Positions 1 through 64,000 of a DNA stretch of 64,000 nt are shown here, piece after piece. Position 1 is the first letter of the stretch; each line of letters opens with the position of its first letter. Source of the stretch: Enchytraeus crypticus (taxonomy: Eukaryota; Annelida; Clitellata; Enchytraeida; Enchytraeidae); contig CAJHZI010000232.1 of assembly GCA_905160935.1 (NCBI GenBank), positions 62,001 through 126,000 on the forward strand, in the 5' to 3' direction. A program made the translations under genes and the position numbers. Below the pieces are notes generated by a model, which did not search any database, was not told the origin of the DNA, and saw only the letters and a program-made list of their open reading frames with translations.

Positions 1-1300
1 CTCTTTGTAAAGTTCTATGATTAAATTTGTGACAGTCTTTATCTGAAACTACTTTCAAGACGAGACGCATTATGCTCCTCTCGGCCGAAAATACTGTGAT
101 ATTGTTAAATGCTGACTTTAGAGGGTGTACGGTATATGATAGAGGTAAAATATAATTATACAGTTTTGCTAATAAATTGTTCTTGTATTAATTATTTTTC
201 AGCAAGTACTTACATTGGTTACTTTAGCATTGGACACTAATATTGTAATATTTAACTCTAACTCGGCTGGAAAGGGAAGGAAATGAGAGGGAATTATTAT
301 GGTAAGCTATGCCAGTCAGGCAAGAAAGATATAGACCCCTAGGAGAGTACCAATGAAATAGGTGAGATAGGTAGAAGAAGAGACCGAGATAGCAAGTATA
401 TTACACATTGTTGACACACATAGATGTTCCATGTAGACTGTTTAATATCAACCTTCGCATGCAAAGATTACAAGCTTACGATACCAAAGGTAAACGATAT
501 ATCAGTCTCAAACTAAATTATCAATTACCTTGAACCCCCCCCGCCCCCCAAGTAAATGCTCACTGATAGGCAGCGTGACCCGCTATCAGTCCTGATGAAA
601 GCCTCAAAACAACGTTACTAATCTACACCTCCATAATAATAAATTAAAGCAGGACTATGAAAGTTAAGCCCTACAAAGTCTAAGTCTACAAACGCTATAC
701 AAATGGAGGTTACCTTAAGAAACTTCCAAACCGACGACTGCGTTAAGATCTTGACCCGACGAGTTCTAACTTACAAGAGTTACATGTACGACTCGTGTCA
801 ATCCCTCAACTGCTAATATATGACTGTTCTCTACGACTCCTAAAGGGTGAATCCCAGCTCCTCGAGCGTAACAGGCTGTCACTCCAGGTAATCACAATAT
901 CCCCGCCTATCATAACCTCCACGGTTCGTTGATCACACGTGCATCGACGACTAACTACACCCACGGCTATCCCACTGACCACAGGAGTGTTCATCCGAAA
1001 GGCAGAACACTACAATATATCAATAGAACTGATAAAAAGTCTCCTCTTAAAAATCATATCCTCTTCTCATTATGCTGCACAGGGCAGGTCCACGCGTAAA
1101 ACCTCACTTTCCGTAAACTGCTTTACACGAGATATATTTGCATATATCTCCCATTTTCTTCTTCTGTTCTGATACAGCATCGGATATGACATCCTCATTG
1201 TGTGATCTGCAACTCGTCCTCCAAGATCTGCTTTATTGTGAGATTTAAATGTTGCAGGCTCTTTGTGATAATTTAAATGCGTCATCATCTCCTATCTTTT
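1..1300. other. no recognisable gene
   Basis: AT-rich sequence with only short chance reading frames on both strands. A run of C interrupted by one G at about 534-549 is the only compositional oddity. I see no transposase, reverse transcriptase, tRNA-like or splice-bounded exon signal. Confidence 0.5.
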
Positions 1301-1304
1301 ATCT

Positions 1305-1720
1305 CTATTGAAAAAATACACCTTAATTGGTGACAGCAAATCTAGTGTGTTACCTCTTAGTATCAGTGTTCCTCAAGGTTCCATTTTGGGTTCCATTCCT
1401 TAACTTTTTATCATCTATATGAACGACATTTCTAATGCCTGTATATTTTGGTTCATTAAAGTGTATGCTGATGATTCTAATTTATTTGTTTAATGTAAGT
1501 CTATTGATTAAGTAACAATGAGTAAGTAAATGATTTATAAGTAACAAGCTAACTGTAAATTGATCTAAATCTTCTTATGTTTTATTCAACCCCACTAAAG
1601 ATGATGAAGCTCTTATTCGAACTAATAATTTAAGCATATCCTTTGATAATAACTGCATTAATAGAACATATGTGTCAGGGACCTGATTCTACAATTTTAT
1701 CTGAGGTAAAATGAGATCTT
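1305..1720 (+). pseudogene. non-LTR retrotransposon RT fragment, Jockey/CR1-like
   Basis: Conceptual translation around 1350-1500 gives a decayed reverse transcriptase fingers-palm segment. A VPQGSILG-type motif B is followed by an F-x-IYMNDIS stretch and then a YADD catalytic box at about 1467. The following 200 bases keep traces of the thumb region (an NPTK-like string). Several in-frame stops interrupt it, so it is dead. It most resembles family F at 41-45 kb, but that is by eye only. Confidence 0.55.
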
Positions 1721-2634
1721 GAGATTAAATGTTCCAGGGCTTAAATTCCTAGTATTATGCCTTTTATAATTATTTTGGAATCTTTACCTGTCCTTGATTT
1801 TTGACTGAATCTAGATATCCTACTAATCGATTGATAAATTCAACGACTGTATTAAATTAAATATCAATTTAATACTAAAAGAAATAAAATAATACACGAA
1901 TATGCAGTAGAGCGAAAATAAAAATGATTTCAATTAGCACGTTTAAGCGAAATTCGTAAACTTAAAATTATACTTGTCTACCGAATTAGAGTTCACTTTA
2001 AATATCGCAAAGCAAGTACTTTACATAAAATACAACTACTTTCGACACACAAATTACTGCTATGCTCTCTAGGACAAATTCCTTTTCTTTAATTTACTTT
2101 CCTCTCTACTACTCGCCTACTTGGATTCCTTCTACTATAACCTATAGGGTAGAATATATTGGTGGAACTCTTCCCCTTTTGATCATCTACAGAACACTCT
2201 CTTCACATTGACAGTTCGATGGACTACAATCAGTTCTACTAAACGAACTCTTCAAATTACTCTTGAATTCGGCTAAAACTGAAATTCTTAAAATCTCTTT
2301 TCAACGTGGCACGCTTTATATCCTTGTTGCCACTCTTCCATCTTGAATCACCCTTCCTACTTCCTGTCTAGGCATGCCCTCATTGGTCACTTTTTTTTGT
2401 ATAATTATATTTTGCTTAGCTACTGCCTAGGATTATGCTTCCATAAAACACAATACTTTCAAATCTTTACTTTACATATACTGCAGTATTATTAAATACT
2501 TTACTTAAAATGCAAATACCATACATCATATGCAAAATATATCGAATGAACCTTTCACAAAGTATTGTAGAAAATCAGACAAAAAGAGAGATTTAAAAAG
2601 TGAAGGTGGACGATAGACAGTTAAGAATTGAAAG
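1721..2634. other. no recognisable gene
   Basis: AT-rich DNA between the RT fragment and the H1 element. Nothing coding, repetitive or structural was recognised. Confidence 0.4.
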
Positions 2635-2661
2635 GTTTTTGTTAGAGATGGGAATCGAACT

Positions 2662-3662
2662 GAAAATTTATGTCTCGTTCTCTAGTCCTGATTCTTTTGA
2701 TGTTCTGTCCAAGCTTATTTCTACCCTTGATCTAGTTCACTCCTGGTTTTGCGCCAATCGTTTTGTTGTCAATCCTTCAAAAACGGAATACCTTCTCATC
2801 GGCACCCCACAGCAGCTTCATAAAATAACTAGCTCTCAACCATTACATTTAAAGATACCCCCTTAATACCCACAGATTCTGCACGTAACTTTGAGGTAAT
2901 TTTTGATTCTAATCTAAACTTTAAAACTCATATTTCAGCAGTCTGTCGTTCTTCTTTTTTCCATATCCGTCAATTACGTCAAATTCGTAAGTCCCTTGAT
3001 ATTAATTCCGCCACTGTATTAGCTAATGCGCTTGTCCATTCTAAACTTGATTACTGTAACTCCCTGCTGAATGATCTCCCAAAGACCTCTCTAATTCGTC
3101 TCCAACACGTTCAAAATTCTCTTTCTCGAGTCGTCTGTAATGTAAAAATACTCAAATCTCACACCTCTCCTCTTCTTAAGAAGCTGCACTGGCTACCAGT
3201 ATCCGAACGTATAAAATTCAAGATAGTTTCCTTGACCTTCAAAAGTTTAAATTATGGTAAACTATCTTATCTATCTGATCTTTTATCCACCTATCAACCC
3301 TCTCGTAGTCTTCGTTCCTCTAGTAAAAACCTTCTCACCATACCAAATATTAAATCTGCCATGGGCAGACGCTCCTTCATGTTTTCTGCTCCCACACTAT
3401 GGAACTCTCTGCCACAAGACCTTCGAACTTGTTATTGTATTGGTACTTTCCTTGGCAAGCTAAAAACCCATCTCTTTCCGCCATAGGTCTAAATTTTGAC
3501 CCGCTTGCCTTGGATTTTGGACTTCCACTGTTTTGATCTCGCTTTCTCTTGTGGTCTCTGTGCACTCAGTCGTCAACGTGTGGTGCTTTGGCGCCTGTTT
3601 GTGTAGTGTCTGCAAGAGACGTCCCTGACATTGCCCTATGGCGAGGAACCGGACGTTAAATT
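2662..3662 (+). mobile_element. family D L2-like LINE, 5'-truncated, inside H1 copy 1
   Basis: Starts just after the RT catalytic box. Frames give WFCANRFVVNPSKTEYLL at about 2745-2800, then a C-terminal block ending in a WNSLPQDLR string near 3400, typical of L2/CR1 C-termini. The 3' end carries the family D tail: a GACGTCCCTGACAT-type motif, then GGACGTTAAA at about 3624-3660. The same tail recurs at 11870, 18790, 22590 and 51940. Frames are interrupted between 2866 and 3232, so it is inactive. H1 sequence continues immediately downstream, so D inserted after H1. Confidence 0.75.
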
Positions 3663-4099
3663 CTTATTGATAGATTGAACCGAACCCTAAAATTTGGAAT
3701 TTTGACCGAACTGAAACCGAACCCAGACTCTGGCCGAAGCTGAACCGAATCCGAACTCAGACTCTGGTCGAACCCGAACCAAAGTCGAACCCAGACTCTG
3801 GATGAACCCTAACCGAGCGCTAACCCTGACTTCGTCCGAACCAAACCGATCTCTTGAAGTTCCTTTCTCCTTCACCAACCTTAGGAGAAAAAAACAATTT
3901 TCTTTTCAGCTACTTTTCAAAGTCTACATTAAGATAATATGGAGAATGTTTGACATTATATAAAGATAATAAGAACAATACAAATATACGAATTTATTTA
4001 GTTATTGTATTTGCATGTCTTAGAGTATCAAACATCATATATTCAGGTAAGACTGGTTCCGACACAAATTTTAAAATTAACATTTAGCGATACAAAGGA

Positions 4100-4575
4100 A
4101 TGGTAGCGTTACAAAGGAATGGTAGCGGGAAGCAAGACTGGTCTACAGAAGATAATGGATAGTCTGAATGATACGGCATTGAAATATGGAATGAAGATTA
4201 ACATCAAAGAGACAAAAGTGATGAGAGTATCCCAGAGTAGAGGTGAAGTCAATATTATAATAAATGTTATGATATTGGAGCAGGTAAGGAGTTTCAAATA
4301 TTTAGGTCATACTATAGCAGATGATGGGAAATGTGAGACTGAAATATGTAGTAGGACTGCACAAGCAGAAGAAGCCTTCCATAATAGGAAAGAACGTTTA
4401 ACAGAAAGCCTAAAGATTGACACTAAGATAAAGATAGCGAGAACCTTGGTCTGGACCATGGACAAATATACGATGTGAAACATGTGGACATCAATGAAAG
4501 AAAATATCAGGAAACTAAAGGCATTGGAAATATGGATATGGAGAAGAATGAAAAGGATTAGCTGGATGCAAATAA
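4100..4575 (+). pseudogene. family A LINE RT fragment captured inside H1
   Basis: A frame from 4119 to 4478 encodes the thumb region of the family A polymerase: VRSFKYLGHTI, a DGKCETEI motif and RTLVWTM. A second frame to 4570 gives the KALEIWIWRRM block. H1 copy 2 keeps a shorter piece of the same A sequence at the equivalent place (about 61950-62075, inverted). The fragment was therefore probably inside the element before the copies separated. A local duplication of TACAAAGGAATGGTAGCG at about 4092-4127 marks its left edge. Confidence 0.75.
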
Positions 4576-5334
4576 TCTCCTGGTTTCAAATTTGCAACCT
4601 AATTTAAATTATGAAATTTATTACTCGTTCAGTTGATAGCAAATGCTATATATTATGATCATTTTTCTGTGGAAGTACACGTGTTTACCAAATCGTCTCT
4701 CAAATATTGGATCAAATTTTAGCCAAGACATCTCCTCATAATTATCAACGTTTCTAATATATTGGCCTAGTGACAAAATTTATTTTTAAATTGATGAAGC
4801 ATTCTATTTGCTGGTTCAAGGAGAATATTTCGGATACAGTAATAAAGCTAAATATCTATTTTATAAACATTTGTTGGTCAACATACAATATTTTAAGAAA
4901 TGTACATGAATAATTACCACTTCTCTCCTTTTTTCATTGTCATATTTTTACTCAGGTGAAAAATGTGGCAGTAATTATGACTTCATGTATTTTTTGAGCA
5001 TATTTACCATAAACCATTTTAAACATGTATATTATAACCATGATTATTATAAGTAATGTTAATTAAACAATTTCAACATTATCCAAACCAAACCATTTCG
5101 AACTTGAATCGAACTCTTGTGAGGTAGAAAGCAAGCCGAACCCGAACCGAACCCGAACTCTTGTTAGAAGGATGCCGAACCGAATTCTAGAATTGTCAAC
5201 TGCTAACCGAACCCGAACCGAAATTTTCAACAAACCGAACCGAACTCTGAAATTGTTAACTGCTAACCGAACCCGAACCGAACTTTCATTTTCAACGAAC
5301 CGAACGCTGGAAATTCATATAATTCCCATCTCTA

Positions 5335-6227
5335 TGTCATAGCTACAAAACGGTTAGAGTAATCAAGCTAAAAACAACATACAGAAACTATCAATATTTC
5401 ATTAGCTGAAATTGTTTTTAGTTACCACACCCATATGGAATGTCAATGATGGAACATGCAATTTTACAAAAGCTAACATTTTACGTCCTCAATTAATTTC
5501 CTTAAACATCAGCAATCCAATCACTAATCATGGTACAAATTGACGGAAGGTGGAACAGTTGAGGATTTGACCTTTTCTAGAAAGAACTCAATCCCTACCC
5601 CAATAAAAAGCATTAGAGGCGGGTGTCGGATTTTGACTGAAAATGACTAAAATCCAGTGCCCGATGGACCACCTCCAGAAGAATTCAGAATTCTTAAAAT
5701 TGGTAATTTATAATAATTACAATTGCCAGAGACAACGATATTGGCAGGCGATGCATTTGCTGCAATGATTTTATAATCTGATATACAGGCTTCGCATTAA
5801 AAAAATAACCCCCTAGAAATTTTGCGATAGTGCAATCAATTTTAGATATATCGCCTTAAAATTTCAATCACCTGTAGAGGAGGAATTTTTCCATTCGCTC
5901 TCCAAATTTTATGGAAATATATTAATTAGGGTCGAAGTTATCCAAGTTTACCATAGTAATTGATTTTTCCAAATGATCGAGATACTATAATTGAAGTTAG
6001 ATATTTTCACATCCAAATTGGCTTCCGCGCGACAAAGTAAACACGCAAGTGACGTCATGTTAATGGACAAATGACGTCAAACTGCTGGGCTGAGACCTGG
6101 CTCAAATCAGTTAATAAGTATTAAGAAATCTACTTTAGACTTCTTAGGCTCTTAGCTAGATTGTACAATCATTGATTCATACAAACAACAATCGAAATTC
6201 TCAAATTGTGTACAATAGCCCAGGCTG
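5335..6227. other. no recognisable gene
   Basis: AT-rich DNA without a recognised frame. Two TGACGTCA-like sites lie at about 6050-6080 (GTGACGTCATG and ATGACGTCAAA). They could be chance CRE-like matches. Confidence 0.35.
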
Positions 6228-6377
6228 CATAAATGCCTTGAGTGGCCACCTAATTCTCCAGATTTTAATCCACTTGATTCTTATGTCTGGGGAACCATGT
6301 TAGAAAAGTATCGTACTTTCAAACGCAAACCAAGAAACACAACAGAATTAAAGGATATTCATTTCGAACACACATAG
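6228..6377 (+). pseudogene. mariner/maT-like transposase C-terminal remnant (DDxD type)
   Basis: A 49-codon frame encodes the third catalytic block of a Tc1/mariner-superfamily transposase: LEWPPNSPDFNPLDSYVWG, then MLEKY and a KPRNTTELKDI string before a stop. The third acidic position is Asp (NPLD) where Tc1 enzymes have Glu (NPIE), which fits DDxD groups such as maT. The first two catalytic blocks and any TIRs were not found nearby, so this is a fossil. The domain integrates or excises DNA through a two-metal RNase H fold. Here only the tail survives. Confidence 0.65.
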
Positions 6378-6841
6378 CAGCAAATATCAGAGTCGTCATC
6401 ATCCAACGGCCCATTTCAGGGCTAGCACATTTTCAAAACGGAATTGATTCAAATAGACGTTTTACGCAGTCTCTATTGACAGTAATTTTTATTTTTTATT
6501 TTAGCAATTACAGCAACTAAAAACTGTTTATTTTAATATAATTGCTCAAATCAATACTTATGATTGAGTATTAAAGAAATGACAGTGCGGAGCTTCGGAT
6601 AGGGACAGATCAGCCCAAATTCCCTGAATCCTGGCTATCTCCAAATCAAGAAATTGAAAGAAACGGGAAAGGATTGAATCCTGCAAAAGGCCAGTCCCTA
6701 TGCAAAAGCCAAAAATGCATCATTATTATTATTATTTTTATTATTTTGGCTTTAGATTTAAAAATCAGTTTAGATTAATATATTTATATTCAATCTAAAT
6801 GTAATCGATGGACTATTTTTAGTTAGGTATTGTTGTTAGAG
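6378..6841. other. no recognisable gene
   Basis: AT-rich DNA with a short (ATT)n run at about 6722-6740. Nothing else was recognised. Confidence 0.35.
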
Positions 6842-9800
6842 CATATCCAGGAGCCGATACTAATTCAGACCAAATCTAGTAATGGCAAAAGTAGGGCTTC
6901 ACCTGAAGAAAATACTTAAGAAGAAAAGCTGTAAGAGATGGAATTTAAACGGATTGAACGAGAAAAGAAGTCAGTTTCAGGAAGCAGTGGAAAGAGAAGT
7001 TAAGAAAATGAAGGACTGCGAAAGAACAGGGGTAAATGAAGGATGGTGTCAGCTAAAGGAGGCTATTAAAACAGGTGAAAAAGAAATATATGGCTTTCTT
7101 AAGGCAAATACCGCTAAAACACCTCGGATACAAGTGAGATGCTACACAAAATTGATGAAAGGAGGAAATGGAAAAGTATTGACACCAGTCATGGCCGAAG
7201 GAAATATACAAGCTTAAACAATGCTTAGAAGAATTACAGAAAAAGCAAAAAATCTTTGGTGGAGTGAAAAGTATGATGATTTAGCAGAATATGATAGAAG
7301 AGGTAGGTCAGATCTATTGTACCAGAAAGTCAGGATATTGACAAGAACTGATAAGAAAAAGAAAGGAGATGCAACGAACATTAGTATATTTGGTAAAGAT
7401 GGGGAATTGAAGACAGAGCTGGAAGAAGTAGAAGAAAGATGCAGAGAATATGTAGAGGAATTGAATGATAAGGCTGGGAAGCCAGTTCAAGAGGGATTTA
7501 AAATAGAAAAATAAAATATAGTAGAAGTCGATAAAAGGGGCCCCGATTTAATGAAGGAGGAAATTTATTCTGCATTTAATAGCATGAAGAAAGGGAAAGC
7601 AGCCGGAATAGATGAAATCCCAGCAGAATTCTTGGAAATATTGGAAAGTGAAACATCCAGTAAGTTAATGGAGGTAAGTATGAAAGTGTACAATACAGGT
7701 ATTTGGCCAGACGACTTTACCAAGTCAGTGATGATCCCAATTCCCAAAAAAGTCAATAATGTGGAGTGTTGGGATTACAGAACATCATCATCATCTTCTT
7801 CTTCCCTTAAATCCCAGTTTAACCAGGGTCGGGATACGAATAGAATTTCTCCAGTGCTCCCTGTCCCACACCATATCATCAGTCAATCCCCTATTTTTCA
7901 TGTCCTTCTTAATTACCGCATCCAAGTCAATTGTGGTCTACCTCTCTCTAGCTTAACATCCAATTCTTCCCTCCAAACTCTCTTTACTACATCCTAATCT
8001 GCCTTTCTCACAGTATGCCCATACCATCTCAATCTCGACTGAGCCAACCTATCCCCGATCCCCACAACATTCAAATTCATCCTCACATTCATTTTCCATT
8101 CTGTCCTTCCTAGTTCTTCCACACATTAGACGCAACATTCTCATTTCTGCCACATGCAAACTCTGCAAATGTTCCCTTTTTAGTGCCCAACATTCCGAAC
8201 CATACATCATTACTGGCCTTTCCACGGTACTTAAAAATTTGCCCTTCAGTGTTAGTGGGATTCTCCTATCACACAACACTCTACTAGCTGCCCTCCACTT
8301 TGCCCATCCAGCCTGAATCCTACTAGTAACCTTCTTTTCCAACTCCCCATTATCCTCTATTACTGATCCCAAATACTTAAAATCTGTTACCTTCTTTAGC
8401 TCCATACCCTGACTAATATCATCTTACCCTTCTATCTACTCTCTAACTGCTCCGCTTTTTCCTTACTCACCCTCAGTCCTTTACTTTCCAGTGCCTCTCT
8501 CTCGTTTTCCAACATCTCGCTTACTTTCCTCACAGTGTCTCCAACTATCACCAGATCATCTGCAAATAGCATGCACCATGTGGCCTCCTTAATAGCTCCC
8601 TTAAGCAACTCATCCATAATCAATATAAACAAATTTTGACGTAGGGCTGATGCTTGATGTACACCGATCTTCACATCAAAACAATCAGATTGTCCACTCT
8701 TCACTCTCACACTAGTCTTCACCCTGCTGTACGTATGTTTGATTAATTCAACATACCTCCTGTTCACTTCCCTCTATTTCAAAACTTCCCACACCAGTTC
8801 TCTCGGAACCCTATCATAGGCCTTTTCTAGATCCACAAATACCATCTGTATCTTCTTCATCTTTCTCCTTTTCATCTCCATCAATTGCCTCAACATAAAG
8901 GTCGGCTCTGTTGTCGACCATGCAGGCATAAACCCAAACTGGTTACCCTTAATGTTTGTTGAACCTCTCAACCTACTCTCCACTACTCTCTCCAATACCA
9001 TCATTGTATGACTCAACAGCTTAATACCTCTATAATTCTTACATTCTTGGATGTCCCCTTTTCCCTTAAATACCGGCACTAAGCAACTCAACGTCCATTC
9101 TTCTGGCATCCTGTCCCCTTATTACATTTTGTAAAACAAGCACCTCAACCACTCCACCGCTCCCAAACCTACTATCTTCCATATTTCCACCGGAATTCCA
9201 TCCAACCCCACCGCTTTACCCTTATGCATTTTCTTTAATGCCCTCACAACCTCTTCAACGGTAACATTCTGTACTTCAAGATCCTCAAATCATTCGCTAT
9301 CTACATCATCTTCAAGGCCTTCTTAAACTCTCTCATTTAACAAATTGCAAAAATACTCTTCCCAACGTTCAATAATCTGTCCATCTTCTGTTAATACCAT
9401 TATTTCCTTTTATACATTTCACACTGCCCACATCCCGTCTTTGCTTCTCCCTTTGCCTAGCTACTTGATAAATCTCCTTTTCGCCATCTTTGCTATCTAA
9501 TCCCTGATAAAAGTCATCATATTTTATCGCCCTTGCCACTGCCACCACTCTCTTTGCCTTCTTCTTCCACTCCTTATAATACTCCCTTAATTCTTCCATC
9601 CTACCGTCCCTCCACTCCTTAAATGCCTTTTTCTTCTCCGGCAATACGTCTTATAGTACAATATAGTACAATAGTACCTCCTCATTCCACCACCAAACTT
9701 CCTTGTTCACCATTTTCCTGCCACCCTTCACTAAACCTAGCACTTCCCTACAGCATTCTCATTCATTCTCATTTTCGATCGGATTACAGAACAATCAGTT

Positions 9801-11060
9801 TTATACCTCATGCATCGAAGATCTTATTAAAGATAATAAATAATCGCATTCAGTCGAAAGCAGAGATGATAGAGATGAGCAAGACACTATTTGGTTTTGG
9901 AAAGGATGCGGCACAAGAGAAGCAATAGGGGTAATGCGGGTTCTTTGCAAAAGAAGCTTAGAATATGGAAATGACTTTTTTGTATGCTTTGTGGACTTTG
10001 ACAAGGGTTTTGAAAGGATTGATTTTTATAACGAAGATGAATATTTTGAAAAGAATAGGAATTTACTGGAGAGATAGAAGACTAATTTTAAACTTGTATA
10101 TGAATCAAAGGGCTGTAATCAAAATCACACAAGAATACTTAGAAGAAGGCGAAATAGGACGTGGAGTATGATAAGGTTGTAGCATTTCGCCGCAACTGTT
10201 TAACATTTACGCTAATTCAATGACGAAGGACGAAGAAATAAAAGTAGAAGGAAAATTGTTACGAGATGTACGATTTGCAGACGACCAAGGAATGGTAGCG
10301 GGCAGCGAGAGACTGGACTGCAAAATATAGTGGATAGGCAGAATGATACGGCATTGAGATATAGCATGAAGGATCAATACAAAAAAGACAAAGGTTATGA
10401 AATTGTCCAATAACAAAGGTGAAGTTAATATCACAATAAATGGTACGAAATTGGAACAGGTAAGGAGTTTTAAATATTTGGGTCATACTATAACCAAAGA
10501 CGGGAAATGTAAGACTGAAATATGCAGTAGGATTGCACAAATGCACAAGCGAAAGCGGCCTTTGGTAATAGGAAAGAACTTTCAACAAAAAGTCTAGAGA
10601 AAAACACAAAGATAAAGTTAGTGAAACCTTAGTTTGGACTACGCTTTTGTGTGGATGTGAAACATGGACCTTAAGGAAGGAAGATATTAGGAAGCTGGAG
10701 GCATTGGAGATGTGGATTTGGAGAAGAATGGAGAGGATTAGCTGGACTCAAAAGGTTACAATGAGGAAGTTCTGGAGAGAGTTGGTACAGATAGACAGCT
10801 GATAAATGTATTAAGATATAGGAAAAAGTGTTGGATAGGACACACCCTAAGGGGGGAAGGTCTATTAATAGAGGTCATAGAAGGCAGAATGGAAGGGAAA
10901 AGAGGAAGGGACAGGTCGAGATTAGGTATGTTAGATGACTTGGAGACCCACGCATATGTGGAAATGAAGAGGAGTGCGGAAGATGGAGAGGAGTGGAGGC
11001 GTTATATACCATGGACAGTGGGCAGTGCACTAAGGGAAAGAGGTAATCTTGATAGGCTCT
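6842..11060 (+). mobile_element. family A LINE (CFDP2-like endonuclease-RT), interrupted by family B
   Basis: Begins inside the endonuclease C-terminus (about 6842-6900), so it is 5'-truncated. It runs through the linker (6882-7217), a charged region ending KPVQEGFKIEK (7221-7514) and the RT start KGKAAGIDEIPAEF (7551-7770). Family B is inserted at 7784-9780. Family A resumes at 9781 with the DYRTISFIPHASKI block, a VDFDKGFERID motif A trace near 9994, a KYLGHTI thumb block (10467) and the C-terminal EMWIWRRMERISW and GMLDDLETHAYVEMKR blocks (10700-11000). The tail is GGCAGTGCACTAAG at about 11022. Several frameshifts make it inactive. It ends about 180 bases before the MZT2 exon, so it probably lies in that gene's intron. 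Confidence 0.8.
7784..9780 (-). mobile_element. family B RTE-type LINE nested in family A, with target site duplication
   Basis: Flanked by GGATTACAGAAC at 7772-7783 and again at 9781-9792, a 12-bp target duplication. On the minus strand it encodes endonuclease-RT linker sequence (9644-9369), then RT: LSCLVPVFKGKGDIQECKNY and VDLEKAYDRVPRELVW (9109-8774), a LFADDLVIVGD catalytic box (8767-8432) and a KYLGSVIEDNGELEK thumb with MMYGSECWALKREH (8405-8049). The 3' tail is a GAT repeat (plus-strand ATCATCATC at 7784), as in RTE elements. It is 5'-truncated at 1997 bp. Frames break at about 8405-8432, 8767-8774 and 9109-9369, so it is inactive. Other family B pieces are at 48845, 55918 and 58165. 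Confidence 0.85.
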
Positions 11061-11237
11061 TAGGACAAAATTATTGATTGGTCTTTAAATACCAGTTTTA
11101 ATTCTTTATTATTAAAAAATTATAACAACAAATTATTCTGACGACAAGCATTAAGCGGTTGGTCTGTTCTGTAGTGATTCGGACATTATTGATTCTCGAG
11201 TTGAAAGATTCTCACTATACGATAATATTTGTTGTAG

Positions 11238-11451
11238 GATAGTGATTGACCTGCTGCACATGAACGTGACACCGATGGCGATCGAGAAGATGTTAAAGTC
11301 GATGTGTGAGGCACAGCGCTCTGCAGCCTCGTCTCGTCGAGTCTCGTCCAACACTCAGGCTTCAGAGAAATCTCAAGCAACCCTGCGAGGTGTTCCATCT
11401 TTAACAACGTCAACGCTTTCAGCATCGTCTGATAAGTCGTCCATCTCTTAG
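11238..11451 (+). CDS. MZT2: MOZART2 (mitotic-spindle organizing protein 2), last exon
   Basis: After acceptor ATATTTGTTGTAG (AG at 11236-11237) the exon gives one base plus 70 codons and TAG. Its first 28 residues, from IVIDLLHMNVTPMAIEKMLK through SMCEAQR, match the conserved helical core of MOZART2, a small subunit of gamma-tubulin ring complexes that helps tether them at centrosomes and spindles. The remainder is Ser-rich (SSRRVSSNTQ, ending SSDKSSIS), as expected for the low-complexity tail. The phase also fits: an upstream exon ending AA would make the first codon Lys, as in the family. The N-terminal exon was not found between 1 and 11237, so it is upstream or missed. Base composition is GC-richer than the surroundings. 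A retrocopy is unlikely given the acceptor, but exon borders are inferred. Confidence 0.65.
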
Positions 11452-11865
11452 CAGGAACTAAGAGATAAACCTAAGATAGTTTATAAAAGTGACTGGGGGT
11501 GTGTGATAGGTTAGTGATGGACGAGACAAGCGACTGTTTGTGCCACCGATGTTATTGAGCCTCATTCTGGTTAAATCCGAAACTATAGTATTTGGTACTT
11601 TTTGTACCTTTAATGGCAACATTTACACGCTGTGATTTATTGTCTAATGTTGCTATCATGTCTATCGACGATATCATTACATCTTTTAAATAAGTGTTAC
11701 AGTTTTCCATTTTAGTGTCTATTCTGAGTGTTTATTTGGTAAGAAATACTAGGTAGTTCTGGAAAAGTACTATAATTTATGAAACGTTAAAGTATTTACT
11801 TTTGGGGATCCAAAAGTAAAAGTTACTTTTTGTCTGAACTAAAAAGTAAAAGTAGAAGTAGCCTA

Positions 11866-11911
11866 TGACGTCCCTGACATCACTCTTGTATGAGGAAACG
11901 GACTTTAAACC

Positions 11912-11947
<36 letters not shown>

Positions 11948-11975
11948 ATAATTATTATTATTATTTTTTTTTTAC
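11866..11975 (+). mobile_element. family D 3' tail with (TTA)n
   Basis: Only the last 45 bases of family D are present (GACGTCCCTGACATCACTC, then GAGGAAACGGAC), followed by a (TTA)n tract at about 11911-11975. This is an extremely 5'-truncated insertion. The tract abuts the tail of the minus-strand family E element. Confidence 0.65.
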
Positions 11976-11984
11976 CCCGGTGTA

Positions 11985-13380
11985 AAGAACCTGGGGTTTG
12001 ATAAAAACGATTCGAGCAATACGTGCTGAATCGCCGCCCGACTACTCGAGGTCAACAATCGGCTTAAAAGAATTGTTGAAGCAGACTGCATTAAATCTTT
12101 GCAAAGTCATGGAAAGCCTTTGCCAAAGAAAAGATGTCTCTCGCTTATCGCCGGTTTGCTCTGCAATAAGTCTGCCTATGCCATTAATAAAGTCCTTCAA
12201 CTCCTTCGGGATTCATCGGGCCCATGGTTTCAATAGCCACCGGAACAACTTCATATCTTAAGGACAGATCACGGTATTTAGCCAACTTCCTAGAGGCGGC
12301 ATGAACAGCAGCACCACCGGCTGTGACTGAAGTCGTATTCAGGTAGGAGTTTGCCATAGTGTCAATGACCGTGACGTCCCAAACGGCACATTTACCGTTG
12401 CACCAGGGCACTAAAGTCATGCCGTCCGGACGCTTGCCGTCTGATCTGGACAACCCACTTGGCTCCTTAGAGGAAGGGATGCCTGATCTCGAAAGTGCTC
12501 GCCATATTATGTCATTTAAATTATGATGGCGAGACATTCTACCTGAGCTTCGTTTGCAGGAGAGGCCGTGGAGACCTAAAGCGTCGACTTCAGGACCGCA
12601 GGGGCACATGTGAGGCTCGCAAGTTTTCGCCCCTAAACGGAAACTAACAGCTACTCGAATCGCCTCATTGTCTAAAAATAGCCCACAAGAAGCAACAGGG
12701 AGAGCGTGAAGCCAGTCGCTGCTTCTTTTCGTTGATACAGCTAGGAGTCGTGCTCTGTCTACTGCATTGGACTGGGATTCTAACAGACTGTTATAAATCC
12801 GATCCACTATAGGACGGTCCCATGATTTCTGGCTACTGACTGAGGTAGAAGGTGGAGCACTGGAGGTGAGGCTTTTGGACCAAACTGACAACGCAACGTC
12901 AATGGAACTATCGGCAGAAAGGAGCACTTATGAAGGATGGCGTCTTGCAACTGCCTCGTTCCCATCGCTGATGCCAAGAAGGCTGAAGGAGCGATATGGG
13001 AAACAAGACGAATTCCAAGACCACCCAGGCTCACCGGTAGACTGGCTTGCTGCCACTGCAAAACAGACAAATCTGCGTTGATAACGGCGCATAAGCATTG
13101 CCTAAGAGCCTCGTCGTAGTCTAAAAGCCGCGGATTAGAGAAGCTCGGACTAGAGCGCAGAACGTGCATAAGTTTAGGTGCACTTAAAGAAAAGCGAAGG
13201 ATTGTTAAAGCATCATGAGCGGCTAGCGACTTCAAGCGTGATGCTGTACGTTTGAGGTCTTCAAGGCGACTGGATAAAGCGGTGGTAGTAGCTTCTTCTC
13301 CAGAGAGTGGCGCGCCGAGTAGAGAACTATGGGATAGGCACATTGGCACAAATGATGACAAAACTGAGTTGCCCGGAGAT
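11985..13380 (-). mobile_element. family E non-LTR element with restriction-like endonuclease domain, C-terminal part
   Basis: Two overlapping minus-strand frames (13361-12807 and 12927-12184) join across a frameshift near 12860-12900. The first covers the RT thumb/connection, with LPVSLGGLGIRLVSHIAPSA. The second has a Cys-His cluster spaced C-x1-C-x9-H-x3-C (CPCG, GLHGLSCKR), then RHHNLNDIIWRAL, KRPDGM and 15 residues later the Asp of WDVTV. CCHC followed by PD-x(n)-D is the signature of the restriction-like endonuclease in R2/HERO-type LINEs, which cut the target DNA for primed reverse transcription. A further shifted frame at 12180-12000 continues with FLWQRLS and LQRFNAV. (TTA)n tracts flank both ends (11911-11975 and 13384-13417). 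The RT core upstream is missing. Confidence 0.7.
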
Positions 13381-13607
13381 TTAATAATAATAATTATTAT
13401 TATTATTATTATTATATAGGTCTATTATTGAACACTGACTGACAATTGCTGTAATAAAATATAATTAAAGCGGTATTAAGTTATATGGTTCCAAACATAG
13501 GCCTACATGCATATTCTGAACTATTATAGTTTCGGCCAAACTTCTATGCACATTGTTTTTCAGTGCCTCTGCTGGATGGTTAAATTGACCTCGCTAGGAA
13601 ACCAGCA

Positions 13608-13997
13608 GCAGCCTATAGACCTACCACAGTATGTAGTGGTAGCTGTGCACGGATTATAAACAAAGCCAGGTGGGCAGTGGTGGGGGCGTGGGATGGGTGT
13701 GTGACGGCAGGCAATGTTTAATATGCATATACCCATAGGTATTTCTTCATTTATTAAGAGAATGACATTAATTATACATTTTAAAGGAAATTATATTTCA
13801 ATTAATTATCGAATGATTATAAAATAATGTCGTAATTTACACTTAATATGTCTAGATAAACTATATGGAGAAGATACCTGACATTTACGAGATATCTTAC
13901 ATTATAAATGCTTGCCATAAAACAGTCATCTGTTGAGTGCACAGTGGCGCCCTCCGACGAATAAGAAAATATACCATGCGATTTTTTAAAAGTAAAT
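13608..13997 (+). repeat. dispersed repeat J, copy 1
   Basis: Shares a long colinear alignment by eye with 31718-32146. Both have a TATGTAGTGGTA motif, ATAAACAAAGCC, a G-rich GTGGG run, GACGGC-GGCAAT and TCTAGATA. Both close with TGGCG/ATCCTCCRAYGAAT followed by AGAAAATAT. No coding capacity is seen. It could be a SINE, MITE or 3' UTR of an unlisted element. Confidence 0.55.
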
Positions 13998-15075
13998 AAG
14001 TTTTATGAAAGTTCTACAGATAGACCTATATCGTTTTATCCAACCGCTTAGCTCGGCTATCTGGCACTCTTCAATGTTTTGTCACCTTCACATAACATCG
14101 GTCGTTCAGTTCAGCGTATACTGTACAACTACAGATTCCATTAATAAATGTAAAGCATATCAGTTTAGTGCTATACGGCACGGCACGGCTCTATAACTAG
14201 TAGGCCCAAAGATCTTTAAAATAGGTAGATATGGCATGACTACTGTTTCAGCGATACCAGTTTTGTAACAAGAGCGACTTGATTTCCAGCATGCTCCATT
14301 TAATCGTGAGGGTAAACCAAGCCCCTTTGTCATACGTGCATTTAATAGTAATTTCTGTAATTTCAGATTTATTTCATGATATATTCGGCCTCTAAACGGT
14401 TTTAAGATAATGTATTGTTGCGCATTTGGGTATGCAATTCCAGAAATTCGGAAACTAAAAAACGGGGAATATCCTTTAAGAGATTTGAAATGAAATTTGC
14501 TTGCATTTTGTGTTATAAAAATATACATCCAATTAATAGGAATTCGTTTCGAATAATTTTTTGTCATGGCGATATACTGGATAGATGTTGCGATAAAAGT
14601 GCTCCTAAAGTGTTTCATTATCGTTCAAAAGCTTTAAAAATTTTCAAAAACTTAATCATTCTATGCCTTTAAATAACGATCAGCTGATATTGTTTACCTC
14701 CGCCTAGCCAAATTAGTTGTTGGCATCGTTGCATTTCTTGAACTCAGTGTTTACAATGGTTGAGATTGCCTTTGACACTTCTACGATTTTTCTTTATTCT
14801 ATGAGTAGGCCTAACACTTATTAAACAGTTTCTGAGCGATCTTGAAAACGCGCCATATTTTTCAAATCAAGGATAGGCCTACATGTATGTGCTTGAACCT
14901 AAATTCTGGGCATACATTTGCATGTGTGTCCTCCCACTCGAAATTCTGAGGACGTGTTCCCCTGGTGGTTACGCCAATGTATATCTGTATGTCAAAAGCA
15001 TTTTTGTGATAATAAAGCTATTATAATTACTCATTTAAAATTAATTACTTTGTTAATACTCAAATTTAAATAAGT
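13998..15075. other. unassigned AT-rich DNA
   Basis: Contains a 152-codon minus-strand frame (14618-14160) and an 85-codon plus-strand frame (14415-14672) that overlap. Neither has a motif I recognise and base composition is not gene-like. I do not call either a gene. Confidence 0.3.
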
Positions 15076-15119
15076 GTAGGCCGACAGGTGCGCCAAAAGT
15101 CTTCGGGGGTGGGACAAAT

Positions 15120-15452
15120 CTTTAGATCTGAAAACTGACGAGCCCACACGCGACCAAATTTATATGAACAGACAGATGCCTGTTCAGATAAATTTGATGG
15201 CTAATTTTCCCATCAATTTTGAAAACAGACACTCGTCAGTTTTCCCATCAGTTTTTGCCCACATACGGTCAGTTTTATCGTCAAACTTATATCTGTTCAT
15301 ATAAGTTTGAACAGTTAAAATTGACCGTGTGTGGAGAAATTAGGTAATCAGTTTTCTCGTCAATTTGCAAAACTGATGAGCCCACACACGATCAAATTTA
15401 TCTGTTCAGATATCTGAACAGAGAGTGTGATGGCAAAACTGATCGTGTTTTC
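15120..15452. repeat. foldback-type repeat with nested inverted repeats
   Basis: The block AACTGACGAGCCCACACGCG at about 15132 recurs as AACTGATGAGCCCACACACG at about 15371, and inverted relatives (GACCGTGTGTGG, GGTCAGTTTTATCG) lie between. A perfect 20-bp palindrome CTGTTCAGATATCTGAACAG occupies 15402-15421, and an imperfect one around 15288-15315 contains TTCATATAAGTTTGAAC. The right end reads inversely as CAGTGGGAAAACACGATCAG. The structure resembles a MITE or foldback element, but a clean target duplication was not found. Confidence 0.5.
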
Positions 15453-16444
15453 CCACTGTAAGGCCCAAGGTTCAAGCCTAGTTTATGTCAGTGTTGCCAG
15501 CTGAGCGGATTTCCCGCACAATTGGGCTAGTTTAGTCATGTTTGTGTGAGAAAAAGCAGGCTTGGGCGAGTTCTGTTTTTGGCTACTTTTTGCTGAAGGA
15601 TGCGGTTTTTTATGCTATATTCAAGGCATCCATTGGTTGCTGTGGAAATAACCTCAAAATACCGTACTATTGCAGTCTTATAGAATTTGGCATAGATATA
15701 TAAGAAGTTCTCTCTAATATTTCGTTGGAATTGGGCTTAGAATTTGGTAACATATGACAACACTGACAGTAAAGATATGCGGCGTGTAGATCAATGGCTT
15801 ATAAGTCAGGACCCTTCATTTGGTTCATTTCTATAATGACAACTTCTTTGAAACTTCTTATATATAGGCGTAGACGTGACGTCACTGCGGTTGATCAAAG
15901 CCTTTGATCTAAATGTACATGCTTTTATAACTCATTGACTCCGATATACGCAATCCGTCTGGCTTCGAGACCATTATTGACTAGAGGCTTCACTAGAAGA
16001 AACTTATTTTCTAATATTTGAAACAGAGAAAATCATTATCAAACAGACTTAGTTTTAGATTTTCGATTTGATATGCCGTGAACACTTTACCGTTTTTTTC
16101 ACTGATATGTATATTCACATTCTATGACACGATGTTATTGTTTAAGCACAGAGGTGGATCCAAGGGCAATTTATGAAATTAATTTAATGACCATGAACTG
16201 AGACTAACACGCAAACCTCCTAAATATTCCGCTTATACCTTTCCTAGCTTAGGCTGAGTATACCTGGATTTTGGCTCGGACCGTTTATTAACACTCACTC
16301 TGCTCATGGGTTTTAATTTGTTCCACAGTGCTCGATGTTGTCATGGACAACAGTAGCAGTACTCAATCGTATATTTTGTTGTTGTTGAAATCTGCAGCAA
16401 ATTATAAAGACGCAGTGGTTAGGATGCAACCAAAAAAGATTTTG
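15453..16444. other. no recognisable gene
   Basis: AT-rich DNA. A GGTGGATCCAAGG string at about 16152 resembles a hAT-type end but has no partner. Confidence 0.35.
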
Positions 16445-16665
16445 GAGTAAGATTACGATTATCTAGTAGGATATGTTGAGATCATCCATTCAACTGGATT
16501 AAAACGGAAGCCTCGGTGGATGAATGGTGTAAAAATAAGGCTTGAGATATTGGGTTTCGGGGTGCGATTCTCGTTCAAGTCAGTTTATTTGTTAAAGTTT
16601 ACTAAATTTTTCTAGTTTCTTAGGAATATGACTAGGGTTAGGGTAAAATAAAAGCAGTAAACACG
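16445..16665 (+). repeat. tRNA-like SINE K, copy 1
   Basis: Alignable by eye to 19700-19960 on the opposite strand. The head has a tRNA-like order: GTGGATGAATGGTGTAAA, then GGCTTGAGAT, then a B-box-like GGGGTGCGATTCTCG at about 16559-16573. The arrangement recalls a class II (Ser/Leu) tRNA, with TTGAGATC in the anticodon arm. It is followed by a body containing CTAGGGTTAGGG. It is old and diverged. Confidence 0.5.
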
Positions 16666-16804
16666 CATTACAGTGAAATGATCAACTACGTTGTTATCTA
16701 TCACTTTTAATACCAAATGTTTAAACCGCTAGGCAATTTGGTCCATTTTCCGTGTAAACCAGTAGGCCTACAGTGAATGTCCGAGATTTAACTCTCAGAT
16801 CAGC

Positions 16805-16870
16805 GCGACCGGGATTCGAACCAACGAGGGTTCAATTCAACTCAGGATCTGGCATTTAAAACTTTATAAC
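16805..16870 (-). repeat. possible tRNA-derived fragment (B box)
   Basis: On the minus strand GGTTCGAATCCCGG (16822-16809) is an exact pol III B box within a T-arm-like context. A convincing A box was not found upstream of it, so this may be a decayed tRNA or SINE. Confidence 0.35.
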
Positions 16871-17835
16871 GGTACCCCTACGTTATTATGGCATTCCAAA
16901 AATGTTATTACAAATATTTAATGCTATTATGACATTCTAAAGGGCAGGGGTTTCGGTTAGGGATAGTTAAAGAAAGTAAAATTCATATTAAAGTAATTTT
17001 TTTTACAATCTATTTAACAATTAACAGTAACAATTATGCTTCCTCCACTAATCTTTTTATTTCAAAATCTTATTTTGGGTTACACCATAACCACAGCGTT
17101 AAAAAAATTATACTTACATTCCAAAGATGTTAAATTCCTAATCGTTGTTAAGGATGAGGAATTTAACATTCACCATTAATCAGTGGACAATGGCGGATCC
17201 AGCGGGTTCCAATTTAATATCAAGTTATAGGTACTAAATTAGCACCAAAGAGGCATGTTTAAAACCCTATTTGTGCAAAAGATATTGGGCTGTATTACGG
17301 CTAGTGTCGTTATGAATTTGGCCTAAAATAGTTTTGAACCTCTGGCAACCCTGGTTTAAGTTTTTGACTTCTTGATTGGACAGACGCCAGGAGCGAAAAT
17401 ATACAATTCGGGTGTATGTTTGTAATTTAATTGTAGCATTTTTTGTGACAAGTTTTTGTAGTTTCATACTTATGAAGTCACATATATTAATACGTTATGT
17501 TCTAACAGAATTTTTGTCATAATTGTAGCTTTGTTCTGTCTCTCTAAATAAATATTAAGAAATGTAAAGTAAATTTTATTAAGTTGCAGTTCTTTAACAA
17601 GGTATCAACGTGTTTTTGTTAATATTATTCTAGTCTCATTTTCTCTCAATGCAATGAATCCATGAATTCGTGACTGCAACAGCCCATCAGTGTTGCAGTT
17701 TATCGTGAGAGTATAGATTATATATGAAAACCTGACGATAATCAGGCCTGTAAACCAAATATTATCTATATAGATAAACAAACAGGGCTGTAAATTAACC
17801 GGCCTAGGATATAATGGTTTTTAAGTTAGGCCGTA
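16871..17835. other. no recognisable gene
   Basis: AT-rich intergenic DNA. ATGGCGGATCCAGCGGG at about 17190 resembles the H3 hAT end, without a second end. Confidence 0.35.
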
Positions 17836-17845
17836 TTATAATAAC

Positions 17846-17888
<43 letters not shown>

Positions 17889-17996
17889 TCATAATATAAT
17901 ATTATAACATAATAATAATGATTATAATTATAATAATTATTGTAATTATATATTAATAATTATAATAATATTTATAATAATTATAATAATACACGA
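17836..17996. repeat. (AAT/TTA)n microsatellite
   Basis: About 160 bases of interrupted AAT, ATT and TTA triplets that can fold back on themselves. It adjoins a family E C-terminal fragment, so it may be that element's tail or target. Confidence 0.7.
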
Positions 17997-17997
17997 A

Positions 17998-18785
17998 AAA
18001 GCTTTTCTTTGGCAACGACTGTCTAATGCTCTCCAGCGATTCAATGCAGTCTGTTTCTGTGGCACTTTGGCTAATGTGGCTTGCTAGAGTGTAGAGGAAT
18101 TATTGTAATAGCCTAATTTTTTAAACTTTTAGTTAAACAAAGTCTCTTTTATCTTATTTTTTTAGCCCAGGGCCCTATACAGCCCAGAGAAATTTTTAAA
18201 AATTGTACTAATAATAATAATTATTATATAATAATAAGACGTAGTGCTGGTAGAGTTGGACGTCATCAATTTCTCAATGACATAATTTGGCGAGCTCTCA
18301 ATAAAGCTAATATCCCTGATATCAAATAACCTCTGGGCCTGCGCAGAATTGATGGGAAGCGAATTTGATGGAGTAACTCAAATTCCCTGGTCGGGGAGGG
18401 CAAATGTCTTACATGGGACGTCACTGTCACTGACACTCATGCAGCAGGTAGGCCTAATATCTGCATTTCAAGCTGTGCTGGTAGTTTAGCGGCCGAAGCA
18501 GCTGCTAGCTGGAAACTCGTAAAATACAAAGAATTATCTTGTAAATACATATTTGCACCCATAGCCTCTGAGACCTTGGGACCCATAAATTCTGCGGGCA
18601 CAGACTTCATTGATGTGATGGTCAAGAGGACTACTGCTGTTGCTATCTTTCCTGTGGCAACGTTTGTCAATAGCTTTGCAGCGATACAATGTAGTTTGTT
18701 TCCATGGTACATTTGGTGGCACGACATTTCGGAGTCAGGGCAAGATGAAAAAATCCCCTTCTTAGTGGGATTCAAAAACATAATA
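17998..18785 (+). pseudogene. family E remnants (two pieces)
   Basis: At 17998-18100 the translation gives FLWQRLS and LQRFNAVCF, the extreme C-terminus of family E as at 12000-12180. At 18240-18780 a second piece reads RHQFLNDIIWRALNKA, a decayed RRIDGKR, LTWDVTVTDT and ETLGPINS, matching the restriction-like endonuclease block on the minus strand at 12500-12240. In this copy the PD motif is lost and stops are present. The two pieces are out of element order, so they are separate insertions or rearranged. A short minus-strand family D tail follows at 18786-18826. Confidence 0.65.
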
Positions 18786-18826
18786 AAAGTTTAACGTCCG
18801 TTTCCTCATCCAAGGATGATGTCAGG

Positions 18827-19647
18827 GATTTAGATGAAATGTATAAGGCAGTAGACTATATTTATTAGAGTGACTAAGACTAAATTAGACTAAGAAATAA
18901 ATGAATAATCATAATGCATGAATTGTCATCATCATCACTCGTTTATTTCTCGTTTATTTAAGTCCATTAGACATTGTATAAAATTAAATATATACATGTA
19001 TATTGTACAGTGTCAGAAACATAAATTTATTAGAAAAAGGATTACAGTTCTTGAAGAGATACAAGGAAGTAACAAGATCTAAAGAAAAAAAAGAAATAAA
19101 CGTAAATGATAGGCCTATAACTAATTAGTGTATAAATTTGAGTAGTGTAGAAGTTTAATGCATGAATATTTTATAACATCTTTAGGCCTATAAAAATTTT
19201 ATAAACTTTAATCAGAATTTAACAGATTTCTGAGGTGCATTGACGTCCTCTGGGTTCAATTTCTAAGTGTGTTGCCTATTGTCAGATTCACCGTCGGTTC
19301 ACGGCATATAACTCCACATATTTCTATCCTCTGCGTTATCGTTATATTAACCAGTGGTGTAGCTAAGGAGAGCAGGGACAGCACATGTACCCCAAGAATT
19401 CATGTAAACTCTGAGAGGAAAATCCTACTTTTTCAAAAAATACTGGGGTTTTAGGTTTTTTAGGTTTTTCCATAGTTACGGTACTTTCGAAGCTCGAAAT
19501 CTTTGAAATCATAATCAGAAATGTAATGTTTTGCACAATTGGCTTGACTATTTAACTAAATAGCTTAACTATAAATTTGTAGCATTTATCAAATATTAAT
19601 GTTAAATTGTCAGACGCAGGAATTGTTCGATGCTGGAATCATTTCCA
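18827..19647. other. no recognisable gene
   Basis: AT-rich DNA. CAGTGGTGTAGCTAAGG at about 19353 resembles a hAT-type TIR but no inverted partner was found. Confidence 0.35.
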
Positions 19648-20009
19648 AATTCCAACTATTGCGCATGAGCCTTAACCGGTGTGACTGGGTCAAGGTTTCA
19701 AATTTTGAGTTAAAATTTTTAACTATCTCTAACCCTAACTCCTACCCTTCACGCTAACCCTAACTATCCATATTCTTATGGAACTAATAAAATTTAGGAA
19801 CTTATACTTTAAAAAATAAAAAGTGACTAGAGCCAGAACCGAACCCCGAACCCCATGATCTAAAGCCTCGCTCTATACCCCTAAACTGTCGGGGCTTCCG
19901 TTTGACACGGTTGAATACATGATGTCAACATATTGTACTAGAAAATCATAATTTACCATATAAAAAATTCTTATTACTATTCTTGCGCGCATGCGTAGTA
20001 GTTGGAATT
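19648..20009 (-). repeat. tRNA-like SINE K, copy 2, within AATTCCAACTA inverted ends
   Basis: The minus strand aligns with 16445-16665: AACGGAAGCC, TAGGGGTATAGAGCG, GAGGCTTTAGATC and GGGGTTCGGTTCTGG occur in the tRNA-like order. The block lies between AATTCCAACTA (19648-19658) and its inverse TAGTTGGAATT (19999-20009), each next to a GCGCATG string. It may be a SINE inside a MITE, or a MITE that captured a tRNA-like sequence. Confidence 0.5.
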
Positions 20010-20305
20010 CGTTCCGTCCACGAACAGCTTGTTTAACATTGTGTCAGATTTGTCAGATTTAAATTTGCCAAATTTTCAAAATTTGTCGAATTTGAAGGTT
20101 TTTACAAATCCTAAAACCTACTTTTTGGGCTTTCTTAATAACCTAAGACACCTATTTTTGCCTCTCCTGTGCAAACTATAATGATTATACTGATGATATT
20201 CAGACTTTATCATGTATTCTAGTAACAATTCTCTTGATGTTCTGTCAAAGCTTCGGCCTAGCATTGCTTATGTCCACTCCTGGGTTTGCACCAATTGCCT
20301 TTTTG

Positions 20306-21067
20306 CAGTGATGTTAACAAGGCCAGAACCTCCAGGGCCAAGACTATAATGACCAAGGCCAAGGCCTGGACCATAATGACCAAGGCCAAGACTATGACCA
20401 AGGCCAAGGCCTTTAACGTCAATTGGACTAGAAATTTGAATTTTAAGCAGTCACAACTTTCGTTATATTTTGAATCATACGCGCAGAATTAGAGATTAAA
20501 ACGAGATATATAATGCTGAAAGTAACATATTGAATACACCACATTGACGCTATTTTAACGTTCCTTTTTTCTAACTTCATAGCAGAAGTATCAATGAAGA
20601 GGCTAATGGGGGCCTATATTACTAAAATCAGATTAGATAGAGAAACAGATCCGATAAGAACTAAAGTGCTTAAGTATGAATTTCTTACAAATCAATGTTA
20701 CACTTTAGAAACATAAGGGTTTCCAACATTGAATGACACATTCGAGCGCGATGAGGTCTCATTATGAGGCCGCTTTTGTGAAAATATTCTCTCCACAGGA
20801 GCAGATGTGGCAGGCACACAAAGAATACGTTGAAATAAAAACAATGGCTAAAATGAGTTGCTGCAGAAGAGTTTACATTGCCAATTAAAAAGACTAATAA
20901 GTAGCAGGTTCCACAAAAATTTATTTCTTTTTATTTACATAATGGGCCCATGCAAATTTGGCAGTGTGCAAGGCCTAGGCCAGAACTTGCAAGGCCAAGG
21001 CTGGAACCGCCAAGGCCGGGGCATAGTGGCCTTAAGGCAGGCTCAAGGCCAAGGCCTAACATCACTG
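20306..21067. mobile_element. H2, non-autonomous hAT-like element with GGCCAAGGCC arrays
   Basis: The perfect 11-bp TIR CAGTGATGTTA (20306-20316) matches its inverse TAACATCACTG (21057-21067). An 8-bp target duplication CCTTTTTG flanks it (20298-20305 and 21068-21075). Length is 762 bp. Subterminal arrays of GGCCAAGGCC/AGGCCAAG lie at 20318-20415 and 20970-21056. Between them is AT-rich non-coding DNA. TIR start, 8-bp duplication and subterminal arrays all fit hAT. Mobilisation would need a transposase from elsewhere. Confidence 0.85.
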
Positions 21068-21919
21068 CCTTTTTGGCAATCCTTCAAAAACTGAGTGCCT
21101 TCTATCGGGCCTCACAACAATTAAATGAAATCACTAGATCATCTATTAAATTTGAAATATTTCCTTAACTCCTACTGAATCAGCATGAAGCCTTCTAAAG
21201 AGTAATTATCGATTCAAACCTCAACTTTAAGCTGTATCTAATGTCTATCTGTTGTTCTCTTTTTCATATCCGACAACACCTTGAAATCCCTAGGTCACTT
21301 GATATCAACTCTGTTAGGGTATTAACTAATGTGCCTATCAATTCTAAACTAGATTATAGTAACTCCCTGTTAAATGATCTCTCTAATATCACTATAATTT
21401 GTCTTCTTAACGCTTTTGTTTGTGTTTTATCTAATTCTACAAAATTCTACTCCCACTGCTCTTCTCGTTTTAGGAAATTGCGTTGGCTCCCTATCTCTGA
21501 ATGTATATAATTCAAGATTTCCATAACTTTCAATATTAACCATGGTAAACTTTCATCTATCTATGCTCGTATTAATCTGTCAGCCTTTATGTACTTCTCA
21601 TTCCTTTGGTTAAGTTCTCCTTTCTGTTGTCTTACTGGATATTAGATCTGCCATTGGCAATTTGACAAGGTTTGTTCATGTTGCAACTCAAAAATTATGA
21701 AATTCTCTGTTGAAAGATTCATGATCGTGCAAGTGTATTAGTAAGCAAGCCTGGCAAGCTAAAATCTCATCTCTTTCCTCTGTTGGTCTATAATTTGACC
21801 CTCTTTTCTCTGATTATGTACTTACACTATATATATCTCGCTTTTTCTTCGGTCATTGCATACTCAGTCGTTATCTTTTAGTGTTTTTGGCATCTGTTGA
21901 TGCAGAGTTCTCGTGAGAC

Positions 21920-22585
21920 CAGTGGCGGATCCAGGGGGGGCCTGGCGATAAAATTTTTAAACTATATTTTCATTGTTTCTTTGGCAATTTCTTATGTGTC
22001 AATATGTTTTGTAAAGGCAGTGGTTGGGGGTGGGGGGTGGTATGAGAGGGAACTCAGTTCCACTAGCTCTATTTTTTCAAATATGGGATTAGGGGCCCAT
22101 ATTTGGTATCCTAGGTGCCCTGTATAATGGAAGGGGGCCCAAAAGTAGTTGATAGTTACACTAGCTCTCAATTTTCACTTTATCTACTGTATCAGAGGAA
22201 GAAAGGGTGTAAGTAAAAAATTGGAACTCTGTCTCGGAGCAGTGGTGCAAACACCTTAGCTGGGAGGGACTTAAGCCCACCCCCCTACCGCCAAAATTAT
22301 GTCACTTGCAATTTGTGCAGATCCGCAGAGTTTCTTCAGAGGTGAAAAAATAAACCTACTTTTCCAAAGCAAATGTAGGATTTTAGGCATTTTAATTAGG
22401 TTTAACTCTCATTTTAGTACCGAGTATGATTGGCAGAGCGGGGTGGGGTAAGGTATGGGGATACACTCACTCTATGAGCCGGACAATTTTTGAGCCCCCC
22501 GCCACATATCCCGAAGAAGGCAAAAATGTGTACACTCAAACAAAATTTCGGCCCCCCCCCTAAAAATTTCCTGGATCCGCCCCTG
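21920..22585. mobile_element. H3, non-autonomous hAT-like element
   Basis: Ends read CAGTGGCGGATCCAGG (21920-21935) and, inverted, CAGGGGCGGATCCAGG (22585-22570). That is 16 bases with one mismatch, followed by G-runs. Flanks CGTGAGAC (21912-21919) and CTTGAGAC (22586-22593) form an 8-bp duplication with one difference. Length is 666 bp, with no transposase. A second, right-truncated copy starts at 24846. Confidence 0.85.
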
Positions 22586-22674
22586 CTTGAGACATCTATG
22601 ACATTGCCTTTTTGCAGGAAACACGATGTTAAATCCTTAGTGATTAATTGGTTGATTGATTGATTTTATGAAGC

Positions 22675-22795
22675 CCAAATTCTAAATGCACAAGTGATTT
22701 AAAGTGTATGCCTCCCAAAAGTACCCCTCCCAAGATTTAAGTAGATGCTACCCTCAGTCCCCAAGAATAAATCCTGGCCATGCCACTGTTATCAA
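22675..22795. repeat. possible hAT-type end fragment
   Basis: The right edge inverted reads CAGTGGCATGGCCAGGATTT (22795-22776), similar in style to H3 but distinct. No left partner or target duplication was found. Confidence 0.3.
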
Positions 22796-22864
22796 CATAT
22801 GAATAAGTTATCAAATCGGCCATCAAAAGTCTCAGTCTTGCCCACTCTCTTTCCTTCCTCTCTT

Positions 22865-23245
22865 CCATTAGTTACGTTTTTAGTAAACCATCTCCTACTA
22901 TAACGGGACCGATCCAGTTCTCTTTCTATTCCTTAACTTATGTTTCAATTGTCTATTTGTGCCAACCCTGTGTACCACTTCTTCCATTATAATTTTTGTC
23001 AGTCCATTTGATTTCTTTATTCCTCTCCACAGCTAAATTTCGAGCACCTCAAGTTTATAAATATCCTCCTCTATCTGCATCCATATTTCACAACTGTACA
23101 TGAGCATGGTCCACAACTTTTACACTCTTTATCTTCACTGACTTATTTCAAACTTTGTTTTAGTAGTTCTTTCCTGTTACTGAAGGCATCTTTTGCATGT
23201 GCAATTCTACAGTTTATTTTTATTCATAACTCCTATCTTCTGAGT
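22865..23245 (-). pseudogene. family A LINE C-terminal fragment
   Basis: The minus-strand translation recalls the A-family blocks around FSNRKELL, a decayed TLVW-x-YGCE region and a RNQMD string in place of the IWRR block. It is heavily diverged, with many stops. Confidence 0.5.
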
Positions 23246-23928
23246 GTATAAAGTTTCATATTTAAACTGACTCATTAAAAAGGCTTAACGGGTTATTAAT
23301 TAAACTGCATAAACACGTACAAATTTTTAGTTAATAGAAAAAATTAATTTTCAAAGGCCATTTCAAACAATTATAACAGATGCATTGCATAGTAACTACT
23401 GAATATGCCCAATTATATACGGTGCACTTATATTTTAACTATAGTGTTGCCTTCTCTCGCCGGACCATTGCCATAGGTCTTCTTCGTGGTGATGTCGTAC
23501 TTGTTCAACCATCAGCTTAAACATCACTTGACTGTGTTACATGTTGCTGTTGAAATGAGTATGATCGAGCATCTTTAAATTGGCTGTGAAATTTGGTCAA
23601 CTGGTAAGTTCTATTCTGCCAAGAATTTTCATGTTTGTGAAGTGAAATATCTTGGCTGAACACTTCCTGAATTATGTACGTTGAACCTAATATGCTTATG
23701 TGGATTTGGTTGCGCATTGATCGACCTGTTCTTGAAGCCAGGCCAATTACACTTGAGGCTAACACTGCTACTATTACGCCATATCCCTTCGATTTGGCAT
23801 GATTTTTGGACTATGATTGTGAATCACTTGGTGCACAGTCGGCCTGGTAATATATGTATGTGAAAATTAATCAATTATACAGTATATACAATTATCCATG
23901 CATAAATATATTGCTTATTTTGATTGCA
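23246..23928. other. unassigned DNA upstream of receptor exon 1
   Basis: A minus-strand frame at 23765-23517 (82 codons) has no recognised motif. TTTTGATTGCAG ending at 23928 could be an acceptor for the exon carrying the receptor start codon. No promoter element could be assigned. Confidence 0.3.
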
Positions 23929-24012
23929 GTTGTGTAAATAAGATGTGATAAAGGAGGATCGAAAATTGAGTCTGTTACAGTTTCATTTTGAGCTGAAAGT
24001 GTCTATGAGAAG

Positions 24013-24094
24013 ATGAAAATATTAGCAAGGTGGACTTGTATGCTGCAGCTATTGTGTTATATTGTGGGTCTATCTATCTGCAGTTCATTTCCAG
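24013..24094 (+). CDS. receptor exon 1: start codon and signal peptide
   Basis: ATG at 24013 opens 27 codons plus one base. After a Lys/Arg-containing start (MKILARW) comes a hydrophobic core (LQLLCYIVGLSI) and a CSSFP cleavage-like region. Donor CCAG/GTATTC at 24095 leaves phase 1, matching the phase 1 start of the EGF exon, and the joined codon is Val. The next in-frame ATG would lie inside the hydrophobic core, so this start is preferred. Confidence 0.55.
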
Positions 24095-27000
24095 GTATTC
24101 AATGTATATTTTTTAATAAAATTTATTCTCTCTCTCTTAGTGCACTGGCTACTGGCATGTCCATGGTATATAACGCCTCCATTCTTCTTGGTCTTTCGCT
24201 TTCCTCTTCATGTCCATGTATTTCTAAACTACTTGAAAAAGTAATTTATACTCATTTATGCAAGCATCTTGATTCTTTTCTCAATCTCTCTCGTTATCAA
24301 TCTGCTGATAGAAAACTCCAATCTACTGAAACTGCTCTTCTTCGTATCCATAATCCATAACGATCTTAGCTAGGCTATGAGTAATAAACAGATTTCTGCC
24401 TTGTTCTCCTATAGATCTCTCTGCTGCCTTTGACACAATAGACCACGACATTGTATGATTTTAATAAACAGTCTAAAATCCTGCTTGGCATTTCTGACTG
24501 CTTTTTCTCTTCTCGCATCATATCCCTTATGTTGTACTCAATCTGTCGTTATTGGTCATGATATCTCGTTTGAATTATCGCTCTTAAGCGATGTTTCACA
24601 AGCTTCTGTATTAGGTCCATTGCTTCTTTGTTTATACATAATCACTCCACTTAGCTATCTGCTTGACGCTGCCTCCATAAATTTTCACTTCTATGCAGAC
24701 GACACACAACTAGATATATTTCCTTTTCCAATCATTATTCCGATTAGAAACTAACTCATCTTTCATCCATTCTAGACCAGGTTTACTTCTGGTTTTGTGC
24801 TAATCATCTAGCTGTTAATCCCTCCAAACCTGAATACCTTTTAACTGTGGCGGATCAAGGGGGCCCGGGTCCACCCCTTAGGCCCACCAATAAGAAATTG
24901 TAAGCTATATTTTTATTGTTTCTATGTCAGTTTCTATGTGTAAATGTTTGTAAGGACAGTGGTTGGGGGGGGGGGGGATACGAGAGGGAACTCAGTTCCA
25001 CTGTAGTTCGAAAATGAGCCTCAAAAATGAGCCCCACTAGGGGCCCATGTTTGAATTAGGTCGCTTTTTTAGACCTAATTCAATATTTGAATTAACATAA
25101 CATAACATATCGGCACACTGGGTCAGGAAGCACAGATGTTTGTTTAAGACCCATTTCCTTCCTCTCCATGGTTATTAGTAATCGTTTATGTCGCTTTTTG
25201 TATTAGGTCGCTTCCTTAAGGTCCAAATAGTAATTTAGCATGGTCCATACCAAGTTTTCACTATCTTTATCTTAGTATCTTCTTTAGACTTTTTAAACAG
25301 TCCTTTCCTATTACCAAAACCCTCTTTCACTTGTGCAATCCTACTGCCTATTTCTGTCTTACATTTCCCATCATCTGTTATAGTGTGCCTTATATATTTG
25401 AAGCTCATACCTGTTTCAATTTCATGCCATTTATTATAATATTGACTTCACCCCTATTCTGGGATACTCTCATAATTTCTATCATTTTGATGTTAATCTT
25501 CATTCCATATTTATACATACAATTCCATATTTATATATATACAAAGTTCAAAAACAGAATGCTATCTAAGTGGTTTAATGCAGAAGCTCGAAAATGGCAA
25601 AGAAAGAAGTATGCCATGTGAGTGAAATTTAAATGTCGTAAGGACCATGAGAGTTGGCAAGAATAAAAGTTTGCAAGGAATAAGTGCAATACAGCATATA
25701 AGGAAGCGAAGAAAAGTTTTGAGGAGAAATTATCTAAAAATGTTAAAATTGATGCAAAATCGTTCTACTCATATGTTAGAAGCAAGTCCAAAGTCAGGGA
25801 TGTATTGGGCCCACTAATCAATTCAGATGGTAAAGTTGTAACAAGCAAGAATGAAATGTGTAATATTCTCAATATAACTATTTTGGTTCAGTGTTTATAA
25901 AAGAATCCAACATTGGAATGTTGCCGCATATAGAACTTTTATTGGAAGAGGGACATGGGATGGAAAGTATTTTAGTTGATGCAGAAATTTTAGCAGTCAA
26001 GTTAAAGAGCTCAAAAACCGGAGAAAGCCCCGGGGGTTGATGTTTTCCCCATGAGGTTACTAATTGAAATGGCAGATTATATTTCTAGGCCAGTTTCTAT
26101 AATTTTTAATAACACATTGAACACAGGATGCAAACCAACTCAATGGAAGATGTCCAATGTAATATCTGTATACTAGGGGGGAAAGAGGGTTGAACCAGGG
26201 AACTATAGACCTGTGAGCCTTACTCCACATTTATGCAAGGTGCTTGAGAATATAATAAAGGATGAGCTAATAAATCATTTAGAGAAGCACAACATCTTAA
26301 GAAAATCTCAGCATGGATTCATGAATAAAAGATCATGCTTTACTAACTTAATTAGCTTTTTAGAGAAATTGAATCAGTGGATAGAGGAGGGAGAGACTGT
26401 TGACACAGTGTACTTGGATTTCAGAAAGGCTTTTGATACTGTCCCTCACAAGAGACTTCTACTTAAGATTAAGTCTTGCGGAATAGATGGGAAGTTATAC
26501 AAATGGATTGGTTAAGGGGGAGGAAGCAGAGGGTTACGCTGGGTGAGGCTAAATCAGGTTGGGTGGAGGTAACTTTGGGGGTGCCACATGGTTCAGTGCT
26601 GGGGCCATTATTCTTTCTGATCTTCATAAATGATAAAGATACAAGAATATTTAATACGATCTTAAAGTTTGCTGATGATACTAAACTATTTGGAAAAGTT
26701 GGTATGAAAGAACAAAGTGACAGTATGGTTCGGGACTTACACGTGCTAAGTAAGTGGTCCAAAAAATGGGGCTTAGCATTCAATTTGGACAAGTGTAAGG
26801 TAATTCACTTTGGTAAAAATAGCCCTAATAAAGAATATGTTGTAAATGATAAGGTACTGCATGTAGTGAGTGAGGAGAAGGAGTTAGGGGTAATATTTAG
26901 CCAGGACTTCAAAGTAATGCAACAATGTACTGTGGCTGTTAATGCAGCCAGTAGGACTTTAGGATTAATAAAGAGAACAAAAGAAAAAAAAAGAAAAAAA

Positions 27001-30000
27001 TAAAAAAAATAAAATAAAAAATAAATAAAAAGATTCAAAAGTAGAGATACAGGCATTGTTTTTAAGATTGTACAAATCTTTGATTCGATCTCATCTGGAG
27101 TACTGTATTTCATTGTGGAGACCACACTACAGGAAGGATATTGAGTTTATTGAAGCAGTGCAAAGAAGAGCATTAAGAACCATTAAGGGATTCAAAGCAT
27201 GGTATGTGGAGAGGCTAAGGGCAGTTCAACTGACAACCATAGAAACCAGGAGAATTAGAGGTGATCTTATAGAGGTTATAAAATAATGCATGGGCTTACC
27301 GAATTAAGAGTAACAGATTCTTTCAAATTCTCCAATAATGCTTTAAGAGGTCATAGCTATTAGTTGTTTAAGCCTAGTGTAAGGACAGACTTGGGAAAGT
27401 TTCCTTTTTCTCAGAGGGTGATTGATAGGTGGAACTCGCTGAGTGAAGGGATTGTGAATGCGGTGTCAGTGAATAAGTTTTAGAAATTAGCTGGATGTTG
27501 TAATCATGTATGATTGGGGATTAAAATAAGCCCTTGGCTCTCTTCCTTGTTCCTGCTACCTAATTTTGACTAATGATTGAATAACGAAAGATGGTAGCAG
27601 TTCTGGTAAATTCTGGTAAATATTTCATTAGATGCTAATTGCATGTTCAGTGTTATACATAGATGATGTATAAATTTGACATGTTGACATGAAATCTGTA
27701 TGATTTGATTAATATTAATTGGTTTTAGTTAAGAGCCTGATGAGTCTTAAACAAGCATATAATTGCTTCCTGACTCTGTAATGTTATGTTATGTTAAATC
27801 TTACATCTTGTAAAATTTACCTACTACTTTTATTCCTTTTTCCATGTCTTCCATGGCTTCCTCCATCATTGCCTCAGCATATAAACTTTAGCGATGAAAT
27901 GCTACAGCCTTGTCTTAATCCACATCCTATTCCTCCTTCTTCGGAGTATTCTTGTTGGTTTTTTATTTCTTCTCTTTGATTCATGTACAAGTTTAAAATT
28001 AGTATTCTATCTCTTCAATCAATTCCTATTCTTTTCAAGATATTCAACATCATTATCCTATCAATCCTGTCAAAGGCCTTGTCAAAGTTCACAAAACATA
28101 CACTAACGTCATTTCCATATTCTTAGCTTCTTTCACAAACGTCCCGCATTACCCCTATTGCTTTTATTGTGCCGCATCCTTTCCTAAAACCAAATTGTGC
28201 CTTGCTTAGTATCATATCTGCTTTAGATTGAATGCGATTATTTAATATATTTAATAAGATCATCGATGCATGATGTATTAAACTGATTATTCTGTAATCC
28301 AAACACTCCACAGAATTGGCTTTTTGTGCAATTGTGATCATACTTACTTCCTTGCAACATTTTCAAGAATTTTGCTGCGATTGCTTATTCCGGCTGTTTT
28401 CCCCTTCTTCTTGCTGTTAATTGCAGAATAAACTTCCTCCTTCATTAAATTGAGGCTCCTTTTATCGTTTTCTATTATATCTCTTCCTTGATATTAAAAT
28501 CATCTTGAACTGGCTTCCCAGCCTTATCATACAATTCCTCTACATATTCTCTCCATCTTTCATTTACACTTTCTGGTTCCATTTTCAATTACCAAATCTT
28601 TACCCATTATACTAATGTTCTTTGCATCTCCTTTCTTTTTCTTATCGGTTCTTGTCAATACCCTGACTTCCTGCCATAATAGATCTCACATCCCTGTTCT
28701 AGCATATTCTGCTAAATCCTCACACTTCTTATTCCATCTTTTGCTTTGTCTGTAATTCTTCTAAGCTCGTTGTTTAACTTTCTAAATTCCTTTCGAGCAT
28801 GACTCTTGTCAATCCTTTTCTAGTCCCTTCTTTCATCCATTTTGTCTAGCATCTCACTTGTGAACCAAGGTTTTTTAGAAGTTTTTGCTTCAAGAAAACT
28901 ATGTAGTTCTTATAGTTCACTTGTGAACCAAAGTTTTTTAGAAGTTCTTGCTTCAAGAAAACGATAGTTCTTTTGGACCTATTTAAATAGCCTCCTTTAG
29001 CTAACACCGTCTTTCTCTATATCGGTTTAGTGATTTCACTATGTTTTGTCATACAGCTTCCTGTATCACATTTACTTACTGTATAATGATGGGAAAGAAG
29101 TGATAATTCCTTCTTAAAGATGAAACTGTGTCAAAGTGATCAGGTTTTTACATTTAAGGTTTTTAACATTTAGGCAATTGTTAAAAGTATAAATTGTATC
29201 TATAGATTCATGTTAATCAATTATATTGCTTCTTAAAATTTTCCCATTTCTTGGTCTATTCATATCCCAACCTTAGTTAAACTAGGATTAAAGGGAGGAT
29301 GATGCTGATGCAGAATAAAATTCCTCCTTCACTATATCTGGGCCCCTTATATCGTTTTTTACTTTATATTTTTTCTATTTTAAAATCCTCTTGAACTGGT
29401 TTCCCAGCCTTATCATACAATTCGTCTACATATTCTCTCCATCTTACTTTTACTTCTTCCAGCTCTGTCTTCAATTCCCCATCTCTACCCACTTTATGTT
29501 TTGCAAGAAAAACAGTTAAACTAATGTTCTTAACAGCATGAAGAAGGGGAAAGCAGCCAGAATAGATGATATCCCAACAGAATTCTTGAAAATGTTGGAA
29601 GGAGAAATACTCCATAAGTTAATGGAGGTATATATGGAAGTGTACAATACAGGTATTTGGCCAGACGATGTTATCAAATAGGTGATGATCCCAATTCTCA
29701 AAAAAGCTGTGGAGTGTTTGGATTACAGAACAATCAGTTTAATACCTCATGTATCGAAGATCTTATTAAAGATAACAAATAATCGTATTCAATCTAAAGC
29801 AGATATGATACTGAGCAAGACACAATTTGGTTTTTGGAAAGGATGCTGAACAAGAGAAGCTATAAGGGTAATGTGGGTTCTTTGCAAAAGAAGCTTACGA
29901 TATGGAAATGACGTTTTTGTATGCTTTGTGAACTTTGAGAAGGCCTTGGACAAGATTAATTGAGTAATGATGATGAATATCTTGAAAAGAATAGGAATTA

Positions 30001-33000
30001 ACTGGAGAGATAGAAGACTAATTTTAAACTTGTACATGAATTCTGGAGCACTAGAGCAGTATTCAAAATCCAACAAGAATACTCAGAAGAAGGTGAAATA
30101 GGACGTGGAGTAAGTCTAGGTTGTAGCATTTTGCCGCTGGTGTTCAACATTTATGCTGAGGCTGTGATGAAGGAAGCTATTGAAGACATGGTATGAGGAA
30201 TAAAGTAGGAGGAAAATTGTTACAAGATGATCGATTTGCAGATGACCAAAGAATGGTTGTGGGCAGTGAGACTGAACTGCTGAAGATAATGGATAGGCTG
30301 AATGCTACGGCATTGAGATATGGCATGAAGATTAGTATCAAAAAGACCGAAGTGATGAGAGTATCCCATAATAAAGGTGAAGTTAATATCACTATAAATG
30401 GTATGAAATTGAAACAGATAAGGAGTTTCAAATATTTGATGACGGGAATGTGATACTGAATATGCAGTAGGATTGCACAAGCAAAAGTGGCCTTCGGTAA
30501 TAGGAAAGAACTTTTATCAAAAGGTCTAAAGGAAGACACAAAGATAAAGATAGTGAAAACTTTTGTTTGGACCACGCTATTGTATGGATGTGAAACATGG
30601 ACCTTAAGGAAGGAAGATATTAGGAAACTAGAGGCATTAGAAATGTGGATTTGGAGAAGACTGGAGAGGGTTAGCTAAAAGGTTACAAAAAAGGAAGTTC
30701 TGGCGAGAGTTGGTACAGATAGACAGTAGATAAATGTATTAAGAAATAGGAAGAAGAGTTGGATATGACACATTTTAGCAGGGAAAGTCTTTTAACAGAG
30801 GTCTTAGAAAGTAAAATGGAAGGAAAAAGGAGCAGAGGTAGGCCAAGATTAGGTATTTTCGATAATTTAAAGACCCTCTGTTATATGGATATGAAGAGGA
30901 AAGCGGAAGGCAGAGAAGAGTGGAAGCGTTATACATCATGAACCTGCCAGTAGGCGGTGCACTTAGTGAGAGAGAGCGAGTTGATGATGATGATGATGAA
31001 TTTTATTGCTTTTGACGCAGTTCCGTGTCCTAAAGGCACATTTGGTGCAGACTGTCAGGGTGTATGCAGGTGTCTGAATGGTGCAGATATATGCAGGTCT
31101 GAGGACGGGCGATGCACGGATAGGTTGTGTAGCCCTGGCTGGACCAATCCTCCGCTCTGTCAGTCGGGTTTGTATTCAAGTGAATTACTTTTATTTAACA
31201 TTTTGTGGCGACAAGAGACTTCAAGTGGCGACTCAGTAAGAATTAAGGAAGGCAACCCGATACCACTTCAGAAGCCTTATTATTACCAAACTTTACATTA
31301 AGTTGTAGACAAGGCATAGCCTTTTGTGAAGGAATTACTTGTTAGTCGACGGAGTGCTCTTTGTGAAACCTAAAGACAGCATCTATGCACATACCTTGAA
31401 TCTGTCTCTTAACAAAACACTAAAGAGAGTGATAACTTTTTATAGTATTTCTTAATTTTTACGATCAGGAATTGTTGAAATTGCCAACCTATGATTTAAG
31501 TTTGCAATTTTGAAAGTGTTTAAATTGCCATGCATGATTACTTCTCTATTCTTGTTAAAGTTACAAAGGTACTCGATTTTAAGTGACATAAACTACTTAT
31601 AGCAATATTTATGTAATTACTAAGGCTGGCAGTGATACAAAATTTCAAATCCAATATCAATATTAATAGTTGATATCGTTTTCGGAAACTTGCGAGACCG
31701 GTACCAGCGTCAAGAATTATGTGTATAGACCTTTTGTAATATGTAGTGGTAATTCTGTTCACATAATAAACAAAGCCTAGTGGGGGAGAGTGGGGGAGGG
31801 GTGTGTGCTTATATTGACGGCTGGCAATTTTCAGTATATTCACATATATGTTTTATGTATTTCTTCTTTTATTAATAGAATGGTGTTTTAATTTCTTATA
31901 TTCAAAATTTATCTTTCAATTACTTACCAAATGATGATAAACATATATCTTAATTTACATTTAAGACATATCTAGATAGAATATCTAGAGGGGATATATA
32001 TTATATTTTTAGGACATATTACATTTATAGGACATATTATATTGCAGTTGCCTTCCGCTAAGCAATAAAGTTTATCATTGCATGGTGGCATCCTCCAATG
32101 AATGAAGAAATATATATTTTTTGATTTTTCTAAATAAACACCATTGTAAAAGGTGTACCCCTAATCTATATTGAAATTTCATGTATGGTCTAGATTTATA
32201 ATGCTTCATTAAATTAAATTTTTATTAATTGCCTCAATTGAAGAAAAATTGCAATGTTTAATATTTCATTATTTTAATATTTCCATTTATTGTTCTATTC
32301 GGCTAGAAGTACTTGTATAAACATTTGTTTTAGTTGAAAAATATAATTTCAGGCCTTGGTCTCGACCGAGACTTGATCCAACTCCTGCATTTCCTCTTGA
32401 GACATGATGGACAAAGTTTTAGTCTGGAGTCCATTTAAAAGATCTTGTTAACATCACTGCTATAAACTGTAAAATGACCCTTGGCTGTTTCAGGAAGCTT
32501 TAATAACGCAAGATTTATTTAACTTAACATTTAGAGTACAGGACAGTTATGGTAAACAGGATAGTTTTCTCAGGGAATGATGCCCCTGCCCAGTAAAGGT
32601 TAGTCGAAGCTGAGGAAGGCATAGGGGGCCCACCTCGTCATAAACAGTGTCCCCAAGAGTAATGGTATATCAAAAGGAATGTTATAGTTGATTTTAAGAT
32701 CCACTCATATGTGGACATGAAGAGGAAACTGTAAGACAAAGATGATTGGCGTTGTATGCCATGGACTTGGCAGTAGGCAATGCACTAAAAGAGAATTAGA
32801 GTACAAAGAAAACCACTGAGATATAGATAGTGAAAACTTTGGTTTGGCTCATGGCAAAGTTTTATGAAAGTTTTATGAAGTTGATATGAAACATAGACAT
32901 TAAGGAAGGAAAGTGCCAGAAGACTAGAAACATTGGAAATGTGGTTATGGAGAAGAATTGAAACGATTAGCCAGACCCAAAAAGCTATTAATGAAGTTCT

Positions 33001-36000
33001 GGAGAACGTTGGTATAGATAGACAGTTGATTAATGCTATAAGAAATAGGAAGAAGGATCAGATGGAGCACATTCAGAGCATAGATAGCTTATTAAAGGAG
33101 GTCGTAGAAGGTAGAATGGAAGGAAAAGGAACCTGAGGCAGACTGAGATTATTTATGTTACATGATTTAAAGATCTCATCATATGCAGACATGAGGAACT
33201 CGGAAGCCAGAGAAGAGTTGAGGCGTTGAAATGCTGATATGATGTTACAAGACAAGGTTCTAAAGGTGGTAATTTATAATGAAAGGTTAATGCTGGTGAG
33301 AGTGAAGGCTGAACCAGTAGATTTGGTGGTAGTGCAAGTATATAGACATCCGACTCAAAGGATGAAGATATTGAGATAATGTATGAGCATATTGAAAAGC
33401 TATTAAAAAACTTCTTGTTCTTAAACAAGTATATAATTGCTTCCTGACTGTAATGTTATGTTAAAGAGAAGACCACGGATAAAGTAGTAATTATGGGAAA
33501 CTGGAATGCAGTGGCAGGAGGAGGGAAAGATGCAGTGGAAGTTGGTAGGTTTGGTGTTGGAGTGAGAAATGAGAGTGGTCGAGAACTGGTTGAATTCTGT
33601 AAGAGAATGAATTTAGTGATAACAAATGCATGGTATGGCACGAAGAAAATATAAAGGGAGAAAGCCAGGAGACATAACATAATGGAACACTGGGTCCGAA
33701 AGCACTGATGCTTGTTTAATGCCCATTTCCTCCTTCACCATGGTTAATAGTAATCGTTGCCATTTGATGGCACATCAATTGCAGCTGGCGCATCAATTGC
33801 AGCTAGCGTGGATTTAAGAATAACCTTCCATCATCTTGAGATTTTTCCTTCAAAGCAGTCAACACTCAAGTCTTCCAAGGTGGTTACCTACAAAGTGCTA
33901 ACCGAGGCCGATGTGGCTTAACTTAAATTATTTATGCACATCTAAACCAAGTGCTCTATATCCCGCTGACATTGGATTCAAGAGGGTATCAATTAGATTA
34001 TATTTTAGTTAAACCAAGATACAGGAATAGCATTAAAAACTCAAGAGCTTATTCTGGTCAAGATTCTGACTCAGATCATAACTTAGTCATGGCGAAAGTT
34101 GAATTAAGAGTTATCAAAAAAAAGGAAAGTATTGATAAAAGTCAAAACAGTAAGTGGAATATGCTGTAGTTGGAAGAAAAGAAATTTCCTTTTCAGCAGC
34201 CAGTAGAGAGGGAAATCAAAAAAAGCCAGGCTCAAGAAATAAAGGGAACAAATGAAAAATGGAATCTTTTGAAGGAGGTGATGAGAGAAAGTACCAAAGA
34301 AATTTAGGTTTTTCAAAAAAAAGTTACTCAGAACCTTGGATCACAGCTGAAATGTTACATTTGCATGAATTTGGATAAAATGGATGAAAGTAGGAAATGA
34401 AAAAATAATAACAAGAACAGTGGATGGAAGGAATATGCAAAATTAAATAACGAGCTTAGAAGAACAACTGACAAAGCAAGAGAACAATGGTGGAATGAGA
34501 AGTGCGACAAGCTAACAGATACGATAAAAGAACACATTCTGATATGCTGTACCTGGAAGTTCGAAAATTATCAAAAACCTAAAAGGGAGGAGGAACAAAG
34601 AACTTCTGTATAAACAGCAAGGATGGTGAGCGGAAGACAAAGACGAGTGTTATAAAAGAAAGGTGGAAAGATGTTGAGGATTTGTATGATAATGATAGAA
34701 AACCAAAACTAACTGATTTTGAACTAGATGAAGAAACCATAAAAAACCTAATGTTGTTGAATGTTCAGACTACAGAACAATCAGCTTATTAGCACATGCA
34801 TCTAAAATCTTATTTAAAATATTAAATGATCGTATGCATTAATAATCAGATGCAATGCTGAGTAACTCACAGTTTGGCTTTCGAAAAGGATGTGGTACTA
34901 AATAAGCAATAGGAGTTTGCAGAAGAATTTGCTTGTTCATGTCAGGAGAATTAAAAGAATTGCGTGGTAGCTAGCGAAGCAACAGTAGCTATGATTAAAA
35001 GTGCAGCAGAACTTGATAAAGACTATCAGTTATTACGTAGGCAGGTAATTAGTGGACAGCCTAGGTCAATTAAGGACGTAGCAGTTGATCTAAGAGACTA
35101 TAATACTTACGCTGATGAGTTGGTAGTATATGGCAATTACGTTTACAAAGGCTCGTGTATGACAGTGCCAGTTATTGCTAGAAAAGATATGCGTGATAGC
35201 AGACGCATTGAAATAAATGGATGCATCAGGCTTTTCACGTGAAATTCTATTCTGGCCAGGCATGTTGAAATATAAATGTGAAACAGTAAGCAGGTGGTAA
35301 GCAGGTGCAGTGTTTGTTTAGAACAGGAGATAAATCAAGGAAAGGAGACACTAATTTCACATGAAGTCCCACATAGACCTTGGGAGAAAGTAGGAATTGA
35401 CATATTTACCTTCAAAGAGCAAGATTACTTAATTGCTGTAGATTACCTGAGTGGATATTTGAAGTTCATCATTTACCCAGTAAGAGAATTAGATATATTA
35501 CATATTGCTTAAAGCAGCAATTTTCCAGGCATGGCATCCCAGATATTGTGTTTTCAGATTATTCACCCTTCTGATCTAGAGAGTTCAAAGTTTTTGCAGC
35601 TAACTATGAATTTAGATACGAAACATCTAGTCCCAATACCCACAGTCTAACTGCCACTTTGAAAATGCTGTCAGTCGTATGACTAAGGCAATAGAATCTG
35701 GATCAGATACATTCTTATCACTTTGAGATTGGCTAAATACACCATCTGAGCAGCTAGGTGAATCTCCTGTGCAAATTCTCTGTGAGCACCATACGCATGT
35801 ACGATTACCAACAGCACACATGCTTCTCTGTACAGGTGATTAGACCATGCGTGAAAAGGCCTTAACAGAGAAACAGAAGCAAGCCCTGTACTACGATCTA
35901 CAAGACAGAGACAAGCCTTCACTGGAGGTCAGACAAACCGTGAGATTCATAGAACTTGATGACTCAGAATGGCGCAAAGGAGAAATTCAACGAGTATTCC

Positions 36001-39000
36001 CTTACCATTCCTATGAAGTCAGAACCGTAGACGGGTTAACCAGAAGAAGGGCCTCCAGAAACATAATATTTTCCTGAGAGCCTCCTGTTATTATGGATTC
36101 ACATGGACCCCAGATGCAACGAAACCACTGCCGCCAACAAATATAAGCCATCAGCAGACACAGAAAGAAAAGAGAAACAGCTGTGAAACAAGTTCCTCAA
36201 CCAGGATCAGTGATGGAGTTGCAGAAGGTGCCTGCCGTCAACCCAAACAACCAACCGATAACTACACTACCAGAGCGGGCTGAGTCATTGTCAAACCAAA
36301 GCGTTATTGTAATTTGTAGGGTCTAATAATGTGCATCCGAAATTTATTTTAAAGAAAAAGGTGGATGTAACGTGAGTAATAAGAAACTCTATAATATAAA
36401 CTACTGAGTCGTAAATACTAGGATGTTACACTATCTGTTGAGTCCTAAACGATAAGATGTAATGTGATCATTTCAGTATAAGATTACCATTATCATAGTC
36501 ATTAAACTGTCAATGTTGAGAACAGATAATTAAGCTCACTTATTGAACAGTGGCACAGAGGATTATAATCTTTGCAGTTGTCGTGTCTATGTTGTCTATT
36601 GATATGCATACTGTAATCAAGTTTATTACAATAAAGAGTTTATATCTTTATCGAGTTGTGCTGGAGTTAGTTATTTTGACGTTAGTAGAACACCTAGCGT
36701 TACAGCTCATTGGACATATAGCCTACTGCTCATTTAGTTGTTTATATATAATTCTGAACTTGTTGTTAGAGTGTCCCTCGGGAACATTTGGCTCGAACTG
36801 CTCGTGGAGCTGTAGGTGTCCACCGATGGATGTGTGTAACCCGGTCAATGGTCTTTGCTCCTCAGGCAGATGTCTTCAGGGCTGGACTGGTCAGTCGTGT
36901 CAGACACGTAAGTCTCCTTTAATTAGATTCCCTAGTTGATGTTTCATTGGCTGCTTTCCCTTGAAAATTGCGCTAGAGATGTAATTCTACTTGTATTTTT
37001 ACGCATAAACAAAAATAAAATTAGATTTCTCATGGTTTGAAAGCTTATGCGAAATTTTTGTATTCAAATTTTTCGAAAAAGGATGCATTTTTATACTTTT
37101 TAGTGAGCCAATTTAAGAAGATTACTGAAATGTTTTTTACAATTATCACTGTCTATCCTTGCTTGAAGTGTCATGAGCCTGATTCGTAATTTTTAGCGCA
37201 AGGTTGAGCTAGCTTTATCAAATCTTCATTTGAAGGTGTTAATGATGAATTAATTTTATGAGTGACTTGATAGCAGGCATATCATTTAGTCAAATTGTTC
37301 TGTTTTCTTTTTATATGTATATATGTATCTACGTGAATGTTTTGTATGTTTTTCTGTGTATATAATTTTCAAAATAAGATAATTTTGTTTTGGTCATTTG
37401 ATAATTTGTTTGTTTGTTTGTTTACATCTTTTAAAGAATGATATTTTAGAAATCAGAAATAAATTGATACCTTTAACATATAGGTCAAAAGTAAAATGCA
37501 AATGGTCAACTAAATTATGCAAAAGGTTAAGGAGAGCAAAGAGACGAGCTTGGGATAAATATATAAAATCGGGTAGAAAATTGTCATATTACAATAAGTA
37601 TAAGGAGAAATTAAGCAAGTCTACTAAGGCAAATGATGAGGCAAGGAATCAGTTTGAGATTAAATTAGCTAATGATGTAAAAAATGACAATAAAAGTTTC
37701 TTTGCCTATGTTAGAAATAAAGAGAGGAACAAAGCTAAAGTAGGTTCACTGCGGGATGCTGATGGTATCATTATCACTGATGATGAGCTCACAGCAAACA
37801 TGTTCAATGACTATTTTAGCAGTGTTTTTATAGTAGAAAATCTAGATAATATTCCAATATCAGATAGAATATTTACAGGTCTAGAATCAGAATGTTTAAG
37901 TGAATTAGTCATTGATAAGGAAATAGTTTTAAAGAAACTTAGTGAAATTAACTGTAATAAAAGTCCAGGTTCAGATGATCTTCATCCTAAGTTACTATTT
38001 GAGCTGAGACACCAATTAGTAGGTCCCCTTACTAAATTGTTCAATCTATCGCTCGAAACTGGGATTGTACCTCAAGACTGGAAAGAGGCTAGGGTGTCTC
38101 CCGTGTTCAAGAAAGGTAGAAGAGACAATCCTGAGAACTATAGACCAGTTAGTTTGACTAGTATCATAGGTAAGGTGTTTGAGAGCATTATTAAGGATAG
38201 TTTAGTTAAACATTTAAATAGTTATGGATTAATAAGAAATAGTCAACATGGATTTACCAGAAATAGATCTTGTCTAACAAACATTTTGAGCTTTATGGAA
38301 TCCGTCACACTGCATGTTGATAACGGTAATCCAGTAGACATTGTCAATTTGGATTTTGCAAAGGCGTTTGATAAAGTGCCTTACGAGAGATTGTTTTGTA
38401 AACTGGAAGCTCATGGAGTTACTGGCTCTGTCCTGAATTGGATTAGAAGTTGGTTAACCTCCAGGAGACAAAAAGTTTGCATTTCAAATCATGACTCGGC
38501 TTGGCTCAATGTCACTAGTGGGGTTCCACAGGGTTCAGTGTTGGGTCCAATTTTATTTTTGGTTTACATTAATGACTTAGACAACAGCATAATATCCGAA
38601 ATGAGTAAGTTTGCTGATGATAACAAATTATGTAAAAATATAGGTTATCTAGAAGATATGTTGTCACTTCAGAGAGATTTAGACAGTTTGCATAATTGGG
38701 CAACTACCTGGCAGATGAGCTTCGATGTTGATAAATGTATAGTTATGCATGTAGGTCACAATAATAGTTGTAATCAATATAAACTTGGTAATGCAGAACT
38801 AAAATCATCTATTAAGGAAAAAGATCTAGGTGTCATTATTGGTAATACCCTATAATTTTCAGAGCAGTGTAAATCAGCAGCAAATTGTGCTAATTGCACT
38901 TTAGGTTTAATTAGGAGAACTATAAAAAGTTGTAATAAGGATGTAATAGTTAAATTATATAAAGCATTAGTAAGACCTAAATTAGAATAGTGCGTACAAG

Positions 39001-42000
39001 CGTGGAGACCTTTTTAAGGAAGGATGTGGAATGTATGGAAAGAGTTCAAAGGAGAGCAACTAGAATGATTGCTGAATGTAGAGGTCAAAACTATGAATCT
39101 AGGTTAGATGTGTTAGGTCTAATTAGTTTAGAAGATAGACATACCAGAGGGGATTTAATTCAAGTGTTAAAAAATAATTAAAGGTTTTGACAATATTGAA
39201 TGTGGAGAATTTTTCAAACTATCAGATTATGCTAGAACCAGAGGGCATAGATTCAAAATAATAAAGGTTAGATCCAGATTAGAAGTTGGAAGAAACTTTT
39301 TCAGTCAGAGAGTTGTTAATATATGGAACGGGTTACCTCAGTATGTAGTAGAGGCAGAGTCAGTGAATGCTTTTAAGAATAGGCTAGATAAGTATTGAAA
39401 AGAAATACATTGAATTGATAATTTGTTTGTTGTTTTGTATAGATAGGCTGATTAGTTTCACACTACATGAAGGTATTTGGTTTCTAGGTATTCATGAGTG
39501 TGGGTAAGGCTTGTATGTGTATGTATGCGTAGGTGTTTGTATGTGTGCACACATGCATGTATGTCTATGTATGGTTGTGCTTGTATGCTGTAATGTATTG
39601 TAATGTATGACTATATATTGCGACTGGTTGATATGCCTAGTATGTAGTTATATGCATGCTTGCATATTTTTGTCTGTAAGTTCGATGTGTGTATGTGTGA
39701 GTGTATTCTATGTGTATATATGTAGGTGTATGTATAAGTGTGTATGTTTTGTATATATGTATGTGTATGTATATATGTATATGTGTATGTGTATATGTAT
39801 GTGTATATATGTGTGTATATGTGTATATATGTACGTATGTATATGTATGTATGTGTGTATGCATGTATATATGTGCGTGCATGGGTATGTATATGTATGT
39901 GCATATGGGCATATTTATGTGGATATGGGGTATGTATGTATGTATATGTATATGCATATAAGTATTTGATAAGTGTATGTATGTTTATGTATGTGTGTAT
40001 GTGCATGTGTGTGTGTGTATGCATGTACATGTATGTGTGCATGCATGGATGCATAATGTATGTGTATTTGTGCATAGTTGTGTACCTGTATGTAGGTTTA
40101 TATGTGAGATGGTTATGTGTGTGTGTGATATTTTGGTGAGTGTTTAGTTTTTTCTTATGTTTGAAGCCTATCAACTTGTCAAGGTTTGTATCTTCTGTTC
40201 CCTTTACGGTTTCTATGTATAGAGGTATGAAATTACATCAAAAAACTGGTGTTACAGGTCCTTGTGACTTCCTTAACCAGTATAATTATGTTAAGTTAAG
40301 TTAATCTGTAGTTTGTAATTTAAATTTAAAGGTATTGACTGTTCTCTAAATCATTATTAATCTTTAAAAATGAATTGAATAAATTTACTAGCACTTGGAC
40401 TTAATATTGATTGATATAGTTGTTTAGTTTTCGAGCTCTAGGAAGTTAGCAATTATTTTACCCCTCTCGATTGATAGACAAACTGATTGATTGCTATTAT
40501 AACAGAGTTGCCACTGTTGAACGACCCACCTATTGTGCTCAACACGACGCTCATGTCTATAACAGTGTCGTGGCCTCGCTGGAAGAAGGATATCACAGGT
40601 CTGGGGGATGGCCCAATACTGACTTATATACTTGAGATAATGAGCAGTATGTCTGGATCGGTGTGGCAGAGAGAAGCCATTATACCAGAGGCTGAACATT
40701 CTGATTGGCTTCTACACACTGTGAAATCTCTACGACCTCGTGCAAGCTATAAGCTGAGAATTCGACTGGAGAAAAGAGATGGAGATAAAAGTTTACTGTC
40801 AGATCCGGGCAAAGGGACAGAATGGATCAAGCTTAACTGCATAAGTTTGTTCGGTTATTTGTTTGGAAACTAATAGATTTTCTGTTCCTCCACAGTTACT
40901 AAGCTACATCAAATATATCATTAAAAAATATTTCACTACTCAGCATATTGATAAGAAAAATTTTCTACTGCAAAGCTGACGCAAGTATTTAATTTTCAAT
41001 TAATCAGTCGCTTATGTCTTTGGCTAATCTCCACGGACTACGAATAAAATTTAAAATTTAACAACATCATTATTCCTCATTGTCTGTAGGAGCTAACAAT
41101 AAATTTTATCGTTTAGTGCCGTTTATTTGTTTATCCCAACACAGATTATACAAACAATAGGAATGTGCATGTAGTTAGATAAACAAATAATACAAAAGAG
41201 GCCACCATAAAAGAGCCATAGCTCTGTTCGGTAATGCCGTAATTAGTAGCTATAGCAGAGTCTAATTGAGTCTGAAATATAAAAAATTTATATTACATTG
41301 CCAATTACAGTAAAACGAATTAAATTGCTACAGTTAGTAGCCATTCAATTGAATATTTTCAAATTAGGAAATGGCCAGACACTGGCAAGTGAAAACTAAC
41401 AATAAATCTTTGAAAACATCTCTAAATTATAAAAAAATTTAACAGGTAAACTAAGTTCATACTTATAAAGAGCAAATAAACTAACTGAAATAAACTTAAG
41501 AGTGCAAAGAAAATGTAATGATTACTAATGAAACAAGAAAAGACAAAGCAATGAAACAAATGTAGTGTCTAATTAACTAGTACAAGCGCTCAAAGAAAGC
41601 ATTACTAGTATAAATTCGTAAAGGCTTAATGAATTTTGATTAAATATTAAACTGAAAAATTATTTTAAAATTAGAAATAGACGTAGCATTTTTAAAATTA
41701 AATCTGGCTAGTTATTCCATTGTTTAGGACCACTTACAGATATGCTTTAAGAGAGAGAGAGATATGTGTAAATTTCAGCATCAACACCAATCCATTGACA
41801 ATTACAGATTACAAACACAGATTCAATCAACATAGTGTAGATCATAATAACACAAAACTATAAAAAGTGCACTTAAAATAAACACAGGTGTGCAGATGTG
41901 CTCAAGACATAGCAATCAAATAGCTACTAGCAATAGCTAATAGCTACTTTTAATTCATATATTTGTACGTGAGAAGGGAACAATGAATTCATTAACATTT

Positions 42001-45000
42001 CTCAGGTAATAATTATTATTATCTACAAAAGTGCTAGATATTACAAATTGGTTGCAAATTAATGGTAGGCAATTATTTTTACATTTTAACTTAAAAAACA
42101 CAATGTTATAGTAATTTATATCAGACAAATTCAAAATAGCAAGGTCCTTGAATATGAGACGTATGAGATACACAATTACAATTATTAACAATTCTAATTG
42201 CACGTTTTATAGGACAAATAATTTTTTTAGAGCAGAAATTTTGGCACAACCCCAGATAATGTTGCAGTAAGTTAAGTGTAAATAAATAAAATGGTATATA
42301 AAATAACATAACATAACGGCACACTGGGTCAGGAAGCACAGATGCTTGTTCAAGACCCATTTCCTCCTTCCTCTCCATGGTTATTTGTAATCATTGCCTT
42401 TTGATGGCGCATCAATTGCAGCCGGCGCGGATTTAAGAATAACCTTCCATCACCCTGGGATTTTTCTTTCAAAGCTGTCAACACTCGGTCTTCCAAAGTG
42501 GTCGCCCACAAGGTACTAACAGAGGCCGATGCAGCTTAACTTCAATTATTGACGCGCAACTTAACCAAGTGCGCTAATCCCGCCCATATATGTTCAACAG
42601 TGCTCATTTGGGCAATTTAGATCTAAGTCGTCTGAGAATATATTAAAAATTTTGAGACTTTAATTGATATAAGAGTGAAATATGTCGTTGCCAAGTGAAT
42701 TTTTGGTCAATCATTACTCCCAAAATTTAAGTCAGCTCAACTTGTGCAATTCTAACATCTTCAATAACCAAGTGAAGATCCACTGGTAAACCATCAGAGT
42801 CGAGAGGTATTTTCTTGTAACCAAATAACATAGATTTGTTTTTGATATACTAAGAGATAAACGATTAGCTTTAAACAGATATGTAGGTGAGATATGTAGG
42901 TTGAGTATTAATAATTTGCATTAACTTAAATATATCTGAGTTCGAGTATAATATGTTAGTATCATCGGCAAAAAGTAAAAATTGTAAATGTGTGCTACAA
43001 GAAAATAAATTTAATATTATATAAAATAAATTAAATTTCTTAATATATAGCAAGAAAAGTAATGAACCTAGAATAGAGTCTTGGGGAACGCCAGAGGACA
43101 TTGATTTTAAATTAGACAGCATAAAATTGTGTGAAACATTGCTGCCTATTAGACAGGTAACTTTTCAGGAGGAGATTGACATTTTCTCTAATACCATAAA
43201 TCGTTATTTTTTTTAATAGTACTTTGTGATCCAAGGTGTCAAATGCTTTTGACAAATCTATGAATATTCCCATGCAAAACTCGTTCTTATCTGTAGCATA
43301 CTTTATTATATAATGTCATCAATGCCATATATGTAGAGTACTTTTTTCTAAAACCATATTGCTAGTTAGAAAGTATGTTACACTTATCTATGTATGCCAT
43401 TAGGCGATTAGAAATAACCTTTTCTAATATTTTTGAAAAACTAGGCAAAATACTTGTTGGTCTGTAGTTAGTAAATTCGGTCTTACTTCATGATTTATAA
43501 ACAGGATAGACTTCACCCATTTTAGATTTGGCTGGGAATATCCCCTCACTTAGGCAAACATTAAAAATTACAGACAGAGGCTCGGCAATGTAGCTCATAA
43601 TATATTTTAGTAAATAATTCATAGATATTTCATCATAGCCTGAGCTATGGCTGTTTTTAAAAATTTTAACAATATCAATTATTTCCGAAGCAGATGTCAA
43701 ATAGAGCTCACGCGAGTTTACATTTAATGAAGTTTGATGCATGCAATTTTTAAAAGATTTATTGGATTTGGTAAATTTATCTGATAGATTTTTTCAAATA
43801 CTTGCAAAATAATCATTACATTTATCTGCTATTACCTTTCTATCACAAGATTTACAAGATTTACAAGATTTAAATTTTAAACTTACTACAAATTCACTAG
43901 ATGGCACAGCATATTGTTTGTGTTTATTTAAAATGTTATTAAGCAACTAATTAAATGTTATTAAAAACTTTTCAAGCCTTTTTACTGTAATTTTAATTTT
44001 TTTATAGTTTTGCTGCATAAATGTCTCTCTCAGCCTTGACTTGGAGACTCTTTATCATTTTCTATTAGAAATATACTTATATATTTAATATAAGAAATAT
44101 ACTTATATAGATTTATCAGTTTTAAGAACTTTATATAGTCTGAAAAGTATAAATATCTGAAATATACTTATATAGATTCATCAGTTTTAAGAACTTAATA
44201 TAGTCTGAAAAGTAAAGATTTCTGTTCACAAGATTTTGCTACGCCAGTAGTCATCCATTCATTTCTGGGTATATTTTTGTAATTAATTTTACTTACTTTA
44301 GGAAAATATTTGTTAAAACCAGAAGGAACGTAGAGATAAATACTTTAAATTTACTATTTGGGTCAGAACTGGTGCTATTAGTGGATAAAAGCGATCAATC
44401 CTGATTATTTAGGTAAACTGATCTATAGACCTCGTGTGGAAGAATCTACGACTCACTAATGACTTGGAAGGGATTTTGTTATACTGTTTAGATATTTTAC
44501 ACTGAATTAGAATAGGGAAATAGTCTGATATGTCACAATACAATAATGCAGATTTGCACTTCGAAATGTCATAATTGGTAAAGATGTTGTCCATTAACAA
44601 TTCGGTTAAAGTGTTAATTCTAGTTGGCCTGATAATTACTAGTACCATTCTGAAAGAAGACATACTATTCACGAAGTTACAGGCATGCCAGTGCGAATCA
44701 TGCAAAAGCAAATTAATGTTAAAGTCACCCAAAATAAATATAGTATTGTTACTTACAAGAACATTGCACTTAAGTACGCAAGAAATACTATTAATGAACT
44801 CATTAGATTCAGAATTAGGCAGTTGGAATTATACAGCCTACAATTAGATTGGCTCTATTGTTCTGAGCAATATTAACACATTAATAAAAATACATTCTTA
44901 TTATAGCAATATTAACAAAAATACATTCATAAAATCGCTGATGAACGATATATCTTCTAGTATCTTATGTGATAGGTGATCGTTTATGAATAGGCCAACT

Positions 45001-48000
45001 CCTCGTCTAGGTTTTACAGGACGACAACAAGATACAAATGAGTAACCAGGCAATTGATATAAATTTTTGTTAACTGGTTTTTGATGTAGGTCTGTATCTG
45101 ATGTAAGCCTCTTGAGCACACTAATAATTTATTCCGTATACAGCTCCACACATATAATAATGGGCAAACAGGATAGTTTTCTCAGGAATGATGTCCCTGC
45201 CCAGTAAATGTAAGTCGAAGCTGAGGAAGGCATAGGGGCCCACGTCGTCAAAAGAATAACCCACCTGGAAAGAATGGTATATCACAAAGCAAATGAATGC
45301 CCCCCAGTCCCGTGCACCCCTTAAATGGGGATGGGGTGGTAAGAATCTCACTGCCAGTCGGCACCTCAGGTGCCTCACAGATATACCGAGAGGACATTTC
45401 ATGTGCTCCATAAGGATAAATGTGGGCACTTGGAATGGGAGAACTATGGGTGAAAGGGGAAAGTTAGAGAATATAAAGAGGGAAATGGATAAGGGGAAAA
45501 TAAATGTCCTAGGGATGAGTGAAGTGAGGTGGTTGGGCACAGGAGATTTTGCAAGCGATGGGTACAGGATCTATCATATACTCTGGAGGAGGAAAAAGGG
45601 AGAAGGATGTGGCGATAATATTGGATAGGAATTTAATGGAACGTGTAGTGGGAGGTTTTTCAGTGCAAAGACAGACTAATGTTAGTGCAAATCAAAGCGG
45701 ATCCAGTCGACTTGGTGCTTATCCAAGTTTACATGCCTAACATCAGATCAGCCTCAGAGGATGAGGAAATTGAAGCAATGTGCAAAAAAATAGAAGGAAT
45801 GATTGAAGGAGAAAAAGCCTGGTATCAAGTATTACTTATGAGGGATTGGAACGCGATGGTGGGTGAAGGAAGAGAAGGAAATGAAATTGGGGAATATGGT
45901 CTAGGAAAAGGAAATGAGAGAGGACAGAAATTGGTTGATTTCTGCAATAGAATGAGATTAGTGGTGACAAACACTTGGTTCAAACATGAGAAGAGAAGAC
46001 GCTACACGTGGAAGAAACCAGGAAGCACCGAAAATGAGTGATATCAGATACACTATATTCTTATAAAGCAACGGGACAGGAATAGTGTTAAGAATTCAAG
46101 GACTTATCCAGGAGCCGAAGTTAATTCAGACCACAGTCTAGTAATGGCAAAAGTACGGCTTCTGCTGAAGAAAATATTTAAGAAGAAAAGCAGTAAGAGA
46201 TGGAATTTGAACGGATTGAAACAGAAAAGAAGTCATTTTCAGGAAGCAGTGGAAAGAGAAGTTAAGAAAATGATAGACTGCAAAAGAACAGGGGTAATGA
46301 AAGATGGCGTCAGCTAAAGGAGGCTATTAAAATAAGTGCAAAAGAAGTGTATGGCTTTCTTAAGGCAAATACGGCTAAAACACTTTGGATCACAAGTGAG
46401 ATGCTAGACAAAGTGGATGAAAGGAGGAAATGGAAAAATATTGACACCAGTCATGGCTGAAGGAAATACAGAAGCTTAAGCAATGAGCTTAGAACAATTA
46501 CAGAAAAAGCAAAAGATCATTGGTGGAGTGAAAAATGTGATGATTTAGAGACATATGATAGAAGAAGGAGGTCAGACCTATTGTACCAGATAGTCAGGAT
46601 ATTGACAAGAACCGATAAGAAAAAGAATCGAGATGCAAAGAACATTAGTTGGTATAATTGGTAAAGATGGGGAATTGAAGACAGAACCGGAAGAAGTTAA
46701 GGAAAGATGTAGAGAAGATGTAGAGGAATTGTATGATAAGGCTGGGAAACCAGTTCAAGAGGATTTTAAAATATAAGAAGAAAATATAGTAGAAAACGAT
46801 AAAAGGCCCTGATATAATGAAGGACGAAATTTATTCTGCATTTAAGAGCATGAAGACGTGGAAAGCAGCCGGGAAAGGTCTATTAACAGAGGTCATAGAA
46901 AATAGAATGAAAGGAAAAAGTTTAGAGGCAGGCTGAGATTAGGTATGTTACACGGTTTAAGGACCTACTCATATGTGGAAATGAAGAGGAATGCAGAAGA
47001 TAGAGAAGAGTGGAGGCGTTATATACCATGGACCTGCCAGTAGGCAGTGCACTAATGGCCGTATTTACTACTGAGATAATCAAATGTTTAAGCATCAACA
47101 GTTGCATAAACTCCTGTTTAGTGACCATTTGAAATTCTATAAGCCATAGTAGCCGCGGGCCAGTTTTCGGGCATTTAAACCGCTGATTTGAGAATCAATT
47201 GATTAAGAAATAATATTCTGGTCCTGTTTATGAAGTAAGCTGATTGGCTGACCAGCCTGAAGGAGAACTTTGTCGTTGGGAGCTCTATAATTTTGGCAGT
47301 TGACCTTGTGGTTAATAACCACGCAATATTTATTAGTGAATAGCAAAATTTAGAAACAGTTGTTAAACCTACAACAGATGCGCAAGTGATATACACGATC
47401 ATGACGAGTTTAGTAACTACCAGCATTAGAGAGAGTTACACACATGACAACCGCATGTGTTTAGAAAGCTTCCTTTATGGTTGATGTTTTTGTAGTTTTT
47501 ATTATTTTCTGCTCTCGCCTCAGGTTATTTATTAGTAATCCTTGCCTTTTGTTGGGGCCTCGATTGCACCCGGCGCGGATTTAAGAATAACTTTCCAACA
47601 CCTCGGGATTATTTTCATTTTAAGCTGTCTACACTCGGTCTTCTAAAGTGGGCGCTCACAAAATACTAACCGCGCGGAACGTGGTTTTACTTCGTTCAAG
47701 TGATGCGCTGCTTAACTAAGTGCGCTAAATCCCCTCCCGATTATGATTATATTTATCACACATTATGACATTGTATCGCATGGAGAAAGTTTAGTTTCTT
47801 TGATCTAATTATTTATGTCATTGTGAATATTTTATCAACTTTATTTCGAGGATGGTGGCCATAAGTTGAAAGATTTTGATTTATTCTTTGCTCTGCGATT
47901 TGTAAAATTGTTTTAGCAGCATTGATTATATTCATATATGAGTTCGGAGTTGGTTTAGACTCTGTTGTGGCTTGGTATTTCTGTTAAGTTCCCACTGGTC

Positions 48001-51000
48001 TGGTCACCGAGATAGAGGCAGTGCAGGATGTTCTCAAGAGAGCTGTGCTTGTAACATGGAAGGTAAGCTCAGTCTCAATTCATATTGCTTCAATCTAGAG
48101 TGCAGTTTCTTGAATTCCTTCAAGTTCTCATATAACTAAAGTCAAGTTCAACAGTAGATTACCCTACTAACAGTATAATTTAAAGTTATCAAAGATAACT
48201 CTATTTGTGATACATATGATTGCATTCTACTTATTTCACTAGTATTTTCTCCTCTTAGCGTTTTATATCCATAAGCCTGCAAATTGTAGCCATAACACAA
48301 ATTCGGTGACAGGTGTTGCTATGTATTCTGCTATTCTGTGTTGTTATGAATTAATGACTCTCTAAACTATAACATTGGTGTTCTGAGTAGAGATGATTTA
48401 AGTTGGTCGATTTAAATCGACTGATTTAAATCTGCTGATTTAAATCTGCTGATTTAAATAGCTGTAAATGATGATTTAAATCATGAATTAAAATCGCAAT
48501 AAAAGATTCAACAAAAAGTTATTCTGTCTGCAGTAGTTTTTATCAATTCGTTCAACATTAATATCATTTATACAATCTTACTAATAGTGTTATTTATAAT
48601 TGGGCTTATTATTTATAGCTAGAAAACCCAAAACAATCTATTTGTTACTCTTTTAATGGAATAATTGGTAATATGGAAAATTTTCAAGCTAGGCTGGCAG
48701 TTAGTATTGATTCTTTGCTGCTGCAACTGGTGGAAGATGTTGAAGTCTGTTTACTGGTAGCTGTCTTTAAACTGCCTTTGTAATTGCGTGTAAGATGATC
48801 AGGTCTGTCACATTTTCTAGTGTATATCATTCACCCAAAATCACCATCATCTTCCCTTTATGCCCAGTTTAACTAGAGTCGGGATACAAATGGACCTTCA
48901 CCACTCTTCTTTGACCCATACCATATCATCAGTCAATTCCTTATAATCTCTTCCATTCGTTTTAGAAAATGTTATGGTAATTTCTGTAGTCTAGGTGCTC
49001 ATCAACCGAATGCCCTTTCTGACATTGGTTTGAATTTTAGTTCTTTAGTCGCCTTCTGCGACACGTGCAGTCACCGGTTATCTGTTCTTTAAACAACCCG
49101 GGCACAACAAGGGTGATCATTCATATGTATGTATCAAGAGAAGGTGAATCGGAATGTTTCTTCGATGGACTGGTGGAAGTCTCAGGCCGACCGACTTAAT
49201 CTAGATATACAGGATGAGTAAAAAAATATTTTACCTGCAAAATGTTTGAATATCTCAGGCTATTGTTAATATTTTCCAAAAAACTTTTACCAATTACTAA
49301 GGACTAATTTATGACGGGTTGGCCTATTTTCATCCATTTTGGTACATAGATAGACCAGTTATGCAAGTTTTAGCAGAGGAAGGTGTAATCTTTTTTTTTA
49401 CTCACCCTGTAAATTAACTTGTGGTTCAACTAACTTACAGCAACTGCTTTATCTGCAAGAGTCGAGGGAGTTTTCTTTTCATTTAGACTTGTTCACTCCA
49501 AACCCAGAAAGCGATTTCATCTTTAAAAGGAAAAGATGGGGAGCTGGTATTCTTGTTCATATTGCTCAACTGGAAATTGTTTCATTCCGATAATAGTCAC
49601 ATAGTGAGCCACTGATAATGTCAACCACACTGACGTTAAGGATCAAACAACAAGTAGCAATGACAGAGTAGAAAGAGATCCAAATGTTTTTAATTCAGAT
49701 AAACAAGGCAGGAAGTTATGAGTCTAGTTATGGATTGCTGCTTAGTGCAGCATGAAGAAGCCACAAGAGAGTCTAATATTTTGGATTTGACCTTAACTTC
49801 TGATGAAAATGAGATAGAGGATTTGAGAGTCATTGAGCCAATTGGATACAGTGACCACAATACTATAATATACAAATTCCTGTGCTCCAATGGTATAAGG
49901 TTGATGAAAGGCCAGAAGGGAGAACTTCAAGAATGCAAATTGTGGGAGTATTAACAACATTTTAAAGGCTGTAGATTGGGAGTTGAATTAGGGAATGGCG
50001 ATATAGATACTCGATGGACTAAATTTTGTGACATGTTATGGAGGGCCTGCAATGGCAATGTTCCAAAAACAAGATTCATACACAGAATGCTATCTAAATG
50101 GTTTAATGCAGAAGCTAGAATATGGCAAATAAAGAAATATGCCATGTGGGTGAAATTTCAATGTTGTAAGGACCATGAGAGTTGGCAAGAATATAAAATT
50201 GCAAGGAATAAGTGTAATAAGGAAGAGAAGAAAAGTTTTGAGGAGAAATTATCTAAAAATGTTAAAATTGATGCAAAGTCATTTTACTCATGTTAGAAGT
50301 AAGTCCAAAGTCAGAGATGCAGTGGGCCCACTAATCAATTCAGATGGTATAGTTGTAACAAGGAAGAATGAAATGTGTAATATTCTCAATAACTATTTTA
50401 ATTCAGTGTTTGTAAAAAAATCCAACTTGAGAATGTTGCCGCAAATAGATCTTTTACTGGAAGAGGGACAGGGGATGGAAAGTATTTTAGTGGATGCGGA
50501 GATTTTAGAAGAGAAGTTAAAAAGATTAAAACGGGAGAAAGACCGGGGGTTGATGGTATTCCCACTAGTTTACTAATTGAATCGGCAAATTATATTTCTA
50601 GGCCAATTTCTATAATTTTTATTAACACATTGCACAGAGGATGCATACCAATTCAATGGAAGATGTGAAATGTAATACCTATTTACAATGGTGGGAAAGA
50701 GGGTTGAACCAGGGAACCCTAGACCTGTGAGCCTTACACGACATTTATGCAAGGTGCTTGAGAGTATAATAAAGGATGAGGTAATTTTCTACTGAAACCG
50801 CTCTTTGTCGTATACATAATGATCTTACCTTGGCCGTGAGTAGTAAACAGGCTTCTGTCGTGGTTCTTCTAGATCTCTCTGCTGCCTTCGATACAATTGA
50901 CCATGGCATTCTAATAAATAGGCTTAAATCTTGTTTTGGTATTTCTGATTCTGCTTTTTCCCTTCTCACATCATTTCTCTCATGTCGCTCACAATCGGTT

Positions 51001-54000
51001 GTTACTGGTCAAAGCTGCTCTTCTGAACTACCCCTCATACACAGTGTTCCTCAAGGTTCAGTGTTAGGTCTATTGCTCTTCTCTTCATATATCACTCCTC
51101 TAAGCTACCTGCTTGCACAGTCCTCCGTAAATTTTCATTCCTATGCTGATGACACACAACTATACATTTCCTTTTCTAATAATGATTCCGATCATAAACT
51201 AGCGCATCTCTCATCCATTTTAGACAAGGTTTATTCCTGGTTTTGTGCTAATCCTCATGCTGTTAATCCCTCCAAAACTGAATACCTTTTAATCGACACT
51301 CCTTTGCAAAGAAGTAAAATTACTAATAACTCTGTTAATTTTCGGAATCTTGCTCTTTCACCTTCTCGATCCGCCAAAAAGTTTGGAGTCATATTTGATG
51401 AAAACCTTGACTTTAAATCCCATCTCTTCTGTTTGTCGCGCTTCTTTCTTTCAGATTCCTCAGATTAGGCAAATACGTCTATCCCCTACTAGAAATTTGG
51501 CCACCAGCCTTGCTAATTCTATAGTTCATTCACAGCTGGACTACTGTAATTCAAATAACATTCAAAACTCTGCGATTTGGCAATGGCAAGCCTTCTTACT
51601 TATCTGAAATTCTTCTTCCCTATCGTCCCTCATGCGCACTTTGTTTCACCAATGCCAATCTTCTCTCTGTTTCAAATATTCTCACATCATTAGGTAGACA
51701 TTCATTTTCTTACGCAGCACCTACAACCTGGAACTCTTTACCTGCTAATCTTTGCTCGTGTTTTTCTCATTCAACATTTTCTAACAAGCTTAAGACTTAC
51801 CTTTTCCCACTATAGACATAATAATTCTACACTGACCATTTTTAGATCACCGGACTGGTTTTCGTTTAGGACCTTTCTTCTCCTCAGGACATTTCTGTTG
51901 CAGATTGGTCTGGGTGATTTGATCTGTAGTGATGTTTGCTGTTTACGTCCCTGACATCATCCCTGGATGAGGAGACGGACGTTAAACCTTTATTATTATT
52001 ATTGTTATATTAAGCAACAATTTGAAATCTAGTCAGCATTAATTAGAAAATAGCTAAAGTAAAACTATTCCTACATATACAGTCATGGCCAAAAGTTTAG
52101 CACCGATGAGCATTATTCACTAAAAATTTGTATAATGTGCCTTAGTAACAATATTTCCCAAGTGAAAATCGGTCAATCACTAGAAACATGATGCTGGGCT
52201 GTCACTTGTTACTAAATACACTTGTTTGATTAATACAATGATTATTTGCTTGAGTGATTAGTGTCTGGCATGATACACCCTCTGTGAACCAGGCAAGGTA
52301 AATATTCCAGTTTGCAGACGTCCAGCCAGAGACTGTTCAAGCGTAGCCGTAGACTTCACCAGTGACCGTCAAGTAACTTGTTGGTTGTTAGGAAGTTATT
52401 GTCTGTTACGTAACTGAACTCTGGTTCACTATTTGGTACTTACGCCCTCTTTTGGCAGCCCAGCTTATGTATGTATCTCTCTCCTACTGGTCATTTGATA
52501 AATCGACTTGAATAGTTCACAGTATAGGACAGGAGTTAAGCCATTTATTGAATTATCACTAGAATTCCCTTGTAGTAGCAAAACAACTTAGTTTTTGACA
52601 TTTTGCATACAATATTATACTCATAAGGTAATAGATTTGAAATTGTATCAGCACAATGGGAAAATCCAAAGAAACTTCTCCTATAAAGCGTGCACAAATT
52701 GTGGTACTGCATGAGCAGAACAGGTCTCATAGTGAGGTAGCTAGACGTTAACACATAGCCAAGTCGAGAGTGACTCGAGCTATAGCGAGAATGAATGAAC
52801 TGAGGTGCTATAAGTCTCGCAGAAGGTCTGAACGTCCGCGCATCACCTCGCCTCGCACTGACAGAAAAGTCCGACGTGTTGCTACAGCGCATTCAACCTG
52901 GTCATCAGCGTAAATTGCTTCTCAAGCACGATCAGCAGTAAGTGGCAGGACTGTGAGAAGACGTCTTCTAACTGAATTCAACCGACCATCGCGACGCCCA
53001 GCAAGGAAACCTCGCCTGACCGCCAAGAATATCAAGGATCGCCTGAGGTTCTGTAGAATCTACCGTCACTGGACGTGTGATAATTGGACGAAAGCTCTCT
53101 TTTCGGACGAATCAACGTTCTCGCAGTTCAGATCCTACATCAGAAACGTGCGGCGTCCAGCAAATCAACGGTATAACACCCGCTATGTGATACCGTCTGT
53201 GCGGCAAGCACCAACAATAATGGTCTGTGGAGCTTCTCAGGAACTGGTAGAGGTGGCCTATGGTTTATGCCGAAAAATACTTCGATCAACGGACACAAAT
53301 ATCTATCAGTTTTGCAAGATAAACTATTGTTAAACATGGAATTGCTTAACTGTTCAATATTTCAGCATGATAGAGCGCCCTGCCATCCGTCAGCCATTGT
53401 TACCAACTGGCTCACAGAACAAGGTGTGGAGGTCCTTGGACCTTGGCCTGGGTCCAGCTCAGATCTCAATCCTATTGAAAAACTGTGGGTTTGCATGAAA
53501 CAGAAGGTAGCAGCAATGAATCCGTCATCTGAACAAGAACTTATTAAAGCAATTAAGCGAGTGCGGACTAGCGAAATAACACCCAAGTACTGTCGCAATC
53601 TTGTGCATTCCATGCCTGACCGGATTAAAGCAGTCATTGCAAACAAAGGAAGGCACACCAGATACTGAGACTAGTGAAAATATGGATGTAGTACATTGAC
53701 ATTTAATAAACATAAACAGTAGTTGCTTTACTTTTAGCACGTCTGGCGCTACAGATTAATGTATGGCAAGTTTAGTGTATTTATCTAATCGGTGCTAAAC
53801 TTTTGGCCATGACTGTATGTTAATAAAGTAAAAAATAGGGTAAGCCTATGAAATGTAAATGATACGCTCTTTAATCTTTACTTAGCTGGTGCAAAGACTT
53901 AAAAATAGGCGTAACATGTGAGTACTTGGAACTACAAAAAATTGCTCGCGCAAGAGAATTCTGAACAAACTGCAACCGATCAGTCTCACAGCCAGGGAGA

Positions 54001-57000
54001 TTTAAAAACAGGGAATTGCAGTAGTCCAACTTCGATTGCACAAGAGCAGCACCAATTGTAGCAGCTGTCTCACGTAACAAAAATGGACGTATTCGACGAA
54101 GATGACGGATAGTGAAGAAACATGCTTGTGAAGTTTTTGTTATGTGTTTGTGGAAAGTTAGGTGTTTATCAAGGGTAACACCGAGATTTCTCACAGAAGA
54201 AACAGGTGATATTGTATTACCCGAAGATAACGAAAGAGTTTTACCATACAGCTTCAGAAGCTGTTGAGGTGTCCCATCCAACAAGAATTCGGTCTTAGAT
54301 TGATTAAGTGCCAAGAAATTAGCAGACATCCAAGAGGATGTAGGCTGATAACTTTGTTGTAGGAGGGTCCAAGCATCAGAATAGGAATTAGGGGTTAAAC
54401 AATTGTACATTTGAGTGTCATCAGAATATAGTTCCTGATCAAGAGAATGAGAAGAGAGCTTAATGTTGTTATATAGAGGTTGAAGAGGATAGGATCAAGA
54501 ACGGAGCCTTGAGGCACACCATACTTTAAGTGGGAAGGCGAAGAGATATACTCCATCAATTTCACATTAAAAGAACGATCCGTCAGATAGGAGGGAAACC
54601 AACCAAGAACAATTCCTCGAATACCAAATCAGGAAGAAAGACGTTCCAGAAGAATATCGTGATCAATGGTATCAAATGCGGCCAAAAGATCAAGCATACA
54701 TAATCCAGTTAAGCGTTGCGTGCATACGGCATTAACAATAGAATTGCACACAGATGGAAGCACAGTTTCAGTTGAACGATGCTAAGTACAAGCAGCTTGA
54801 TGCTTATTAAATTGATCATTGTAAGAGAGATGAGTAGAAAGCCTCAGAGGAACAATTCTTTCAGTGAGTTTAGATATGTATGACAGATTAGATACAGGCC
54901 TGTAATTCGACAATGATTCCTTATCCAGTGTGGGCTTTTTAAGCAAAGGAGTAATAACTGCGAGCTTTAAAGCGCTAGGAAATATGACAGTAGAGAAAGA
55001 AAGATTAACAATCAGTGCTAATATAGGAGCAAGAATGTGAATACACTTCTTTAAAAGAGACGTTGGGATAGGGTCCAAGTCACAATGTTTGGCTGGAGAG
55101 TCTAAAACTAATTTAGTATTCTGTTATATTGTAACTGGAATGAAATTAGAAAGCTCGTCCTTGGAATGATTCTCTACTGGAGTATGAGGAGTAGAGTTAG
55201 AAGCTGGAGTGATAGATACTCTAAGATTCATTCAAGCATGCATACAAAATGAAGTTTTATTGCAATTTATCGTCTACAGGCGAGATAAATCCCTGTTCCC
55301 CTCTATGTATCTAGATGGGGGAAAGGGCCCGGCCCCCTTTGGCCTGGTGATCAAATTGTTATTGTTTTTATTGTGTTCATGGCTATATGTGTGTGTAATT
55401 ATGTACAGAATATGCGAGTATGAAAACTAAAGGGTATGAAAACGGTGTAAGTAAAAGAAGTTTTTTCCAGGTGAAGGCGTGGGTGTAGGATAAACAAAGA
55501 TATCTATCTAGATAGTGTCCAAAATAATTTCGATGATTATCATACAGGAGTGTTGAATAATGAATATTAGGGAAGCTGATAATTACTGGCTGTGATTGTA
55601 ATTATTATTATTAATTGTTAATTGACATTATGTAATTCTAAGCAATAGGCTGGAGCCAGTGGCGATGTCGGTAAGTTATTCGACCGCAGATCAGTATGTG
55701 CGGGCTTAAAATCCTGGGCTCGCCTGTCACTGGCATCACTTTCAAGTGAGGCAATTTACGTTAGCATTAGCTTAGCTTAGCTTTAGCTTTTACGAAATAG
55801 AACAGCCTGCAAGGTGGCAGTTGTGTGTAATGAGATATTAAGACCGCACTCCTCACATCTTGAAAGGAACATTTTAGATATGTGTGCCTGCCAATTTGCA
55901 ATCTTTGAGGTCACCCACCAGTGTGACCTCTATCAAGGAGGTTACTAGTAGAATCAAGGCTGGGTGGGTAAAGTGGAGTGCAGCCAGTAGAATGCAGTGT
56001 GAATGAATGAATACCACTACGACTGAAAGGTAAATTTTATAGTTCGTAATTAATATTTCGGTGGTTAGGCCAGTTATAATATATAGTGTAGAGCACGGGG
56101 CACATATTAGGGAAGAGGAACAGAGGTTGCATGTGGCTGAGGTGGGAGTATTGCTTCTAATGTGCGGTAAAGCTAGGAAGGATAGAATTGAAAATGAATG
56201 TGAGAACGAATTTGAATGTTGAGGGGATTAGGGATAGGTTAGCTCAGTCGAGATTGAGATGCTATGGTATGGCCATATAGTGAGAAATGCAGAAGAGCCT
56301 GAGGAGGATGTAGTGGAGAAAGTATGGAGGGACAGATGTAGGTTAAGTTAGAGAGAGGTAGACCATAACTGACGTGTGATGTGATAATTGAGAAATATGA
56401 AATTAGGGGATTATATTATCTGTTGATATAGTTGGGACAGAGAGAAGTGGAGAAGGTCTATTCGTAGCCCGACTCTAGCTAAACTGGGATCCTTCATCCA
56501 AGGGAAGTTGATTATGATGATGATAATGTTGATGATGGTGATGATGATGATGATAGAGGTCACTCACCACTGATACTAATTCAGTGGTCCTTAAGTGGAA
56601 ATATGTTGATATTGGTCATTTTAATATCTGGTTAAAAATCTGAGTTTTAAAGAGACTGATCAATTAACCAGTGACCCACAAAATACATGTATGTGCTAAG
56701 ACGATATTGAATTTATATCTGTTTTAGCCACCAGAACTTACGTCGGCAGGATGCAATCGTATTGATAGTTTTGACATAGTGCTCAGCTGTGCTGGAGGAT
56801 GTACTGGCTCAAGGCAAAACAAGCCAAATATTGAACGCGAGTGGACGGCTTATGTCGGCTATGAAGACACTCTGGGTAGCTCTGCAAGAATAAGTATACG
56901 AGTGGTGAATGATGAAGGATTGGCTGGACCTTTCTCTCAGTCAGTGCCGGTCATCCTTACTTCACAAGAGCCAGCCACCATTCAGTCAAACGACGACAGT

Positions 57001-57864
57001 AGTACAACCGCATCTGGAGTTGATACTGAATCCACTACTATGGGATTGTTTAGAGAGTTGATTACTGCATGTGGTGGTTCTGATTGTACAACGGCTGACA
57101 ATATGGAACTACCGCCAGCTGGTGGCAGCAGAAATGAAACAATGCATAGCGAGTATATAACGGTGGGTAGGATTATTACCTATTGTTCATAGTTATTTGA
57201 GGTCACTGATCCGAGAGATGGACCATTGACTGTTAAATTCCTTAAATGTGAGTCTGTTGGAGCAATGTAACGAAGCTTATCAATTTGAAATTTTATAATG
57301 GAACTATTTCTATACAGAAAATTGCACTTCTCATTTACTATCTAGAATTCAGCCAAATGACTCATATTTCTAAATATAGTCTGTCTGATAGTAAGCTTGC
57401 TATAAAGCGCTAAAGATTAACAAATTCTTGCTAATAATAAGCGCTGTAGAATAGGTGATTTATCTCAACACCAAGATTGTGTTTCATCGTATCTCAATAT
57501 AGCCATTTTTTTAATGTTGTGTCCGAGGTGGATATCCGATGCCTTTCTTGAGTACCTGCATTAGTGTGCTTTACGCATGAGTAGGGTTTTGGATTGGTTT
57601 ATGTTCAAATTTTTAATCGAACTTGTTAAAGTCGACATTTGCAAACATGTAAAATTTACAACGATTTATTGACAGTTCTGAAATGCTATTTATATATTTT
57701 TAATGACCATCTATTTGTATTCTACATTACAGCCCAAGTCCGCTGTCGGTTTAACAGGAAATGCTATGAAATTGCCACTTATTAGTAGGGATACAACCTT
57801 TATTGTTGTTCAGCCCACTCCAGATATCAATCCTCTGTTTGTTCTGCAGTCTCACAATGTTGAG
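24013..57864 (+). CDS. EGF/FN3 modular receptor-like protein, seven exons, incomplete 3'
   Basis: Exons 24013-24094, 31021-31167, 36770-36907, 40506-40844, 47989-48062, 56728-57162 and 57733-57864 join in phase (1,1,1,1,0,0, last donor phase 0) to give 449 codons without a stop. Order: signal peptide (about 1-24), EGF-like modules (about 29-75 and 78-121), FN3 (about 128-225), second FN3 split over exons 5-6 (about 237-335), then a Ser/Thr-rich region with extra cysteines. It should enter the secretory pathway and present ligand- or matrix-binding modules outside the cell. No transmembrane segment or kinase domain is seen before the window ends. EGF-plus-FN3 architecture occurs in Tie-type receptor tyrosine kinases and in adhesion proteins, so the family is open. 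Exons may be missing in the long introns. Confidence 0.6.
24150..24845 (+). pseudogene. family D L2-like LINE RT fragment
   Basis: Frames 24013-24360 (from about 24150) and 24455-24754 encode RT blocks: a STETALLRI string, a broken LSAAFDTIDHDI motif A (about 24418-24455), SQASVLGPLLLCLY motif B and YADDTQLDI motif C, followed by VNPSKPEYLL. Stops and frameshifts make it inactive. An H3 fragment cuts it at 24846. Confidence 0.7.
24846..25060. mobile_element. H3 hAT-like element, truncated copy
   Basis: Starts CTGTGGCGGATCAAGGGGGC and follows the interior of the 21920 copy closely (ATTGTTTCT, AGGACAGTGGTTGGGG, GAGAGGGAACTCAGTTCC). It breaks off near 25060 where a SINE1 fragment begins, so the right TIR is missing. 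A short hairpin, GAATTAGGTC paired with GACCTAATTC, sits at about 25053-25083. Confidence 0.7.
25092..25195 (-). repeat. SINE1, 3' part
   Basis: The plus strand reads AACATAACAT, CACTGGGTCAGGAAGCACAG, then CCATGGTTATTAGTAATCG, as in the longer copies at 33672 and 42304. Only the 3' third is present. Confidence 0.65.
25205..25522 (-). pseudogene. family A LINE RT fragment
   Basis: The minus strand encodes the A-family thumb block (GMKINIK-like, RGEVNIIINGMK, then KIKIVKT), readable in the inverse of 25331-25520. It is interrupted by stops. Confidence 0.65.
25536..27797 (+). mobile_element. family C CR1-type LINE
   Basis: Begins in the endonuclease-RT linker (SKWFNAEARKW, KSFEEKLSKNVKIDAKSF). 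RT follows: LTPHLCKVLENIIKDEL (26213), YLDFRKAFDTVPHKR (motif A), GVPHGSVLGPLFFLIFIND (motif B) and KFADDTKLFG (motif C, about 26670). A one-base shift near 26512 separates two frames (26213-26515 and 26476-27003). An A-rich tract at 26978-27040 has disrupted the coding region before LEYCISLWRPHYRKDIEF (27056-27286). A later block reads RVIDRWNSLSEG (about 27417). The 3' end is CTTAAACAAGCATATAATTG then (TTATG)n at 27746-27797. It is 5'-truncated and inactive. Confidence 0.85.
27798..28870 (-). pseudogene. family A LINE fragment
   Basis: The minus strand covers, in order from 28870, the linker (KSHARKEFRKLN-like), a GELK-equivalent region, KPVQ (about 28515), the RT start, then CLDYRIISLIHHASMILLNI and KAQFGFRKGCGT (28341-28123) and VCFVNFDKAFDRID (about 28110-28050). 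Multiple stops are present. It abuts the CR1 C tail on its 3' side. Confidence 0.75.
28854..28976. repeat. two-copy tandem duplication of about 60 bp
   Basis: CACTTGTGAACCAAGG, TTTTTTAGAAGTTTTTGCTT and CAAGAAAACTATGTAGTTCT (first unit) recur after a few bases as CACTTGTGAACCAAAG, TTTTTTAGAAGTTCTTGCTT and CAAGAAAACGATAGTTCT (second unit). Both lie in the linker part of the family A fragment. Confidence 0.75.
29265..30965 (+). mobile_element. family A LINE with 5' inversion
   Basis: 29312-29512 is minus-strand family A from GELKTELEEVK to the VKEEF-x-SA block. 29540 onwards is plus-strand A starting exactly where the inverted part stops (SMKKGKAARIDDIPTEF). It continues through CLDYRTISLIPHVSKI-like, QFGF, VCFVNFEKALDKI, RFADDQRMVVGSE (about 30230), EMWIWRRLERVS (30640) and RPRLGIFDNLKT (30840), ending GGCGGTGCACTTAG near 30955. 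A 48-base piece matching the family B 3' tail precedes it (29265-29312). Stops and shifts make it inactive. It ends about 55 bases before receptor exon 2. Confidence 0.75.
31021..31167 (+). CDS. receptor exon 2: EGF-like module 1
   Basis: 147 bp, phase 1 at both ends, acceptor TTTTGACGCAG, donor CGG/GTTTGT. It encodes PCPKGTFGADCQGVCRC then six-residue spacings to the final CSPGWTNPPLC. The eight cysteines are spaced C-x8-C-x3-C-x-C-x6-C-x6-C-x4-C-x9-C, as in laminin/MEGF-type EGF repeats. A symmetric 1-1 exon is typical for shuffled extracellular modules. The acceptor sits directly behind a family A tail and a GATGAT run, so the intron end is repeat-derived. Confidence 0.75.
31168..31717. 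other. intron, no recognised repeat
   Basis: AT-rich intron sequence after EGF exon 2. Nothing specific was recognised. Confidence 0.35.
31718..32146 (+). repeat. dispersed repeat J, copy 2
   Basis: Same orientation and order of motifs as 13608-13997, for example TATGTAGTGGTA, ATAAACAAAGCC, GGAGGGGTGTGTG, GACGGCTGGCAATTTT and GGTGGCATCCTCC. Expanded by TTAGGACATATTA-type internal duplications around 32005-32045. Confidence 0.55.
32548..32800 (+). mobile_element. family A mini-element: 5' UTR fused to 3' end
   Basis: 32548-32690 matches the family A 5' UTR at 45160-45275 (AAACAGGATAGTTTTCTCAG, CCTGCCCAGTAAA, GTCGAAGCTGAGGAAGGC). It passes at about 32690 directly into the family A 3' end (ATGTGGACATGAAGAGGAA, ATGCCATGGACTTGGCAGTA, GGCAATGCACTAA). 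All of the endonuclease and RT are missing, giving a roughly 250-bp derivative. Confidence 0.7.
32810..33235 (+). pseudogene. family A LINE C-terminal fragment
   Basis: A frame at 32933-33136 gives EMWLWRRIETISQTQKAINE and the EVVEGRMEGKG block, then shifted sequence to about 33230. The WIGHI-type motif is degraded. A separate copy from the mini-element before it. Confidence 0.65.
33412..33465 (+). mobile_element. family C CR1 3' tail, severely truncated insertion
   Basis: TCTTAAACAAGTATATAATT then GCTTCCTGACTGTAATGTTATGTTA is the last ~50 bases of CR1 family C (compare 27746-27797). It sits between two endonuclease segments of family A that are contiguous at 45790-45830. Confidence 0.75.
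33672..33960 (-). repeat. SINE1, near-complete copy inside family A endonuclease
   Basis: The minus strand starts GCGGGATATAGAGCACTTGG (pol III A-box-like) and ends CGGACCCAGTGTTCCATTATG, TTATG-type tail. It splits the endonuclease reading frame between a RKPGD-like end and the QLDYIL block. Confidence 0.75.
34940..36704 (+). mobile_element. Gypsy-type LTR retrotransposon, 5'-truncated
   Basis: Degenerate integrase: an N-terminal part (34964-35242) with a QLLRRQVISGQP string, then the core (35294-35512) with CSVCLEQEINQGKETL, HRPWEKVGIDIFTF and LIAVDYLSGYLK, including the first catalytic Asp (GIDIF). A C-terminal part (35847-36077) has RQTVRFIELDDSEWRKGEI and a TRRRASRN tail. A purine tract AAAGAAAAAGGTGGA (36351-36365) precedes an LTR at 36366. 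Integrases of this type splice retroelement cDNA into chromosomes. Stops and shifts show this copy is dead. No gag, protease, RT or 5' LTR remains. Confidence 0.75.
36366..36704 (+). repeat. 3' LTR of the Gypsy element
   Basis: A 339-bp LTR starting TGTAACG and ending with its inverse CGTTACA. It follows a polypurine tract and contains AATAAA at about 36631. The end is 65 bases before the splice acceptor-bounded receptor exon 3 start at 36770. Confidence 0.75.
36770..36907 (+). CDS. receptor exon 3: EGF-like module 2
   Basis: 138 bp, phase 1-1, acceptor CTTGTTGTTAG, donor CAC/GTAAGT. It encodes CPSGTFGSNCSWSCRC through to CLQGWTGQSCQ. Eight cysteines are spaced C-x8-C-x3-C-x-C-x5-C-x6-C-x4-C-x8-C, nearly the same as module 1, so the two exons probably arose by duplication. 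Strongest exon call in the window after the FN3 exon. Confidence 0.8.
37430..40304 (+). mobile_element. family I CR1-type LINE, one long RT frame
   Basis: 5'-truncated. A frame of about 470 codons (37430-38855) covers linker helix (WSTKLCKRLRRAKRRAWDKY), KSFFAYVRNKERNK, DDLHPKLLFEL, YRPVSLTSIIGKVFESII, NLDFAKAFDKVPYER (motif A), GVPQGSVLGPILFLVYIND (motif B), KFADDNKL (motif C) and the thumb. After a TAA at 38853 and a TAG near 38988 the C-terminus continues: ALVRPKLE, RVQRRATRMI and FSQRVVNIWNGLPQYV to about 39400. The 3' UTR holds a (TATG)n satellite and ends CCTTGTGACTTCCTTAACC with (TTAAG)n at about 40258-40304. It is the youngest-looking LINE here, though two stops make it inactive as read. 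Confidence 0.85.
39490..40140 (+). repeat. (TATG/TGTA)n microsatellite tract
   Basis: About 650 bases of imperfect GTATGTATATGTGTATG-type repeats inside the CR1 3' UTR. The repetitive sequence keeps all frames open (Tyr/Val/Cys-rich or His/Thr-rich), so the long frames on both strands here are not genes. Confidence 0.9.
40506..40844 (+). CDS. receptor exon 4: fibronectin type III domain
   Basis: 339 bp, phase 1-1, acceptor TTGCTATTATAACAG. It encodes an FN3 fold: PPIVLNTTLMSITVSW (B strand with conserved Trp), a GPILTYILEIMS strand, then SLRPRASYKLRIRLE, equivalent to the conserved L-x-P-x-x-x-Y motif, and a closing SDPGKGTEW. NTT is a potential N-glycosylation site. Donor A/GTTTGT at 40845 leaves phase 1 and is the only good choice in phase with exon 5. 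The same donor hexamer is used by exon 2. Confidence 0.75.
40845..41109. other. intron, nothing recognised
   Basis: AT-rich intron sequence between the FN3 exon and the minus-strand family F element. Confidence 0.35.
41110..45118 (-). mobile_element. family F non-LTR element (Jockey/CR1 superclade)
   Basis: Read on the minus strand from 45119: endonuclease block GYSFVSCCRPVKPRRGVGLF, then MGDFNINLLLHDSHWHACNF and RINTLTELLMDNIF (44732-44409), RT start SHSSGYDEISMNYLLKYI (43742-43488), an AFDTLDHKVLLKK-like stretch (about 43250), SSGVPQDSILGSLLFLLYI and FLLFADDTNILYS (43122-42871). The C-terminus with RAIRIVNNCNC and NEFIVPFSRTN (42250-41955) lies beyond the SINE1 insertion at 42304-42592. 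41110-41930 is probably its 3' UTR (inverse contains AATAAAC near the end) but that part is inferred. Frameshifts and stops throughout. Confidence 0.7.
42304..42592 (-). repeat. SINE1, best copy
   Basis: The minus strand begins GGCGGGATTAGCGCACTTGG (TAGCGCACTTGGTTAAG is an A-box-like start). The body contains ATTCTTAAATCCGCGCCGGC, and the end is GGGTCTTGAACAAGCATCTG, TGCTTCCTGACCCAG, then (TTATG)n. A B box was not found. The 3' tail matches the end of CR1 family C in its stem-loop and TTATG repeats. Inserted in the C-terminal region of family F. Confidence 0.75.
45160..47065 (+). mobile_element. family A LINE with 5' UTR and endonuclease, RT deleted
   Basis: 5' UTR from about 45160. Endonuclease: INVGTWNGRTMGERGKLENI (45412), INVLGMSEVRWLG, VLIQVYMPNIRSA, a DWNAMVGEGREGNEIG block (45850) and a broken SDHSLVMAKVRL (46128-46160). 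The linker follows to 46780 (KPVQEDFK). RT starts with EIYSAFKSMKTWKAAG and at about 46873 jumps straight to the C-terminal LLTEVIENRMKGK and RLGMLHGLRTYSYVEMKR-like blocks. It ends CCATGGACCTGCCAGTAGGC at about 47045. A retained 5' UTR and 3' end with RT missing means it could move only in trans. An SDHN-to-SDHS change and shifts suggest it is dead anyway. Confidence 0.75.
47520..47740 (-). repeat. SINE1, copy lacking the 3' tail
   Basis: The plus strand has GATTTAAGAATAACTTTCCA, CACTCGGTCTTCTAAAGTGG and TTAACTAAGTGCGCTAAATC, the inverse A-box-like head. The TTATG tail and conserved stem-loop are absent. More diverged than the 42304 copy. Confidence 0.65.
47989..48062 (+). CDS. receptor exon 5: start of second FN3 domain
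   Basis: A 74-bp exon, phase 1 to 0, acceptor GTATTTCTGTTAAG, donor AAG/GTAAGC. It encodes PTGLVTEIEAVQDVLKRAVL then VTWK; VLVTW is the FN3 B-strand Trp motif. It continues into PPELTSAGC of exon 6, completing the expected VTWKPP. Supported by phase: the FN3 exon before ends in phase 1 and the next starts in phase 0, and this exon bridges exactly that change. Confidence 0.7.
48063..48380. other. intron, nothing recognised
   Basis: AT-rich intron sequence after exon 5. Confidence 0.35.
48387..48500. repeat. GATTTAAAT cluster, possible hAT-type end
   Basis: TAGAGATGATTTAAGTTGG is followed by repeated CTGATTTAAAT and CGATTTAAATCG units within about 100 bases. A TAGAGATG start plus a short-period subterminal array recalls H1. 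An inverted partner end was not found. Confidence 0.4.
48845..49120 (-). mobile_element. family B-like LINE 3' UTR fragment
   Basis: The plus strand reads ATCACCATCATCTTCCC, CCCAGTTTAACTAGAGTCGG and CCATACCATATCATCAGTCA, as at the 3' end of family B (7785-7900). No coding sequence remains. Confidence 0.6.
49210..49409. mobile_element. 200-bp mariner-type MITE
   Basis: Left end CAGGATGAGTAAAAAAA and inverted right end CAGGGTGAGTAAAAAAA differ at one position and are flanked by TA on both sides (49208-49209, 49410-49411). The TIRs extend imperfectly to about 28 bp. There is no coding capacity. TA duplication and TIR style fit Tc1/mariner. Confidence 0.75.
49690..50778 (+). mobile_element. family C CR1-type LINE, 3' half replaced by family D
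   Basis: Starts in the endonuclease (ATRESNILDLTLTSDENEIE, GYSDHNTIIYKF; SDHN is the catalytic His motif). It continues through MLSKWFNAEARIWQIKKYAM and KSFEEKLSKNVKIDAKSFYS to the RT start, and stops at AGAGTATAATAAAGGATGAG. At the equivalent point the copy at 25536 continues with its own RT, but here family D follows directly. Confidence 0.75.
50779..52015 (+). mobile_element. family D L2-like LINE, fused behind family C
   Basis: One frame (50830-51468) encodes LLDLSAAFDTIDHGILINRL (motif A), SVPQGSVLGLLLFSSYITPL (motif B), YADDTQLYISF (motif C) and VNPSKTEYLLIDTP. A shifted C-terminus follows, with WNSLPANLCS near 51730. The 3' tail is TTTACGTCCCTGACATCATC, GGAGACGGACGTTAAACC and (TTA)n. 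It is the best-preserved family D RT here, truncated exactly at the junction with family C. Confidence 0.8.
52080..53815 (+). mobile_element. complete Tc1-like transposon with broken transposase
   Basis: TIRs CAGTCATGGCCAAAAGTTTA (28 bp in full, 52080-52107 and 53788-53815) are flanked by TA at both ends. The transposase runs from ATG 52656 to 53668. An N-terminal HTH region (KRAQIVVLHEQNRSHSEVAR) is interrupted by two stops, a second HTH contains SGRTVRRRL, and the catalytic core has LFSDESTF, FQHDRAPCH and SSSDLNPIEKLW. By my count 35 residues separate the second Asp from Glu, not the Tc1 standard 34. A frameshift around 53270-53330 splits the core. The enzyme would cut at its TIRs and insert at TA, but this copy cannot make it. 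Confidence 0.85.
53860..55150 (-). mobile_element. family G L2-like LINE
   Basis: On the minus strand: DPIPTSLLKKCIHILAPI and NYRPVSNLSYISKLTERIV (55078-54782), a shifted LAAFDTIDHDILLERLSS motif A region (about 54680), YGVPQGSVLDPILFNLYI (about 54510), a degraded YSDDTQMYNCL catalytic box (Ser for Ala), then WMSANFLALNQSKTEFLLDG and SKLDYCNSLFLNLPG (54410-53871). It differs from family D in sequence but has the same L2 order. Inactive. Lies next to the Tc1 element. Confidence 0.8.
55151..55654. other. intron, nothing recognised
   Basis: AT-rich DNA between family G and SINE2. A 73-codon frame at 55209-55430 has no recognised motif. Confidence 0.35.
55655..55795 (+). repeat. SINE2 (tRNA-derived), copy 1
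   Basis: Aligns with 61277-61400. The head GCCAGTGGCGATGTCGGTAA carries the pol III A box and CGGGCTTAAAATCCTGGGCT the decayed B box. The tail is TTAGCTTTAGCTTTTA. The B box has lost the consensus G-T-T-C, so this copy is probably silent. Confidence 0.7.
55918..56550 (+). pseudogene. family B RTE-type LINE, 3' fragment
   Basis: Diverged thumb region (GAGGTTACTAGTAGAATCAA, GGGTAAAGTGGAGTGCAGCC), the C-terminal GGATAGAATTGAAAATGAAT block, then the 3' UTR AGCTAAACTGGGAT and AAGGGAAGTTGAT with (GAT)n at 56510-56550. Matches the minus-strand copy at 7784-8340. Full of stops. Confidence 0.7.
56728..57162 (+). CDS. receptor exon 6: rest of second FN3 and Ser/Thr-rich linker
   Basis: 435 bp, phase 0-0, acceptor TATATCTGTTTTAG, donor ACG/GTGGGT. 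It begins PPELTSAGCNRIDSFDIVLS, then CAGGCTGS, SARISIRVVNDEGLAGPFS (FN3 F-G strands) and SVPVIL. After about residue 75 it becomes linker-like (QSNDDSSTTASGVDTESTT) with a CGGSDC motif and an NET glycosylation site. Cysteines in this FN3 suggest an extra disulphide. Ends within YIT. Confidence 0.75.
57733..57864 (+). CDS. receptor exon 7
   Basis: 132 bp, phase 0-0, acceptor TTCTACATTACAG, donor GAG/GTAATG. It encodes 44 residues including AVGLTGNAMKLPLI and TTFIVVQPTPDINPLF, with no cysteine and no transmembrane segment. No domain was recognised. Called an exon because both splice sites are good and the phase fits; the protein must continue downstream. Confidence 0.55.
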
Positions 57865-58164
57865 GTAATGTGCATGAACTTAATATTATGTCCTTTCAGT
57901 CTTAGTTAATAAATGAGGCGTTTCTTTGTCAGGAGATCTGTTATATTGACTGCATCTTTTTACAATCATTTCTTGTTAAAGATCTCAGTAAGCCTAATGC
58001 TATTTGATGAAACTTTATGTCATCAAGTAAAGTAATTCAATGCAGAATTTAATAATACTAATAACACTTTATCATATTTGTCCGATTTGTCCAGAGTTAT
58101 TCTTGTTTCCCTTTTACCCTTGTATGAAAAGGAAATTTTGAGAATAACAATAATAATAATTATT
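57865..58164. other. intron or intergenic, nothing recognised
   Basis: AT-rich sequence between exon 7 and the B/A chimera. Confidence 0.35.
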
Positions 58165-59035
58165 ATTACTGTTGTAAATGAGTTGCTTAAGGGAGTTATT
58201 AAGGAGGCCCCATGGTGCATGTTATTTGCAGATGATCTGGTGATAGTAGGAGACACTGTGGAGAAAGTAAGCAAGATGTTGGAAAACGCGAGAGAGGCAC
58301 TGGAAAGTAAGTAAAGGACTGAGGGTGAATAAGGAAAAAACGGAGCATTTAGAGAGTAGATGGAAGGGTGAGATGATAAACGGAGATAGAGTAATAAGTC
58401 AGGGTGTGAAGCTAAAGAAGGTAACAGATTTTAAGTATTTAGGATCTGTAATTGAGGATAATGGGAAGTTGGAACAGGAGGTTACTAGTAGGATTCAGGC
58501 TGGATGGGCAAAGTGGAGGGCTGCTAGTGGAGTGTTGTGTAATAGGAGAATCCCACTAAAACTGAAAGGCAAATTTTATAGTTCTGTGGTAAGGCCAGTA
58601 ATGATGTATGGTTTGGAATGTTGGGCACTAAAAAGGGAACATTTTCAGAGTTTGCATGTTGGAGGATTAGAAGGTGGAAGCATTGGAAATGTGGATTTGG
58701 AGAAGATTGGAGAGGATTAGTTGTACTCAAAAGGCTACAAATGAGGAAGTGCTAGATAGAGTTAGCACAGATAGACAGTTGATAAATGTATTAAGAAATA
58801 GGAAGAAGAGATGGCTAGGACACATTCTAAGGGGAGAAGGTCTATTAAAAGAGGTCATAGAAGGTAGAATGGAAGGAAAAAGAGGCAGGGGCAGGCCGAG
58901 ATTAGGTATGTTAGATGATTTAAAGACCCACTCATATGTGGAAATGAAGAGGAAGGCGGAAGACAGAGAAGAGTGGAGGCGTTATATACCATGGACCTGC
59001 CAGTAGGCAGTGCACTAAGAGAGAGAGAGAGAGTG
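58165..59035 (+). mobile_element. chimeric LINE: family B RT fused to family A 3' end
   Basis: 58165-58660 is family B: ELLKGVIKEAPWCMLFADDL (motif C), KYLGSVIEDNGKLEQEV and MMYGLECWALKREHF. At about 58660-58680 it switches to family A: EALEMWIWRRLERISCTQKA (58674), WLGHILRGEGLL, GRGRPRLGMLDDLKTHSYVE and REEWRRYIPWTCQ (to 59006). The tail is GGCAGTGCACTAAGAGAGAG. The family A part is intact over 110 codons, so it is fairly recent. A shift separates the B part from the A part. Confidence 0.8.
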
Positions 59036-59364
59036 GTGCATGTTAAGTGTCAACTTGCTTATCTAAATATATTGTCATGCACTTCTCTGAATAACATATC
59101 CTTACAAATTGATTCAGCGAAATATATTTAATTATATGCACAATACACATGGATTTGAAAGAACACTTTGTAGCAGTTATTCCTCTATTGATTACAGTAT
59201 GTTATTTTTTGCTGATAATATGAACTTGAAAATGGATGACGTTAAGTGAAAAATATTGTACTTCTGAGATGAAGGTACTATAAAGTAATGGATAATTAAA
59301 GTAATGGATGATTAAATGACATGAGAGTTACACTAGGTAAGCTCTTGATGAATAGTGAAGCACT

Positions 59365-59634
59365 TTGAATAAGTGCAAGGAGTTCATAAAGAAAGGTCAT
59401 GAAGAATTAGTTGATGACGATGAAGTTGGGCTGAAGTTTAACGTGAGTTTCATTTCTGGATTGGACATTAGTGAGTGGCATGCCATGGATGAGAATCCAT
59501 ATCCCCTAGTGATTGATACTCATACATGGCTCCGTCATTTTCAAAAAGGCTATCATGACAATAGCTGGCAGGAAGCTAGCTTGCTGCTTTTGGTTAGTAT
59601 TTGGAAAGAGATCTTCATTCTTGAATTTCATTAA
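59365..59634 (+). other. unassigned 89-codon frame, possible exon
   Basis: Encodes KGHEELVDDDEVGLKFN and PYPLVIDTHTWLRHFQKGYH with protein-like composition, but no domain I recognise. A good donor AAC/GTGAGT occurs at 59452 and a second (TTG/GTTAGT) near 59594. A convincing acceptor in frame was not found. It could be a further exon of the receptor (phase 0 fits the first donor) or a transposase remnant. Confidence 0.25.
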
Positions 59635-60129
59635 GCCTTTGTAGAAAACAAGTATGTCTATAGTTGGTTAAAAGATTAAGAAACATCTTGCTGTCTTTCA
59701 TCTGTATATTATAAATTATATCTTTAAACTATTTTACTAAATTCGCCTTATAAGGACCGTAGCGACCCCAGCACATTGCAATTTTTCTTATACTTTACCT
59801 TTTTCAGAGTGCTCCTTTCTCCTGGTTATTTCTATTGTGAGAGCTCTCCTTAAAGCAAAAATAATTTTGTTTTGATTTTTTCGGAGGTAAGTTCATTTCT
59901 CTCCCTGGTTTATATTCAAAAAGACTATAATGGAAAGAATATGGGTATAGATTAACCCGTTAACGTTAGATGTGTAAAATTTTACACGTAGCGAAATTGA
60001 GTATGCCAATTTCAGCATATTAAAATTGCAACTGTTAAACAACAACAACAACAGAATTAGAGTGCTATCGTTCTTGACAACACTGAGCACAATGGAACCA
60101 AATCCAATCTGATGAGCAGAGTGTGGAGT
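59635..60129. other. no firm feature
   Basis: A strong acceptor-like sequence TACTTTACCTTTTTCAG ends at 59807. In phase 0 it would add ten residues and a stop, which is too short to call. Confidence 0.3.
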
Positions 60130-60500
60130 CCAAAACGATGCAAGCCAAAATCTGGGAGTTCAGTCCGAGGAACGATACTAGTGTAATGGATGTTTACGTG
60201 TTGATCTCAGTTCCTGTGCAATAGTTGAATAGGAGAGGTCAAAGAGAAAAGTCTTCATTCGTCTATGAAACTGTTCATACAGAAGGAGAGGATGGTCAAG
60301 AAAATATGAGGAGATGTGCAAAGTGGAAGGAAGGGAATTCCAGATCTGAGGAGGAGTGTACTGGAAGGAGCGCTTGGAGAGCTTACTGCAAGAAGGAATG
60401 CTGGGTCACTGTAGAGTAATTAACTTAGAGGACCTAGTAGATGACTGCATAGAGGAAGGCTGTCTCACTTGTAATAAGTGGGACATGTAACCATTGCCCG
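60130..60500 (-). pseudogene. L2-like LINE C-terminal fragment
   Basis: The inverse strand reads a WNSLP-like block followed by LLIFLDHPLLLYEQF and RRMKTFLFDLSYSTIAQELR, the usual end of L2/CR1 polyproteins. Shifts and stops are present. It may belong to family G, whose own C-terminus ends at 53871. Confidence 0.55.
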
Positions 60501-60827
60501 GGGAAGTGATAGATTTGCATGTCAGAGAAGCTGCCTTGTAAACAATGCAAGCAATGCGTTATCTGACTTTGAACCAGTCCAAGGACTTAAAGAGGAGTCA
60601 CGTGGGAGTGCTTAGAGCGGCGGATTACCTGATTGCATTACACTTCACATTACATAACAAGCAAATGGCATTAAAATCCACACAATTATCGATGCAACTT
60701 GTTCCCAGTAGACACCTAAACAACACCTTGTAGGAAAAATCAGATTTGCGTTTAAGTCATATTTTAAGCCTTATTATTCAATACTTCAAAATCAGAGGTA
60801 AACACTAAAATTCACTATGATAGATAC

Positions 60828-62440
60828 TAGAGATGGGAATTGTATGAATTTCCAGAGTTCTGGTTCGGTTCGCTGAAAACGAAAGTTCGGTTTGGGTTCG
60901 GTTAGCAGTTGACAATTTTAGTGTTCAGTTCGGTTCGTTGAAAATGAAAGTTCGGTTCAGGTTCGTTTCTAACAAGGGTTCGGTTTCAGGTTCGGCTTGC
61001 TTTCCAACTTGCAAGAGTTCGATTCGAGTTCGAAATTACTTATAATAATCATGGTTATGACAAACATGTTTAAAAAGGTTTATGGTAAATATGATTAAAA
61101 ATTCATTAAGTCATAATAGCTGCCACATTTTTTCACCTGGGTAAAATTATATTATATTACAATGAAAAAAGGAGAGAATTGGTATTTATCCCTGTACAAT
61201 TTTTAAATATTGTTAGTTGACCAACAAATCTTCATAATATAGATATTAAGCTTTAACCGACTTCGCCACTGGCTTCAGCCAGTGGCGAAGTCGGTTAGAT
61301 ACTCGACCGCGGATCAGTTGATGCTGGTTCAAATCCTGGGCTCACCCGTCACTGACATCGCTTTCGAGTGAGGAAACTGACGTTAACCTTAGCTTTAGCT
61401 TTTTTTTATTATTGTATCTGAAATTTTTCCTTTATTATAACGAGCAAATAGAATGCATCATCAATTTTTAAATTTTATTGTCACTATAGGCCTATATATT
61501 AGATACGTTTATAATTAAGTGGAAATGTCTTGGCTAAAATTTGATCCAATATTTCAGAGACAAAGTGCAATTTAGTAACATAAAAATGTCAAATAAAGAT
61601 GATTTGGTAAACACGTGTACTTTCATGGAAAAATGATCATAATATACACCGTTTGCTATCAACTGACCAATAATAAGCTTCATAATTTACCTTACGGTTT
61701 CAAATTTGAAACTCTCAGATCAATTATGAAGTTACGTAAAGAGTTATGAAATTATTGCATCGCTATGGTGCAAAATTATTTACTCCAGATAGCCTTAACA
61801 CATATAGAATGTCATATAGTGAATGTCATATAATGTAACATATATAATTATTTGTAAATCTTTTACGGTAGCACACTAAAATTAGAAAAAATTCATAATT
61901 TGAATTTAACAAGAACAAATCCACCTAGATTGAGTCAAGCATTTTCAGATTTTTATGGGATACTCTCATCAATTTTGTCTCTTTGATGTTAATCTTCATT
62001 CCATATTTCAATGCCGTATCATTCAGACTATCCATTATCTTCTGTAGGCCCATCTCGCTTCCCGCTACCATTCCTTTGTATGGCTACCATTTTAAAATTT
62101 GTGTCGGAACCAGCCTTACCTGAATGTATACTGTTAGATACTGTAAGACATCTAAATGCAAAAACTAATACAGATTTGTATTGTTCTAACTATCTTTATT
62201 TAATACCAGGCTGGTGAAGAAGAATGGAACTCTAAGAGTTTGGTTCAGTTCGGTTTGGACGAAGTCCGGGTTCGGTTCGGGTTCGGCCAGAGTCTGGGTT
62301 CGGGTTCGGTTCGGTTAGGCCAGAGTCTGGGTTCGGGTTCGGTTCAGGTTCGGTCAGAGTCTGGATTCGAGTTCGGGTCAGTTCGGTCAGAATTCTAGAT
62401 TTTAGGGTTCGGTTCGGGTTAGGTTCGATTCCCATCTCTA
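60828..62440 (-). mobile_element. H1 copy 2, non-autonomous hAT-like element with CGAACC arrays
   Basis: TIRs TAGAGATGGGAAT (60828-60840) and ATTCCCATCTCTA (62428-62440) are flanked by a perfect 8-bp duplication ATAGATAC (60820-60827 and 62441-62448). Length is 1613 bp. GGTTCG-rich arrays sit at 60860-61030 and 62230-62420. It is the inverse of copy 1. It contains a short family A piece (61950-62075) and, unlike copy 1, a SINE2 with its palindrome (61254-61400). No transposase. The reading frame across the array at 62450-62232 is repeat-driven and not a gene. Confidence 0.85.
61254..61400 (+). repeat. SINE2, copy 2, with 21-bp palindromic 5' end
   Basis: The A box TGGCGAAGTCGGTTAGA starts at 61283 and the B box GGTTCAAATCC lies at 61326-61336, with intact pol III spacing. 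The tail is CTTTAGC with a T run (61385-61397). The first 20 bases (AGCCAGTGGCGAAGTCGGTT, 61277-61296) are preceded after only two bases by their exact inverse (61255-61274), and the T at 61254 pairs with A at 61297. Confidence 0.8.
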
Positions 62441-62525
62441 ATAGATACATATGTGGTCATTTACAATTTAGTTTAATTACAGTAATTAGAGGTTCAGGCT
62501 ATGAACAAAATAGCTATAACTGTAG

Positions 62526-62636
62526 TTATTTTTCATACTGGGCCACAAGGTAGCCAATTACTGCAAGACTCAATCCAGGAATCAATTCACTGATCTTAGT
62601 CTCCAGTAAATCTTCTGGTGTGAAGCTGTCAGAATT
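62526..62636 (-). CDS. terminal exon of an unrecognised gene
   Basis: The minus strand has acceptor ATTCTTTTGAAGCAG (AG at 62638-62637), then 36 codons and TAA. The peptide includes SFTPEDLLETKISELIPGLS and LAVIGYLVAQYEK, with a hydrophobic stretch near the end. I cannot name the family. Composition and a clean frame to a stop right after the acceptor suggest a real last exon. Upstream exons would be at higher coordinates, probably beyond the window. It could also be the C-terminus of an unlisted element. Confidence 0.4.
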   Translation of the reverse strand, partial: NSDSFTPEDLLETKISELIPGLSLAVIGYLVAQYEK

Positions 62637-62829
62637 CTGCTTCAAAAGAATCTTGGTCACTTAATTGATAATTAATTGACTGATCAGCTTCAATTATACT
62701 GCATGCTTTCAATTATACTGCATGCTTGACCATGACATGACCAATAGCCTACATGATATTCTGAAAGCTTAACCAATGTTGTCTTGGCTTTCTATTATAA
62801 TTTTATTATAAACGTCTGATTATATTAGA

Positions 62830-63370
62830 TTATAGGCACAAACATTATGGGCCACGCTGTTGCAGATGGTGGGAGGTGTGAGGCAGAGGTAGGATGTGGG
62901 ATTACACGGGCGAATGGGACGAAGAAGGAGAAAGGAAGGAGAAAGGAATTACTAGCAAGAGGCATGGGGGGGAGGGAGGGCACACAGGTAGAGATTGAGA
63001 AAAGTTAGCGTGATCGACGCTTCTTGCAGATGTGGGGCTGCACATTGGGAAGAGGAAGTCGGGAGGCTAGAGGCATTGGAAGTGTGGTTGTGGGGAGGGA
63101 TTGGTTGGAATGGTAGGATTGCAGATGAAGATGTTCTTAGGAGAGTCGGTGCAGATGGACAGTTTGTGGATGTGGTAGGAGATGGAAATAAAAACTGGAT
63201 AGGACATATTGCAAAGGGAGATGGTTTGCTAAAGAATGGAAGAAAGAATGCAAGGGATATGAGTTGAAGGAGGAACAAGTTATTTATGTTGGATGGTTTG
63301 ATGACAAATTCATATATAGAGATGAAAAGGAAGGTTGAGTATAAAATTGGTTGCAAGAGTTATATGATAG
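62830..63370 (+). pseudogene. diverged family A-like LINE C-terminus
   Basis: Blocks EALEVWLWGGIGW, EDVLRRVGADGQFVDVVGDG and NWIGHIAKGDGLLKNGRKNA (62995-63267) follow the family A order but differ much more than other copies. Upstream, a GRCEAEVGCGI string corresponds to DGKCETEICSRI. GC-richer than the neighbouring DNA. Confidence 0.65.
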
Positions 63371-63944
63371 ATAATTATTATCTTGAAAATCTCAATGACA
63401 CTGTACACCATCATAGAATGACGTGAAAAATTGACAAAGAGGCCCGAAGGCTCTGATGGCCCGCAAAGGCTACAATTAAAATGAAACAGTTCATGGTACA
63501 AAAATTTCAATTACTCATATCCAAAATAATGATAAATGTGAAATTAATAGATTTGGCTGTAAGTTGCACATGTAATTTACTGGATACAAGTTGGCACAAC
63601 TTCCAACACTCTAATCTCCATCTAATGGTATAATTAAAACCAAATCAAAACCAAACATCTTATTCATTTAATTCTGTGGCCATCAGAGAGGGCACAAGGT
63701 GTTCTGTAGTTGACCGCCACAGGAAATAGATACGAGTAATGATATTAATAGTTCAAACACTACATGTCTACAGACTAGCAAAAATGGCTGGTATAATAAC
63801 AAAATAGCAAACAGCAAAAATAGCCAACATACTAGCGAAATTAGTAAAACTAGCAAATATGAACAAATGAAAATTGAACTTTGCAAACATAGCAAAATGG
63901 TAAACTATTCCGCCAAGAACGGACAGATAACACTGTTACTATTC
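63371..63944. other. no recognisable gene
   Basis: AT-rich DNA with a run of AGCAAA/TAGCAAA-type words at 63775-63900. No coding or structural signal was recognised. Confidence 0.35.
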
Positions 63945-64000
63945 TATAATATGCCATGGACCTGCCGTTAGGCAGTGCACTAGAAGAAGGAGATAGACTC
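63945..64000 (+). mobile_element. family A LINE 3' end, cut by the window edge
   Basis: TATGCCATGGACCTGCCGTT then AGGCAGTGCACTAGAAGAAG is the family A 3' terminus, as at 59000 and 47030. Only about 55 bases are present. Confidence 0.75.

What the first reader, a model, noticed from the sequence alone, without database searches (positions are those of the whole stretch)
24013..57864. A seven-exon EGF/FN3 receptor-like gene hidden among transposons
Six of the seven exons are 150 bp or more of small islands in repeats and one is only 74 bp, yet signal peptide, two EGF modules and two FN3 halves join in phase (1,1,1,1,0,0) into 449 codons. The short exon was predicted by a phase mismatch and supplies the missing VLVTW strand. 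The fit of phase, domain order and strand is hard to get by chance. The 3' part (membrane span, any kinase) lies outside or undetected.
Basis: partly seen in the sequence, partly recalled or inferred. Interest (0 to 1): 0.75.

Follow-up and report, generated by a model that had tools for sequence, protein, structure and literature searches.

The report
Receptor phosphatase gene with dead enzyme
The seven exons are the outer half of an animal cell-surface receptor whose inner half, found just beyond the window, is a phosphatase-type domain that has lost residues needed for catalysis, so it is a phosphatase-like receptor and not a Tie-type kinase.

Summary
One detail is wrong: two of seven, not six, reach 150 bp. 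The domains are real (EGF pair E 1.4e-6; fn3 just over Pfam's cut-off), and the 74-bp exon is needed for the second FN3 match. The Tie/kinase idea fails. The window lies on contig C150 of a 524-Mb genome. Exon 8, 3.1 kb past the window end, carries on in phase with a transmembrane span and a protein tyrosine phosphatase domain (184.6 bits); exon 9 extends a second one. A paralogue on C564 has homologues of exons 2, 3, 4, 7 and 8 in the same order. The gene is a receptor protein tyrosine phosphatase (RPTP) with an N-terminal EGF pair, one of a multigene family. Its D1 lacks the essential arginine (HCELGGGPSG) and D2 shows no catalytic cysteine: predicted dual pseudophosphatase, as reported for human PTPRU. 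No RNA evidence was available. Real gene, unusual variant of a known kind.

The parts
24013..24094 (+). Exon 1: start codon and signal peptide MKILARWTCMLQLLCYIVGLSICSSFP, ends phase 1
   Evidence: first of 18 candidate first exons by hydrophobicity; paralogue C370 also has a separate signal exon with a phase-1 donor (sequence printed, border read by eye). C564 instead has signal and EGF1 in one open frame
31021..31167 (+). Exon 2: first 8-Cys EGF-like module, phase 1-1
   Evidence: homologous exons on C564 and C208
36770..36907 (+). Exon 3: second 8-Cys EGF-like module, phase 1-1
   Evidence: EGF_STAB1-2, 20.1 bits for the module, below its cut-off 27; 17 matches in the genome outside this gene at E<=0.001
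40506..40844 (+). Exon 4: first FN3 domain (FN3a), phase 1-1; donor 40844 weak, alternatives 40808 (GC) and 40853
   Evidence: fn3 25.5 bits in the joined protein, 20.9 for the exon alone; C564 homologue to the end of the domain; donor scores
47989..48062 (+). Exon 5: 74 bp, A/B strands of FN3b (VLVTWK), phase 1-0
   Evidence: exon 5+6 join gives FN3 hits, exon 6 alone none, reversed-exon-6 control none
56728..57162 (+). Exon 6: rest of FN3b and Ser/Thr-rich linker, phase 0-0
   Evidence: no other match to it in the genome at E<=0.001
57733..57864 (+). Exon 7: start of FN3c, phase 0-0; continues in phase to exon 8 outside the window (C150:129095-132301) and exon 9 (C150:140872-141099)
   Evidence: C564 homologue 44% over 16 aa (E 0.031 in a lenient 3.9-kb search, next best match 1.2), borders in phase 0 by eye; joining it extends an FN3 match in C564 (20.8 against 17.8 bits)
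37383..38855 (+). Non-LTR retrotransposon reverse-transcriptase frame inside intron 3 (490 aa open)
   Evidence: Pfam RVT_1
52683..53668 (+). Tc1-like transposase remnant inside intron 5
   Evidence: Pfam HTH_Tnp_Tc3_2, DDE_3 26.8 bits, just below its cut-off 28.6; open frames

Best explanation
The exons are the extracellular half of a receptor protein tyrosine phosphatase (RPTP) of an animal. The gene runs over at least 55 kb (C150:86013-141099) with at least nine exons and 1594 codons so far: signal peptide, two EGF-like modules, two FN3 domains, a Ser/Thr-rich linker, a third FN3 (by homology to C564) and a divergent membrane-proximal region, one transmembrane span, tandem phosphatase domains D1 and D2. 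Shown by sequence: domain order, phases, homology to RPTPs, loss of the P-loop arginine in D1, no cysteine at the P-loop site of D2. Inferred: it is catalytically dead and works as a cell-surface adhesion or ligand receptor whose inner part recruits or shields phosphotyrosine-pathway proteins by binding, as proposed for PTPRU, in balance with active-looking paralogues such as the C208 gene.
For: Exon 8 (3207 bp) starts at a phase-0 acceptor that fits the phase-0 donor of exon 7; its stretch has 0 stops in this frame against 50 to 105 in the other five. It holds a transmembrane span (mean hydropathy 3.25) and Pfam Y_phosphatase, 184.6 bits in two stretches; the best PDB matches are PTPRA, PTPRE, PTPRS and LAR (E 8.5e-51 to 8.9e-42). 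Exon 9 raises the D2 score from 26.5 to 52.2 bits. C564 has EGF1, EGF2, FN3a, exon-7 and exon-8 homologues in the same order on one strand. On 9 of the 11 contigs with an EGF match, C150 included, a phosphatase match lies downstream on the same strand within about 8-45 kb. Catalytic motifs against PTPRA: HCSAGVGRTG to HCELGGGPSG, NRYVNILPYD to NRSCRVVPYD, MVQT to MIST. In D2 the HC of the C208 sequence falls into an alignment gap of this gene, whose nearby letters are LALSSSDTDRGRAG; read without a gap, by eye, Cys is Ser. C564 (50% identical in D1) also lacks the D1 arginine, while C208 and C370 keep C-x5-R.
Against: No transcript links the exons. The exon 4 donor is weak. The exon 7+8 join of this gene alone gives no FN3 match, and its one PDB match is an unrelated bacterial protein (Lin2960) at E 0.045. 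Exons 5 and 6 have no convincing counterpart in the 3.9 kb of C564 searched, and exon 6 no match elsewhere in the genome. The WPD loop (WRNDAEVP) may still keep an Asp in a loop one residue longer (alignment). In the ungapped reading D2 would keep an arginine. The last coding exon was not found.
Confidence: 0.87

Rival explanations
1. Tie-like receptor tyrosine kinase: EGF and FN3 ectodomain followed by a kinase.
For: EGF modules and FN3 domains in this order occur in Tie receptors (recalled); the kinase could have lain outside the window.
Against: The in-phase continuation is a phosphatase; no kinase motif in 144 kb of the contig by a six-frame motif scan; no Ig domain by Pfam in the 449 aa.
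Confidence: 0.02
2. Two genes: exons 1-7 end in an unseen 3' exon, and exon 8-9 is a separate phosphatase gene.
For: 9.2-kb intron between exon 7 and 8; the exon 7+8 join of this gene alone gives no FN3 match; no RNA data.
Against: Matching phase 0 on both sides; the same exon order in C564 within about 12 kb on one strand, with phase-0 borders of the exon-7 homologue; the exon-7 join extends an FN3 match there; EGF, FN3, transmembrane and phosphatase frames follow each other on C208 and C370 too (read by eye; 83).
Confidence: 0.07
3. Decaying pseudogene: catalytic residues were lost because the gene is dead.
For: Several catalytic motifs are changed; transposons fill the introns.
Against: 1594 open codons without a stop; the exon 8 frame is clean while the other five hold 50-105 stops; C564, 50% identical in D1, keeps the fold and also lacks the arginine, so the state looks old and maintained.
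Confidence: 0.08
4. D1 keeps activity by non-canonical chemistry or towards another substrate.
For: The cysteine of the D1 P-loop is kept; an Asp may remain in the WPD loop. PTPRQ shows that motif changes can shift substrate (passage of PMC7320164).
Against: The arginine of the C-x5-R motif is replaced by proline, and the NRY and QT motif residues are changed.
Confidence: 0.08

Closest known systems
PTPRU (human R2B receptor phosphatase; two pseudophosphatase domains, PMC7320164)
   Same: FN3-bearing ectodomain, one transmembrane span, tandem phosphatase domains, both predicted (here) or shown (PTPRU) to lack activity
   Different: R2B ectodomains have MAM, Ig and four FN3 (passages of PMC10815196), no EGF pair named there; the PTPRU D1 changes described in the passages seen (WPD Asp to Glu, a conserved Arg to Cys) are not the changes seen here. 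Pfam Fn3_PTPRU does not match exon 8 at E<=1 though it matches paralogues C208 and C370
R2A/R4 RPTPs (PTPRS, LAR, PTPRA)
   Same: Best sequence matches of exon 8 (PTPRA, E 8.5e-51) and of the C208 D1-D2 (PTPRS, E 2.3e-94)
   Different: Those have an active D1 (recalled); no EGF pair (the term EGF occurs 0 times in the main text of the RPTP ectodomain review PMC10815196)
C208 gene of the same genome
   Same: EGF pair, FN3 frames read by eye, transmembrane span and D1-D2 in one large frame
   Different: D1 keeps WPDHGVP and HCGTGISRS, so it looks active; more FN3 frames; 30% identity in D1
Tie receptor kinases
   Same: EGF modules followed by FN3 domains (recalled)
   Different: No kinase, no Ig domain found; phosphatase instead

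Membership tests
Receptor protein tyrosine phosphatase (RPTP) | Y_phosphatase domain | tested here: met
   PF00102 184.6 bits against cut-off 20.9; genome search E 1.8e-46 at C150:130934-131731
Receptor protein tyrosine phosphatase (RPTP) | single transmembrane span between ectodomain and phosphatase | tested here: met
   VAIAVVVAGVLLIVAILLSIL, hydropathy 3.25, residue 872 of the joined protein, before the D1 motif at 1269
Receptor protein tyrosine phosphatase (RPTP) | FN3-bearing ectodomain | tested here: met
   fn3 25.5 bits against cut-off 25; FN3b by PDB hits, best E 0.016
Receptor protein tyrosine phosphatase (RPTP) | tandem D1-D2 | tested here: met
   second domain 52.2 bits when the end of exon 8 and exon 9 are joined, profile positions 51-221 of 234
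Catalytically active PTP | C-x5-R P-loop motif | tested here: not met
   D1 HCELGGGPSG; no cysteine at the D2 site
PTPRU-like dual pseudophosphatase | both domains without catalytic activity | not testable with these tools
   predicted from motif loss only
PTPRU / R2 subfamily | Fn3_PTPRU membrane-proximal domain (PF23144) | tested here: not met
   no match at E<=1 in exon 8; 49.3 and 33 bits in C208 and C370
Tie receptor tyrosine kinase | tyrosine kinase domain | tested here: not met
   no kinase motif in 144 kb of C150; phosphatase in phase instead; family search for kinases not answered
Tie receptor tyrosine kinase | immunoglobulin domains | tested here: not met
   none in the Pfam scan of the 449 aa at E<=1

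The most novel reading that the evidence does not exclude
An old clade of EGF-bearing RPTPs (this gene and C564) lost catalysis before the two copies parted and has been kept as non-enzymatic adhesion receptors beside active sister receptors (C208 type), a PTPRU-like decoy system that arose independently in this animal. The two copies replaced the arginine by different residues (Pro, Cys), so separate losses are not excluded.
Probability: 0.45. Interest if true: 0.5.

Novelty: new variant of a known kind. Interest (0 to 1): 0.36.

Why it matters
PTPRU is described as unique among the RPTPs in having two pseudophosphatase domains (PMC7320164 abstract). An animal with a family of EGF-FN3 receptor phosphatases, some active-looking and some dead by sequence, would allow a test of whether dead copies compete with active ones. 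It also shows that a gene model built by eye from exon phase was right about structure and wrong about family because the diagnostic domain lay outside the window.

Tried and rejected
Homologues of the first 225 aa (an early join with one extra residue at the exon 1/2 border) among 5.8 billion predicted proteins: 42 candidates, none at E<=1e-3. Scans of viral contigs (nothing) and genome contigs (7 stretches matched a pattern, one encodes a 36% match to residues 177-244 on a Bacteroidales MAG contig, not followed up). AlphaFold of exon 4 alone: pLDDT 49, not usable, so no fold search was made. Pfam scans of the + strand frames over about 24-64 kb found mostly transposon domains and sub-threshold EGF (E 0.21) and fn3 (E 0.13) traces, and no family in 54-64 kb at E<=5; the minus strand and 1-24 kb were not scanned. 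Among phase-0 candidate exons between 57864 and 64000 none was hydrophobic enough for a membrane span (highest 1.52). Rfam and tRNA scans of the window: 0. The GC donor of exon 4 was considered and set aside on the C564 alignment. A small FN3 profile from 6 local domains proved too weak to discriminate. Papers: PMC8662651, PMC5336234, PMC10815196 and PMC7320164 were seen as passages found by term (abstract of PMC7320164); PMC9640194 as title and start of abstract in a listing. Searches aimed at EGF-bearing RPTPs (2 papers, 76: 0, 90: 8, 96: 8 of 38 listed) showed none in titles or abstract starts; of these only PMC5336234 was looked into, by passages. That does not show absence from the literature.

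Full report
Observation. The seven exons were found at 24013-24094, 31021-31167, 36770-36907, 40506-40844, 47989-48062, 56728-57162 and 57733-57864 on the + strand. Their lengths are 82, 147, 138, 339, 74, 435 and 132 bp, the phases are 1,1,1,1,0,0 and the joined frame has 449 codons without a stop. None of the seven overlaps the 33% of the window that is repeated within the window.

More than chance? The EGF pair matches PDB 6u11_A at E 1.4e-6 over the first and most of the second module. The joined protein just reaches Pfam's fn3 cut-off (25.5 against 25 bits; exon 4 alone 20.9) and has a sub-threshold Stabilin-type EGF match; contactin-4 aligns across both FN3 domains at E 0.006. The 74-bp exon was tested by leaving it out: exons 5+6 joined match five PDB sequences at E<=10, four from muscle FN3 proteins and one RIM-binding protein, best E 0.016, with the junction WK|PP inside the best alignments; exon 6 alone has 0 matches; exon 5 plus reversed exon 6 has 0. 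By splice, phase and length criteria exon 5 ranks first of 8 candidates in its intron (the acceptor floor equalled exon 5's own score), and exon 1 ranks first of 18 candidate first exons by hydrophobicity. The splice matrices were generic and recalled. Against: exon 4's donor is poor, and 1 of 500 shuffles beat the exon 5+6 join in a small local FN3 profile.

Where the window lies. The genome search placed the window at C150:62001-126000 of a 524-Mb, 802-contig assembly. The exon 3 module had 19 matches at E<=0.001: exon 3 and exon 2 of this gene and 17 others on ten further contigs. Exon 4 had one other match, on C564 beside that contig's EGF matches. Exon 6 had none besides itself. The exon 7 search did not complete.

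The 3' half. On C564 (minus strand) the paralogue has signal-EGF1, EGF2, FN3a, an exon-7 homologue and a 1396-aa frame with FN3 pieces, a transmembrane span and a phosphatase domain. Searching C150 with that frame led to a 1074-codon frame in L023, 3.1 kb past the window end. Pfam: Y_phosphatase 184.6 bits in two stretches. Genome search: C150:130934-131731, E 1.8e-46. PDB: PTPRA, PTPRE, PTPRS and LAR lead the list of 242 matched sequences (60 shown). Its acceptor at C150:129095 is phase 0, as is exon 7's donor, and the frame has no stop while the other five frames of the stretch hold 50-105. A further exon (C150:140872-141099) extends D2: 26.5 bits without it, 52.2 with it. So far nine exons, 1594 codons, about 55 kb; the last exon was not found.

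Is exon 8 in the same gene as exons 1-7? Phase and order say yes, and C564 shows the same order within about 12 kb. In C564 the exon-7 homologue (16 aa, 44%, E 0.031 in a lenient local search) has phase-0 borders by eye, and joining it improves the fn3 match from 17.8 to 20.8 bits (cut-off 25) and extends it from profile positions 44-80 to 6-80. In the window gene the same join has no Pfam match and only an unrelated PDB match at E 0.045. On C208 and C370 EGF, FN3, transmembrane and phosphatase frames follow each other on one strand (partly by eye; 83); C370 has a separate signal exon with a phase-1 donor like exon 1. Of the 11 contigs with EGF matches, 9, C150 included, have a phosphatase match downstream on the same strand within about 8-45 kb; C332 and C342 do not, nor do 7 plus-strand EGF matches on C786 (read off, where 150 of 236 phosphatase candidates were scored).

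Catalysis. Against PTPRA, D1 reads HCELGGGPSG for HCSAGVGRTG (the C-x5-R arginine is proline), NRSCRVVPYD for NRYVNILPYD, MIST for MVQT, and WRNDAEVP for WPDFGVP of the WPD loop, where an Asp may survive in a longer loop. The roles of the C-x5-R, WPD and KNRY motifs are given in passages of PMC7320164; the role of the QT motif is recalled. In D2 the HC of C208 falls into a gap of this gene; read without a gap by eye, Cys is Ser and an Arg would remain. C564 D1 (132 of 262 aligned residues identical, 50%) also lacks the arginine; C208 and C370 (30% and 29%) keep C-x5-R in D1, C370 with an altered WPD loop (WKDED), and both lack the arginine in D2 (HCADGASQSG, LCSDGFTQSG). I therefore predict that both domains of this gene are dead. 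That is inference from sequence.

How it may work. Shown: a membrane receptor layout. Inferred: the EGF-FN3 part binds a ligand, matrix or neighbouring cell; the dead phosphatase domains bind proteins without dephosphorylating them. PTPRU is described as having two pseudophosphatase domains and as competing for substrates of active relatives (PMC7320164 abstract and passages), and PTPRK recruits Afadin through its pseudophosphatase domain (title of PMC9640194). Loss of the arginine should weaken phosphotyrosine binding, so recruitment through other surfaces is as likely as substrate decoy.

Verdict. It is a member of the RPTP kind, in a variant with an N-terminal EGF pair and two domains predicted dead. 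Whether EGF-bearing RPTPs are already described in other animals I could not settle: the main text of the ectodomain review PMC10815196 does not contain the term EGF, and four literature searches brought none in the listings seen.

Noticed in passing
3619-5315 and 60862-62424: Probably two inverted copies of one element that carries TTCGG-rich minisatellites (unit about 34 bp): arms 4099-4234 / 61956-62091 are 95% complementary, 4695-4790 / 61466-61561 83%, 5205-5305 / 60863-60963 85%.
   Followed up: no
G000 contig C786, about 27-170 kb: Seven plus-strand EGF-module matches about 16-33 kb apart without a listed plus-strand phosphatase match, beside minus-strand phosphatase and EGF matches at 235-258 kb: possible tandem array.
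   Followed up: no
L036:2-841 (C208) and L042:561-3401 (C370): Paralogue ectodomains hold basic stretches (GRKKKRAT; RRKRA) in the membrane-proximal region, like furin sites of LAR-type receptors (recalled).
   Followed up: no
L033 (C564:about 242.3-243.9 kb and 235.0-238.8 kb, minus strand): The C564 FN3a exon runs on in frame into a long Cys/Ser/Asn-rich low-complexity stretch (514-aa open frame), and its phosphatase domain is split by a Ser/Asn/Gly repeat.
   Followed up: partly
L001:5001-5192: A Bacteroidales MAG contig encodes a 36% match to residues 177-244 (FN3a to FN3b); could be a bacterial FN3 domain or a chance match.
   Followed up: no
44087-44214: Two 65-bp tandem copies, 93% matching, in intron 4.
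   Followed up: no
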